46,866 nucleotides of DNA from Spirochaetaceae bacterium. GTDB taxonomy: Bacteria; Spirochaetota; Spirochaetia; Treponematales; Treponemataceae. Under the pieces are notes generated by a model, which did no database searches, was not told the origin of the DNA, and saw nothing but the letters and a program-made list of their open reading frames with translations. Position 1 is the first letter of the stretch. Each line of letters starts with the position of its first letter. Positions 1 through 46,866 of this stretch are shown one piece after another. The stretch covers positions 1-46,866 of the forward strand of contig JAGAOP010000009.1 in NCBI GenBank assembly GCA_017623685.1, written 5' to 3'. The translations under genes and the position numbers were made by a program.

Positions 1-326
1 TTTTATTTTTACAAAAGGCTTTATCACTTCTCGTATAAAAAGTCGTATGTAAAATAAAGAACGACTTTTTAACACTGTTTCGTAATATAATGAGAAACAG
101 CCTTATATTCAAAGTTTGTAACGCAAACTTTAGATAAAGCCTCTACTTTTTATTTTTACAAAAGGCTTTATCACTTCTCGTATAAAAAGTCGTATGTAAA
201 ATAAAGAACGACTTTTTAACGCTGTTTCGTAATATAATGAGAAACAGCAATATATTCAAAGTTTGTAACGCAAACTTTAGATAAAGCCTCTACTTTTTAT
301 TTTTACAAAAGGCTTTATCACTTCTC
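1..326. repeat. 147-bp tandem repeat built of hairpins
   Basis: Two full copies (1-147 and 148-294) and the first 32 bases of a third (295-326) are visible; the array probably continues left of the window. The two full copies differ at only three positions (74, 102 and 103 of copy 1). Each unit holds consecutive inverted repeats: 37-45 with 62-70 (9 bp), 75-81 with 94-100 (7 bp, 8 bp in copy 2), 111-118 with 124-131 (8 bp), and 133-142 with 163-172 (10 bp, spanning the unit junction). No reading frame of useful length is present. It lies downstream of the minus-strand M23 gene. Function unknown: structured RNA, terminator cluster or protein-binding array are possible. Confidence 0.9.
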
Positions 327-352
327 CAAGGAAAATATTTTCCGATGCAAAT

Positions 353-374
353 ACTAGGTAAAACTTTACCTAGT
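353..374 (-). terminator. Perfect hairpin at the end of the M23 gene
   Basis: A 10-bp perfect inverted repeat (353-362 and 365-374) overlaps the M23 stop codon. On the minus strand it has no following U-run, so it is a weak intrinsic terminator or an RNA 3'-end stabiliser. A second small palindrome (330-343) lies just beyond it. Confidence 0.45.
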
Positions 375-1573
375 TATTTTAATACAGTTAATGGATCTAT
401 CAATTTACCATTTTTATAGACGGTAAAGTGTAGATGCGGACCTGTGGAATAACCTGTATTTCCAACCTGACCGATTTGGGTACCTTGGTTTACACGTTGT
501 CCTTTTTTTAGAGGACAAGGCTTATACATATGAGCGTATAATGTTTGGTAGCCATTTTCGTGGTCAATTATAACATAATTTCCGTATACATTGGTAAAAC
601 CTACTGCAATTATTTTTCCACTCATTGAAGCCTTTATTGGAGTTCCCTGCGAAATTGCTAAGTCTATTCCTGTGTGGGAAGATGGAACTCCTGTAAAAGG
701 ATCTTTTCGTGAACCGAATTTAGATGTTAATCTCCAGTTTCCAGAAATAGGATACACGAATAATTCCCCCATTGCCTTTTTTAATGTGGTTTCGTCTAGC
801 TTGGCACCTGGAATGAATAATTTTTGACCTTCTAGTAATTGTGTTGAAGATAAATCATTTACATCAAGTATATCTTCTACAGTTATGTCATATCTTACAG
901 AAAGACCTGCAATGGTATCATTAGCTTTAACTGTATAACTTAAACCATCAATAGAAGGTATTGTAAGCTTTTGTCCAGAGCGAAGTTGCCTTACATTACT
1001 GATTTCATTTATACCAATCAATGTAGAAATATTTCTTAGACCAAATTTTAATGAAATACCTGATATGGTATCTCCTGCTTTTACAGTATAAGATTCAAAA
1101 GTTACTGGTTCCCGATAATTTATATCCGCTATAGAAATGTCTGCGCCTAAAATATTTCCTGCTAAATCTATTTCTTCTGATGCAACTAGGGCAAATCTTT
1201 CCATAGCTTCATCTAAAACTTCAATCTCAGAGGGTGAAAGATATTCTAATGTTATAGGTTTAGCTATACTTTCACTATAATGAAATATGCTACTAATTCC
1301 ATAGGGAATAACTATCCCTAAAGCAATGGAAAAGCATAGTGCTAATATTAAATAAAAGCGTTTTGTAATAAAGAAAAACGCAGTTTTAATAAAACCATCT
1401 AAATATATGCTAACTGCTTTTCCTCTAGATTGAGTACTTGTATTTAAAGGAAAATAACCTGTTGTAGCAATAGCATATTCAGTTGAAGTTCTATTACTCC
1501 TAGGTATTTTTATTGGGCGATAAGAAGTTTTTGCTGAAACTTGTCGGTCATTTAAATAGCTGATTATTTCCAT
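374..1573 (-). CDS. LysM-domain M23 family metallopeptidase, membrane anchored
   Basis: Predicted peptidoglycan endopeptidase of the lysostaphin/NlpD-EnvC type, 399 aa. About 68 cytoplasmic residues precede one membrane segment (about 69-96). Two LysM domains follow (about 161-206 and 212-255, each starting YTVKA.DTI), then a C-terminal M23 domain (about 283-395). Zinc ligands look intact: H300 and D304 in the HxxxD motif, H380 and H382 in GPHLHF, with H348 as the likely catalytic histidine. The long basic N-terminal tail is unusual. The gene lies 67 bp downstream of an ABC-2 exporter on the same strand and may be read through from it. A GATAGT sits 6 nt before the ATG with no good -35, so its own promoter is uncertain. 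No clear Shine-Dalgarno. Confidence 0.9.
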   Translation of the reverse strand: MEIISYLNDRQVSAKTSYRPIKIPRSNRTSTEYAIATTGYFPLNTSTQSRGKAVSIYLDGFIKTAFFFITKRFYLILALCFSIALGIVIPYGISSIFHYSESIAKPITLEYLSPSEIEVLDEAMERFALVASEEIDLAGNILGADISIADINYREPVTFESYTVKAGDTISGISLKFGLRNISTLIGINEISNVRQLRSGQKLTIPSIDGLSYTVKANDTIAGLSVRYDITVEDILDVNDLSSTQLLEGQKLFIPGAKLDETTLKKAMGELFVYPISGNWRLTSKFGSRKDPFTGVPSSHTGIDLAISQGTPIKASMSGKIIAVGFTNVYGNYVIIDHENGYQTLYAHMYKPCPLKKGQRVNQGTQIGQVGNTGYSTGPHLHFTVYKNGKLIDPLTVLK

Positions 1574-1640
1574 AATTCAACTATCGACAAAAAACCTTGT
1601 GCATATTAGGTAAAAAAATAATTGAAATAATTGAAATAAT

Positions 1641-2438
1641 TTAGTTTCCTGCACTTTCGTAATGATTTAATCCGATTTTCCAAACGCTATAAGAAAGGGA
1701 TATAAAAACAAAGGCAACGACCAAAGGCATTATTACTCCATTAAGTGGACCTTCTATGCCTAAAAGCCAAGTTGCTGGGTAATAGGATGTAATGGCAAAG
1801 GGAATAATAAATGTTAAAAAAAATTGAATGCCTTTGTTATAAATTGATATGGGGTAGTAGCAAAATTGGTTAAATTCATAGGCAACTTGAACAAAGGGAC
1901 CAGATCTTTTTTTCCAAAAGGCAATAGAGCAGGTTATTAATTTAATTGAAGTTATAACAAGGGTCCCGGAAATAACTAGCAAAATTAGCAAAAGAATTTG
2001 TATTACAGAAAAATCTATTGCTAGATTTATAGCAGCATAGACCAAAAGAACAATTCCAATTAAAAGTTCCCCAATACCGTCAAGTTGAAATCTTTCCATA
2101 ATAACTTGAAACAAAGGATTTATAGGTCTAAGTAAAATTCTGTCCATTTCACCTTGGGAAATAGCCCAGTAAGCATATATCCAAAGGTTATCTGTAAAAA
2201 TATGATCCAAGCCTCTGGGAATTTGAGCTAAGCCATAGATAAAAAGAACTTGATGAAAGTTCCAACCTTCTAGTTGGGGAATTGAATCAAAAATAAGGGT
2301 TACAAAAACAACGCCACAGGTTTGAAGCAAAAAAAAGCCGATTAATCCAAAAATAAAATCTATGCGATAAGTCATTAAAGTTTTTAGATATTGAGTTGTG
2401 TATGCAAAATATATTTTTAAGGCTTGCCTTCCTTTCAT
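1641..2438 (-). CDS. ABC-2 type exporter permease (COG3694/DUF990-like)
   Basis: Polytopic membrane protein of about 265 aa with roughly six hydrophobic segments. It is the third gene of an exporter operon (ATPase, permease, permease), a set known from firmicutes and spirochaetes with unknown substrate. I chose the ATG at 2438, not the in-frame ATG 18 nt upstream, because an AGGAGG (2444-2449) sits 5 nt before it and it begins one base after the upstream permease stop. The longer start would overlap that gene by 17 nt with no ribosome site. Family placement is by context and general sequence character; the substrate cannot be read from the sequence. Confidence 0.82.
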   Translation of the reverse strand: MKGRQALKIYFAYTTQYLKTLMTYRIDFIFGLIGFFLLQTCGVVFVTLIFDSIPQLEGWNFHQVLFIYGLAQIPRGLDHIFTDNLWIYAYWAISQGEMDRILLRPINPLFQVIMERFQLDGIGELLIGIVLLVYAAINLAIDFSVIQILLLILLVISGTLVITSIKLITCSIAFWKKRSGPFVQVAYEFNQFCYYPISIYNKGIQFFLTFIIPFAITSYYPATWLLGIEGPLNGVIMPLVVAFVFISLSYSVWKIGLNHYESAGN

Positions 2439-2439
2439 A

Positions 2440-3294
2440 TTAACCTCCTTGAACAACTAGCCGTTTTACTACGGCCCGCCAAGTGATTTCAGTAGAAATA
2501 TGTAAAAGTAGCATCCAAATTATTTGTAAAACAATAGCCTGTAGTGCAACCACTCCAGTGTATTTTCCTAAAAAAATGTTTATTGGTGTAGAAATTATGG
2601 ATGCGAAAGGGAGGTAATTGATTATATTCTTTGCCCATTCTGGAAAAAATACTAAAGGAATTAACACCCCTGAAAGTAACTGATTTATTGCCCTATAAAT
2701 TTGAAGAATTCCCCATATATTTAAGGTAACAAAAGTCATACAGCCTAAAAGAAAATTCAAACACATATTAATATACATGGAAAAACAAAAAGATATAATG
2801 AAAAGTAATATTCCATATACAGTGTATACAGATAAGTTACCGTAGATATAATTGATTATAAAACTTGCTATAAGACAGGGTATCATTAAGAAAATAATTG
2901 TATAAATTGTATCTCCAAGAGAAGTAAAATATGTTTTAAGTCTGTAGGAAATAGGTTTAATCAAGGTCATTACGATTGAACCATTTTTTATTTCTGTAAC
3001 AATTTGACCTGTGTCTTGAGGAATACAACTTGCAGTGCTTATGCTTAATAAAAGATATGTTATCATATCTGGCAAAGAAAAACCTTTTAGTATGTCTTGG
3101 CCACTAGAAACAAAAATAGCTTTCCACAAAAAGTACATACATAAAATTTTCAATATGTCCCCAATAAGAAACATAAAAACATTAGCTCTGTAGGCTAAAT
3201 ATTCTTGGAATTTACAGGAAGCAAAGGGTAAATATATTGAAAGATTAAATTTATGATGTTTATATGTACTTTTAGATTTCATTTTATTCTGCAT
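2440..3294 (-). CDS. ABC-2 type exporter permease (COG4587-like)
   Basis: Polytopic membrane protein of 284 aa and middle gene of the three-gene exporter operon. It overlaps the end of the ATPase gene by 11 nt, indicating translational coupling. An alternative ATG five codons in (3282) has an equally weak ribosome site, so the exact start is open. A basic N-terminus (MQNKMKSKSTYKHHKF) precedes several hydrophobic helices. With the ATPase and the second permease it should form a heterodimeric ABC-2 exporter in the inner membrane. Confidence 0.82.
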   Translation of the reverse strand: MQNKMKSKSTYKHHKFNLSIYLPFASCKFQEYLAYRANVFMFLIGDILKILCMYFLWKAIFVSSGQDILKGFSLPDMITYLLLSISTASCIPQDTGQIVTEIKNGSIVMTLIKPISYRLKTYFTSLGDTIYTIIFLMIPCLIASFIINYIYGNLSVYTVYGILLFIISFCFSMYINMCLNFLLGCMTFVTLNIWGILQIYRAINQLLSGVLIPLVFFPEWAKNIINYLPFASIISTPINIFLGKYTGVVALQAIVLQIIWMLLLHISTEITWRAVVKRLVVQGG

Positions 3295-4282
3295 CCCGAT
3301 AAATTTTCTTTACAATGTTTTCTATACTTGCACCTTCAGCAGAAAAATCAGCAACTTTAAAAGTTCCTAAAAGCTTTTGCAATATTTTAGAAGCTGTGTA
3401 ATCTTTAAGGTTAAAGGTAACGACTATGGCCCCATCTGAATTAAATGTTGCAACAATATTTTTTTTGAATAAACTCTGTATTTTTTCTGGAGTACATTCT
3501 TTTTCATCTGAATCAAGGCGCAACACTATACGACCTTCGTCACCATATTGTTTTTTTAAGTTTTCAAGGTTGCCATCGTAAACAATTTTTCCTTGATCAA
3601 TTAAAATAATTCTTTGGCAAAGTTGCTCTATGTCTTGCATATCATGGGTTGTTAGAATAATTGTGGTACCGTATTTTTCATTTATTTCTTTTATTGCTTT
3701 TCGTACCCTTTCTTTTACAAGTACATCCAACCCAATAGTTGGTTCATCTAAGAATAGAATTTTAGGATTATGCAATAAGGAAGCTGCTAAATCAGCTTTC
3801 ATTCGTTGCCCCAAGGATAAGGTTCTAACAGGTTGCATAAAAAATTCGTCTAAGCCTAAAAGCTCAGTAAAATAATCTAACCTTTCTTTGAATTCAATTT
3901 CTGGTATTTCGTATATTTTTTGTAAAATTGTAAAACTTTCACAAAGTGGCAAATCCCACCAAAGTTGAGTTCTTTGACCAAAAACTACACCTATGTTTTT
4001 GGCATTTTCTTCTCTACATTTATATGGTTCTTTTCCTTCAACTAAAACCTTCCCATTTGTAGGGGTTAGAATTCCTGTCATAATTTTTATTGTAGTTGAT
4101 TTCCCTGCTCCATTAGAACCAATGTATCCTGTAATTTGTCCATCAGGAATTGAAAAAGAAATATTATTTATTGCTTTTTTTTCTGTATATTCTTTTGTAA
4201 ATAAACTTTTTATAGCCCCTTTTAGCCCTGGAAATTTCTTAGAAGTTCTAAAAGTTTTTTCTAGGTTAATTACTTCAATCAT
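3284..4282 (-). CDS. ABC exporter ATPase (COG4586-like)
   Basis: Nucleotide-binding subunit of the exporter, 332 aa. Visible motifs: Walker A GSNGAGKS (55-62), Q-loop near GQRTQLWW (102-109), signature LSLGQ (155-159), Walker B ILFLDE (175-180) and H-loop H213. The signature reads SLGQ rather than SGGQ, as I recall for the COG4586 group. A C-terminal extension of about 90 residues follows the ATPase core. A promoter (TTTACC, 17 bp, TATTAT) ends only 6 nt before the ATG and no Shine-Dalgarno intervenes, so the operon mRNA is probably leaderless. First gene of the operon running down to 1641 or 374. Confidence 0.92.
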   Translation of the reverse strand: MIEVINLEKTFRTSKKFPGLKGAIKSLFTKEYTEKKAINNISFSIPDGQITGYIGSNGAGKSTTIKIMTGILTPTNGKVLVEGKEPYKCREENAKNIGVVFGQRTQLWWDLPLCESFTILQKIYEIPEIEFKERLDYFTELLGLDEFFMQPVRTLSLGQRMKADLAASLLHNPKILFLDEPTIGLDVLVKERVRKAIKEINEKYGTTIILTTHDMQDIEQLCQRIILIDQGKIVYDGNLENLKKQYGDEGRIVLRLDSDEKECTPEKIQSLFKKNIVATFNSDGAIVVTFNLKDYTASKILQKLLGTFKVADFSAEGASIENIVKKIYRDAE

Positions 4283-4288
4283 GAAACA

Positions 4289-4317
4289 ATAATAGTAAAA
4301 AACAAAAAAAAGGTAAA
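4289..4317 (-). promoter_or_regulatory. Promoter of the ABC-2 exporter operon, leaderless geometry
   Basis: On the minus strand TTTACC (4317-4312), 17-bp spacer, TATTAT (4294-4289), then 6 nt to the ATG at 4282. No Shine-Dalgarno between. Confidence 0.6.
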
Positions 4318-4354
4318 CAGCGTTGAATAATTATGTAAAATATAATAAGTGAAT

Positions 4355-4383
4355 TTGACATATGTTTTGTGGCATGATATTCT
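4355..4383 (+). promoter_or_regulatory. Promoter of the GH13 gene, leaderless geometry
   Basis: TTGACA (4355-4360), 17-bp spacer ending in TGA (extended -10), TATTCT (4378-4383), then seven T residues and the ATG at 4391. Transcription would begin at or next to the start codon. The upstream in-frame GTG at 4349 lies before the -35 and cannot be the start of this transcript. Confidence 0.72.
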
Positions 4384-4390
4384 TTTTTTT

Positions 4391-6301
4391 ATGAATAATT
4401 CTAATACTTGGTTAAATAGCGTCTATAGTGATGGTTCATGTTGGTTTGTAAGTAATCCATTGCCCCAAAAAGGTGAAAAGATTACTTTAGCTATTCAGTT
4501 GTCAGAAAAAGCTCCAGTTACTAGCGTAATATTGCGAGGAAAACTTAACGGAGTAGAACAACTGAAAAAAATGGAATGTAAGCAAAAGAAAAATGGCTTA
4601 CTCAGATACGAAGCTCAAGTTCAAATTTGGGAAAAAGAACTTAGGTATCAATTTTATTTATTAACAAAAGATTGTATTTATTATTATACAGAAGCTGGTA
4701 TTACAACATATATTCCAGATGAATCTAGAGATTTTAGAATTCTTACGGATTACAAGCAACCAGAATGGGTAAAGAACGCAGTTTTTTATCAGATTTTTCC
4801 AGAAAGATTTTGCAATGGAAATCCTGATAATGACGTTAAAGATGATGAATATATTTTTGATGGATTTCCAACTCAACAAATTAAAGATTGGAACGCTGTT
4901 CCTCAAGATTATGAAAAAGCCCATTGCTTAGATTTTTATGGTGGGGATTTAGAAGGAATCATTCAAAAAATTCCTTATTTAAAGAAACTAGGTGTTACAG
5001 CTTTATATTTAAACCCTATTTTTTATGCTGCAACAATTCATAAATATGATTGCTTAGACTATTTTCAAGTAGACCCCCATTTTGGTGGAGATAAGGCTTT
5101 GGCAGATTTATCTAATGAATTGCATAAAAATGGGATGAAATTGATTTTAGACGTATCGATAAATCACACTGGAATTGCAAACAAGTGGTTTAATAGAGAT
5201 GGTACTTTTTTCCCAAAAAATCAAGGAGCTTACAATAATCCAGATTCAGAAGAAAGAAGTTATTACTTCTTCAAAGAAGATAATTCCTACAAGGCATGGT
5301 GGGATGTTGCAACCTTACCAACCTTAAATTATACTTCCCAAAAACTTAGAAATCGCCTTTACCGAGATTCAGATTCTTTGGTAAAAAAATGGTTAAAGCC
5401 CCCATATTCCATAGATGGTTGGAGATTTGATGTGGCAGATGTTATGGCTCGTAATGACGAAATTCAGTTACATCATGAAGTATGGCCAGAAATAAATGCT
5501 AGCATAAAAGAAGAAAATCCTCAGGCTTATGTTTTGGCAGAGGATTGGACTGATTGTAGCGAATACCTAAATGGAGATGAATGGGATTCTCCTATGAATT
5601 ATTTTGGTTCTTGTCGCCCAATTAGACAGTTCTATGGGGAATCAGATTTATTTAATTCTAGGTGTCAAGAGTTAAAAGAAATAAAATATAAAATGACTGC
5701 AAAGGATCTTTCTCAAAGAATTACTGGTTTTCTTTCTAAACTGCCCTTTGCAATTCGCCAAGTTCAGTTCAACTTAATAGATAGCCACGATGTTCCACGT
5801 TTCCACAATAATCCTAATATTTCAAAAGACGCTTGTCGTGGTGCGGCTATAATGCTTTTTACTTTACCTGGATGTGCAAATGTTTATTATGGTGATGAAG
5901 CAGAAATTGATGGTCGAATTGATTCAAATGAAGGTTGCCGATATCCTATGCCTTGGTCAAAGGATATTGAAGGAACTGAAGCTTGGAAAATTTATTCTAC
6001 GTTGGCAAAAATTAAAACCACTGAAAAAGTTTTTTTAGATGGTGGATTTAAAGTTCTTTGGGATAATGATTATGTTTTTTCTTATGCTAGATTTACTCCC
6101 GAAGATTTATGGATTACAGTTTGTTCAGCTGATAACCAAGACAGAAAAATTAATTTGCCACTGGATATTTTTGGAGAATCTTTTGCAACTCTAACTTTGC
6201 CTTCTCAAGATGAATTAGGTCAAGCCATTAGAGGTCAAATAAAAGATGGAGAACTTATTCTAGAGGTGCCTGCAGGTAAGGCATTTTTAATAAAATTGTA
6301 G
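4391..6301 (+). CDS. GH13 maltodextrin hydrolase (neopullulanase/cyclomaltodextrinase-like)
   Basis: Glycoside hydrolase family 13 enzyme of about 636 aa, no signal peptide, so probably cytoplasmic, acting on imported maltodextrins or cyclodextrins. An N-terminal beta-rich domain of about 120 residues, CBM34-like, precedes the (beta/alpha)8 barrel. Conserved regions: LDVSINH (region I), GWRFDVAD with nucleophile D347, AEDW with acid/base E384, and SHD with D467 (numbers from the 4391 start). YLNPIF...HKYD resembles region V of GH13_20 enzymes. I chose the ATG at 4391 because the promoter ends at 4383. The gene converges on sbcC with only 4 nt between stop codons. Exact specificity among neopullulanase, maltogenic amylase and cyclomaltodextrinase is not decidable here. 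Confidence 0.9.
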   Translation: MNNSNTWLNSVYSDGSCWFVSNPLPQKGEKITLAIQLSEKAPVTSVILRGKLNGVEQLKKMECKQKKNGLLRYEAQVQIWEKELRYQFYLLTKDCIYYYTEAGITTYIPDESRDFRILTDYKQPEWVKNAVFYQIFPERFCNGNPDNDVKDDEYIFDGFPTQQIKDWNAVPQDYEKAHCLDFYGGDLEGIIQKIPYLKKLGVTALYLNPIFYAATIHKYDCLDYFQVDPHFGGDKALADLSNELHKNGMKLILDVSINHTGIANKWFNRDGTFFPKNQGAYNNPDSEERSYYFFKEDNSYKAWWDVATLPTLNYTSQKLRNRLYRDSDSLVKKWLKPPYSIDGWRFDVADVMARNDEIQLHHEVWPEINASIKEENPQAYVLAEDWTDCSEYLNGDEWDSPMNYFGSCRPIRQFYGESDLFNSRCQELKEIKYKMTAKDLSQRITGFLSKLPFAIRQVQFNLIDSHDVPRFHNNPNISKDACRGAAIMLFTLPGCANVYYGDEAEIDGRIDSNEGCRYPMPWSKDIEGTEAWKIYSTLAKIKTTEKVFLDGGFKVLWDNDYVFSYARFTPEDLWITVCSADNQDRKINLPLDIFGESFATLTLPSQDELGQAIRGQIKDGELILEVPAGKAFLIKL

Positions 6302-6305
6302 CAGA

Positions 6306-9300
6306 TTAAGATTCTACAAAGGGACAGATTTTAGAACCAGAAGGAGTTTTCACAATTTCTAGGCGATAGGGAATTCGACTTTTCATCTCTGAAACATGGG
6401 AAATAAGGCCGATACACCGACTGTCCCTTATTTCATCTAAAATCCATAATGCTTTTTCCAAAGAAGCTTCATCTAAAGAGCCAAAGCCTTCGTCAATAAA
6501 CAAAGAATCTAGGGTAATTCCTCCAGCTTTATTGCTAACCACATCCGTAAGAGCTAAGGCTAAGCTTATGGATGCCATAAATATTTCGCCACCAGAAAGG
6601 GTGTTGCAAGGTCTTTCTTTTCCTGTAAAAGAGTCGAATACTTCTAATTCTAAACCCTTTGCTCCATTGCCTGAAGTTTTAGATTGGTTCATTAGCAAAG
6701 TATATCTTCCCTCTGAAATTCTATTTAAACGGCTATTGGCATAGGTGGCAATTTCATCTAAATAAACCCCCAAGACCCAAGTTGTTAAAGCAATTTTTTT
6801 TGTTTTAGTGTTTTTTCCTGAAATATCTTCGTAAAGTTGACGATACAAAGTATCTTGTTGAGCAAGTTTAAGTCGCTTTTTTTCTAATTCGTGCCACTGA
6901 TTTAATTTAGAAGTACGTTGCTCCTTTTCTGTAATAAATTTTTTATAAAGTTCTTGTTCTTCTGAAATGGCTGTATTGATATTTTTACTTTCATTTTGAC
7001 TTTGTAAAAGTTTTTCCTGTGTTTCTTCTTTTGTTCCTTCTAAATTAGATTTTTCTTTTTTTAATAAGGTTTCAGTTTCTGTAATATTTTTTTGCCACTG
7101 TTTTATGTTATCTTCAAATTCTGTAAATACTTCTTGAGGAAGTTTTGCTTTTTTGGCTTCCTTTTGATTTTCAAAACATGAATTGTTTAAAACCTCCCTT
7201 AATCTTTGCTCAGAAGCTGTCTTTTCTTTATTTCTATTTTCTTTTTCTTTAGCTAATTGTTCTAAGCTACCAATTATTTTTTCTAAAAGTTTTTCTTCTT
7301 CTTGCTTCTTTTGAAAATAAGTTTCAATTTCTTTTTCTTGTTGGGAAATAATATTCACTAATTTTTTATAACATTCTGCAACTGTATTTTCAGATATTCC
7401 AAAATCTGCTGAGTTTTGTAGCACTGAAAATAAATTTTCTTGTAGGTGAGCTATTTTTGCTGAAAGACCTTCTATTTGAATTTTTAATTCAGTGTTTTTT
7501 TGTTTTAATGGCTCTGTAGAAGAAACTATTTTTGTAAGAGAATCTTGCAAAAGATTTAATTCCTTTGTATTTTTTGCCACTTCTTCTTTTTGAGTTTGAA
7601 TTTGTATTAAATTTTTTCTGGTAGCTAAATATTCTTTTTTTGCTATTTCTTCCTCTGGAACATCTACTAATGTATTTATAAGAGAATTTAATTGATTTAA
7701 TTGTCCTTCGATGTTTGCTCGTTGGGAAAAAATATCAGAAAAACTTTCTTCTAAAGATTGAATTTGTGTTTCAAGATTCAATTCTTCTTCTGAAAAATCT
7801 AATTCTTGGCCTGCAGGATTAGGATGATGTAAGGACCCACAAACAGGGCAGGGACAGTCTTTTTTTAGATTAGTTGCAAGGAATTTTGCATATTCTGTTT
7901 GTTTTTTTTGATCAAGTTCTTTTTTTATTTTGCTAAGTTTAGTTTTAAGACGATTTTCTTCTTCAAGTTTTTCTGCAAAATCCTTTTCTAATTTATTTTT
8001 TTGTTCTATTTGAATAGATTTTTCTTTTGCTCGATTTAAGTTAGTTTCTGCATTTTGCATTAAAATAGACAACTGTTGAAACTTTTCTGTTATTTCTTCA
8101 TGGTTTTCTAAATCCAAAAGTTTTTTTAATTGTTCTATTTTTTGCAAAATATTTTTTTGTTCATTTTCATAGTCTTTTATTTGTAAACTTACTGTTTTCT
8201 CTTGATTTTCAAAAATTATTCGCTTTTGAATTAAGTCTGCAAGTTCTTTTTCTTCTTTAACGCTACGTTGAATATCATTAAAGAGCAAGGTCATTTTTTT
8301 GTTTTTTTCAGAAAGTTCATTTATTTTTTCAGATTCACTTATTAATTGATTTAGATTTATTTGAGCTTTTTCTTTTGCTTGAATTGATTCTTGTTCTTGT
8401 ATTTCTAAATATTTAATTGTGTTTGTAATTCGTTCCAAGTCTTGAGTAGCTATCCAAACTGGTTCTGCCTGAATTGAAAGTTGCAATTTTTTTTGCTGCT
8501 CTTCTATTTCTACTCTTTGGGATTCCAAAAAATCTTTTTGCGATTGTAATTTTTCTATGTTTGTAAAAGTTTCTAGTTGTTGAGAATAAACTAAAATCTT
8601 TTTTTCTAGTTCTAATAATGTTTGAGTTAATTCATTTTGCTTTTGTTGCCATTGAATCATCTGTTCCTGTTGTTGTTCTATTTCTAATCTTTCATTTTCT
8701 GGATTATAGTCTGGACCATAGACTTCAAGCTGTTGCATTGTGGATGCTAAATCCTGAGAGAATTTTTTTGACATTTCTTTTGTTTTATTAATAATGTCTT
8801 CGTAATCTTGAACAGGAAATAGTTTTGATAAGGTTATTGTTCTTTGAGTGGAAGATTGTAGCAAAAAATCTGCAAATTCACCCTGTGGAAGCAAGACAAT
8901 TCTTGAAAATTCCTCTGGAGTTAATCCAATATTGGTGGTAAGGAAATTTTCTAGTTCTGTTTTTTTCCCTGGAATTGTTTTTTCTGAGGATTCACTTATT
9001 TCTGTAATTAATAATTCTTCTGGTTTTTCAGAAATTGCTCCGTTTTTATTAACGTAACTTCTAGGAAGACTTCTTGTAACTTGATAAATTTTGTTGTGTA
9101 AAAGAAATTTTAATTTTACAAAGGATTCTTCATCAAAGGATGCAAAGTCAGAGCGAATGTGTTTGACAGAAACGGTACTTCTTTGACCTGGCAATTTTCC
9201 GTATAAAGCATAGGTTATTGCATCAAAAATTGTTGTTTTCCCAGCTCCTGTTTTTCCGGAAATCAAAAAAATATCTCCAAGTAGAGAAAAATCTAAGGTT

Positions 9301-9350
9301 TCATGTCTAAAAGGTCCAATGTTTTTTAATTCTAAAAATAAGGGTTTCAT
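6306..9350 (-). CDS. sbcC: Exonuclease subunit SbcC (Rad50-like ATPase)
   Basis: ATPase of the SbcCD nuclease, which opens hairpin and blocked DNA ends; 1014 aa. Walker A GKTGAGKT (32-39), Q-loop in LLPQGEFADFLL (153-164), long coiled coil, zinc hook CPVC (501-504), second coiled coil, then C-terminal signature LSGGE and Walker B FIDEGFGSLD. The full head-coil-hook-coil-head plan is present. Its ATG overlaps the sbcD stop as ATGA, the usual coupled arrangement. Confidence 0.96.
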   Translation of the reverse strand: MKPLFLELKNIGPFRHETLDFSLLGDIFLISGKTGAGKTTIFDAITYALYGKLPGQRSTVSVKHIRSDFASFDEESFVKLKFLLHNKIYQVTRSLPRSYVNKNGAISEKPEELLITEISESSEKTIPGKKTELENFLTTNIGLTPEEFSRIVLLPQGEFADFLLQSSTQRTITLSKLFPVQDYEDIINKTKEMSKKFSQDLASTMQQLEVYGPDYNPENERLEIEQQQEQMIQWQQKQNELTQTLLELEKKILVYSQQLETFTNIEKLQSQKDFLESQRVEIEEQQKKLQLSIQAEPVWIATQDLERITNTIKYLEIQEQESIQAKEKAQINLNQLISESEKINELSEKNKKMTLLFNDIQRSVKEEKELADLIQKRIIFENQEKTVSLQIKDYENEQKNILQKIEQLKKLLDLENHEEITEKFQQLSILMQNAETNLNRAKEKSIQIEQKNKLEKDFAEKLEEENRLKTKLSKIKKELDQKKQTEYAKFLATNLKKDCPCPVCGSLHHPNPAGQELDFSEEELNLETQIQSLEESFSDIFSQRANIEGQLNQLNSLINTLVDVPEEEIAKKEYLATRKNLIQIQTQKEEVAKNTKELNLLQDSLTKIVSSTEPLKQKNTELKIQIEGLSAKIAHLQENLFSVLQNSADFGISENTVAECYKKLVNIISQQEKEIETYFQKKQEEEKLLEKIIGSLEQLAKEKENRNKEKTASEQRLREVLNNSCFENQKEAKKAKLPQEVFTEFEDNIKQWQKNITETETLLKKEKSNLEGTKEETQEKLLQSQNESKNINTAISEEQELYKKFITEKEQRTSKLNQWHELEKKRLKLAQQDTLYRQLYEDISGKNTKTKKIALTTWVLGVYLDEIATYANSRLNRISEGRYTLLMNQSKTSGNGAKGLELEVFDSFTGKERPCNTLSGGEIFMASISLALALTDVVSNKAGGITLDSLFIDEGFGSLDEASLEKALWILDEIRDSRCIGLISHVSEMKSRIPYRLEIVKTPSGSKICPFVES

Positions 9351-10525
9351 TCTTGGTCCTCTTTTTTTGATGCTATTTCCAAAAATAAATCTTTTTCTTG
9401 TTCATAATATTCTGGAATATAACCGTAAATATCTTGGATAAAAGATGCAAAAAGTTTTTCAGTTGCAAGTTTATTGTCTTGCAATAATTCTTTTCTATGC
9501 TTTATAGATTCATTGTTAGAACTAAAATTAATTTTTTCTTGTCTAAAGGACAAAAGATTTGGGTAAATTGGTTTTAGTCTAGCCATAGGATTTTCTATTA
9601 GAGTTGAATCTGTGGAGATAATTTCTAAAATTGCATTTTTATAGTCTATATTATTATTTTTAGGGCGATAAAAATCTTCAAAATTCCCAGTTAGCCTTAT
9701 TACAGGTCTAATAGGTTTGACCAACAATTTTTTTACATCCACCGAAGGTTCCTTTTGTAAATCTATGGTTACATCAAGAAAAAATTTATCTTCACCTGCT
9801 TCGTCAAAAGAGTAGGCTAAGGGAGAGCCAGAATACCATATGTTGTGGGAAGGATTTTGACATCGATGAAGATGCCCTAGGGCAACATATGTAAAATCTT
9901 TAAAAATAGATGAATCAACCTGTTCTGCACTTCCTATAAAAATTCTTTCGGAATCGCTGGGCTTTCCTTGTTTTGTAAATAGGTGAGCACATAACATTGC
10001 TGGAGTATTAGGATAGTTGTTTTTTTTATGAAAAAGAATTTTATTTATTGCTTCTTGAATCATTTCTTGTTGCCTAAGGAAATCTTTACCAAAGGAGCCT
10101 GTTTGTAAAAAAGGAATTGCATAAATGGCAAGTTCAGTTTCTTGGTCTTTTTTTAGAATAATAGGCTTAGTTATTGAATCAACATCTGCAACAATATGTA
10201 TATTTTGGTTAGATAAAATTCTTGATGCAAAGGACAGCCGCCTAGATGAATCATGGTTACCAGAAATAATTATAATTGTTAATTTAGGAAATTTATTTTT
10301 TGCTTCTGTAATAAAATTATCAAATAGGGCTACTGCTTCTGGGGGCGGAACTGCCCTGTCGTAAATGTCTCCTGCTATAATTAAGGCGTCAAAATTATTG
10401 TCTTGTTTTTCTGCGGCTTCAATTTCTTGTAATAATTGGTTTAACATATGTTGTTGGTCTGGAATTAAGGACTGTTCAAAAAAAATCTTTCCAAGGTGTA
10501 AATCACCAGTATGTAGAAGTCGCAT
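9347..10525 (-). CDS. sbcD: Exonuclease subunit SbcD (Mre11-like nuclease)
   Basis: Metallophosphoesterase nuclease partner of SbcC, 392 aa. Metal-binding motifs are in order: GDLHLG at the N-terminus, GDIYD, GNHD, the CAH motif in CAHLFT, and GHLH. A C-terminal capping region follows. First gene of a two-gene operon. A promoter with a perfect TATAAT ends 6 nt before the ATG and no Shine-Dalgarno is present, so the message should be leaderless. A processing role at hairpin DNA is known for the family; the hairpin-rich repeat at the left end could be a substrate, but that is speculation. Confidence 0.96.
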   Translation of the reverse strand: MRLLHTGDLHLGKIFFEQSLIPDQQHMLNQLLQEIEAAEKQDNNFDALIIAGDIYDRAVPPPEAVALFDNFITEAKNKFPKLTIIIISGNHDSSRRLSFASRILSNQNIHIVADVDSITKPIILKKDQETELAIYAIPFLQTGSFGKDFLRQQEMIQEAINKILFHKKNNYPNTPAMLCAHLFTKQGKPSDSERIFIGSAEQVDSSIFKDFTYVALGHLHRCQNPSHNIWYSGSPLAYSFDEAGEDKFFLDVTIDLQKEPSVDVKKLLVKPIRPVIRLTGNFEDFYRPKNNNIDYKNAILEIISTDSTLIENPMARLKPIYPNLLSFRQEKINFSSNNESIKHRKELLQDNKLATEKLFASFIQDIYGYIPEYYEQEKDLFLEIASKKEDQE

Positions 10526-10531
10526 ATAAAT

Positions 10532-10560
10532 ATTATACCTTTTCCAAAATGAAAGAACAA
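10532..10560 (-). promoter_or_regulatory. Promoter of sbcDC, leaderless geometry
   Basis: TTGTTC (10560-10555), 17-bp spacer, TATAAT (10537-10532), 6 nt, ATG at 10525. The -35 keeps only TTG; the -10 is perfect. Confidence 0.68.
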
Positions 10561-10591
10561 GACCTTAAATCTTATTCAGGGAATAAGAAAA

Positions 10592-10633
10592 GGGCTGCCT
10601 TTGTGAAGTTTTTATTACTTCTAAGACAGCCCC
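10592..10633 (-). terminator. Intrinsic terminator of the isoamylase gene
   Basis: On the minus strand GGGGCTGTCTTAGAAGT pairs imperfectly with a downstream arm ending GGCAGCCC and is followed by TTTTCTTATT. It lies about 40 nt after the isoamylase stop. A small 7-bp inverted repeat (10571-10577 with 10581-10587) follows. Confidence 0.75.
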
Positions 10634-10669
10634 TAATTTTAAACTTTTAGGTAATTTTTAATTGTTCAG

Positions 10670-13600
10670 TTAAAATGAAGGAGTTTGCCAAGTACCAGAC
10701 CACTTATCTGTTTTAGTACTTGGTACAAAGAGTACTTTTCCTGCAATAAGGTCTGTTTCTGAAGGAATTGTTAAGTCTACAGTTTGTTCTCCTGCTCCAT
10801 TATTATTAAAAATAATATTTTCAAAGTTTAGAGGTATAGCTAAACTGTAATAATTAGTACTTCCTACTTTAGTCATTTCTGTACCTGGCCAATCTGCAGG
10901 CTTGTTTTCATTTGCATCCCATTGGTAGCAAGCAACCTTACTCCATTTAGTATTAGTATTATCAAAGTAAACTGTAACAACTGTTTCTTTGGTTGCGGTA
11001 AAGGTTTTTGATGAATAAGCAGGAATACTATTTTCACCAAGTTTTCCATAAGCTGTAATTACATAGGTTCCCTCTGTAGCTGGTAACTTAAATGGATCAG
11101 AGTATTGAATGGGATCGCCCCCATTAATTGAATAGTAAATTGTAGCACCAACTGTTTCGCAAGTTATTGTAACCTCTGGAGGATTTAGATAATTGTAAAT
11201 TTCAGATTCTGCTGTAATTGTAGGAGCTGCTATATAGGTTAAACCTGGTACTTCTACAAGTTTATATACAACAATGGACTGGGGAGGAACCACTTCTTGT
11301 AGGGATGTTGCAGCAACAGTGTTTTCTTCTGTGTAGATGTTTCTAACTGTTTCAGCAGCATAACTTGTATCGATGAATTTAGTCCATGCGTAACCATTTC
11401 CTGGTGAAGGAAGGTTAAAGGTTTGGGGTGCATTTTCGTTTCTACAAATACACATTGCATATGTAGGATTAGTTGCACCAACTTCTTTTATGGTAACCAA
11501 AATATCGCTTGATTTTTCATTTGGTTTTGCAGTTCCTCCGTTTTTGTCGGAGAAATTATATACTACAGAAGTGTAATCATCTTGGCGTAATAATTCTTCT
11601 GAAAGTCTGAAGTTCATCAGTTTTGATGAAAATAGGAAAATGTTATTCTTATTATCTTTTACAACGTCAGTTCCTAGAGAGTTTGTATATTTTCCGCCAC
11701 CACCTGTGGAAACAGTATGTGGGGAATCGGTGTTAATCATGTTGTAATTACTCCAGGTAGCAACACTGTCTACGTTGTAGGGATTGTTGTTACCATTTTG
11801 AGTACGGCCATATTCATCACCCCAAACAATCATAGGTACACCACGAGAAAACATTTGTAATACCCAGAAGTTTCTTAATCGCTGGCGTCTAAAGGCTTGT
11901 GTATTGTAGTTACCAGCTTTATACCAGGTTTTTGTTTCAAGACCGGTTGAATCCCAGCAGTCGTTACCATCTGAACCACCGTCAGAAGGGCCAAAGGGCC
12001 AAGCTTGTTTATTATATTTTTCTTTAGATTCCGAACCATAAATTGGGAAACTTACTAAGTCTGTTAAGGTAAGTCCATCGTGGGCAACAATAAAGTTTAT
12101 GGAGTTGTGAGGACCACCAACATCGCTATACATCTCTTGGGAACCAGCGATATGTTTTAAGATGTTTCCAGTTCCATCATTTTTAAGGAATCTTCTTACT
12201 TCATCTCGGAATTTTCCGTTCCAATCAGCCCAACCTGTAGGGAAATCCCCAACAGCATATCCACCACCTGCGTCCCAGGCTTCTGCAATCATTTTTGCGT
12301 TTTTAGCAGTACCAAGGCTTGCAATATCAGTAAGAGTTTTAGCATTTTTATTTAGAGGCCAGCCTTCGCCGTCAAATTCTCGACCAAGAACTGGAGCTAG
12401 GTCAAAGCGGAAACCATCTACACCCATTTCGTCAATCCAGTAAGTTAGAGAATCTAAAATGAACTGTCGAACCATTTCGTTGTCGCACTGTAAGTTGTTT
12501 CCGCACCCTGTGTTTTCCCAGTAGGCACCAATGGTACCAGGAACAAGACTGTACCAGTTTGCATTGTCCAAACCTCTCATAAAGTTTAGTTCAGCTTTTT
12601 GGAAATCGTCTTTGTTTCCGTTCCAGGGACCACCTTCTCCAGAGTGGTTAAATACCACATCAAGGTACACTTCAATTCCAGCGTCGTGGAAGGCTTTAAC
12701 CATAGATTTAAATTCTTTGATAGGACCACCAGCTGTTTTATCGCTAGAATATCTTCTGTCTGGAGCAAAATAACCGTAGGTCATGTAAGCCCAGTAGTTT
12801 CCTCCAGAAGAAGTACTTGGATTAGAATCGTTATCTGATTCGTGAACAGGCAATAATTCGATTGCTGTAATTCCCAAGGATTTTAGATATGGAGCAAGAA
12901 GGGCAGCTCCTGCGTAAGTTCCCTGTTTTTCTTCTGGGATATTAACTACATTTTCAAAACCTTCAAATTCTTCCAAAATTGAAGAAAGGTTTGCAGAAGA
13001 AGGATGTTTTGTGATTCCTCTAACATGAGCTTCGTAAATAATTGAATCTTTTAATGGAGTATTAGGTTTTGTTCCTGTGCTTACTACATCAACAAAAGTC
13101 TCATCTATTACATAGGCTTTTGGAGCAACATCACCTGTGTCTTTGTGGCGATTTTCTTTTCCACTGGTGTAAATGGCAACTCCTGAAAGACCTGTTCGAG
13201 TACTTCTGTCATGAGTCATTTCCTTTGCATATGGGTCAAAAAGAACTTTGTTAGGATTAAATCTGTTGCCTTTAGAGTCGTAGTCAGCAATGAAACCAGC
13301 GTTACTATCTCCACGCTTCCATTCTTCGTTAAATGGCCAGTTTGGTCCCCAAGCTCTAAAAGCGTAAATGTGGCCGTTTTCAAGTCCATTTACTTTTGCG
13401 CGCCATACATTGTCGCTATTTTTTTCCATCCAATAATCTGCAACTAGAGTTTCAGTTTTCCCAGAAGCTTCATAGATTTCCAATAGCATGCGGGTTGCAT
13501 TTTCAGAATAAACAGCAAATGTTGTTCCGTCATTTTCTACATAGGCTCCGTAATCATAATTGGCAGTTTTCCATGAATTCATGTTTACTGGTGAATATTT

Positions 13601-14449
13601 TTCTTGTGGAAGATATTTTGAAGGATGTAAATAACCAAGACTTCCTGTTAAGTTTTGAACAAGGACTTTATTAGAAACTGCAGTTTGAGTTAATCCATCT
13701 TTTGTGTTTGTTACTTCAACATAGTAATATTTCTTTTCTTTAGCAGCTTCCTTGTTTAAAGTTAAAGTTGCCTCTGTTGCTGATGCAACAGCTTGGAATT
13801 TACCATTTAAAGTAGAGGAAGAAAACCATTGATAAGAAAGAGTGCCTCCGTCTGTAGTTGAAGCGGAAATAGTTAAATTTATATCGTTAGCAGGTTCTTC
13901 GTCGTAATAGCCAACTAATTCGCTTACAGTTGGAATAACTGCTACATCTTCATCTCCAAAGTATACTTCTGCAATATCTGAATAAACGGAAACAGTTTTT
14001 GTTCCTCCGTCGCCGTTATTGCTAATTGTATTTGTTACTTTGCAGTAGTAATAACTACTAAATGGAGATTTTTCTTCTCCTGCTGCTAAAGAAACAGTAT
14101 ATGTATTTGAAGTTCCTACTTCTTCAGCTGAGTCATTTATTTTATTTGTTTCGCTTTTGTACCACTGGTAAGAAAGAGCTCCACCGTCCGTAACTTCCGC
14201 ATTTACTGTCATTTTATGAGAAACTGATACTGTGCTTCCATCAACAATAGCTTTATATTTACCACCTTGAGGATTTCCTGTTATAAGTGGTTCTTGAGCA
14301 TTAACCTTAATTTGAATTCCACTTTCAGCTTCTATTCCGCCAGGTTTGTTATTGGAAGCTCCTCCCCCTCCACCACCTGAACCGGAACCACAACTGATAA
14401 GAAAAGTAATGGCTAAAAGAGAAAAAAGAATCTTGATTAATTTTTTCAC
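10670..14449 (-). CDS. Isoamylase/glycogen-debranching GH13 lipoprotein with starch-binding domain
   Basis: Large surface lipoprotein (1259 aa) that should hydrolyse alpha-1,6 branches of starch or glycogen outside the inner membrane. Signal peptide with lipobox LISC (C20), a glycine-rich linker, two Ig-like modules each containing LSYQW, a CBM48-type domain (about 290-380), then a GH13 barrel. NYWAYMTYGYFAPDRRY matches the isoamylase-type motif rather than the pullulanase YNWGYDP. Catalytic residues: D683 in GFRFDLAP, E723 in AEAWD, D791 in AHDG. The C-terminus adds a chitobiase/FN3-like module and a CBM25/26-like starch-binding domain (WDANENKPADWPGTEM). GTG start with GGAGG at 14459-14463. 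Single-gene unit with its own promoter and terminator. Pullulanase is the main alternative name. Confidence 0.9.
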   Translation of the reverse strand: MKKLIKILFSLLAITFLISCGSGSGGGGGGASNNKPGGIEAESGIQIKVNAQEPLITGNPQGGKYKAIVDGSTVSVSHKMTVNAEVTDGGALSYQWYKSETNKINDSAEEVGTSNTYTVSLAAGEEKSPFSSYYYCKVTNTISNNGDGGTKTVSVYSDIAEVYFGDEDVAVIPTVSELVGYYDEEPANDINLTISASTTDGGTLSYQWFSSSTLNGKFQAVASATEATLTLNKEAAKEKKYYYVEVTNTKDGLTQTAVSNKVLVQNLTGSLGYLHPSKYLPQEKYSPVNMNSWKTANYDYGAYVENDGTTFAVYSENATRMLLEIYEASGKTETLVADYWMEKNSDNVWRAKVNGLENGHIYAFRAWGPNWPFNEEWKRGDSNAGFIADYDSKGNRFNPNKVLFDPYAKEMTHDRSTRTGLSGVAIYTSGKENRHKDTGDVAPKAYVIDETFVDVVSTGTKPNTPLKDSIIYEAHVRGITKHPSSANLSSILEEFEGFENVVNIPEEKQGTYAGAALLAPYLKSLGITAIELLPVHESDNDSNPSTSSGGNYWAYMTYGYFAPDRRYSSDKTAGGPIKEFKSMVKAFHDAGIEVYLDVVFNHSGEGGPWNGNKDDFQKAELNFMRGLDNANWYSLVPGTIGAYWENTGCGNNLQCDNEMVRQFILDSLTYWIDEMGVDGFRFDLAPVLGREFDGEGWPLNKNAKTLTDIASLGTAKNAKMIAEAWDAGGGYAVGDFPTGWADWNGKFRDEVRRFLKNDGTGNILKHIAGSQEMYSDVGGPHNSINFIVAHDGLTLTDLVSFPIYGSESKEKYNKQAWPFGPSDGGSDGNDCWDSTGLETKTWYKAGNYNTQAFRRQRLRNFWVLQMFSRGVPMIVWGDEYGRTQNGNNNPYNVDSVATWSNYNMINTDSPHTVSTGGGGKYTNSLGTDVVKDNKNNIFLFSSKLMNFRLSEELLRQDDYTSVVYNFSDKNGGTAKPNEKSSDILVTIKEVGATNPTYAMCICRNENAPQTFNLPSPGNGYAWTKFIDTSYAAETVRNIYTEENTVAATSLQEVVPPQSIVVYKLVEVPGLTYIAAPTITAESEIYNYLNPPEVTITCETVGATIYYSINGGDPIQYSDPFKLPATEGTYVITAYGKLGENSIPAYSSKTFTATKETVVTVYFDNTNTKWSKVACYQWDANENKPADWPGTEMTKVGSTNYYSLAIPLNFENIIFNNNGAGEQTVDLTIPSETDLIAGKVLFVPSTKTDKWSGTWQTPSF

Positions 14450-14479
14450 GTAAAAAAACCTCCAAAAAATATTTTATAA

Positions 14480-14508
14480 ATTATATCAGTTAAAACTTTA
14501 ATGGACAA
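14480..14508 (-). promoter_or_regulatory. Promoter of the isoamylase gene
   Basis: TTGTCC (14508-14503), 17-bp spacer ending TGA, TATAAT (14485-14480). Unlike its neighbours, a leader of about 25 nt with a GGAGG Shine-Dalgarno separates it from the GTG start. Confidence 0.75.
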
Positions 14509-14524
14509 GTAAAAAAATGCCATC

Positions 14525-14554
14525 TTGCTAGGATAAGTTATGATATGATATAAT
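14525..14554 (+). promoter_or_regulatory. Promoter of the metal ABC operon, leaderless geometry
   Basis: TTGCTA (14525-14530), 18-bp spacer ending TGA (extended -10), TATAAT (14549-14554), 8 nt, ATG at 14563. No Shine-Dalgarno. I saw no convincing Zur/TroR operator. Confidence 0.68.
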
Positions 14555-14562
14555 TTTATATT

Positions 14563-15372
14563 ATGTCTAATTTTATTAAAACTTGTAATCATTCCCATTG
14601 TTCAAGATGTAGCGAAAAAAGTAATGATTTTCATGGGAATAAAGAAGGTCATATTTGTTGTACAAAAATAGAACATCTTTCTGTAAAATCCAATGGGGAA
14701 TTTATTATTGAAGATATTAATTTACATATTCATTGTGGGGAATTAACTGCAATTATTGGGCGAAATGGAGCTGGAAAAACCACTTTTTTGCGAACTTTGT
14801 TAGATGAAGTTCCACATTCTGGAGAAATTCACTTTATGAAAGATGGAAAAGGTTGTACTTCAAAACCAAAGTTTGGATATGTGCCACAACGATTAGAAGT
14901 TGCTCCAGATAGTCCTGTTTCTGTGGGTGACTTTGTTCTTTCTTGCCTATCAACTCGACCTGTGTGGTTACCTAGACGCAAAAAAGATAAAAATCTAATT
15001 AACCAAATTTTATCTGTAACTGGAACCCAGCATTTAGAAAGCCGTCGTTTATGTGAGCTTTCTGGAGGAGAACTTCAGCGAGTTCTTTTAGCTTTGGCAA
15101 TAAATCCTGTGCCAGATATTTTACTTTTAGATGAACCTGTTTCTGGGGTAGATAGGGCAGGGCTTTCTGTTTTTTATGAATTGGTATCGGAATTAAGGCA
15201 CAGTCACGACATTACAATTTTGCTTATTTCTCATGATTTAGATTTAATAAAAAAACATGCTGATAAAGTAGTTCTTATTGATAAAAAAATTGTTGCGCAA
15301 GGAACTCCAGATGAAGTGTATTTATCTTCGACATTTGCAGAAGTTTTTGGTTCAACTGGAGGTACTAAATGA
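14563..15372 (+). CDS. Zinc/manganese-type ABC transporter ATPase with Cys/His-rich N-terminus
   Basis: ATPase of a ZnuC/TroB-type metal importer, 269 aa. Walker A GRNGAGKTT (66-74), signature LSGGE (166-170), Walker B ILLLDE (186-191) and an ISHD H-loop. Ahead of the normal start region is a 33-residue extension rich in cysteine and histidine (C8, H10, H12, C13, C16, H24, H30, C32, C33), which could bind metal and sense or buffer it. The promoter fixes the start at 14563, so the extension should be translated. The permease follows with an ATGA overlap. No substrate-binding protein is in this operon; it may be encoded elsewhere. Zinc versus manganese is not decidable. Confidence 0.9.
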   Translation: MSNFIKTCNHSHCSRCSEKSNDFHGNKEGHICCTKIEHLSVKSNGEFIIEDINLHIHCGELTAIIGRNGAGKTTFLRTLLDEVPHSGEIHFMKDGKGCTSKPKFGYVPQRLEVAPDSPVSVGDFVLSCLSTRPVWLPRRKKDKNLINQILSVTGTQHLESRRLCELSGGELQRVLLALAINPVPDILLLDEPVSGVDRAGLSVFYELVSELRHSHDITILLISHDLDLIKKHADKVVLIDKKIVAQGTPDEVYLSSTFAEVFGSTGGTK

Positions 15373-16211
15373 ATTTTTTGTATAATGTTTTGGAAACTAT
15401 TCTTCCCTTTAGTTGGCTTGAACCAAATTTTATGAAGAATGCATTTTTGTCTATTCTTGTGGCAACTCCATTATTTGGTGGCTTAGGTTGTTTTGTAGTT
15501 TCAAACAGAATGGCTTTTTTTTCAGATGCCATAGGTCATTCAGCTCTTACTGGTGTTGCTATTGGTGTAATTTTAGGTCTACAAGATCCAATTATTTCAA
15601 TGATAGCTTTTAGCTTATTACTTGGTTTTGTGATTATTAGCGTAAAAACCAAAGGAAAAGCTTCTGCTGATTCAATTATCGGTGTTTTTTCTTCTGTTTC
15701 TTCTGCTTTAGGAATAATGTTACTTTCTTCCACTGGAAATTTTTCTAAGTATCAAAAATATCTTATAGGTGACATATTAAGTATTCGTCCTAGTGAAATT
15801 ATTTTGTTGCTCTGTGTTGCTATAGTTACCTTAGTTCTTTGGATATTACTATATAATAAAATGTTGCTAACTAATTTACATAGAACCTTGGCTAGAAGTA
15901 GAGGAATAAAAACTTTTTTAATTGAACAATCTTTTGCCTTAATTACAGCTTTAATTGTAACTGTTTCTATACGGTGGACTGGATTATTAATGATTAATTC
16001 GTTATTAGTTTTACCTGCTTCAGCTAGCCGCTTAGTTAGCCGCTCTAGTAGAAGTTATATGTTGTTTTCTGTGCTAATTTCTATGTTTTCAGGAATGGTA
16101 GGTTTAATTTTATCTTTTTATATAGGAACTGCAACAGGTGCAACTGTTGTATTAGTAAATGCAGTGTTATTTTTAGTTTGTTTATTAATATCTGCAATTA
16201 AAAGAATATAG
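15369..16211 (+). CDS. Metal ABC transporter permease (ABC-3, ZnuB/TroC-like)
   Basis: Membrane subunit of the metal importer, 280 aa, with about eight hydrophobic segments. The segment SNRMAFFSDAIGHSALTGVA is typical of ABC-3 permeases. Strong Shine-Dalgarno GGAGGT at 15358-15363 and start overlapping the ATPase stop (ATGA), so translation is coupled. It converges on ruvC, whose stop lies 13 nt away. Confidence 0.92.
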   Translation: MNFLYNVLETILPFSWLEPNFMKNAFLSILVATPLFGGLGCFVVSNRMAFFSDAIGHSALTGVAIGVILGLQDPIISMIAFSLLLGFVIISVKTKGKASADSIIGVFSSVSSALGIMLLSSTGNFSKYQKYLIGDILSIRPSEIILLLCVAIVTLVLWILLYNKMLLTNLHRTLARSRGIKTFLIEQSFALITALIVTVSIRWTGLLMINSLLVLPASASRLVSRSSRSYMLFSVLISMFSGMVGLILSFYIGTATGATVVLVNAVLFLVCLLISAIKRI

Positions 16212-16223
16212 GTTTCAGTTTCT

Positions 16224-16817
16224 TTAACAAGAATGAAGATGAGTTATTGCAGCAGCAAGAGCATCTGCTGCATGATCTGGTTTGGGTATTACTTCTAATC
16301 CCAGTAGCAATCGAACATATTCTTGGACTGTAGCCTTATTAGCTCCTGCAGACCCTGTAACAGATTGTTTTATCGTGTTAGGAGTGTATTCTCCTAAAGG
16401 AATACAGTTTTGAGCTAAACATAAAGTTGCAACCCCTCGTGCTTCTGCTACAGCCATAGCACTTGTAACATTTTTTGCAAAGTATAAGGTTTCCATGGCT
16501 CCTTCTTGGGGCTTAAATTCTTGAATAATTGCAATTAATTTTGTGTAAATAGCAAGAAGCCGTTGGGTGTGGGGAAGGTTTGATTCTGTGGAAATTACAC
16601 CATAGGAAACCATTCGGTATCGATTGCTAGAATAATCCACAATACCATAGCCTGTAGAAGCTAATCCAGGATCTATTCCTAATACTCTACGAATTTTTGT
16701 GGGAATAAAAAAACCGGAGCTAGATGCCCCGGCTTCTTTTGTGTTTTTAGAAGAATTATCTCTTTGGGAAAAATTTGTTCCAGGCAGAGAGATAAAATCT
16801 TTGGATTTATTCTTCAC
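16224..16817 (-). CDS. ruvC: Holliday junction resolvase RuvC with N-terminal extension
   Basis: Endonuclease resolving Holliday junctions with RuvAB. Catalytic acidic motifs: GIDPG, E in GAMETLYF, and DHAADALAAA at the C-terminus. Homology begins at RRVLGIDPG, but no ATG, GTG or TTG lies close before it. In-frame starts are ATG 16853, TTG 16820 and GTG 16817. I prefer GTG 16817 because GGAAGG precedes it by 5 nt and it overlaps yebC by only 11 nt; this gives about 197 aa with an extension of some 43 residues. A strong terminator hairpin (16707-16734) lies inside the region encoding the extension. Second gene of yebC-ruvC. Confidence 0.85.
   Translation of the reverse strand: MKNKSKDFISLPGTNFSQRDNSSKNTKEAGASSSGFFIPTKIRRVLGIDPGLASTGYGIVDYSSNRYRMVSYGVISTESNLPHTQRLLAIYTKLIAIIQEFKPQEGAMETLYFAKNVTSAMAVAEARGVATLCLAQNCIPLGEYTPNTIKQSVTGSAGANKATVQEYVRLLLGLEVIPKPDHAADALAAAITHLHSC
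16707..16734 (-). terminator. Terminator hairpin inside the ruvC N-terminal coding region
   Basis: Minus strand: arm 16734-16726, five-base loop ATCTA, arm 16720-16712, a 9-bp GC-rich stem with two G-U pairs, ending in seven T residues (16713-16707). By form it is an intrinsic terminator for yebC, yet it is in frame within ruvC. Confidence 0.75.
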
Positions 16818-17547
16818 CAAAGCCTTCCGGGAAGTCGGCGTTAGTGTAAACATTCTGAACGTCGTCGTCTTCTTCTAGTCTGTCAATAAGTTTTTGAACT
16901 TTTGCAGCAGTTTCCATATCCACAGCAGAATACATATCAGGAACCATGGCTACTTCTGCAGAAACAGATTCAAATCCTTTGTTCTGTAAAACTTCAAGTA
17001 CAGATTCAAATGCAGCTGGGTCTGTGGTTACAGTAATAACACCGTCTTCGTTTACGATGTCTTCTGCTCCAGCTTCTAGTGCAACTTCCATAACTTCGTC
17101 TTCGTTTACAGCTTCTGCATCATATTCGATTACGCCTTTGCGATTGAACATATATGCAACGGAACCTGTAGCACCTAGGTTTCCTCCGCTTTTTGAAAAA
17201 ATGTTGCGTACGTTAGCTGCTGCACGGTTATTGTTATCTGTAAGAACTTCTACAAGAATAGCTACACCACCTGCGCCATATCCTTCGTAAAGTTTTTCTT
17301 CGTAAACAGCACCACCTAATTCACCTGTACCTTTCTTAATGGCTCTTTCGATGTTGTCTTTGGGCATATTTGCTGCACGAGCTTTAAGGATAGCTGTACG
17401 CAATCTAGGATTGGCATTAGGATCGCCACCGCCCATACGAGCTGCAATAGAAATTTCCTTGATGAACTTTGTGAATAACTGACCTCTTTTTGCGTCGGCG
17501 GCACCTTTTGCGTGTTTAATTGTCGCCCATTTACTATGTCCTGACAT
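16807..17547 (-). CDS. yebC: YebC/PmpR family protein
   Basis: 246 aa with the family N-terminus GHSKWATIKHAKGAADAKRG and the motif RMGGGDPNANPRLR. Members are described as transcriptional regulators or, more recently, as ribosome-associated factors easing polyproline stalls; which applies here is unknown. The C-terminus is acidic. AAGGAGA Shine-Dalgarno close to the ATG, and a consensus promoter upstream. First gene of a unit with ruvC, a neighbour pair common in bacteria. Confidence 0.95.
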   Translation of the reverse strand: MSGHSKWATIKHAKGAADAKRGQLFTKFIKEISIAARMGGGDPNANPRLRTAILKARAANMPKDNIERAIKKGTGELGGAVYEEKLYEGYGAGGVAILVEVLTDNNNRAAANVRNIFSKSGGNLGATGSVAYMFNRKGVIEYDAEAVNEDEVMEVALEAGAEDIVNEDGVITVTTDPAAFESVLEVLQNKGFESVSAEVAMVPDMYSAVDMETAAKVQKLIDRLEEDDDVQNVYTNADFPEGFGEE

Positions 17548-17602
17548 GGAATCTCCTTATGTATGCTGAATGCATAATATATCAAAAAAATATCTTTTTA
17601 GT

Positions 17603-17632
17603 ATTATACATTAATTAAAAAAGTAGTGTCAA
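17603..17632 (-). promoter_or_regulatory. Promoter of yebC-ruvC
   Basis: TTGACA (17632-17627), 18-bp spacer, TATAAT (17608-17603), both consensus. The transcript would have a leader of about 49 nt with a Shine-Dalgarno. Confidence 0.8.
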
Positions 17633-17640
17633 TACACAGC

Positions 17641-17706
17641 AAAAACATCCATGTTTTTGTTGCTTACAGGAAAAATGTTTCTGGGAAGTCAAAAACATTT
17701 TTCCTG
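17641..17706 (-). terminator. Double hairpin downstream of ffh
   Basis: Two inverted repeats: a 14-bp perfect stem (17667-17680 with 17693-17706, 12-nt loop) and an 8-bp stem with a two-base loop (17641-17648 with 17651-17658) ending in T5 on the minus strand. Probably the ffh 3' end, just before the yebC promoter. Confidence 0.6.
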
Positions 17707-17709
17707 GGG

Positions 17710-17734
17710 TACGCAACAGTCCTGCGTCCATGCA
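17710..17734. repeat. 25-bp direct repeat, copy 1
   Basis: Identical 25-bp sequence to 17778-17802, start-to-start distance 68 bp. Each copy holds a small inverted repeat ACGCA...TGCGT. It lies between ffh and yebC. Possibly a dispersed intergenic element; function not recognised. Confidence 0.85.
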
Positions 17735-17777
17735 GGTTATAAAATAAAAAAAATTGTAGGAAATGCAACAAGTTAAA

Positions 17778-17802
17778 TACGCAACAGTCCTGCGTCCATG
17801 CA
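17778..17802. repeat. 25-bp direct repeat, copy 2
   Basis: Second identical copy, 13 bp downstream of the ffh stop codon on the minus-strand transcript. Confidence 0.85.
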
Positions 17803-17815
17803 CTTATCGAATCTT

Positions 17816-19147
17816 TTACATTCCGCCGAATTGTTGCATAAACTTTGCTTGCATCCCTTTGTTTTTAGTTAATTTTTTCATGGCAAGCCTTGTTTTTTCA
17901 AATTGTTTAATCAAACGATTTACTTCGGCTACAGATGTTCCTGAACCTTTAGCAATGCGTTTTCTTCGACTAGGTCCAATGATTAAATGGTTTGCTCTTT
18001 CTTTTTTAGTCATAGAAAGAATGATTGCTTCTTGGGTTTTCATTCCACTAGTGTCTATGTCTTGGTCTCCGATTTGTCCTGCAAGACCTGGCATCATTTC
18101 GATTAAGGATTGCATTGGTCCCATTTTCTTTACACGCTGTAATTGCTCAAGCATATCTTGCAGTGTAAAGGTTTCATTCATCATTTTTTTCTGAAGCTTA
18201 ATAGCTTCTTCTTCATCGATGGTTTCTTGGGCTTTTTCTACCAAAGAAACAATATCACCCATGCCTAAAATTCGGCTTGCAATTCGTTCTGGATGGAAAG
18301 GTTCAAAGTCTGTAGTTTTTTCACCTGTACCGATAAAAAGAATTGGCTTACCTGTTATTGACTTTAAGGAAAGAGCTGCACCACCACGGGCATCGGAATC
18401 AAACTTAGTAAGAATTACACCTGAAAGTCCAAGTTTTTCGTCAAAGGCTTTGGCAATATCCACAGCATTTTGACCTGTCATTGCATCTGCTACTAAGATT
18501 AGTTCATCTGGTGTAACTGCTTTTTTTACAGCTGCAATTTCATCCATCATAACTTCATCGATTTGCAAACGACCTGCTGTATCGATAATCAATGTGTCAA
18601 AGCCATTTTTCTTTGCGTGGTTAACAGCATTTTTTGCAACCTTTACAGCGTCTTTGGTATCTTCGTTATAAACTGGTACTCCTATTTTTTCTCCAAGGAC
18701 GCATAACTGCTGTATAGCTGCAGGACGAACAAGGTCACAGGCTGCAAGCATGGGTTTTCGCCCTTCTTTTGCCAAGCGAGCAGCTAATTTTGCAGCCGCT
18801 GTTGTTTTACCAGCACCTTGTAACCCAAGTAATAAAATAATAGAAAGGGTATCAGGACCTTTTAACTTTAGATCAGTTTTTGCATCACCTAGAAGGGCTA
18901 CAATCTTGTCGTGAATAATTTTAACAAATTGTTGACCTGGATCTACTGCACGAAGAACTTTTTCACCTTTAGCTTCTTCGATTGTGCTATTTACAAATCT
19001 ACGAACAACACGTAAGTTTACGTCTGCTTCTAGCAGAGCCATTTTAATTTGCTCTACTGTTTCTTCTATGTTTTTTTCTGTAATTGTGGATTTGCCATTT
19101 AATTTGCGAATCACATCGGTAAATGTATTGGTAATTTTCTCTAACAT
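17816..19147 (-). CDS. ffh: Signal recognition particle protein Ffh (SRP54)
   Basis: GTPase that binds signal sequences and delivers ribosomes to FtsY at the membrane; 443 aa, normal length. N domain, G domain with GLQGAGKTT, DTAGRL and TKFDSDARGG, then a methionine-rich M domain ending MQAKFMQQFGGM. Monocistronic by context. A promoter (TTGAGA, 17 bp, TATACT) ends 6 nt before the ATG and no ribosome site is present, so the mRNA should be leaderless. Confidence 0.97.
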   Translation of the reverse strand: MLEKITNTFTDVIRKLNGKSTITEKNIEETVEQIKMALLEADVNLRVVRRFVNSTIEEAKGEKVLRAVDPGQQFVKIIHDKIVALLGDAKTDLKLKGPDTLSIILLLGLQGAGKTTAAAKLAARLAKEGRKPMLAACDLVRPAAIQQLCVLGEKIGVPVYNEDTKDAVKVAKNAVNHAKKNGFDTLIIDTAGRLQIDEVMMDEIAAVKKAVTPDELILVADAMTGQNAVDIAKAFDEKLGLSGVILTKFDSDARGGAALSLKSITGKPILFIGTGEKTTDFEPFHPERIASRILGMGDIVSLVEKAQETIDEEEAIKLQKKMMNETFTLQDMLEQLQRVKKMGPMQSLIEMMPGLAGQIGDQDIDTSGMKTQEAIILSMTKKERANHLIIGPSRRKRIAKGSGTSVAEVNRLIKQFEKTRLAMKKLTKNKGMQAKFMQQFGGM

Positions 19148-19153
19148 GAATTC

Positions 19154-19182
19154 AGTATACGGAATAAAACGGAATTTCTCAA
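19154..19182 (-). promoter_or_regulatory. Promoter of ffh, leaderless geometry
   Basis: TTGAGA (19182-19177), 17-bp spacer, TATACT (19159-19154), then GAATTC and the ATG at 19147. Confidence 0.75.
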
Positions 19183-19194
19183 GTGGGTTAAGGC

Positions 19195-19908
19195 TTAGTT
19201 GTTGTTTAAGGGTTCAAAACCATCAAAAATTACTGAATAATATGAATTTGTTGAGTTTTTGTCTGGTTCAAAATACACTGTTACCCTTGCAGTTGTTGAA
19301 TGAATTTTAGGGTCGAAGGAATCAAGGGGTAGTGCTATAGTTAGTGGGTTACTATTATTCAGTCTAATAAAGCATGTGTATGCATCAAAAAGTAAAACTG
19401 TATGGTCGATTATTACAAAATTTACAAAAGAAAATTCAGGTTTACCAGAAAGGCTTACTTTGAACTTTTCGTTACCTATGTAAAAAGGCATATTTAGGTT
19501 TTCCCCAGATGAATCGCTAAAACCTGTACTTTCTGAATAACCTTCTAATGTTTCCCCTTTCACTGTAAAATAATTACTAGGATCAGAACCCTCAGCAAAT
19601 TGCCATTGAATAGCTCTTGGTCTTTGTTCCGGAATATCTCCAAACACATTTGATTGTGCTTCATTCATAAAAGCTCCATTCGGAGAATGTCCCATGAGAC
19701 GAATTACAAAATACATATAACCTGCCTCTTTATCTTCTTCGCTATAAGTTATGTATTTTGTTACTTCCATAAAATCAGGATTCGGAGGAATTGGTAATTC
19801 TTCTGGAATAGGTTTCATTGGAATATGGGTAATAGATTTATCTTCAAAATTATTCCCACAGGAAAAAAGAGAAAAAATAAAAATGAACAAAATAATAATT
19901 TTCTTCAT
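19195..19908 (-). CDS. Putative lipoprotein of unknown function
   Basis: 237 aa. The N-terminus is a lipoprotein signal with lipobox LFSC (C17) followed by GNN. The rest looks beta-rich and soluble, with no motif I recognise, and should sit in the periplasm or at the surface. Not obviously part of an operon: ffh lies downstream with its own promoter, and dapB is divergent. A TGATATAAT extended -10 ends 7 nt before the ATG without a Shine-Dalgarno. Confidence 0.8.
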   Translation of the reverse strand: MKKIIILFIFIFSLFSCGNNFEDKSITHIPMKPIPEELPIPPNPDFMEVTKYITYSEEDKEAGYMYFVIRLMGHSPNGAFMNEAQSNVFGDIPEQRPRAIQWQFAEGSDPSNYFTVKGETLEGYSESTGFSDSSGENLNMPFYIGNEKFKVSLSGKPEFSFVNFVIIDHTVLLFDAYTCFIRLNNSNPLTIALPLDSFDPKIHSTTARVTVYFEPDKNSTNSYYSVIFDGFEPLNNN

Positions 19909-19915
19909 TAAAAGG

Positions 19916-19924
19916 ATTATATCA
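19916..19924 (-). promoter_or_regulatory. Extended -10 promoter of the lipoprotein gene
   Basis: TGA plus TATAAT on the minus strand, 7 nt before the ATG at 19908. No good -35 at 17-18 bp. Confidence 0.5.
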
Positions 19925-19964
19925 CAAATATGAAAAATAAGGTTTTTTTTTCAAAAAAAAAGTA

Positions 19965-19993
19965 TTGCTATAAAAATAAAAATACTCTATTCT
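19965..19993 (+). promoter_or_regulatory. Promoter of dapB, leaderless geometry
   Basis: TTGCTA (19965-19970), 17-bp spacer, TATTCT (19988-19993), 8 nt, ATG at 20002. It lies inside the longer open frame that starts at 19930, which argues against that longer start. Confidence 0.68.
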
Positions 19994-20001
19994 TTAAAAT
20001 T

Positions 20002-20781
20002 ATGAAGATAGCATTAGTTGGCTACGGACAAATGGGCCATATGATAGAATTATGGTCTAAAAAATTAGGCCATGAAGTTGTTGCTACAGTGGATACTATA
20101 GCACCAGATGCAAAGTATAAGGTGAAATCAGGGGACCAAGATGCCCTTGTTCAAGCAATTACTCAAAGTGGAGCAGAAGGAATAATTGATTTTAGCCATC
20201 CTTCCGCTGTATTAGACAATATTAAAGCTCTTTTACCTACAAAATTACCTTTAGTTGTAGGAACAACTGGTTGGAATCAGCATGAAGATATGGTTTCTCA
20301 GTGGGCTTCTAGTACCGGTGGAACTATAATAAGATCAGCAAATTTTTCTGTAGGGGTAAATTTATTTTATCGAATAGTACAAGAAGTAGCCAAGCTTTTT
20401 TCTGACTTTGAAGAATATGATATGGCTATCTGGGAAGCCCATCATACTCGAAAAGCAGATAGTCCTTCTGGTACCGCATTGGAAATCGCTAAAAGAGTAA
20501 TGTGTTCTAACCCTCATAAAACAGAAATTGTAACAGATGCTTTCCATGATAAGCCAAATCCTGAACAATTACATGTATCCAGTACTCGCATAGGTTCTGT
20601 GCCTGGAACCCACACCTTGTTTATAGATTCATCTGCAGATACTATAGAAATTACTCATCGAGCTCGCTCAAGAGAAGGTTTCGCTTGTGGCGCTGTAAGG
20701 GCATTGGAACGGCTGGATTCAGCATTAAAAACAGGGCTTTTGCAACCAGGAAAACTCTATAGTATGGAAGATTTATTCTAA
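20002..20781 (+). CDS. dapB: 4-hydroxy-tetrahydrodipicolinate reductase
   Basis: NAD(P)H-dependent reductase of lysine and diaminopimelate synthesis, 259 aa. The N-terminus KIALVGYGQMG is the nucleotide-binding loop. VVGTTGW and the catalytic EAHHTRKADSPSGTA (H147, H148, K151) are present. The open frame extends to 19930, but the added 24 residues are lysine-rich, unlike the family, and the promoter lies inside them. The product serves peptidoglycan and lysine supply together with lysC at 33449. Confidence 0.95.
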   Translation: MKIALVGYGQMGHMIELWSKKLGHEVVATVDTIAPDAKYKVKSGDQDALVQAITQSGAEGIIDFSHPSAVLDNIKALLPTKLPLVVGTTGWNQHEDMVSQWASSTGGTIIRSANFSVGVNLFYRIVQEVAKLFSDFEEYDMAIWEAHHTRKADSPSGTALEIAKRVMCSNPHKTEIVTDAFHDKPNPEQLHVSSTRIGSVPGTHTLFIDSSADTIEITHRARSREGFACGAVRALERLDSALKTGLLQPGKLYSMEDLF

Positions 20782-20807
20782 TTAAATACTTAAATAAAAG
20801 GTAGTAC

Positions 20808-20836
20808 TTGTATCAGTTTTATTGCTGTGATAATAT
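20808..20836 (+). promoter_or_regulatory. Promoter of lepB-ftsI operon, leaderless geometry
   Basis: TTGTAT (20808-20813), 17-bp spacer ending TGA, TAATAT (20831-20836), 9 nt, ATG at 20846. An out-of-frame ATG at 20842 would lie just before or at the expected 5' end. Confidence 0.5.
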
Positions 20837-20845
20837 TATAAATGG

Positions 20846-21364
20846 ATGACTACTCAAAAAAACAATAAGAACCATCTACCGCCAATTATGTTCCTTGTAT
20901 TAGGTCTAATTGTGGGAATTTTGCTAAAATTATTTGTATTTGATATTCTTGTTGTTGAAGGTACTTCTATGGAACCTGCTATAACAGAAGGAAACAAGAT
21001 TTGTGCTTTTAAGCTAGCTTATGGAATAGTAAAACCTTTTGGTGATGAATTATTAATTCAATGGGCTGAGCCAAAAGTCGGTGATATAATCTTGTACTTT
21101 TATAACAATCGGGCAGTAATAAAAAGATGCGTAGCTGTAGCAGGTATGTCTCTGGATTTTTCTGATGATTCAGAGTATACTCTTTTTGTGGGAGAAAATA
21201 AAATATCATTGTCAGAGTCTCAATATCAGCGTATAAAATATAGTTCATATGTTCCTGAAGGTATGATATTAGCCATAGGGGATAATTATTCTGAATCCAT
21301 AGATTCTAGAGATTATGGATTTGTATCTACAAAAAATATTCTGGCAAAGGTTATGGGCTTATGA
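20846..21364 (+). CDS. lepB: Signal peptidase I
   Basis: Membrane serine protease removing signal peptides, 172 aa, the short one-anchor type. One membrane segment (about 13-35), catalytic serine S41 in GTSMEPA, catalytic lysine K93 in VIKRCVAVAG, and the late conserved box GDNYSESIDSRDYG. The stop overlaps the ftsI start as ATGA. Coupling of a signal peptidase to a division or elongation PBP is uncommon and may simply reflect envelope growth. Confidence 0.93.
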   Translation: MTTQKNNKNHLPPIMFLVLGLIVGILLKLFVFDILVVEGTSMEPAITEGNKICAFKLAYGIVKPFGDELLIQWAEPKVGDIILYFYNNRAVIKRCVAVAGMSLDFSDDSEYTLFVGENKISLSESQYQRIKYSSYVPEGMILAIGDNYSESIDSRDYGFVSTKNILAKVMGL

Positions 21365-23226
21365 AAGGGTTTATACCAAAGAACAGGTTCATAGTTTTTT
21401 TTGTTTTAGTAGGCATAGTTGTAATATATATTATTGCTGTATACGCTTTTTTAGCTTTTAGACCAATAAATCAAATATCTCCTGAATCTAAAGAATTTAC
21501 TCGTGGAACAATAGCAGACAGAAATGGAAGACCTTTAGCCGTTTCTACAAATTTTTATCATCTTTCTGTTACACCTGATGCTGTGGTGGATGTAATAAAG
21601 GCGGCAGAACTTTTAGCTCCAGTTTTGGAAATGGATGCTTTGCAGATTGTTCAGGAAATTCAAGATGCAAAAAGGGTGTTTTACCTAAAAAAACACCTTG
21701 ATGAAAATCAATACGATAGGGTAAAACGTGTTATTTCTTCAGAAAATTTAAGTGGTTTTAGATTTGATAAAATTCCTGGTCGCCTTTATCCCGAAAATGA
21801 TTTGGCTGCTCAACTTCTTGGCTTTATGGGGGATGATGGAGAAGGTCTTGCAGGAATTGAATATTCTATGCAATCTACCTTGGCTCCACAGTTATCTACA
21901 GATGTGGAATCTTCTAGACCAGGATTAAACGTATACTTAACTATTGATGCTAACCTTCAATATAAATTAGAAAAAATTGCACAAGAAGCGATGGACACTA
22001 CCCAGGCTGAAAGTGTAATGATGGTGGCAGCAGATGCTAAATCAGGAGAAATCCTTTCGTATATAAGTTTGCCTTCTGTTAATCTGAATGAATATCGTAC
22101 TTCTACAGTGGATGAAAGACAAGATAGACCTGCTGTAATTGCATATGAACCCGGTTCTGTTTTTAAGATTTTTTCTGTGGCGACTTTTATAGATGCTGGC
22201 GTTATTGATGAAGATGATATTTTTGTTTGTGACGGTAAGTTTGAAGTTAAAAGTTCTAATGGCGAACTAATTAGAATTACTTGTCTTGAACATCATGGAG
22301 CTTTAACTGCAAGAGAAGCTCTTCAATATTCTTGTAATGATGCCTTAGCTCAAATGAGTTCAAATATCAATGCTGATTATTTTATTGCAAAATTAAGGCA
22401 GTTGGGTTTTGGTTCAAAAACTGGAGTGGAACTACCTAGCGAAACAACAGGTATAGTTAAATCCACAACCGATAAACTTTGGTCTGCCCGTTCAAAGCCA
22501 ACTATTTCAATCGGTCAGGAAATAAGTGTATCTGCACTTCAGATGGTACAGGCTACAACTGCTTTGGCAAACGACGGAGTTCCTGTAAAACTTTCATTTA
22601 TTTCTAGGGTTACAGACCAAAACGATAATACTGTATATTCAAGAACTCCTATTTATGGCGAAAGAGTTTTTAAATCTTCTACCGCTGATTATTTGTTAAG
22701 TTGTATGGAGTCTACTGCTAAAAGTGGTACTGGACATCGAGCCGCCCTTGGCGACATTTCTATAGGTGTAAAAACTGGTACAGCTCAAATGGCAGATATT
22801 GAACATGGTGGCTATAGTGAAACAGACTTTTTATCAAACTGTGTTGCTGTATTTCCTATAGAAGATCCTAAAATTATTTTATACATTGTAATTACAAAAG
22901 CTCAAGGTGAAACCTATGCGGGAAGAATTGTAGCACCAGTTGTTGGAGATGTAGCGGATGTAATTATCGACCATATGGGTTTGTCAAGAGAAGGGGCGGC
23001 TACTTTAGCTCATTCAGGGCGAGTGTCAGTTTCTACAGGTCAGCTTCCTGAAATTGATACATATTTACCCAACTATTTAGGAGTTCCTAAACGCCTATTG
23101 ACAAATTTGCTTTTACGAACTGATTTAAATATAAAAATTACTGGTGACGGTTATGTGGTCGCCCAAAATCCGCCGGCTGGAACACCGATTACGGAGGGTA
23201 TGACCATTGAATTCTATTTGGAATAA
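21361..23226 (+). CDS. Penicillin-binding protein, FtsI/SpoVD type, with PASTA domain
   Basis: Peptidoglycan DD-transpeptidase of class B, 621 aa. One N-terminal membrane segment (about 10-32), a dimerisation/pedestal domain, then the transpeptidase domain with SVFK (S266, K269), SCN (324-326) and KTG (K471). A PASTA domain closes the protein (about 570-621). Length and order fit FtsI/SpoVD. It overlaps lepB upstream and the DUF115 gene downstream (20 nt), so the three are one transcription unit. Confidence 0.93.
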   Translation: MKGFIPKNRFIVFFVLVGIVVIYIIAVYAFLAFRPINQISPESKEFTRGTIADRNGRPLAVSTNFYHLSVTPDAVVDVIKAAELLAPVLEMDALQIVQEIQDAKRVFYLKKHLDENQYDRVKRVISSENLSGFRFDKIPGRLYPENDLAAQLLGFMGDDGEGLAGIEYSMQSTLAPQLSTDVESSRPGLNVYLTIDANLQYKLEKIAQEAMDTTQAESVMMVAADAKSGEILSYISLPSVNLNEYRTSTVDERQDRPAVIAYEPGSVFKIFSVATFIDAGVIDEDDIFVCDGKFEVKSSNGELIRITCLEHHGALTAREALQYSCNDALAQMSSNINADYFIAKLRQLGFGSKTGVELPSETTGIVKSTTDKLWSARSKPTISIGQEISVSALQMVQATTALANDGVPVKLSFISRVTDQNDNTVYSRTPIYGERVFKSSTADYLLSCMESTAKSGTGHRAALGDISIGVKTGTAQMADIEHGGYSETDFLSNCVAVFPIEDPKIILYIVITKAQGETYAGRIVAPVVGDVADVIIDHMGLSREGAATLAHSGRVSVSTGQLPEIDTYLPNYLGVPKRLLTNLLLRTDLNIKITGDGYVVAQNPPAGTPITEGMTIEFYLE

Positions 23227-25120
23227 AAATATTTCATTATTAAAGGAAAGATTCCCTGAACTGTTTCTTCTTTTGCAAAAAGATTTGGAAAAAGGTCTGC
23301 CTCAAAAAAATGATTTCCAGCAATCTGAATCTTTTCCTATAGAATTTCCTTGTGGCTGGCAAGTATCTTATGCAAAAAATAAGGAATTTACCGCCACAGA
23401 ACAAGGGATAGGAATTCATTCAAGTTATAATCCAAGTCAAGAAGCAAAAAAACTAGCTGCTTCTTTTTTTCAAGAGAAAAAAATTGGAAAAAAAAATGTA
23501 TTTGTTTTTTTAGGTTTTGGACTTGGTTATGGACCTTGTGCCTTAGCTACAGAACTTACAGAAAATAATGTTCTAAAGGATGCAATCCTTGTTCTTATTG
23601 AACCAAATCCAACTTGTTTTGCCGCCTCCTTATGTTGTCTAGATTTTTCAAAGGTTTTTTCAGTTCCAAATTGTGTAATTATTGTAGGAGCTTCCTCTTC
23701 TACCGTAATACCTGTTTTAGAACACTATGGATTATCTAATTGTAATTTTATTAGAAACAAGGCTTCTTTGCAAAGTAAAAAATATTTTGATGAAGTAGAA
23801 ACTCTAGTTCAGCGAAATATATCAAAATCTCAAATAAATAATAAAACTTTGGAAAAATTTGCTGGACTTTGGCAAAAAAATAGTTGTAAAAATCTAAATT
23901 TTTTAGCAGAACTAGATGGTGTCAAGCGATATGAAAAAATGGCTAATGGTCTTCCTGCTTGTGTTTTAGCTGCAGGACCTAGTTTAGATCAAGTAATTCC
24001 ATATTTAAAAGAAATAAAAAAAAGATCTATTCTAATATGTGTGGATACAGCCTTGAAATCTTGTCTTAGAGAAGGAGTGGAACCTGATTTTATCTTGTTG
24101 GTGGATCCTCAATATTGGAATACTCGCCATATAGCAGGTTTAAGTTCGCCTTCTAGTGTAATGATTACAGAACTAGCTGCTTATCCATCTGTTTTTAGAT
24201 TTAATTGCCGAGAAATAATTCTTTGTTCCTCCCTTTATCCTATTGGTAAATATTTTGAAAATATTTGTGGAAAAAAAGGTCAGCTAGGAGCAGGTGGTTC
24301 TGTTGCAACTACGGCTTGGGATTTTGCAAGGTTTTGTGGTTGTAACGAAATCTTTATGGCAGGATTAGATTTAGGATTTCCTTTCAAAAGAACCCATTCA
24401 AAAGGATGTTTTTTTGAAGAAAGAACTCATAAAATGTCAAACAGACTGAATCCTGCAGAAAGTGCCAATGTGGGATATTTATTTGGAGCGGATATTGCAA
24501 TTTCAAAAGATTATTTAGGAAATCCCTTGGTTACAGACAATAGAATGTCAATGTATGCTTGGTGGTTTGAAAGTAAGGTTGCTTCTTTTCCGGGGCAACC
24601 AACTTTTTCTTTCACTCACAATAGCCTAAGTATTCCAGGAATAAAACCTTATTCCTTACAAGATTTTTTACTCCGTCCAGAAGAAAATGAAAAGCGACAT
24701 AATTTTTTTGAAGCAGAAAAAAAATCAAAAACAAATTTTGTAAGTGAAGCTGAAAGTCGCAAAATCAATTTTTCAAAGGCATTAACTTCTATTTTAGATG
24801 ATTTTAGTCAAATGTATGAAGTTGCAAAAAAAGGACAAAATCTTTGTGAAAAAGTTTTAAAGGCTCAGGGTAAAATTACTTTTGAAAGCCTTTATTCTGA
24901 AATAATTCCCCAGTTAGATAAAATTGACAAATCTATTATGTCTAGTGCTTCAGCAGAAGTTATTTCTTTGGTTTTTCCTACAGAACAGCAACTAGAAAAA
25001 ATTATTTCTGCCCAACCTTCACCTAATAATCCAAAAGCTGGATCTATTTATAAAACTAAAGTTATTTATTCAGAACTAATGAAAGGAATAAAGGGTTATT
25101 TAAGCCTACTTTCAGAGTAA
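23207..25120 (+). CDS. MptE/Maf-like DUF115 protein, putative motility glycosyltransferase
   Basis: 637 aa. The motif AAGPSLD (255-261), followed by ILICVDTALKSCL and PDFILLVDPQ, marks the 6-hydroxymethylpterin pyrophosphokinase MptE-like/motility accessory factor domain. Bacterial members attach sugars such as pseudaminic or legionaminic acid to flagellin; treponeme flagella are glycosylated, so a role in flagellin modification is plausible. TTG start at 23207 with GGAGGG at 23193-23198, overlapping the PBP gene. Its 3' end overlaps the convergent M16-like gene by 25 bp. Confidence 0.85.
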   Translation: MNSIWNKNISLLKERFPELFLLLQKDLEKGLPQKNDFQQSESFPIEFPCGWQVSYAKNKEFTATEQGIGIHSSYNPSQEAKKLAASFFQEKKIGKKNVFVFLGFGLGYGPCALATELTENNVLKDAILVLIEPNPTCFAASLCCLDFSKVFSVPNCVIIVGASSSTVIPVLEHYGLSNCNFIRNKASLQSKKYFDEVETLVQRNISKSQINNKTLEKFAGLWQKNSCKNLNFLAELDGVKRYEKMANGLPACVLAAGPSLDQVIPYLKEIKKRSILICVDTALKSCLREGVEPDFILLVDPQYWNTRHIAGLSSPSSVMITELAAYPSVFRFNCREIILCSSLYPIGKYFENICGKKGQLGAGGSVATTAWDFARFCGCNEIFMAGLDLGFPFKRTHSKGCFFEERTHKMSNRLNPAESANVGYLFGADIAISKDYLGNPLVTDNRMSMYAWWFESKVASFPGQPTFSFTHNSLSIPGIKPYSLQDFLLRPEENEKRHNFFEAEKKSKTNFVSEAESRKINFSKALTSILDDFSQMYEVAKKGQNLCEKVLKAQGKITFESLYSEIIPQLDKIDKSIMSSASAEVISLVFPTEQQLEKIISAQPSPNNPKAGSIYKTKVIYSELMKGIKGYLSLLSE

Positions 25121-27873
25121 AGACTTGCTGGTGGAAAGTTAATAAGGTATTCTTCCATAACCTTTGAAAATTCTACAACTGTAGCTTTGTTTATAATTTC
25201 AAAATCTTTTAAATATTGAATTTGGGAACCTGTTTCATTAATGCCTTTTGCAATCAATTCAGTTACAGCAATGTTACTAGAAATATCCGAAAGAATATTA
25301 AATTGCCACTTTGTCTTTATTCCCACAATAATATCCTCTCCTTTTTGACTTAAAATATCTTCTGCTAATTGGGTTGCTGTTCTTTTTAGTACTGCATCAA
25401 TATCTAAAAGTCTTGGAACAGATAAAATTTGTAATCCTCCAAAGGGGGATTTGATAGAAGCAATTTTAGTTTTAACTTCTAATCCTGTTGCCTTTTCGAT
25501 TCTCTGTTCCATTTCAAAGAGCAAAGAATTGTACAAAGGTAATTCATCTATATTGTTAGGGGCGTTACTGTAATAATGAACAGGATCGTTAAATTCAGTT
25601 GTGGGAATTAGTTTAGCAGGACGTTCTCCAGCTAATTCTGCAGGAATATCCGTTGTGAATACCCGATACAAAGAAATGTATTTTTTTATTTCTGGTACAC
25701 TAATAGTTGATTTTTCCGCTATTTCATTTTTTGTTGTGATTTTTATTTTAGGATGTTTTTGCAAAATACCAAAATTTTCTTCTGCTGCCTTTGTTACGGA
25801 TTCAAAATCTTGGGAAGTTGCAACAATTATCGTATATCTTGAAGCATCTAAAATGTGGGTATAGGCATTTTGTATATTTTCAAAGTTTAAATTTGCCAAA
25901 AGTGGTGTTTTCAAATTATAAAGTTTTTTATTTTTTGGATAAATTCTCTGCATAAAATTGCAATAGATTTGAAAAGAAGTATCTGCTGCAAGAAATTTAT
26001 ATTCCCTTTGCATATTGAAAACAGTTTCATCTGCAATAGAAGGCGTTACATCTCCAAAGACAATGCTACCAATTGCGGCTTGAAGGCAACGATAAATATC
26101 TTGGCTATGGCATTTTATTGTTATTGAACCAGAATTTATTCCTGTTTCGCAAGTTATTTCCGGCATGTAAAAAATTGCATCAGAATTATAATATTCTTTC
26201 ATAACCATTAGCATATTTTCTGTTACAATTCTTAAAATAAGACTTTCCATGCCTCTTATTCCCAAAAATGATTTTTCTTCCCCACCTGATATTTCAAGAC
26301 GTATTGCAGATTCACTTTGTAAAGGGGAATGTTTATAAATTACAGGTATGCCGTTGGATAAGGTTTTAGACTTAAATAATTCTAATTGATTAGCTAGAAA
26401 ATTTTGTGTTGCATCAAAAGTTTTAGGTAGGTTTTCAGAAGGAATTTCAGAGGATGATTTTTCAATATTTGTTTCTGCAGAGGTGTTTTGTTTATTTTGA
26501 AAATCCGTATCCACTTCTTTTATTACGACAAAGTTTTCATTTTCGAACTGAAGGGAATTTTCTTCATAATTTTTGCTGTTCATTAAAACATAGCAATATG
26601 GTGTCTTTTCTAAACTGGTAAGGGCAATTTTTTTTATTTCATCTATACTAAATTCTTTTGTAAAAGGCAGCCCTGTTTCTCCAAAGTTTTTAGCAAGATT
26701 TTCCATGAATTTTTTTGAAGAATCAAATTCGCCTTTTTGTATTTCTAATCTCTTAATTGAATTTGGCAGATTTTCTGAATATAATTTATTCACTAAATAA
26801 CTTTTTATTGAATCTTTTATTTCATTGATTTGAAGTGCAAAATTTTCTGAAAGATTTGCTAAGCCTTGAACTACGAGCCGATAGTTTCCTAAAAATTTAT
26901 CTTTACTTGCAAAAATATAATGAGTAGATGAAATATGTTTCTCGATATTTGAAACAATGGTTTGTAATCCCTGATTTTCCTTTTCGGTAAGTAGTTGAAC
27001 AAGTAAATCTGTGGCTATAGCTTGTTCTTGTGGGGCATAATTTGTGTCGCAAGGAAATTGTATAATAATTTGGTTTAAGTCAGGTGAAAAATTATCAGAA
27101 ACTAATAAAAAATTATGTTGCAAATCTTTGTTTTTTATAAGAGAATTACTAGGGCTTTCTGTTTTTTTTCCTGTATATTGTCCAAAATATCGATTAATTA
27201 AGGATTCAATTTGGTAAATATCAAGGGCTCCGTGAATAAAAATAGCACAATTATCTGGTGTATAAAGTTTTTGATTTAATGCATAAAGTTCTTGTCTTAT
27301 TTGTGCCGTGCTTTTTTTTGATAGCTCATTATAAGAAATTCCAGGATAATGTTGCCTTTCATCAGAAGAGGTAATAGAAGTGGCTACCTTTTGGTTAATA
27401 AACAAAGTGCTTGTTTTTTCTAATGCCTGTATTTGAGTTAAATACTCCTCTTTTTCTTTTCGTAAGGTGGAATCAGAGAAAAAAGGCTTAAAACATTGTT
27501 CTCCAAAAGTACTTAAAGCTAATTCGGTTTTTTCAGGGTGAATTTTTATGCCATAGTAGGTTGCTACATCGTCATAATTTGCAAAAAAACTGGCACCGGA
27601 ATCCAGTAATTCTTGATTTTCTTTTTCTAAAGAAAAAAACATTTTTGTTCTGATAGGAATTAATCCAGGGAATTCCTCTGTTTGATGTGCAAGACCTGCT
27701 TTGATTACTAATTGAATATTTACAAAAGGTTCTGTGGAATCAGGTAGTACAAAAACAGATAGGTCGTTTTTTAATTTAAAAGTATATAGTTTTTCTTGGT
27801 AAGAATCTTGGGCAAAGATAATTTGGGTAAAGAAAAGAAATAAGGTTATAATTGTGCAGAAAAAACGCCCCAT
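25096..27873 (-). CDS. M16-like secreted protein without the zinc motif
   Basis: About 925 aa, with a signal peptide ending near IIFAQDS. The sequence has the repeated-half character of M16 (pitrilysin/processing peptidase) proteins, for example DNCAIFIHGALD in the N-terminal half. Where active members carry HxxEH after the AGxxH stretch, this protein reads PGLIPIRTKMFF with no HxxEH, so it is probably not a peptidase, or the active half is lost. Exported by its signal peptide, probably periplasmic. A promoter ends 6 nt before the ATG at 27873; an upstream TTG lies inside the -10 and is not used. Confidence 0.8.
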   Translation of the reverse strand: MGRFFCTIITLFLFFTQIIFAQDSYQEKLYTFKLKNDLSVFVLPDSTEPFVNIQLVIKAGLAHQTEEFPGLIPIRTKMFFSLEKENQELLDSGASFFANYDDVATYYGIKIHPEKTELALSTFGEQCFKPFFSDSTLRKEKEEYLTQIQALEKTSTLFINQKVATSITSSDERQHYPGISYNELSKKSTAQIRQELYALNQKLYTPDNCAIFIHGALDIYQIESLINRYFGQYTGKKTESPSNSLIKNKDLQHNFLLVSDNFSPDLNQIIIQFPCDTNYAPQEQAIATDLLVQLLTEKENQGLQTIVSNIEKHISSTHYIFASKDKFLGNYRLVVQGLANLSENFALQINEIKDSIKSYLVNKLYSENLPNSIKRLEIQKGEFDSSKKFMENLAKNFGETGLPFTKEFSIDEIKKIALTSLEKTPYCYVLMNSKNYEENSLQFENENFVVIKEVDTDFQNKQNTSAETNIEKSSSEIPSENLPKTFDATQNFLANQLELFKSKTLSNGIPVIYKHSPLQSESAIRLEISGGEEKSFLGIRGMESLILRIVTENMLMVMKEYYNSDAIFYMPEITCETGINSGSITIKCHSQDIYRCLQAAIGSIVFGDVTPSIADETVFNMQREYKFLAADTSFQIYCNFMQRIYPKNKKLYNLKTPLLANLNFENIQNAYTHILDASRYTIIVATSQDFESVTKAAEENFGILQKHPKIKITTKNEIAEKSTISVPEIKKYISLYRVFTTDIPAELAGERPAKLIPTTEFNDPVHYYSNAPNNIDELPLYNSLLFEMEQRIEKATGLEVKTKIASIKSPFGGLQILSVPRLLDIDAVLKRTATQLAEDILSQKGEDIIVGIKTKWQFNILSDISSNIAVTELIAKGINETGSQIQYLKDFEIINKATVVEFSKVMEEYLINFPPASLYSESRLK

Positions 27874-27879
27874 AAATGT

Positions 27880-27908
27880 ATTATACAATAGGATTAAATA
27901 AGTGTCAT
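27880..27908 (-). promoter_or_regulatory. Promoter of the M16-like gene, leaderless geometry
   Basis: ATGACA (27908-27903), 17-bp spacer, TATAAT (27885-27880), 6 nt, ATG at 27873. Confidence 0.75.
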
Positions 27909-27968
27909 GGGGTAAAGCTTTTATAAAATTTACTTTTCAAAAAAATTTTCGAACCTTTGTTATCGATA

Positions 27969-27997
27969 TTGAAACCATTCATTAAAACTGATACAAT
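27969..27997 (+). promoter_or_regulatory. Promoter of the smc operon
   Basis: TTGAAA (27969-27974), 17-bp spacer, TACAAT (27992-27997). The leader of about 25 nt contains AGGGG (28020-28024) before the GTG start at 28030. Confidence 0.6.
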
Positions 27998-28029
27998 GTC
28001 AAAAATATTTATTTATTCTAGGGGTTTTT

Positions 28030-30960
28030 GTGTTCCTTAAAAGTCTTGAAATTTTTGGATTCAAATCTTTCGTTGATCGTACTCGCATAGAATTTTCAGA
28101 GGGAATTACTGCTCTTTTAGGTCCTAACGGTTGTGGCAAAAGCAATGTTGTTGATGCTGTAAAGTGGGTTCTAGGGGAGCAAAGTGCAAAGAATATGCGT
28201 GCAGAAAAAATGGAAGACGTAATATTCAATGGTACAGAAACTAGAAAACCTCTAAATGTTGCAGAAGTAACCCTTACAATAGCAAACGAAAATGGGCTTT
28301 TGCCTTTAGACGTAAGTGAAATTACAATTAAGCGACGTTTATATCGCTCTGGAGAAAGTGAGTATTATATAAATAATACGGCGGTGAAACTAAAAAATGT
28401 CCGTGAATTATTTTGGGATACTGGTGTAGGAAAGGCTGCATATTCTGTTATGGAACAGGGTAAAATCGACCAAATCCTCTCTAGTAAACCAGAAGACCGC
28501 CGTTACCTTTTTGAAGAAGCCGCTGGAATTACTAGATTTAAAGCAAAGAGGGCAGAAGCTGAACGAAAACTTGAACGCACAGAAGAAAATATGCGACAAG
28601 TTGAAGGTATTATGGGAGAAGTAAAGCGATCTTATGATACACTTAAGGTTCAGGCGGAAAAAGCTGTAAAATGCAGAAGCTTACGTGAAGAAATTTTTAA
28701 TTATGAATTAGATATTCAGCTTCTTAAGCTTAAAAGTTTTACAGTGGATAGGGATAGGCGAGCAAATGAACTAAAAAAGGTAGAAACACTTCGAGATGAA
28801 GCTAAAGCCGAAATTGATGCAATAAATGCTTCTTTGGTAGAAAATATGGAAGAGGTAAATGCCATGGAACTTCGTTTTGTGGCTTTGCAAAAAGAAATTT
28901 ATGGTTTAGCGGTAGAAAAAAACGAAAAAGATAAACAGGCAAAACAACTAAACCAGCGGCATACAGAAATTAAGCAAAAATTAGGTGTGCTTGAAAGTCG
29001 TAAAGAAATGCAAGAAGAACGAATCGAGGTTTTGCGAGAAGATATCGACACCCAGGAAGCCAGTTTACATCAAAACCGTCGTCGTATAGATGAAATCTCT
29101 ACAAATATTGATTCTTTTGAAGATAATATCACTTTAGCAGGAACTCAAATAACAGAAAACGATAGAAAGGCCGCAGATTACGAAGCTCAGATTTTAGATG
29201 TGGATAATCAACGGGCAAATTTGCAAAAGGATTTAGAATCTATAACTGAAGATATTGTAACAGAATTAGACTTGCGTCTAAAAGATGCAGGATATTCTTC
29301 TTCAAATTGTGCAGCAGCCAAAGAAAAAGTTGATTCTCTTTTGGGAAAAATTAATGCGATGGCAGTGGGTAAAAAAAATATTTTCACTGATTTTATTGCA
29401 ATTAATGGACCAACAGAAGGTGATATTACCAAATTTGCTCAAAGTGCTGTTCAATTTTTTTCTGAATTAGAAGAACTATCCAATCAGTTAAATCAGGCAA
29501 TATCTGAATATGTTGCTGCTTCCCCTCAGTTTATTGATGATTTTCTTGCACCAGAAGGTATCATAACCCAAAAACGAAGTATTGACCGAAAAATAGGGGA
29601 CTTAGTTCAACGGGTTGCTGATTTTAGAGAAAAAATTGCTTCGCTAAAAAGTGAAAATTCACAGTTGGTAATTAAAATTGATGAATATCGTTCTACTCTA
29701 GAAGATTTGCGTATTCAAAAAGCACAGATGCAAGCTCAAATTCAAGCTGCAGAAGAACAAATTCGTATTTTACGTCGAGATTTAGCTTCTCAGGAAAATA
29801 CTCTTCGTGACTTGGAAAATGAAATTTACACTGAAAACAAACGTTTTGAAGAATTACATCAGCAAGTATTAGAAATCGAAGGCGAAATTGCTACTATCGA
29901 GCATAAGGGTTTTGCCCTTACTTCTGAATTGGAAACCCTAGAAAAAGATATTTCTAATCGCAATAGTGATGTGTCTGGGAAAAAAGAATCGGTAAAACAA
30001 AAAACTGCCGATATGGCAAAATATCAAGTTCAGTTAGAAAAATACACTTTAGAGCTTGCCACCAACGAAACTGAAATAAAAAACTTAAAAGAAAATTTCC
30101 GTGACACTCATTCTAGGGATTTGATGGAATTTGAAGAGCGGATGTTTATTATAACAACTCCTTCGGCAGAATTACGGGAAAAGTTGTTAGCTTCTCGTCA
30201 AGCAATGAAAGACTTGGGAAATGTAAATCTATCTGCTCCAGAAGAATTTCAAGAAGCAAAGGAACGTTACGATTTTCTTTCTAGCCAGATTGCCGATTTG
30301 CAAAAGGCGAAGGACGACCTTCAACGTATTACTGAAGAAATTCGTGCTGAATCCACAGAGCTTTTTTTGGCAACCTATAATAAAATTAAGCGAAATTTTC
30401 ACAATATGTTCCGTAGGCTTTTTGGTGGTGGTCGTGCAGAGCTAAAACTTTTAAATCCAAATAATGTTTTGGAATCAGGTATTGATATATTTGCTCAACC
30501 TCCAGGAAAAAAATTAGAGAATATTGCATTGCTTTCTGGTGGTGAAAAAACAATGACAGCAGTTTCGTTGTTATTTGCAACTTATATGGTTAGACCTTCT
30601 CCATTTTGTTTGTTAGACGAAATAGATGCTGCTCTTGATGAACAAAATGTTACTAGATTTATTCATACCTTAAGAGATTTTGCAAATGTTAGCCAATACA
30701 TTGTTATTACCCACAATAAAAAGACTGTATCTGGTGCTGGAACAATGTTAGGTGTAACGATGGAAGAATCTGGTGTAAGTAAGGTTATTACTATTCGCCT
30801 TGAAAATGAAGGTGCAAAAAATATATCACAAGATACAGTTTTAGATATTGAACCTTTTGTTGAAGAAGATGTTCCTCCTGAAACTGATGTTTATATTCCT
30901 CCAAGACCACCAAAGCGAAACAAAAATAATGTTTCAACAGAGGAAAAAGTGAATGGCTAA
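28030..30960 (+). CDS. smc: Chromosome segregation protein SMC, short form
   Basis: ABC-type ATPase organising the chromosome, 976 aa against roughly 1150-1200 for typical bacterial SMC. Walker A GPNGCGKS (31-38), long coiled coil, a central non-coiled stretch (about 415-530), second coil, signature LSGGEK (835-840), Walker B LLDEIDAALD (D863, E864). The central stretch does not show the glycine-rich hinge sequence I expect. GTG start with AGGGG. The C-terminal tail after the head is proline-rich. Followed by two cotranscribed envelope genes; no scpA or scpB here. Confidence 0.93.
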   Translation: MFLKSLEIFGFKSFVDRTRIEFSEGITALLGPNGCGKSNVVDAVKWVLGEQSAKNMRAEKMEDVIFNGTETRKPLNVAEVTLTIANENGLLPLDVSEITIKRRLYRSGESEYYINNTAVKLKNVRELFWDTGVGKAAYSVMEQGKIDQILSSKPEDRRYLFEEAAGITRFKAKRAEAERKLERTEENMRQVEGIMGEVKRSYDTLKVQAEKAVKCRSLREEIFNYELDIQLLKLKSFTVDRDRRANELKKVETLRDEAKAEIDAINASLVENMEEVNAMELRFVALQKEIYGLAVEKNEKDKQAKQLNQRHTEIKQKLGVLESRKEMQEERIEVLREDIDTQEASLHQNRRRIDEISTNIDSFEDNITLAGTQITENDRKAADYEAQILDVDNQRANLQKDLESITEDIVTELDLRLKDAGYSSSNCAAAKEKVDSLLGKINAMAVGKKNIFTDFIAINGPTEGDITKFAQSAVQFFSELEELSNQLNQAISEYVAASPQFIDDFLAPEGIITQKRSIDRKIGDLVQRVADFREKIASLKSENSQLVIKIDEYRSTLEDLRIQKAQMQAQIQAAEEQIRILRRDLASQENTLRDLENEIYTENKRFEELHQQVLEIEGEIATIEHKGFALTSELETLEKDISNRNSDVSGKKESVKQKTADMAKYQVQLEKYTLELATNETEIKNLKENFRDTHSRDLMEFEERMFIITTPSAELREKLLASRQAMKDLGNVNLSAPEEFQEAKERYDFLSSQIADLQKAKDDLQRITEEIRAESTELFLATYNKIKRNFHNMFRRLFGGGRAELKLLNPNNVLESGIDIFAQPPGKKLENIALLSGGEKTMTAVSLLFATYMVRPSPFCLLDEIDAALDEQNVTRFIHTLRDFANVSQYIVITHNKKTVSGAGTMLGVTMEESGVSKVITIRLENEGAKNISQDTVLDIEPFVEEDVPPETDVYIPPRPPKRNKNNVSTEEKVNG

Positions 30961-31291
30961 GATTGATGTTCATAAATTGATGAAACTAGGGCTTGCTTCT
31001 CTTTTATTTTTCTTTTTAGCAGCTTTGGTTATTGTCATTATTAAAACATCATCTTCCAACGAAAAAAAAATGGTTTTAGATATTACAAGGGAGTTTACTC
31101 TATATCAGCCATTGTTGCCCCCAGAAGTTTTTACAATGCCAGATGATTATTATCTTGTTAGACCAAGAAACTACCAGTGGTCTAATGAGGATGTTAAACG
31201 TTGGTTTACTGAACCAGATGGACAGTTGCTAAAGGAACTTCATTCTGCTAACGATAATATGATTAGCAATATACTGGAGGCTGCACCTTGA
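30953..31291 (+). CDS. Small single-pass membrane protein, unknown function
   Basis: 112 aa. One membrane helix (about 13-31), then a short extracytoplasmic domain containing FTMPDDYYLVRPRNYQW. No family recognised. It overlaps the smc end by 8 nt (GAGG ahead of its ATG) and the next lipoprotein gene by 4 nt, so it is coupled to both. The position between smc and a TPR lipoprotein suggests an envelope role with the lipoprotein rather than chromosome work. Confidence 0.82.
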   Translation: MAKIDVHKLMKLGLASLLFFFLAALVIVIIKTSSSNEKKMVLDITREFTLYQPLLPPEVFTMPDDYYLVRPRNYQWSNEDVKRWFTEPDGQLLKELHSANDNMISNILEAAP

Positions 31292-33333
31292 AAAAGCTGT
31301 TACTAATTAGTTTTACAATTTTTCTTGTAAGTATATTCGTTTCTTGTCTTTCTACTTCGGAAAGCACTGCAGCAAATGAAACAAAAGTTGTAGATTCCAC
31401 TTTGCAAGATTCCCAAGAAGAAGTTTTAGATCCAATAGCAGATATTTTAGAAAATACCGAAATAGATACCCTTGAAACCTTAGAGGAAACTCCTAAATTA
31501 GAAAAAGAAACATATCATGATGGTGAAATTCCTGTTCATTCCAATGATTTATCTTTAGAAGAAGCCCAAAGGCTTTTTGGAAAAGGAGAAAAATTGGATT
31601 CTCCTTCAAAAGAAATAAAAAATAATGCTACTCAGAAACAAGATATTTCTCAAAATAATCATAATGGTCAAGTTTTTTCTCCAAAAGATACCCATGTTAA
31701 GTCTTCTGGAAAGGACAGCATGAGTGTAAAAGGTTCTTTAGGTTCAGGAGCAACCAAAAAAGAGGCTACAAAAACAAGTGAACCTGTAGAAGAAGAAAGA
31801 GAGGCTACAAAAACAAGTGAACCTGTAGAAGAAAAAATAGAGGTTACAAAAACAAGTGAACCTGTAGAAGAAGAAATAGAGGCTACAAAAACAAGTGAAC
31901 CTGTAGAAGAAGAAATAGAGGTTACAAAAACAAGTGAGCCTGTAGAAGAAGAAAGAGAAGTTACAAAAACAAGTGAACCTGTAAAAGAAGAAATAGAGGC
32001 TACAAAAACAAGTGAACCTGTAGAAGAAGAAAGAGAGGTTACAAAAACAAGTGAACTTGTAGAAGAAGAAATAAAGGCTACAAAAACAAGTGAACCTGTA
32101 GAAGAAGAAATAAAGGCTACAAAAACAAGTGAACCTGTAAAAGAAGAAAAAGAGGCTACAAAAACAAGTGAACCTGTAGAAGAAGAAAGAGAGGTTACAA
32201 AAACAAGTGAACTTGTAGAAGAAGAAACAGAAATTGAAGAAATAGATCAGGTTGCAAATGTTCCTCCCCAGGTTCCAATTTCCCGTACAGTAACTATGGA
32301 TAACAGACAGTTTCTTGATATAGTGTATCCTGGATCAGGTTGGATTTATATGGGTGAAGTTCCTTCTAATACAGAATTATTAACATATTTTGGTCGCAAA
32401 CTTAATGATTCAGATACAGTTTTTACTTTGAGATCTGTATCTCCAGGAACAACAATTCTACATTTTTATAAACAAGATATATTATCCGCTTCATATATTG
32501 ATGACTATATCGAAGTTACAATTACTGATGTGGTTTCAAAATCAGGTGCTAGGGTTTTAGCTCCTTCTTATTCAGAAATTGTTCCTGCTTATCAATATGA
32601 AATTCCTGACCCTGCGGAATTTGTTGTAGAAGAAGAAATTGAAGTTGAACAAGAAGTTTTATCAGAAGAAGAAAAACTTTTATCTGATAGTTCAACTTTT
32701 GCTGATAATTCACCAAAAAATCAGCAAGTAGAAACCTCTTCTAGCGAAAAATCTATACAAAACGAAGATACTTCCATAACGGAAACAAAACCAACTCAAG
32801 AAAATTCAGTTTTACAGCCTAGTAATCAAGATAATCTTTTTGCCGAAGCTCCTATAATATCCTATGTTGAAGATACAGATCCTTCAGAAACTGTAATTCA
32901 GGATGCAACACAAAATCAAGATATTTTTTATGATACGGATAATTCAGTTCCCAGTGAATCTGATGATTTATTTGAAAGTTTAATTTCTATTTCTCCTTCA
33001 AATAATCAAGTTTCTCAAGGCGAGGTATTAGAAGGGGATGCTTTAGGAACTGCTTTATCATTGCTTGAACAAGCTAAACTTGCATATAACCACAATGAAT
33101 ATAAAAAAGCAGCAGATTTATTGGAACAGTTTTTCTTAGTTGCAGATTCAAAAATTGATGAAGCCTTATATTTGAAAGGCCAAGTGTATGAAGCAAAATC
33201 TGAAATTCAAAATATTCGTACAGCATTAAGTGCTTATAAGCAACTTGTAAATCAATTTCCACAAAGTTCTTATTGGCAACTTGCAAAAAATAAAGAAACT
33301 TATCTAAATCGCTTTTATTTTGACATAAGATAA
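31288..33333 (+). CDS. Repeat-rich TPR lipoprotein
   Basis: 681 aa. Lipoprotein signal with lipobox FVSC (C20). After an acidic region come twelve 13-residue repeats with consensus E(V/A)TKTSEPVEEEI, a beta-rich domain (VPISRTVTMDNRQF..., about 335-420), another acidic Ser/Glu-rich stretch, and a C-terminal TPR-like segment (LLEQAKLAYNHNEYKKAADLLEQ, then YKQLVNQFPQSSYWQLA) reminiscent of BamD/YbgF repeats. The highly charged repeat block probably forms an extended spacer. TTG start overlapping the upstream stop (TTGA) with GGAGG before it. Confidence 0.88.
   Translation: MKKLLLISFTIFLVSIFVSCLSTSESTAANETKVVDSTLQDSQEEVLDPIADILENTEIDTLETLEETPKLEKETYHDGEIPVHSNDLSLEEAQRLFGKGEKLDSPSKEIKNNATQKQDISQNNHNGQVFSPKDTHVKSSGKDSMSVKGSLGSGATKKEATKTSEPVEEEREATKTSEPVEEKIEVTKTSEPVEEEIEATKTSEPVEEEIEVTKTSEPVEEEREVTKTSEPVKEEIEATKTSEPVEEEREVTKTSELVEEEIKATKTSEPVEEEIKATKTSEPVKEEKEATKTSEPVEEEREVTKTSELVEEETEIEEIDQVANVPPQVPISRTVTMDNRQFLDIVYPGSGWIYMGEVPSNTELLTYFGRKLNDSDTVFTLRSVSPGTTILHFYKQDILSASYIDDYIEVTITDVVSKSGARVLAPSYSEIVPAYQYEIPDPAEFVVEEEIEVEQEVLSEEEKLLSDSSTFADNSPKNQQVETSSSEKSIQNEDTSITETKPTQENSVLQPSNQDNLFAEAPIISYVEDTDPSETVIQDATQNQDIFYDTDNSVPSESDDLFESLISISPSNNQVSQGEVLEGDALGTALSLLEQAKLAYNHNEYKKAADLLEQFFLVADSKIDEALYLKGQVYEAKSEIQNIRTALSAYKQLVNQFPQSSYWQLAKNKETYLNRFYFDIR
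31762..32229 (+). repeat. Twelve in-frame 39-bp tandem repeats
   Basis: Twelve exact-length 39-bp units inside the lipoprotein gene; variation is mainly GTT/GCT (Val/Ala), CCT/CTT (Pro/Leu) and AGA/ATA near the unit end. Multiples of 39 keep the frame, so copy number can change without breaking the gene. Confidence 0.95.
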
Positions 33334-33362
33334 TTGACGTAAAACCTTAGTTTTGTTACAAT
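33334..33362 (+). promoter_or_regulatory. Promoter of lysC
   Basis: TTGACG (33334-33339), 17-bp spacer, TACAAT (33357-33362). The -35 begins right after the stop codon of the upstream lipoprotein gene. Confidence 0.78.
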
Positions 33363-33448
33363 GCAGCCACCATTTTTTGGACGGATATAATTTTCTTTGG
33401 TAACGCTTTAGCTTTTTTGCTAAATGTGGTGCTTAAAAGGAGGTTTAT
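33363..33448 (+). promoter_or_regulatory. Structured leader of lysC
   Basis: About 80 nt of leader. A hairpin with a 6-bp stem (33407-33412 with 33419-33424, loop T6) sits inside a long-range pairing of 33365-33372 with 33427-33433 (one bulge), just ahead of the Shine-Dalgarno AAGGAGG. Too short for a standard lysine riboswitch and no other motif recognised. Confidence 0.45.
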
Positions 33449-34777
33449 ATGATTGTGATGAAGTTCGGAGGTTCTTCCGTAGCTAATGGTGAACGCATTA
33501 AACATGTTGCTTCAATAATCCAATCTTATTCTGGACAAAAACCCTTAGTTGTTTTGTCCGCCATGGGTGATACCACAGATCATTTACTGGAAGCAGCTGA
33601 AAAGGCAGTAAATGGCGTGGTCGATGTTGCAAATATTGAAACTTTGCACAAAAAAACGACTGAAGAATTAGGTATTTCTTTTGATTCAGTTGAGTGTCTT
33701 TTAGGTGAGCTTAAAACCTTGCTTACCGGTATTTCCATGCTAAAAGAATTAACAAAGCGTACTCGTGATTACCTTGTTTCCTTTGGGGAACGTCTATCTG
33801 TGCGAATGATGTCTTCCTATTTGAATCAACAAGGTGTAGAGGCAAAATTTTACGATGCTTGGGACGCAGGTTTTATTTCTGATTCTAATTTTATGTCAGC
33901 AGAATTATTAGAAGAAGTGTGGGAAAATATTCCTAAAGCCTTTTCTGATTATAAGTCTGATATTCAAAAGGCTATTCCCATTGTTACCGGTTTTATCGCA
34001 AAAGACAAAAACGGTTATATTACGACCTTGGGTAGAGGTGGTAGTGATTTAACTGCCACAATGCTAGGGGCCGCCTTAGGTGTAGAAGAGGTTCAAACTT
34101 GGAAAGATGTGGATGGTATATTAACAACTGATCCTAGAATTGTATCAAAGGCTCGTACTGTTCCTGAAGTAACCTACGAAGAGGCTTCAGAATTGGCATA
34201 TTTTGGGGCTCAAGTTTTACATCCTAGATCTATGGTTCCTTGCAGAAGAACTGGAACTCCTGTTCGAGTGAAGAATTCCTATAATTTAGATTTTCCTGGC
34301 TCAATAATTGTTGAAAAACACGCTTCCGAAGTTGATGCTGTTCGGGCTATTACTGCGGTAAAACATGTAACCCTTATCGATATTGTTTCAACTAGAATGA
34401 TGGGAGCTTCTGGTTTTTTAGCTCATATTTTCAATCAATTTCTAAAATGGAACATTAGTATCGATGTAATCGCTACTAGTGAAGTTTCTGTTTCAGTTAC
34501 TGTAAATACAAAAAATTGTTTAGATGGACTTTTGCAAGATATTCAACGAGTTGCTGCCACAGATTGTAAAACAGGTAAAGCAATTGTTACTGTGATTTGT
34601 GATACAGCCCGTTCTAGTTCAATTATTGCAGATGGGTTTTCAGCTTTAGCAAAACAAAATATTAATGTTCAAATGATTAGTAAAGGTGCTTCAAAGGTAA
34701 ATATCAGTATGATTTGTGATGATTTAGAAGCTGATACTGTTGTAAAAACTTTGCACCAAGCATATTTTGAAAACTAA
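33449..34777 (+). CDS. lysC: Aspartate kinase
   Basis: First enzyme of the aspartate pathway to lysine, threonine and methionine; 442 aa. KFGGSS at the N-terminus, SFGERLS, TTLGRGGSDLTA and WKDVDGILTTDPR are the kinase motifs; two ACT domains follow (about 305-440), so feedback control is likely. Strong AAGGAGG ribosome site. An ATG three codons in is a possible alternative. Its TAA stop overlaps the stop of convergent rsmA. Separate promoter and structured leader suggest its own control. Confidence 0.95.
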   Translation: MIVMKFGGSSVANGERIKHVASIIQSYSGQKPLVVLSAMGDTTDHLLEAAEKAVNGVVDVANIETLHKKTTEELGISFDSVECLLGELKTLLTGISMLKELTKRTRDYLVSFGERLSVRMMSSYLNQQGVEAKFYDAWDAGFISDSNFMSAELLEEVWENIPKAFSDYKSDIQKAIPIVTGFIAKDKNGYITTLGRGGSDLTATMLGAALGVEEVQTWKDVDGILTTDPRIVSKARTVPEVTYEEASELAYFGAQVLHPRSMVPCRRTGTPVRVKNSYNLDFPGSIIVEKHASEVDAVRAITAVKHVTLIDIVSTRMMGASGFLAHIFNQFLKWNISIDVIATSEVSVSVTVNTKNCLDGLLQDIQRVAATDCKTGKAIVTVICDTARSSSIIADGFSALAKQNINVQMISKGASKVNISMICDDLEADTVVKTLHQAYFEN

Positions 34778-35643
34778 GATTTAGCTTTGACCTTGGAACA
34801 GTTATCTGAAAGTAGCAGTAATTGTTCCAGGGCAAGTTCTTCTGCTCTTGCTTGAGGATTTATCTTAGATAAATCTAAAACTTGATTAATTAAGTCTGTA
34901 TTTGAAAGTAAGGATGAAAGATTGTTTTTTATAGTTTTTCTTCGACTTGCAAATAATGTTCTTACCATTTTCTGAAACAATTCTGGATTTTCACAACAGG
35001 GCCAGTCTTTCTTTTTTGTCATAACCATTGCCCTCGAATCCACGTTTGGTTTAGGCCAAAAGTTTCCTCCAGACAAATCCATTAAAGGTTTTATATCGTA
35101 AGCCCAAGTACATAACACAGAAAAGGATGAATAATCTTTGCTACCAGGTTCTGCACACATTCGTTGTCCAACTTCCTTTTGAACTGTAACCACTGATTTT
35201 TCAAAGCGAATTCCCTGTGATATCATATCAGCAATCATTGTTGCAGCTACATTATAGGGTAGATTTCCAAAAAATCTATCTGCTAGTCCATTTTTCAAAA
35301 AGTGAGATTTCCAAGTTTTTAAAAAATCCCCTTGGATTAAAATAAAGTTACCTGATTCACTGTATTTTGCAAAAAAAGAATTTATTTGTTCTGCAAATCC
35401 CCTGTCTATTTCAAAAGCAGTAAGTTTTGCTCCACGATTTAATATTTCTTCTGTCATGGCACCTAAACCAGGACCCACTTCCCACACTGTTGTGTTTTCT
35501 TTTATGTCTAGTTCATCAATTAATCTTTTTCTAGCATTTTGGTTTATAAGGAAATTTTGACCAAACTTTTTTTGCATGGCTAATCCGTTTTTTTCAAGAA
35601 ATGATTTTAGAGAACTGCTGGAATTATAATCAGGATGAATCAT
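34774..35643 (-). CDS. rsmA: 16S rRNA dimethyladenosine transferase RsmA/KsgA
   Basis: SAM-dependent enzyme dimethylating two adjacent adenosines near the 3' end of 16S rRNA; 289 aa, normal length. KKFGQNFLIN, the SAM-binding EVGPGLGAMTEEIL and the catalytic NLPYNVA are present. Last gene of the PilZ-helical-repeat-comEC-rsmA unit; its ATG overlaps the comEC stop (ATGA). Confidence 0.95.
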   Translation of the reverse strand: MIHPDYNSSSSLKSFLEKNGLAMQKKFGQNFLINQNARKRLIDELDIKENTTVWEVGPGLGAMTEEILNRGAKLTAFEIDRGFAEQINSFFAKYSESGNFILIQGDFLKTWKSHFLKNGLADRFFGNLPYNVAATMIADMISQGIRFEKSVVTVQKEVGQRMCAEPGSKDYSSFSVLCTWAYDIKPLMDLSGGNFWPKPNVDSRAMVMTKKKDWPCCENPELFQKMVRTLFASRRKTIKNNLSSLLSNTDLINQVLDLSKINPQARAEELALEQLLLLSDNCSKVKAKS

Positions 35644-36989
35644 TTTATCTCCACAAGAGGTATTCGTGCAAATAATTTAACAGGTGCGACTAGGCAATTA
35701 TACAATAGATTCATCACATCGCCAAGGGGTTGGATTAAATAAGGACAAATCAAGGATAGGAATATGCAAAGGATTCCAACTGTTAAAAAAATACTCACTA
35801 AAGGAGAAATTATTGTAGTTGCCACTATTCCTCCAGGTGCAAAGCTACCAAAAACAGAAAGAGAGATGGGAGCAGAAAAACTTTGAGCTCCACAAGATGT
35901 GGATAATCCAGATGCAATAGTAGGAGGTAGCCTATGATAAAATAAAGGTTCAAATAATTTTGTACATAATATAATTCCAGCAAGGGATGCGTAGGAAAGT
36001 TGAAAGGACAACTGAAATAAATCATGTGGTGCAATACATAAATGCATTAAAAAGCATAAAGCTAAAATCTGTAAACTTGTGGGGGCTAAGCCTATTTTTC
36101 GTATTGTGAATCCAAGTAAGGTTGAAAGTAAAGCTCTAAGTAAAGAAGGGGTTAAACCTGCAAACCATACAAATAATAGTACTACAAAAATTGAAAAAAA
36201 ATCTGAAACTTTTTGCCCAAAAAATTTTGTTACTATTCCAGCAAGTCCTGCAAAAAAAGATAAATGCATTCCTGATAGGGCTAGAATATGTGCTAGACCT
36301 GCGTTTCTAAAAGCTTCGGAAATTGTTCCGTGGGTGTACTCTCCAGATCCTGAAATTAATGCTAATAATAACCCACCTGAATCATCCCAGGCGTACATTA
36401 ATCTTTTAAACTGTAGTCTACTTAATCCACGAATTTTTTCAAGTTGACCGAAAAAATTATTTTCAAAACCTATAAATTTTGCTTCGGATACAAAAAAAAC
36501 TGGTTCTGCAGGAACAATGTTTATTTTATCAAAAGAATTCATTGTGGCATATCTAACTGAAAAAGATAATCTTGCACCACATTCAATTAATATTCCTGAA
36601 GATTTTCCTGTAGGTCCGCTGTAACTTGAATATAATTTTCCTGGGTAATGGGCCTCTACAATTTCAGCAGGAATGAACACAGAAATTCTTCCTTTAGCCT
36701 GAGAAGTAATTTTTTGACAATTATTTTTTTTGTTTGCAGAAAGAAAGCCTTTTACAGATTCAATTTCCATTGTGCAACGATAAAAAGTTCCTTTTCCCGT
36801 TTTTTTAGGGTTAGAAATTATTTTACCCTGTACTTCTGTTATATTTTGGTTTTCAATTATAGAAATAAATGGGTAACGATTTCTAACAGGTATTATACCT
36901 AGATAGAAAACTAGGGCTAAAATTATTGCCACAATGAAAGAGGAATTAAACTTTACACAAGAAATAATTTTTTTCTTTGTTTCTACCAC
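35640..36989 (-). CDS. comEC: ComEC/Rec2-type DNA uptake channel, truncated architecture
   Basis: 449 aa. N-terminal membrane helix, an OB-like extracytoplasmic domain (about 50-165), then the competence membrane domain with NAGLAHILALSGMHLSFFAG, the hallmark motif of ComEC. The C-terminal metallo-beta-lactamase-like domain of long ComEC proteins is absent. GTG start overlapping the upstream stop by a few bases. Natural competence in treponemes is not established, so the role is uncertain. Confidence 0.88.
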   Translation of the reverse strand: MVETKKKIISCVKFNSSFIVAIILALVFYLGIIPVRNRYPFISIIENQNITEVQGKIISNPKKTGKGTFYRCTMEIESVKGFLSANKKNNCQKITSQAKGRISVFIPAEIVEAHYPGKLYSSYSGPTGKSSGILIECGARLSFSVRYATMNSFDKINIVPAEPVFFVSEAKFIGFENNFFGQLEKIRGLSRLQFKRLMYAWDDSGGLLLALISGSGEYTHGTISEAFRNAGLAHILALSGMHLSFFAGLAGIVTKFFGQKVSDFFSIFVVLLFVWFAGLTPSLLRALLSTLLGFTIRKIGLAPTSLQILALCFLMHLCIAPHDLFQLSFQLSYASLAGIILCTKLFEPLFYHRLPPTIASGLSTSCGAQSFSAPISLSVFGSFAPGGIVATTIISPLVSIFLTVGILCIFLSLICPYLIQPLGDVMNLLYNCLVAPVKLFARIPLVEIK

Positions 36990-38182
36990 TTTAGATTTGC
37001 CAGAGCATTACGAGCGGCGGTAACCAAAGTATCAGGGTAGGGTAAATATGTAACGTAAAGCAAGTTATCAAATGCTGCCTTGTCACCTAAAGCTCCCAAT
37101 GCATTAATGACGGCTAAAATAACCTGTTCGCTACAAGGTATTGTTGCGTCAGGACTAGCCATCTGAGAATTAAGGATGCTCAAGTAGTCCGATAGGGCGG
37201 CTGAAGAATAACTTGTAACCAAAATTTCTAGGCAGTTGATAATTTCAATAAAATCAGTTTCTGAAATTAAATTAGCCTCGAATTCTTTTTGTGCAACTGC
37301 AAAATATTTTGCAACTGTAGGAGCTGCTCTAGTCCAAGTTGACTTAGCGATTTCCTTTACAGCAAGTAATTGTAACTCTATAACGTCCGATGGGATTTTT
37401 GAGTAATCCTCAATATCTATTATAGTAGCGGACAATGCTTTTTCTGCCATTTCTGCCTTTAAAAAACTTGATATTTTTTCATTATTTTGTGTCAGAGTGA
37501 ACAAGAATTTCTTTTCTTCGATAGAAGTTGTTTCTTTGCTCATAAATCGTATGATGCTATTTTGAGAATTGGTAATAATTGTATTTACAGCTTTTACAGC
37601 AGCGGAGTTAACTGATTCTATTTGGTTGTTTAATGCAATTCTAAAAAGTAAATCAAAAGAAGAAGGATCTGTCATAATTTCCAAAAGTTCTATTGCCTGA
37701 ATCAAAGCTAAATCTTCTTCTTTGTTTGTGGCAATGGATTCTGCCACAAAGGTATGTATATCTGGTAAGTAGGGTAAAATTATATTTTTTGAAATAGGAG
37801 CAACTTCTTTAAAAGAACTAAGAATTAAAGTATGAAGTTCATCGTCATTAATTAAATTGAATACTTGCCAAAGTTTGCTGGCGTTTTCTACTGTATTTGG
37901 TTGAACAAAAGGCACTGTAACCAGTGCTAAATCTGCAAATCCAGGAACATTTCCAATTACTGGAATATTTTTTGTAATATAATTGATTGCTTCCATAGGT
38001 AAAGAAGCTGTAAGTTTATCTGTTTCTGCTGTAATGGTAAGGGACGAAAGAACTTGAGTTTTGTCTTCTAAAGAACCAGTTACAAAGTTTATGTATTCTT
38101 CTGAAATCTGCTGAGAAAAAAGAATTGATATGTTAAAAGAAAAAAGAATAAAAAAAATGAATTTTGCTTTGCTTTTAATCAT
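36983..38182 (-). CDS. Secreted helical-repeat (HEAT-like) protein
   Basis: 399 aa with an N-terminal signal peptide (about 1-23, no lipobox). The remainder is predicted to be alpha-helical with repeated short helices, for example AVKAVNTIITN and VILAVINALGALGDKAAFDNLL, the last typical of HEAT repeats. It probably acts as a periplasmic scaffold. AGGAGGAG lies just before its ATG and its start is only 2 nt after the PilZ gene stop. Conserved function not recognised. Confidence 0.78.
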   Translation of the reverse strand: MIKSKAKFIFFILFSFNISILFSQQISEEYINFVTGSLEDKTQVLSSLTITAETDKLTASLPMEAINYITKNIPVIGNVPGFADLALVTVPFVQPNTVENASKLWQVFNLINDDELHTLILSSFKEVAPISKNIILPYLPDIHTFVAESIATNKEEDLALIQAIELLEIMTDPSSFDLLFRIALNNQIESVNSAAVKAVNTIITNSQNSIIRFMSKETTSIEEKKFLFTLTQNNEKISSFLKAEMAEKALSATIIDIEDYSKIPSDVIELQLLAVKEIAKSTWTRAAPTVAKYFAVAQKEFEANLISETDFIEIINCLEILVTSYSSAALSDYLSILNSQMASPDATIPCSEQVILAVINALGALGDKAAFDNLLYVTYLPYPDTLVTAARNALANLKW

Positions 38183-38184
38183 GA

Positions 38185-39432
38185 TTACTCCTCCTTAGGG
38201 AAATCAAATTCATCAAAGGATTCTAATCCTAAGTCATCTTTTGAGTTAGTTGCATTTTTTTCTGCCTGTTGTGCCAATATTACTTCTGGTTCAGTTTCTT
38301 CTGTGTTTTGTTCTGTAGCTTCATTTTCATTTGTATCGGAATTTTCCCTAGGTGCTCCTGTTTCTTCATTTTCATCTTCTTCTGTACCCTTAAGAGCTTC
38401 AAAAACATCTTTTTCATCTTGGGGCATAACGTCGTATACAAAGGATAAAACTACATTTTTCATTTCTGGGTCAATTTTTATACACTCAAAATGAATTCTT
38501 GATTGATTAAGTTCTTTATTGTATTCCACGGCTCGAACAATGCCAGCCATAACAATGTAGTTGTCGCCTATTGGGAATTGTAACTTTATAGAAATTCCAT
38601 TTGAACCCTTGCCACCAATTCTGATTAAGGCTCCGTCGGCAGAAATATCTTCTATCATACAACGATATCCTCCTGCCATATCTTCTACATTAGTGTCAAA
38701 GGTGGAATTTCTTCCAGAAATATATAAGCGGGCACCAATCGAACATTTGGTTCGGACAGATTTTCGTTTTTGTACCCTAGTTAAATCTGAGGAATGGGTT
38801 ATGTATAGAACAGGTGTACTTCCATATTGTCCAGAACCAATTACAGCTGAATCAAAGGCATAGCAAGCATCATCTTTTCGCCAAAGATAAACGCTTATTC
38901 TTTTTCCAACCCATTCGTTGCCGTACATTGTAATTATTCCGTCTTTTGAAGGCACATGAATAATTAATTCTCGACCATTCATTTCTATACGGGAAACAAA
39001 AACTCCAACGCCTTTTAAAACAATACGAAGTTTTTGACCTTCATCTAAGAATTTAGAGGATTTAAGCCCTTTTTTTGCTAAAGGATCAAGTTCTACTTTT
39101 GTTCGATATGCATATAATTTTGTTAAAAACTTTTGAGTCTTTTTTGTATATTCTGTTCCATTTGCTCTTGAAGTAGAAATAAGTTTGGAAATACTTCTTG
39201 AAAGGGCTGGTACAGAAAGATATAAGGCGGTGGGTTCTTCTAATTCGCAAAGTCGTGCCAATTTCCACAGGGATAATATTTCTGAAAGGGAAAATCCAGA
39301 ATCAATACCAGTAGTAAAAAAAGAAACAGTTTCTTTGTTTTTAGTAAGCCAACGGATGCCTAAAACAATTAATGCTAAAACTATAACCAGAATTATTATA
39401 TACAAAATTTCCTCTTTATAGTATAATATCAT
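38185..39432 (-). CDS. Membrane-anchored PilZ-domain protein
   Basis: Likely c-di-GMP receptor, 415 aa. N-terminal membrane helix (about 10-28), a helical region, a beta-rich YcgR-N-like domain (about 125-215), then a PilZ domain with RKSVR (R223, R227) and DISADG (262-267), the two ligand-binding signatures. The C-terminus is a glutamate-rich tail. The start is unsettled: ATG 39432, or TTG 39405, which has GAGG close upstream. First gene of the unit ending in rsmA. A link to motility control is inference from PilZ/YcgR proteins. Confidence 0.86.
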   Translation of the reverse strand: MILYYKEEILYIIILVIVLALIVLGIRWLTKNKETVSFFTTGIDSGFSLSEILSLWKLARLCELEEPTALYLSVPALSRSISKLISTSRANGTEYTKKTQKFLTKLYAYRTKVELDPLAKKGLKSSKFLDEGQKLRIVLKGVGVFVSRIEMNGRELIIHVPSKDGIITMYGNEWVGKRISVYLWRKDDACYAFDSAVIGSGQYGSTPVLYITHSSDLTRVQKRKSVRTKCSIGARLYISGRNSTFDTNVEDMAGGYRCMIEDISADGALIRIGGKGSNGISIKLQFPIGDNYIVMAGIVRAVEYNKELNQSRIHFECIKIDPEMKNVVLSFVYDVMPQDEKDVFEALKGTEEDENEETGAPRENSDTNENEATEQNTEETEPEVILAQQAEKNATNSKDDLGLESFDEFDFPKEE

Positions 39433-39440
39433 ATATATTA

Positions 39441-39533
39441 ATGAAAATACAGTTGTTTTTAGAAATAATTATAATTTTTATACTTCTTTTATCACCTATT
39501 TTAGCAAAATCTACAGAAAATTCCATTGTTTAG
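39441..39533 (+). CDS. Possible 30-residue secreted peptide
   Basis: ATG at 39441 opens a 30-codon frame: a hydrophobic signal-like stretch (LFLEIIIIFILLLSPILA) and a short polar tail KSTENSIV. The TAG stop overlaps the AGGAGGG ribosome site of the next gene, as in coupled genes. A weak promoter (TATACA 39399-39404, 17 bp, TATAAT 39422-39427) precedes it. No Shine-Dalgarno of its own. It may be a real leader peptide or chance. Confidence 0.4.
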   Translation: MKIQLFLEIIIIFILLLSPILAKSTENSIV

Positions 39534-39543
39534 GAGGGTTCTT

Positions 39544-40087
39544 ATGGACTTCCATTATTTTTCAGTTGATTCTTGCTGTTTTCTTTTTTTTTCGAGGAAG
39601 AAACTTTTCTAAAAAAGAAAGCTTTTCTTTAAAAAAATTATTTTTTGGTTTTGTACTTTTACTTCTGCTGTTTTTAAATATGTTTTTATGGAATTATATT
39701 CAAAATAAGGTGGGTTTAGGTTTTACAGGTACAATTTTGAAAAATAACCTTAACCCGTTTTTTCTTTGGTTAAACATAATTTTAGGAACTTTTACAGCTG
39801 CTTATTATGAAGAATCTTTTTATAGATATTATGTTCCTAATTTTTTTCTTTTTATAATTTCCAAAGTAAAAAAAAGCAAAATTATTAACATTGCAGTTGA
39901 ATTAATAATTGTTTGTTTATTTGCTTTAGCCCACTTTCATTTAGGTTGGATTGGAATAATTCATAGTTTTTTTGCAGGCTTATTGTTACGGTATTATGTA
40001 AAAGTCTTCAACTGTCTTTCAGTTACAGTGTTTGTTCATACAATATTCAACCTTATACAATACAGCCTGCTTATGGCTAAATTATAA
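39544..40087 (+). pseudogene. CPBP family intramembrane metalloprotease, start out of frame by one base
   Basis: A polytopic protein of about 173-180 aa with the three CPBP motifs: EESFYR, FALAHFH and HTIFN. The best start is ATG 39544, 5 nt after AGGAGGG, but it reads a 22-codon dead end. The CPBP frame is open well upstream of this point and becomes hydrophobic just after it (TSIIFQLILAVFFFF). Removing one G of ATGGACT would fuse ATG directly to this frame. Otherwise translation must begin at TTG 39566, cutting into the first membrane helix. Either a real frameshift or a sequence error. Family members act in prenyl-protein-like or bacteriocin-related processing. Confidence 0.72.
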
Positions 40088-40088
40088 A

Positions 40089-41882
40089 CTACATTGTTTC
40101 CAAAAATGGGACTAAAATCAAATTTAATCCCTTTTTCAAAACTATTCGGGTTGCTTGAATTAAGGCTAATCTAGCAGAAGCTAACTGGGGATTTTCTTGT
40201 GCAATACCCAAAGCTGGACAGTCATGGTAAAAGCGACTAAAAGATTTTGCCACATTGTATAAATATGTTGCTACTTGAGATGGATCTAAATCCTGGGCAG
40301 CTTTTACTACTGTTTTTGGATATTCACCTAAAATCTTAATAAGTTCCCATTCAGTTTCGTGGGAAAGTAATTCTGCCCCGTCTGTTCCCTTTGCCACAGA
40401 TACACCTTTTTCTTCTGCTTTTTTTAATATAGAACAAATTCTTGCCCCCATGTACTGAAGGTAGGGACCTGTGTTCCCATTAAAAGAAAGATATTCTTTT
40501 GGATTAAAAAGCATATCCTTAGTGGGAGTAGTTTGAAGTAGATAATAGTGTAGGGCTCCAAGAGCAATACTTTCTGCAACTTCGTTGGGATTTCCTACAG
40601 CTTCTTCCCGTCCCTTTGTGGCGATTTCTTCTAAAGCACCATCTCGTAGGCTATTAATCAAATCGTCGGCATCTACAACTGTACCTTCTCGGCTTTTCAT
40701 TTTTCCTTCTGGCAAATTTACCATTCCGTAAGAAAGGTGGTAAAGTTGATCTGCCCACTGATAGCCTAATTTTTTTAACACATAAAACAATACTTTGAAA
40801 TGATATTGCTGTTCGCTACCTACAACGTATACCAACTGGTTAAAAGCCCAGTCTTTGTGGCGATAAATTGCTGTTCCAATGTCTTGGGTCATGTAAAGTG
40901 CTGTTCCGTCTTTTCTTAAAAGAACTTTTTTATCTAGTCCAATTTCAGCCAAATCTACCCAAACGGAACCATCCTCTTCTTTGTAGAAAATGCCTTCTTC
41001 TAATCCCTTTAGAATTTCTTCTTTACCCTTAAGATAAGTATCGCTTTCGTAATAAAGTTTATCAAAAGAAACACCAGTTCTTTTGTAAGTCTGCTGAATT
41101 CCATGAATTGCCCAATTATTCATGGTTTCCCATAATTCATGAACTTCTTTATCTCCCTGTTCCCATTTAACTAACAATTCTTGGGCTTGGGTTTCTGCAG
41201 AAGAATCCTGCTTGTTCCATTTGTCAAATTCTACATAGCAGTCTCCGACAAATCTATCGCTTTTAATGTTTAGGCTTTCTGGAGTTTCCCCTTTTGGCTG
41301 ATGAAACTTTTGATAAGCAAGCATGGATTTACAAATATGAACACCTCTGTTGTTGATAATGTTCACTTTATACACTTCTGCACCTGCTTCTTTTAAGATA
41401 CGAGAAATACTTTCTCCAAGGGCATCGTTTCGTAGATGCCCAAGATGAAGGGGCTTATTTGTATTTGGGCTTGAAAATTCCACCATTACCCTTCGCCCTT
41501 TTAAGGGAACTTCCCCTTTGGAATCAAGTGTTCCGTATTTTTCCCCTTGGTTTTGAATTAAAACTAAGGTATCAGAAATAGCAGCTACTTTGTTTAATTT
41601 TAGGTTTACGTAAGGACCAACCGCTAAAAACTGGCCTATACTGGCACTTCGTTCATCTTTAGATACAATAGCCACAACTGCTTCTGCAATCATAGGAGGA
41701 GCTTTTCGTAATACTTTTGCAAAGGGAAACATAGGAATTCCCACATCTCCCATTTCTGGATTAGGAGGAGTTTCAATAACAAGGTTTTCAATAGGAATAG
41801 ATGTTTGTAGATTATTTTCTGTTGCGAATTTATTCAATGCATCTGCTACAATAATGGAACACTGCTCTTTTAAATTTGTCAT
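40089..41882 (-). CDS. argS: Arginyl-tRNA synthetase
   Basis: Class I synthetase charging tRNA-Arg, 597 aa, normal length. N-terminal additional domain, HLGH (146-149) as the HIGH motif, and KMKSR (in PEGKMKSREGTVVD) as the KMSKS equivalent, then the C-terminal anticodon-binding DALR domain. AGGA before the ATG; leader of about 30 nt from a TTGAAT/TAATAT promoter. Convergent with the CPBP gene, one base between stops. Confidence 0.97.
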   Translation of the reverse strand: MTNLKEQCSIIVADALNKFATENNLQTSIPIENLVIETPPNPEMGDVGIPMFPFAKVLRKAPPMIAEAVVAIVSKDERSASIGQFLAVGPYVNLKLNKVAAISDTLVLIQNQGEKYGTLDSKGEVPLKGRRVMVEFSSPNTNKPLHLGHLRNDALGESISRILKEAGAEVYKVNIINNRGVHICKSMLAYQKFHQPKGETPESLNIKSDRFVGDCYVEFDKWNKQDSSAETQAQELLVKWEQGDKEVHELWETMNNWAIHGIQQTYKRTGVSFDKLYYESDTYLKGKEEILKGLEEGIFYKEEDGSVWVDLAEIGLDKKVLLRKDGTALYMTQDIGTAIYRHKDWAFNQLVYVVGSEQQYHFKVLFYVLKKLGYQWADQLYHLSYGMVNLPEGKMKSREGTVVDADDLINSLRDGALEEIATKGREEAVGNPNEVAESIALGALHYYLLQTTPTKDMLFNPKEYLSFNGNTGPYLQYMGARICSILKKAEEKGVSVAKGTDGAELLSHETEWELIKILGEYPKTVVKAAQDLDPSQVATYLYNVAKSFSRFYHDCPALGIAQENPQLASARLALIQATRIVLKKGLNLILVPFLETM

Positions 41883-41919
41883 AAATACATCCTGTAATGT
41901 AAAAAAAGTTATTTTAATA

Positions 41920-41949
41920 ATATTAGCATAGAAAAATAAAAAGATTCAA
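41920..41949 (-). promoter_or_regulatory. Promoter of argS
   Basis: TTGAAT (41949-41944), 18-bp spacer ending TGC, TAATAT (41925-41920). Confidence 0.5.
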
Positions 41950-42053
41950 CAGTTAAAAAAAATCAATTATTTAGGCTTTTATATTGTTAGAAAAACTATA
42001 GAATCTTTTACTAATTTTTTTTACAATTCAGATTGCTAAAAAAAGGGGAGTAA

Positions 42054-42830
42054 ATGAAAATTATTGTTTTATCTGAAAATACATCTTGTAATCCTACTTT
42101 AAAATCTGAACATGGTTTAAGCCTTTATATCGAAGCTGTTGGAAAAAAAATACTTTTTGATATGGGGCAAGGTTCTCTTTTTGCTGAAAATGCAAAAAAA
42201 TTAGGTATTGATATTTCTTCTGTGGATTATGGAATTATTTCCCATGGACATTATGACCATGGGGGAGGTTTAGCTTATTTTTTACATCTTAATAAAAAGG
42301 CAAAAATTTATTTACACCGTAATGCTTTTGAAAAGCATTTTAATAATTCTGGAAAAGAAATAGGTCTGGATTTTTCATTAAAAAATAATAGCCGACTTGT
42401 ATATGTAGATGATTATTATGAAATCGCTTCTGGCTTAGAATTATATTCTTGCAACAATCAGCCTCCCATTTTTAAAAAAAATACATCTGGTAGCATAAAA
42501 AATGATAATTTTAATCACGAAATATATTTGAAAATTCACGAAAAAAAATCTGTGGTAATTACGGGTTGTTCTCATAAAGGAATTATAAATATCGTTCATT
42601 GGATGAAATCTCAGGTTTTAGTGGGAGGCTTCCATTTTAAAGATATAGATTGTAAAACACAGCAAGAAGAGTTGAAATGTTTGGCAGAAGAACTTGAAAA
42701 ATGTGCAAAGGATTTAAATATGGCTTTTTATACTTGTCATTGCACAGGAATAGAACAATATAATTATTTAAAAGAAAAATTGAGCGATAAATTAAATTAT
42801 ATTGCCACGGGCTCAGTAATAGAATTATAA
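42054..42830 (+). CDS. Metallo-beta-lactamase-fold hydrolase (COG1237-like)
   Basis: 258 aa soluble enzyme. SHGHYDHGGG (H64, H66, D68, H69) is the metal site. The N-terminal ENTSCNPTLKSEHGLSLYIE and later TGCSHKGIINIVHWM match the COG1237 group, relatives of the archaeal dihydropterin-methyl-RFA-phosphate synthase; the bacterial substrate is unknown. GGGGAG lies 4 nt before the ATG. Single gene between divergent argS and the convergent small gene at 42890. Confidence 0.87.
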   Translation: MKIIVLSENTSCNPTLKSEHGLSLYIEAVGKKILFDMGQGSLFAENAKKLGIDISSVDYGIISHGHYDHGGGLAYFLHLNKKAKIYLHRNAFEKHFNNSGKEIGLDFSLKNNSRLVYVDDYYEIASGLELYSCNNQPPIFKKNTSGSIKNDNFNHEIYLKIHEKKSVVITGCSHKGIINIVHWMKSQVLVGGFHFKDIDCKTQQEELKCLAEELEKCAKDLNMAFYTCHCTGIEQYNYLKEKLSDKLNYIATGSVIEL

Positions 42831-42889
42831 TTTTTTTAAATTTTTGGGTACCAAATATAAATAAAATGGCAAGACCATAATTGTATTTT

Positions 42890-43241
42890 TTATTCTTCAA
42901 TAAAAATACTAAAAGTTATAGATTGTCCTGCTTTTTCTTCTGGTTGTACATAAGTGTAAGTTACAGAGTTTTCGTCGCAACTTTTAATTGAAAAAATAAT
43001 ATGGCTTTCTGTTTTGTAATTTAATTCTATAGTAAAGACTTGTTGTTGCTCAGGAAAATCTTTTTCTTTCCAACCTGAAATAGTGTAAGATGCAAAAGTT
43101 TGTGCTGAATCATCAATTTCGGTTATAACAAGATTTTTGTCTACATAAACAGTAACAGGGTTTATAGGGGCTTCTTCTTGGGGAAAATGACCTTGATTTA
43201 ATAAAGAATTTCCTATAAGACTTTTTTATAAAAAACTCCAT
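42890..43241 (-). pseudogene. Small hypothetical gene frameshifted in an A6 tract
   Basis: A clear coding frame of about 110 codons (NPVTVYVDKNLVITEIDD ... SITFSIFIEE, stop at 42892-42890) has no start codon. ATG 43241 reads MEFFIK and then meets an A6 run (43222-43227). With five A residues instead of six the two parts join into one 116-residue protein continuing SLIGNSLLNQGHFPQ. A CATAAT -10 lies 6 nt before the ATG, matching the leaderless pattern here. No signal peptide or known domain. Real mutation, slippage-controlled expression or a sequence error are possible. It fills most of the gap between the MBL gene and nudC. Confidence 0.7.
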
Positions 43242-43372
43242 TAAATAATTATGGTTTTGATATAAAATATAATTTTACAACCTGTCAACATTTATATATT
43301 TAACTTAATAAAAAAATATAATTTATTTTATAAAAATGGGTGAAAATCATTTTTTTAGATTTTAAAAAGAAC

Positions 43373-44155
43373 TTAAATTAATCCCATAATTAGGCGATAA
43401 GCCATAGACCCTGGTTGCGGAATTGAGGGGAGTTTATCCCGAGAAAACCATTTTAATTCGCTAATTTCGTTGGCTTCAGGAACAAGGTCTCCACTTTTCC
43501 AGTCTGCATAATAAGCCAGCATTATTTGGTCAGGATAGGGCCAACTTTGACTTCCTGCATAACGAATATTGGTTATTTCAATCCCAGCTTCTTCTTGTAC
43601 TTCTCTTGAAACGCAATCTTCTATTGTTTCGCCTGCTTCAACATAACCTGCTAAACAGGTAAAAACATCGGTGTTTCTTTGTTTGTGTCTTGCCAGTAGA
43701 ATTTTATCATCTTTTTGAACTAATACAATCATTGCAGGCGAAATAGTAGGGTAATATACACTTCCACAACTTAAACATACTTTTGCAGTTTCATCGGTGG
43801 AATCATGAAGTTGATTTCCACATTTACCACAAAATCTAGATCTTTTTCTCCAGTTTAATAAAGCAAGACCTCTAGATAAGGAATTAATTTTAATATGATT
43901 TTGAGCAAATAATTCTCGTATTGGAACCCATTTCCATCCATTTGGAGCTGGTGCTCCACTTTCAAGAAGCAGGGCTGAATAATTGTGATTTGTTTCGGTA
44001 AACCAGTCTGTGGCTAGTTGGTGTTCAATAAACTTATAATAAACAGAGAAATCTGGTAACCGATGAAATTCTTCTGTTGATACAAGAACTTCACTTCCTC
44101 TGTAAATAAAAATTAAATTATTTTCCGATACAATTTGAGAATTTATAATTGCCAT
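43373..44155 (-). CDS. nudC: NADH pyrophosphatase NudC
   Basis: Nudix hydrolase cleaving NADH and removing NAD caps from RNA; 260 aa. Zinc ribbon C109, C112, C127, C130; Nudix box from G170 (GYVEAGETIEDCVSREVQEEAG); then SQSWPYPDQ, corresponding to the NudC signature SQPWPFP. A promoter ends 6 nt before the ATG with no Shine-Dalgarno, so the mRNA should be leaderless. Monocistronic, or reading on into the frameshifted gene at 43241. Confidence 0.95.
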   Translation of the reverse strand: MAIINSQIVSENNLIFIYRGSEVLVSTEEFHRLPDFSVYYKFIEHQLATDWFTETNHNYSALLLESGAPAPNGWKWVPIRELFAQNHIKINSLSRGLALLNWRKRSRFCGKCGNQLHDSTDETAKVCLSCGSVYYPTISPAMIVLVQKDDKILLARHKQRNTDVFTCLAGYVEAGETIEDCVSREVQEEAGIEITNIRYAGSQSWPYPDQIMLAYYADWKSGDLVPEANEISELKWFSRDKLPSIPQPGSMAYRLIMGLI

Positions 44156-44161
44156 ATTTTT

Positions 44162-44190
44162 ATGATACCATGGGTTTTTTTATGGTGCAA
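44162..44190 (-). promoter_or_regulatory. Promoter of nudC, leaderless geometry
   Basis: TTGCAC (44190-44185), 17-bp spacer ending TGG, TATCAT (44167-44162), 6 nt, ATG at 44155. Confidence 0.65.
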
Positions 44191-44312
44191 ACTTTTTTTA
44201 TAAACTTAGGGGAAAAAAACAACTATTTTTTTTTTACTGTTGTTTTTAGAGATTCAACACCATCATTATTTATTTTTTTATTTTACATATTTTTATTTGA
44301 GAAAATATCGGC

Positions 44313-44341
44313 TTGCAAGCAGAAAATTCCTGTGTTATACT
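44313..44341 (+). promoter_or_regulatory. Promoter of the hexokinase gene
   Basis: TTGCAA (44313-44318), 17-bp spacer, TATACT (44336-44341). A leader of about 55 nt follows, with GAGGT just before the ATG. The leader contains a second GGAG (44371-44374) not followed by a start. Confidence 0.75.
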
Positions 44342-44403
44342 ACATAAAATAACATGATTCCTTTATAAAAGGAGTTTTGCTTAGCTAAATTAATGAGGTA
44401 ACT

Positions 44404-45738
44404 ATGAGTGTGTATAAGAATGTATCGGCTTTTTTAGGTCGAAACGGTTTTCCTGTGGGTGGTCCAGATATAAATTCTGTGATTGACGGCTTATTGTATG
44501 ATATGCAATTAGGTTTGGATGCAGGAACAGGGGAAGGTCCCATGGATGCAAGGCAACCCATGATTCCAACTTGGGGAATGCCTCCAAAAGAACCCCCTAA
44601 AAATACTTCTGTTATTGTTATTGATGCAGGTGGAACAAATTTCCGTTCATGTCTTGTTACCTTTGATGAAGAAGGGAAGGCTTCAATTTCTAACTTAGAA
44701 AAATGCTCTATGCCAGGAATTGAACGTGAACTTACAAAAAAAGAATTCTTCGAAGCAATAGCAAAGAATCTAGACCACTTAAAAAACATGAGTGACAGAA
44801 TTGGTTTTTGCTTTTCATATGCTATGGAAATTTTGCCAGATGGTGACGGTCGTGTTATTTCTTTTTCTAAAGAAATAAAGGCAAAGGAAGTTATTGGCTC
44901 AGTGGTGGGTCAATGTTTATCTGATGCACTAGTAGATCGAGGTTGGAATCGCCCAGAAAGAGTAGTTCTTCTTAATGATACAACTGCGGCATTACAAGCT
45001 GGTGCTGCCAGTGCTGCAGATGGTGTTAAATATAGTTCTTATGTAGGATTGATTCTCGGTACAGGAATGAATGCTGCCTATATTGAATCTAATCGAATAG
45101 AAAAGATAGCTGCTGCTAGTTCTGTAGTCCCCCCAGCACAGATTGTGGTTTGTGAATCAGGTATGTTTGATAAGTTACCTCGTTCTGTTTTTGACTTAGC
45201 CTATGATCAAACTACAAATACACCAGGTCGCTATGTTATGGAAAAAATGTGTTCTGGTGCATATTTAGGTCCAGTAGGCACTTTGGCATTAAAGGCTGCA
45301 GCAAGCGAAGGGCTCTTTTCTGATCCTGTAGCAGCAGCTCTTGTTGCTTTACCAAAAGCCGAATTGTATGATATGGATAGATTTTTCTATGCTCCGTATC
45401 GCAAGGACACAGTTTTAGGAGCTATTGCCGACGAAGGTACCGAAGATGATTATGATACAATGTATGCTATTTTAGATGCTTTTGTGGAACGTTCCGCAAG
45501 ACTTACAGCTTCAATTATTGCAGCTTGTGTAATAAAAAGTGGGGCAGGAACTAGTCCTTCTAAGCCTGTATGTGTTCTTTGTAATGGTACAACCTTTTAC
45601 AAAACCCATAATCTTCAGCAAAGACTTAGAGGATATCTAAATACTGTATTAACTGAACAAAGACATCTTTATTTCGAGATAGTATCAGTTGAAAATGATA
45701 TTACATTGGGGACAGCTATTGCGGCTTTGTCCCATTAA
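44404..45738 (+). CDS. Hexokinase of the eukaryotic type
   Basis: ATP-dependent sugar kinase giving glucose 6-phosphate, 444 aa. The phosphate-1 loop DAGGTNFRS (D74 on) and catalytic base D192 in LLNDTTAAL are visible; later GLILGTGMNAAY fits the adenosine/phosphate-2 region. Length and motifs match the eukaryote-like hexokinases known in treponemes rather than the short bacterial glucokinases. It would feed glucose from maltodextrin breakdown into glycolysis. Followed directly by a secreted HExxH protein gene starting inside its last codons. Confidence 0.92.
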   Translation: MSVYKNVSAFLGRNGFPVGGPDINSVIDGLLYDMQLGLDAGTGEGPMDARQPMIPTWGMPPKEPPKNTSVIVIDAGGTNFRSCLVTFDEEGKASISNLEKCSMPGIERELTKKEFFEAIAKNLDHLKNMSDRIGFCFSYAMEILPDGDGRVISFSKEIKAKEVIGSVVGQCLSDALVDRGWNRPERVVLLNDTTAALQAGAASAADGVKYSSYVGLILGTGMNAAYIESNRIEKIAAASSVVPPAQIVVCESGMFDKLPRSVFDLAYDQTTNTPGRYVMEKMCSGAYLGPVGTLALKAAASEGLFSDPVAAALVALPKAELYDMDRFFYAPYRKDTVLGAIADEGTEDDYDTMYAILDAFVERSARLTASIIAACVIKSGAGTSPSKPVCVLCNGTTFYKTHNLQQRLRGYLNTVLTEQRHLYFEIVSVENDITLGTAIAALSH

Positions 45739-46866
45739 ATGTGTTCTGGTTTTAATAACCTTAGGAATGTGTTTTCCTGCTTATTCTGGAGTTATTTCTG
45801 GCACTTCAGATTTGCAGGTGATTAACACAAAATACTTTGATATAATTTATCCTCTAGAATCGGCTTTTTCTGCAAAAATTCTTGCGGAAGAAGCTGATTC
45901 TTTATATTTAAAGGCTTGTAAAGAATTAGGTAGTACTCCTTACTTTAGGCTACCAGTTGTAATTACACCTTCATATGATTCATTAAATGCTTATTTTTCA
46001 ATAGTTCCCTATAATCGAATTGTATTATATGACGTTTTGCCAGAAGTCAATGATTCAAGTTCTTTGGCAGTTTTTTCTGAAACTTTGAAGTCTGTTTTTT
46101 ATCACGAATTAGTTCACTGTGTTAGTTTAAACATGAAAGGTAAAGGGTTTCAGTTTTTAGGAAATATTTTTGGTGATTGGGTTAATCCTGCTTTGTTAAA
46201 TTTGAATACCTTGTTTATAGAAGGGGGAGCTGTTGCTTTAGAAAGCCAAGATGGAGAAGGGCGCCTAAATAATGGATTTTCTCTTCATGTTTTGCGACAA
46301 GCTAAACTAGAAAATGATTTTCCTACTTGGTTAGATGCTTCTGGAGCAAGGGATATTTACCCCTCTGGAAATGTTCCATATATTTTTGGTGGAGCCTTTA
46401 CGGAATGGTTATTGAATACATATGGAAAAGAAAAATACACATCTTTTTTATATGAAACCGCAAAGATTCATTTTTTTAAAATGACAGCTGGAATTTTTAA
46501 AAAAGTTTATGGAGTTTCCTTGAAAACTGCTTGGGATAAATTTAAACAAGATGTTTATGTTCCAAATATTTCCTTAAATCCAGAAGCAGATTTTTCTGGT
46601 GCCTATATTTTTGATTCAAGGATTAATAAGAAAGGGTTGTATCGTTCCCTTTCATCTTCTAATAAGGGATTTGCATGGATTGATTCCTATACTGATTCTG
46701 TAAAATATTTACCAAATGGAAAAAAATCAGCTTTCACTTTGCTTGAATATAGTGGTTTATATAAAATTTCCTTGGATAAAGAAGGAAATTGGCTTGTAGC
46801 TTCTAGGACAAAGAATGGAATTGTCGAAAATCAAGTTTTTGTTTATAACATTGAAACTGGGGAAAA
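45719..46866 (+). CDS. Secreted HExxH metallopeptidase-like protein (partial)
   Basis: Open frame to the end of the window, at least 382 residues. TTG 45719 follows GGGG (45708-45711) by 7 nt, overlaps the hexokinase end by 20 nt and gives a full signal peptide (MRLCPIKCVLVLITLG...). ATG 45767 would leave too short a signal. HELVH in VFYHELVHCV and a downstream EGGAVALE fit a gluzincin-type zinc site. The region after about 280 may start a beta-propeller-like part (GLYRSLSSSNKGFAWID, LLEYSGLYKI), judged from its repeated short strands. The C-terminus is cut off. Substrate unknown. Confidence 0.82.
   Translation, partial: MRLCPIKCVLVLITLGMCFPAYSGVISGTSDLQVINTKYFDIIYPLESAFSAKILAEEADSLYLKACKELGSTPYFRLPVVITPSYDSLNAYFSIVPYNRIVLYDVLPEVNDSSSLAVFSETLKSVFYHELVHCVSLNMKGKGFQFLGNIFGDWVNPALLNLNTLFIEGGAVALESQDGEGRLNNGFSLHVLRQAKLENDFPTWLDASGARDIYPSGNVPYIFGGAFTEWLLNTYGKEKYTSFLYETAKIHFFKMTAGIFKKVYGVSLKTAWDKFKQDVYVPNISLNPEADFSGAYIFDSRINKKGLYRSLSSSNKGFAWIDSYTDSVKYLPNGKKSAFTLLEYSGLYKISLDKEGNWLVASRTKNGIVENQVFVYNIETGE

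What the first reader, a model, noticed from the sequence alone, without database searches (positions are those of the whole stretch)
4282..44190. Widespread leaderless-mRNA promoters: -10 box 6-9 nt before the start codon
At least ten genes show a -10 directly abutting the ATG without a Shine-Dalgarno (-35/spacer/-10/gap): ABC ATPase 4282 (TTTACC/17/TATTAT/6), GH13 4391 (TTGACA/17/TATTCT/7), sbcD 10525 (TTGTTC/17/TATAAT/6), metal ABC 14563 (TTGCTA/18/TATAAT/8), ffh 19147 (TTGAGA/17/TATACT/6), lipoprotein 19908 (extended TATAAT/7), dapB 20002 (TTGCTA/17/TATTCT/8), lepB 20846 (TTGTAT/17/TAATAT/9), M16-like 27873 (ATGACA/17/TATAAT/6), nudC 44155 (TTGCAC/17/TATCAT/6). A TG one base before the -10 recurs in several. 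Genes with normal leaders and Shine-Dalgarno sites coexist (yebC, lysC, isoamylase, hexokinase). Heavy use of leaderless transcripts is well known in actinobacteria and Deinococcus; I do not know of a description for treponemes.
Basis: partly seen in the sequence, partly recalled or inferred. Interest (0 to 1): 0.85.

Follow-up and report, generated by a model that had tools for sequence, protein, structure and literature searches.

The report
Leaderless promoters across treponeme spirochaetes
In this treponeme and in most of the related spirochaete genomes counted, many genes have a predicted promoter that ends only six or seven bases before the start codon and lack the usual ribosome-binding site, so their messenger RNAs likely begin at the start codon itself, a known but unusual mode that would make start sites in these bacteria readable from promoters.

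Summary
All ten claimed -10 boxes and all nine claimed -35 boxes are exact, and none of the ten genes has a Shine-Dalgarno motif. In ten sampled family genomes, 161 of 498 free-standing genes without Shine-Dalgarno have TAnnnT 5-8 nt before the start, against 61 expected. The peak is at exactly 6 nt (81 genes; other offsets 10-29), then 7 nt (46). Gap-6 boxes have a -35 at exactly 17 bp (42 of 81; control boxes 8 of 115), and gap-6/7 genes a pyrimidine at -1 (110 of 127). E. coli in the same pipeline gives 0 of 50. Without gene calling, whole-genome counts exceed the 12-nt control in 59 of 59 genomes of the order, 51 at p<0.01. Promoters of sbcD, nudC, ffh, M16 and GH13 orthologues mostly keep the position; dapB does not. 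Hence likely σ70-type leaderless transcription of about 7% of genes (8.5% here), at ATG starts. Not new in kind: leaderless genes were predicted for Spirochaetes in 2011 and mapped in Leptospira. The searches run showed no treponeme report. No 5' end was measured.

The parts
4283..4317 (-). predicted leaderless promoter of ABC transporter ATPase (gene 3284-4282): -35 TTTACC 4312-4317, 17 bp, -10 TATTAT 4289-4294, gap 6
   Evidence: boxes; Pfam ABC_tran; relatives not tested
4355..4390 (+). predicted leaderless promoter of GH13 glycosidase (gene 4391-6301): TTGACA 4355-4360, 17 bp, TATTCT 4378-4383, gap 7
   Evidence: (Alpha-amylase); kept in both orthologues found (in L311 the ATG just before the one chosen is at gap 6)
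10526..10560 (-). predicted leaderless promoter of sbcD (gene 9347-10525): TTGTTC 10555-10560, 17 bp, TATAAT 10532-10537, gap 6; GDLHLG begins at codon 7
   Evidence: TAnnnT at gap 5-8 in 16 of 18 family genomes, own included; Pfam Metallophos and SbcD_C
14525..14562 (+). possible leaderless promoter of metal-type ABC ATPase (gene 14563-15372): TTGCTA 14525-14530, 18 bp, TATAAT 14549-14554, gap 8
   Evidence: Pfam ABC_tran; relatives not tested
19148..19182 (-). predicted leaderless promoter of ffh (gene 17816-19147): TTGAGA 19177-19182, 17 bp, TATACT 19154-19159, gap 6
   Evidence: kept in all 7 of the genus genomes that gave a full-length ffh match (10 searched), three of those loci at 52-57% GC
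19909..19924 (-). extended -10 (TGaTATAAT; hexamer 19916-19921), gap 7, of a lipoprotein-like gene (19195-19908); no -35 match
   Evidence: no Pfam family; relatives not tested
19965..20001 (+). possible leaderless promoter of dapB (gene 20002-20781): TTGCTA 19965-19970, 17 bp, TATTCT 19988-19993, gap 8; not conserved
   Evidence: none of 24 relative loci has TAnnnT at gap 5-9, 19 are flagged SD
20808..20845 (+). predicted promoter of lepB (gene 20846-21364): TTGTAT 20808-20813, 17 bp, TAATAT 20831-20836, gap 9; alternative TATTAT at gap 6
   Evidence: 17 of 21 lepB loci share a different, strongly conserved stretch with TCGACA-17-TAGAAT
27874..27908 (-). predicted leaderless promoter of M16-like peptidase (gene 25096-27873): ATGACA 27903-27908, 17 bp, TATAAT 27880-27885, gap 6
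   Evidence: TAnnnT at gap 5-8 in 6 of 7 loci, own included, relatives at 23-34% identity; four of the starts were chosen 4-10 codons from the projected one and the L318 box is weak; Pfam M16
44156..44190 (-). predicted leaderless promoter of nudC (gene 43373-44155): TTGCAC 44185-44190, 17 bp, extended TGGTATCAT (hexamer 44162-44167), gap 6
   Evidence: gap 6 in 7 of 8 genus members with a usable start, own included, and in four other genera; NUDIX and Zn_ribbon_NUD
1574..1608 (-). addition not in the finding: σ28-like element TAATATG-13-GTCGATAG ending 7 nt before the ATG of an M23/LysM peptidase gene (374-1573)
   Evidence: a like element lies beside lepB in 17 of 21 loci; sigma class inferred

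Best explanation
Roughly one in ten of the free-standing genes of this treponeme and its family are likely transcribed from ordinary σ70-type promoters placed so that RNA synthesis would start at the A of the AUG or one to two bases before it, giving leaderless mRNAs. Shown by sequence: the -10 boxes end 6-7 nt before an ATG, about half have a -35 at 17 bp, there is no Shine-Dalgarno motif, the base before the ATG is mostly a pyrimidine as expected at an initiation site, GTG and TTG candidates do not show the pattern, and the arrangement is kept in orthologues of several genes. Inferred: transcription begins at that A, because the -10 of σ70 promoters lies about 7 nt before the start point (recalled). 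Also inferred: a ribosome carrying initiator tRNA then takes the 5'-terminal AUG directly, as known for leaderless mRNAs elsewhere. Genes with normal leaders and Shine-Dalgarno sites coexist.
For: Position: 10 family genomes, 498 genes with at least 40 nt free upstream and no SD; TAnnnT at gap 6 in 81 and gap 7 in 46, other offsets 10-29. Genes with a hit at gap 5-8: 161 against 61.4 expected (my sums rows). -35 with at least 4 of 6 TTGACA at exactly 17 bp: 42 of 81 (gap 6), 19 of 46 (gap 7), 8 of 115 control boxes at gaps 20-26. Pyrimidine at -1: 110 of 127 against 270 of 397 SD genes and 193 of 337 other no-SD genes. ATG only: boxes at gap 5-8 against gaps 14-17: ATG 168 v 89 of 1429, TTG 36 v 40 of 879, GTG 19 v 19 of 587. 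A downstream SD plus start within 90 nt exists in 3 of 107 leaderless-like genes against 63 of 337 other no-SD and 31 of 397 SD genes. Whole genomes without gene calling, 36 family genomes: 2032 matches at gap 6 against 763 at gap 12. E. coli, same pipeline: 0 of 50, 4.5 expected. Conservation, own genome included: ffh 7 of 7 genus members with a full match, sbcD 16 of 18 family genomes, nudC 7 of 8 genus members, M16 6 of 7 loci, GH13 3 of 3.
Against: No 5' end or ribosome footprint was measured. Leadered transcripts from promoters further upstream could coexist. One family genome, G028, shows no whole-genome excess over the backward control (3 v 6; 1 at gap 12), though its sample is weakly positive (5 of 44 v 1.7). 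The G048 sample is negative (2 of 35 v 3.8) although its whole-genome count is positive (67 v 28 at gap 12). In 8 of 59 genomes the excess over gap 12 does not reach p<0.01. SD genes match in only 6 of 397 (63 expected; sums), but an SD motif occupies the same bases, so that contrast is partly mechanical; choosing no-SD genes may also raise the background near the start a little. dapB is not conserved; outside the family no nudC locus matches at gap 5-9. The only treponeme start sites I saw in print, in T. denticola flagellar genes, lie 14 and 124 nt upstream of the start codon (passages).
Confidence: 0.92

Rival explanations
1. Chance matches: AT-rich sequence before start codons gives TAnnnT by accident.
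For: The window is 34% GC and TAnnnT is common; 61 of the 161 family hits are expected at random offsets.
Against: A sharp single-base peak, a -35 at exactly 17 bp and a -1 pyrimidine; the same excess in several genomes of 50-70% GC and conserved ffh boxes in loci of 52-57% GC; no peak in E. coli.
Confidence: 0.03
2. The promoters are real but the ATG is a wrongly called start; transcripts begin there and translation starts at a later codon with a Shine-Dalgarno site.
For: Start calls are automatic (first ATG), and 63 of 337 other no-SD genes do have a downstream SD plus start.
Against: Only 3 of 107 leaderless-like genes have one. In SbcD the GDLHLG motif begins 7 codons into the frame, leaving no room. 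Ffh matches run from residue 1.
Confidence: 0.03
3. Mixed output: these promoters give leaderless mRNAs, but much of the protein comes from longer transcripts read through from upstream promoters.
For: Upstream promoters were not excluded. 3 of 104 own-genome genes with under 20 nt free upstream also match at gap 6, about background.
Against: The signal concentrates in free-standing genes (28 of 111 no-SD genes with at least 40 nt free upstream, own genome), and no SD is present to serve a longer leader.
Confidence: 0.25

Closest known systems
Leaderless genes of Leptospira interrogans (same phylum), dRNA-seq, PMC5243855 (passages read)
   Same: Spirochaete; many transcripts start within 10 nt of the start codon (about 440, half of them under 2 nt)
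   Different: Mapped experimentally, in a more distant spirochaete. Here only the promoter position is known.
Leaderless genes predicted in Spirochaetes by Zheng 2011, PMC3160421 (passages read)
   Same: Same signal type (a TA-like box just before the start); 6 of 18 Spirochaetes genomes, mean 3.9%, maximum 6.9%
   Different: Phylum row only; Treponema does not occur in the main text. Here 36 family genomes are counted, with orthologue conservation, -35 spacing and ATG restriction. My estimate for this genome is 8.5%.
-10 motif adjacent to ORFs in Deinococcus-Thermus, PMC12340547 (passages read)
   Same: TANNNT a few bp before the ORF gives leaderless mRNA
   Different: There a -35 is not required but strengthens expression, and Zheng gives 39.4% of genes. 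Here about half of the gap-6 boxes have a -35 at 17 bp, and about half of all called genes have an SD motif.
Leaderless mRNAs in Borrelia burgdorferi, stated in PMC10618245 (passage read)
   Same: Spirochaete said to have frequent leaderless transcripts
   Different: Borrelia-sized genomes (f7, identity inferred from size) show little excess with my pattern over the backward control (37 v 34, 33 v 19, 38 v 36).

Membership tests
Bacterial leaderless genes (σ70 type) | -10 box about 6-7 nt before the start codon, more often than chance | tested here: met
Bacterial leaderless genes (σ70 type) | no Shine-Dalgarno site before the start codon | tested here: met
   10 of 10 window genes lack it. In relatives a few sbcD and nudC loci are flagged SD (L212, L213, L226, L272, L275); in L212, L213 and L275 the motif lies before or inside the -10
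Bacterial leaderless genes (σ70 type) | true σ70 promoter (-35 at 17 bp) | tested here: met
   42 of 81 gap-6 boxes against 8 of 115 controls; window gene by gene (the lipoprotein gene has none)
Bacterial leaderless genes (σ70 type) | start codon is ATG, with pyrimidine at -1 | tested here: met
   in the window 8 of 10 have a pyrimidine at -1
Bacterial leaderless genes (σ70 type) | mRNA 5' end at the start codon | not testable with these tools
   no RNA data
Bacterial leaderless genes (σ70 type) | translation from the 5'-terminal AUG | not testable with these tools
   no proteome or ribosome profile; the SbcD reading frame is consistent

The most novel reading that the evidence does not exclude
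Leaderlessness is itself under selection in the order. A fixed set of genes (sbcD, nudC, M16 peptidase, lepB, and ffh within the genus) has been kept leaderless across many genera although gene context, GC content and flanking sequence changed, which would make it a conserved leaderless gene set with its own translational regime. nudC, whose product family removes NAD from +1A RNAs (recalled), is itself predicted to be made from a +1A leaderless mRNA, which would allow a feedback loop.
Probability: 0.4. Interest if true: 0.68.

Novelty: new member of a known kind. Interest (0 to 1): 0.52.

Why it matters
Treponemes are hard to grow and manipulate (recalled), and start sites and promoters there are mostly predicted. 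If this holds, promoter boxes alone fix the start codon of several percent of genes, annotation can be corrected, and expression constructs should not add a leader or ribosome-binding site. It also gives an order-wide, GC-diverse natural set for asking why bacteria keep leaderless genes beside Shine-Dalgarno genes.

Tried and rejected
Considered and rejected: AT-richness, mis-called starts (see rivals), and a general bacterial effect (no peak in E. coli; the E. coli sample is only 200 kb, and the strict pattern is rare there at every gap, 0-2 matches). A simple TATAAT-N2..16-ATG count over the whole own genome was only weakly informative (672 v 566 backward) because the gap range was too wide. 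The strict pattern in 1.76 Mb of sampled family stretches peaks at gaps 6-8 (41, 35, 32) but also reaches 31 at gap 21, where ordinary leadered promoters may lie. The σ28-like element was sought in front of other genes in the sample: G[CT]CGATA[AG] lies 4-9 nt before a start only at the M23 gene, so no second sigma class of leaderless genes is claimed. dapB conservation failed. Three of the ten window genes (ABC ATPase, metal ABC, lipoprotein) were not tested in relatives. The phylum scan (120 genomes) was not tallied as a whole: many rows exceed the backward control about twofold or more (for example G060 98 v 27, G148 54 v 2), some do not (G062 57 v 52, G067 48 v 56, G130 37 v 34, G158 38 v 36), and no gap-12 control was run for it.

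Limits of the counts: genes are called by my own script (at least 80 aa, codon score, first ATG within 150 nt of the longest start; starts within 70 nt of a stretch end are dropped; SD means AGGA, GGAG or GAGG at -20..-5). The p values ignore shared descent. In one search, 7 of 30 nudC loci were skipped because the match began after residue 60; many lepB and some M16 starts were chosen away from the projected codon.
Full report
What was claimed. Ten genes in a 46.9 kb window have a -10 box 6-9 nt before the start codon and no Shine-Dalgarno site.

Check of the observation. The window is contig 36 of an unnamed 1.91 Mb assembly in 66 contigs, 84.8% complete. The nearest named matches by Ffh are Treponema and other spirochaete MAGs. 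TG one base before the -10 is present in 5 of 10, and a pyrimidine at -1 in 8 of 10 (not the lipoprotein gene and lepB). Pfam agrees with the names given for the ABC ATPases, GH13, SbcD, DapB, signal peptidase, M16 and NudC; the 237-aa lipoprotein-like gene has no family (Ffh was not in that scan).

More than chance in this genome. I added 20 stretches of the same genome to the window: 416 kb, 327 called genes. Among genes with at least 40 nt free upstream and no SD, TAnnnT ends exactly 6 nt before the start in 28 of 111, against 5.5 per offset elsewhere. SD genes show 2 of 88. Internal in-frame ATGs (2239) show 1.7% at that offset. Without the split by SD, 33 of 307 first-ATG genes match at gap 6, against 3-27 at other gaps (27 at gap 0, 21 at gap 18). 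Counting gaps 5-8, 48 of 111 genes match against 20.3 expected, an excess of 8.5% of all genes. In the window alone 8 of 12 match (1.8 expected); outside it 40 of 99 (18.6 expected).

More than chance in relatives. Ten family genomes (G000, G001, G003, G010, G011, G017, G022, G023, G026, G028) give 498 such genes. Counts per offset are 81 at gap 6, 46 at gap 7, 29 at gap 8, 28 at gap 9, and 10-26 elsewhere. The excess over expectation is about 100 genes, that is 7% of 1443 called genes and 11% of the 895 with at least 40 nt free upstream (my sums rows). SD genes match in 6 of 397 against about 63 expected, but an SD motif sits on the same bases, so this contrast is partly mechanical. About half of the gap-6 boxes (42 of 81) and 19 of 46 gap-7 boxes have at least four of six TTGACA bases at exactly 17 bp, against 8 of 115 for boxes 20-26 nt upstream. 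The base before the ATG is a pyrimidine in 110 of 127, against 270 of 397 SD genes (p 2e-5) and 193 of 337 other no-SD genes (p 9e-10). TGn precedes the -10 in 38 of 127 against 21 of 318 controls. The pattern is tied to ATG: GTG and TTG candidate starts show no excess. E. coli K-12, 200 kb in the same pipeline, gives 0 of 50 (4.5 expected).

Outside the family: G045 10 of 34 (2.7 expected), G038 at 70% GC 5 of 31 (0.7), G041 3 of 22 (1.0), G048 2 of 35 (3.8).

Without gene calling. The pattern TTGA-N18..20-TANNNT-N6-ATG was counted over 59 whole genomes of the order and compared with the same pattern at N12. It is more frequent at N6 in 59 of 59, at p below 0.01 in 51. By family, N6 v N12: f1 2032 v 763 (36 genomes), f2 50 v 7 (1), f3 253 v 79 (8), f4 323 v 89 (8), f5 480 v 150 (6). 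Only G028 falls below its backward control (3 v 6). G048, negative in its sample, is positive over its whole genome (67 v 28). The E. coli stretches have 0 matches at either gap, but they are short for this pattern.

Conservation gene by gene. ffh: of ten genus genomes seven gave a full-length match, and all seven keep TTG..-17-TATACT or TATAAT before the ATG (gap 6 in six, 8 in L027), three of the loci being 52-57% GC; outside the genus ffh often has an SD-like motif instead, with separate leaderless-looking cases in L040, L090, L098 and L121 (not tallied). sbcD: 16 of 18 family genomes have TAnnnT at gap 5-8; the misses are L219 and L226; the -35 is less well kept. Since GDLHLG begins at codon 7, this ATG must be close to the true start. 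nudC: 7 of 8 genus members with a usable start have the -10 at gap 6, mostly as TTTGC...GGTATCAT, the eighth has gap 9; L270, L271, L273 and L276 in other genera have gap 6 and L275 gap 7; L267, L268, L272, L274 and L277 do not match, nor does any locus outside the family. M16: 6 of 7 loci, relatives at 23-34% protein identity, with uncertain starts in four. GH13: 3 of 3. dapB: 0 of 24 relatives, 19 of them flagged SD, so the own-genome promoter there would be a lineage-specific change or chance.

lepB and the divergent gene. In 17 of 21 lepB loci the upstream region holds a strongly conserved stretch with TATCGACA, a spacer and TATTAGAAT (one further printed match, in L299, is unrelated). It reads as a leaderless promoter (TCGACA-17-TAGAAT) 6-9 nt before the chosen lepB start in 16 of the 17, mostly at gap 8. 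It also reads, on the other strand, as a TAATATG...GTCGATAG element just before a divergent ATG, starting MEII in most. In the present genome lepB lies elsewhere, and a like element stands in front of the M23/LysM gene (374-1573) that starts MEIISYL. That the divergent gene in relatives is the M23 orthologue is inferred from the first codons only. The σ28 label rests on similarity to the CCGATAA -10 reported for T. denticola flaB2 (passage).

Mechanism. Shown: position, promoter-like sequence, absence of SD, ATG restriction, conservation. Inferred: RNA polymerase starts at the A of AUG, and ribosomes initiate on the 5'-terminal AUG as described for leaderless mRNAs in general (recalled). Untested: transcript ends, translation, and the share of output from these promoters.

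Known or new. Spirochaetes appear in the 2011 prediction of leaderless genes (6 of 18 genomes, mean 3.9%; PMC3160421, passages). Leptospira has them mapped (PMC5243855, passages). Borrelia is said to have many (PMC10618245, one passage). Two comparative papers with Spirochaetes rows name no treponeme (PMC5397173 and PMC10783764, passages). Searches for leaderless with Treponema, spirochete and spirochaet, and for treponeme start-site maps, listed no treponeme account; the two T. pallidum papers listed use the word for peptides or in a reference. Searches showed only part of their hits, and most subscription papers and all supplements are not covered. I file it as a new member of a known kind, with good evidence that it is order-wide and conserved for several genes.

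Noticed in passing
window 1574-1608; relatives L291-L298, L300-L308: Strongly conserved intergenic element between lepB and a divergent gene in relatives (TATCGACA-spacer-TATTAGAAT); here a like element stands before the M23/LysM gene while lepB lies elsewhere. Possible overlapping bidirectional promoter, one side σ28-like.
   Followed up: partly
window 19909-20001: A lipoprotein-like gene and dapB are divergent with only 93 bp between their ATGs, each with its own -10 close to the ATG.
   Followed up: partly
G028 stretches L320-L327: This 1.14 Mb family genome (likely T. pallidum by recalled size) is the only one of 59 order genomes whose strict-pattern count falls below its backward control (3 v 6).
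   Followed up: partly
window 38185-39432: The longest-ORF ATG at 39432 is probably not the start: an in-frame TTG preceded by AGAGGAA lies nine codons downstream.
   Followed up: no
L090, L098, L121: ffh in three 57-59% GC treponeme MAGs outside the nearest relatives has its own TAnnnT box at gap 6 before the ATG with a TTG-type -35 upstream, possibly an independent gain of leaderless ffh.
   Followed up: no
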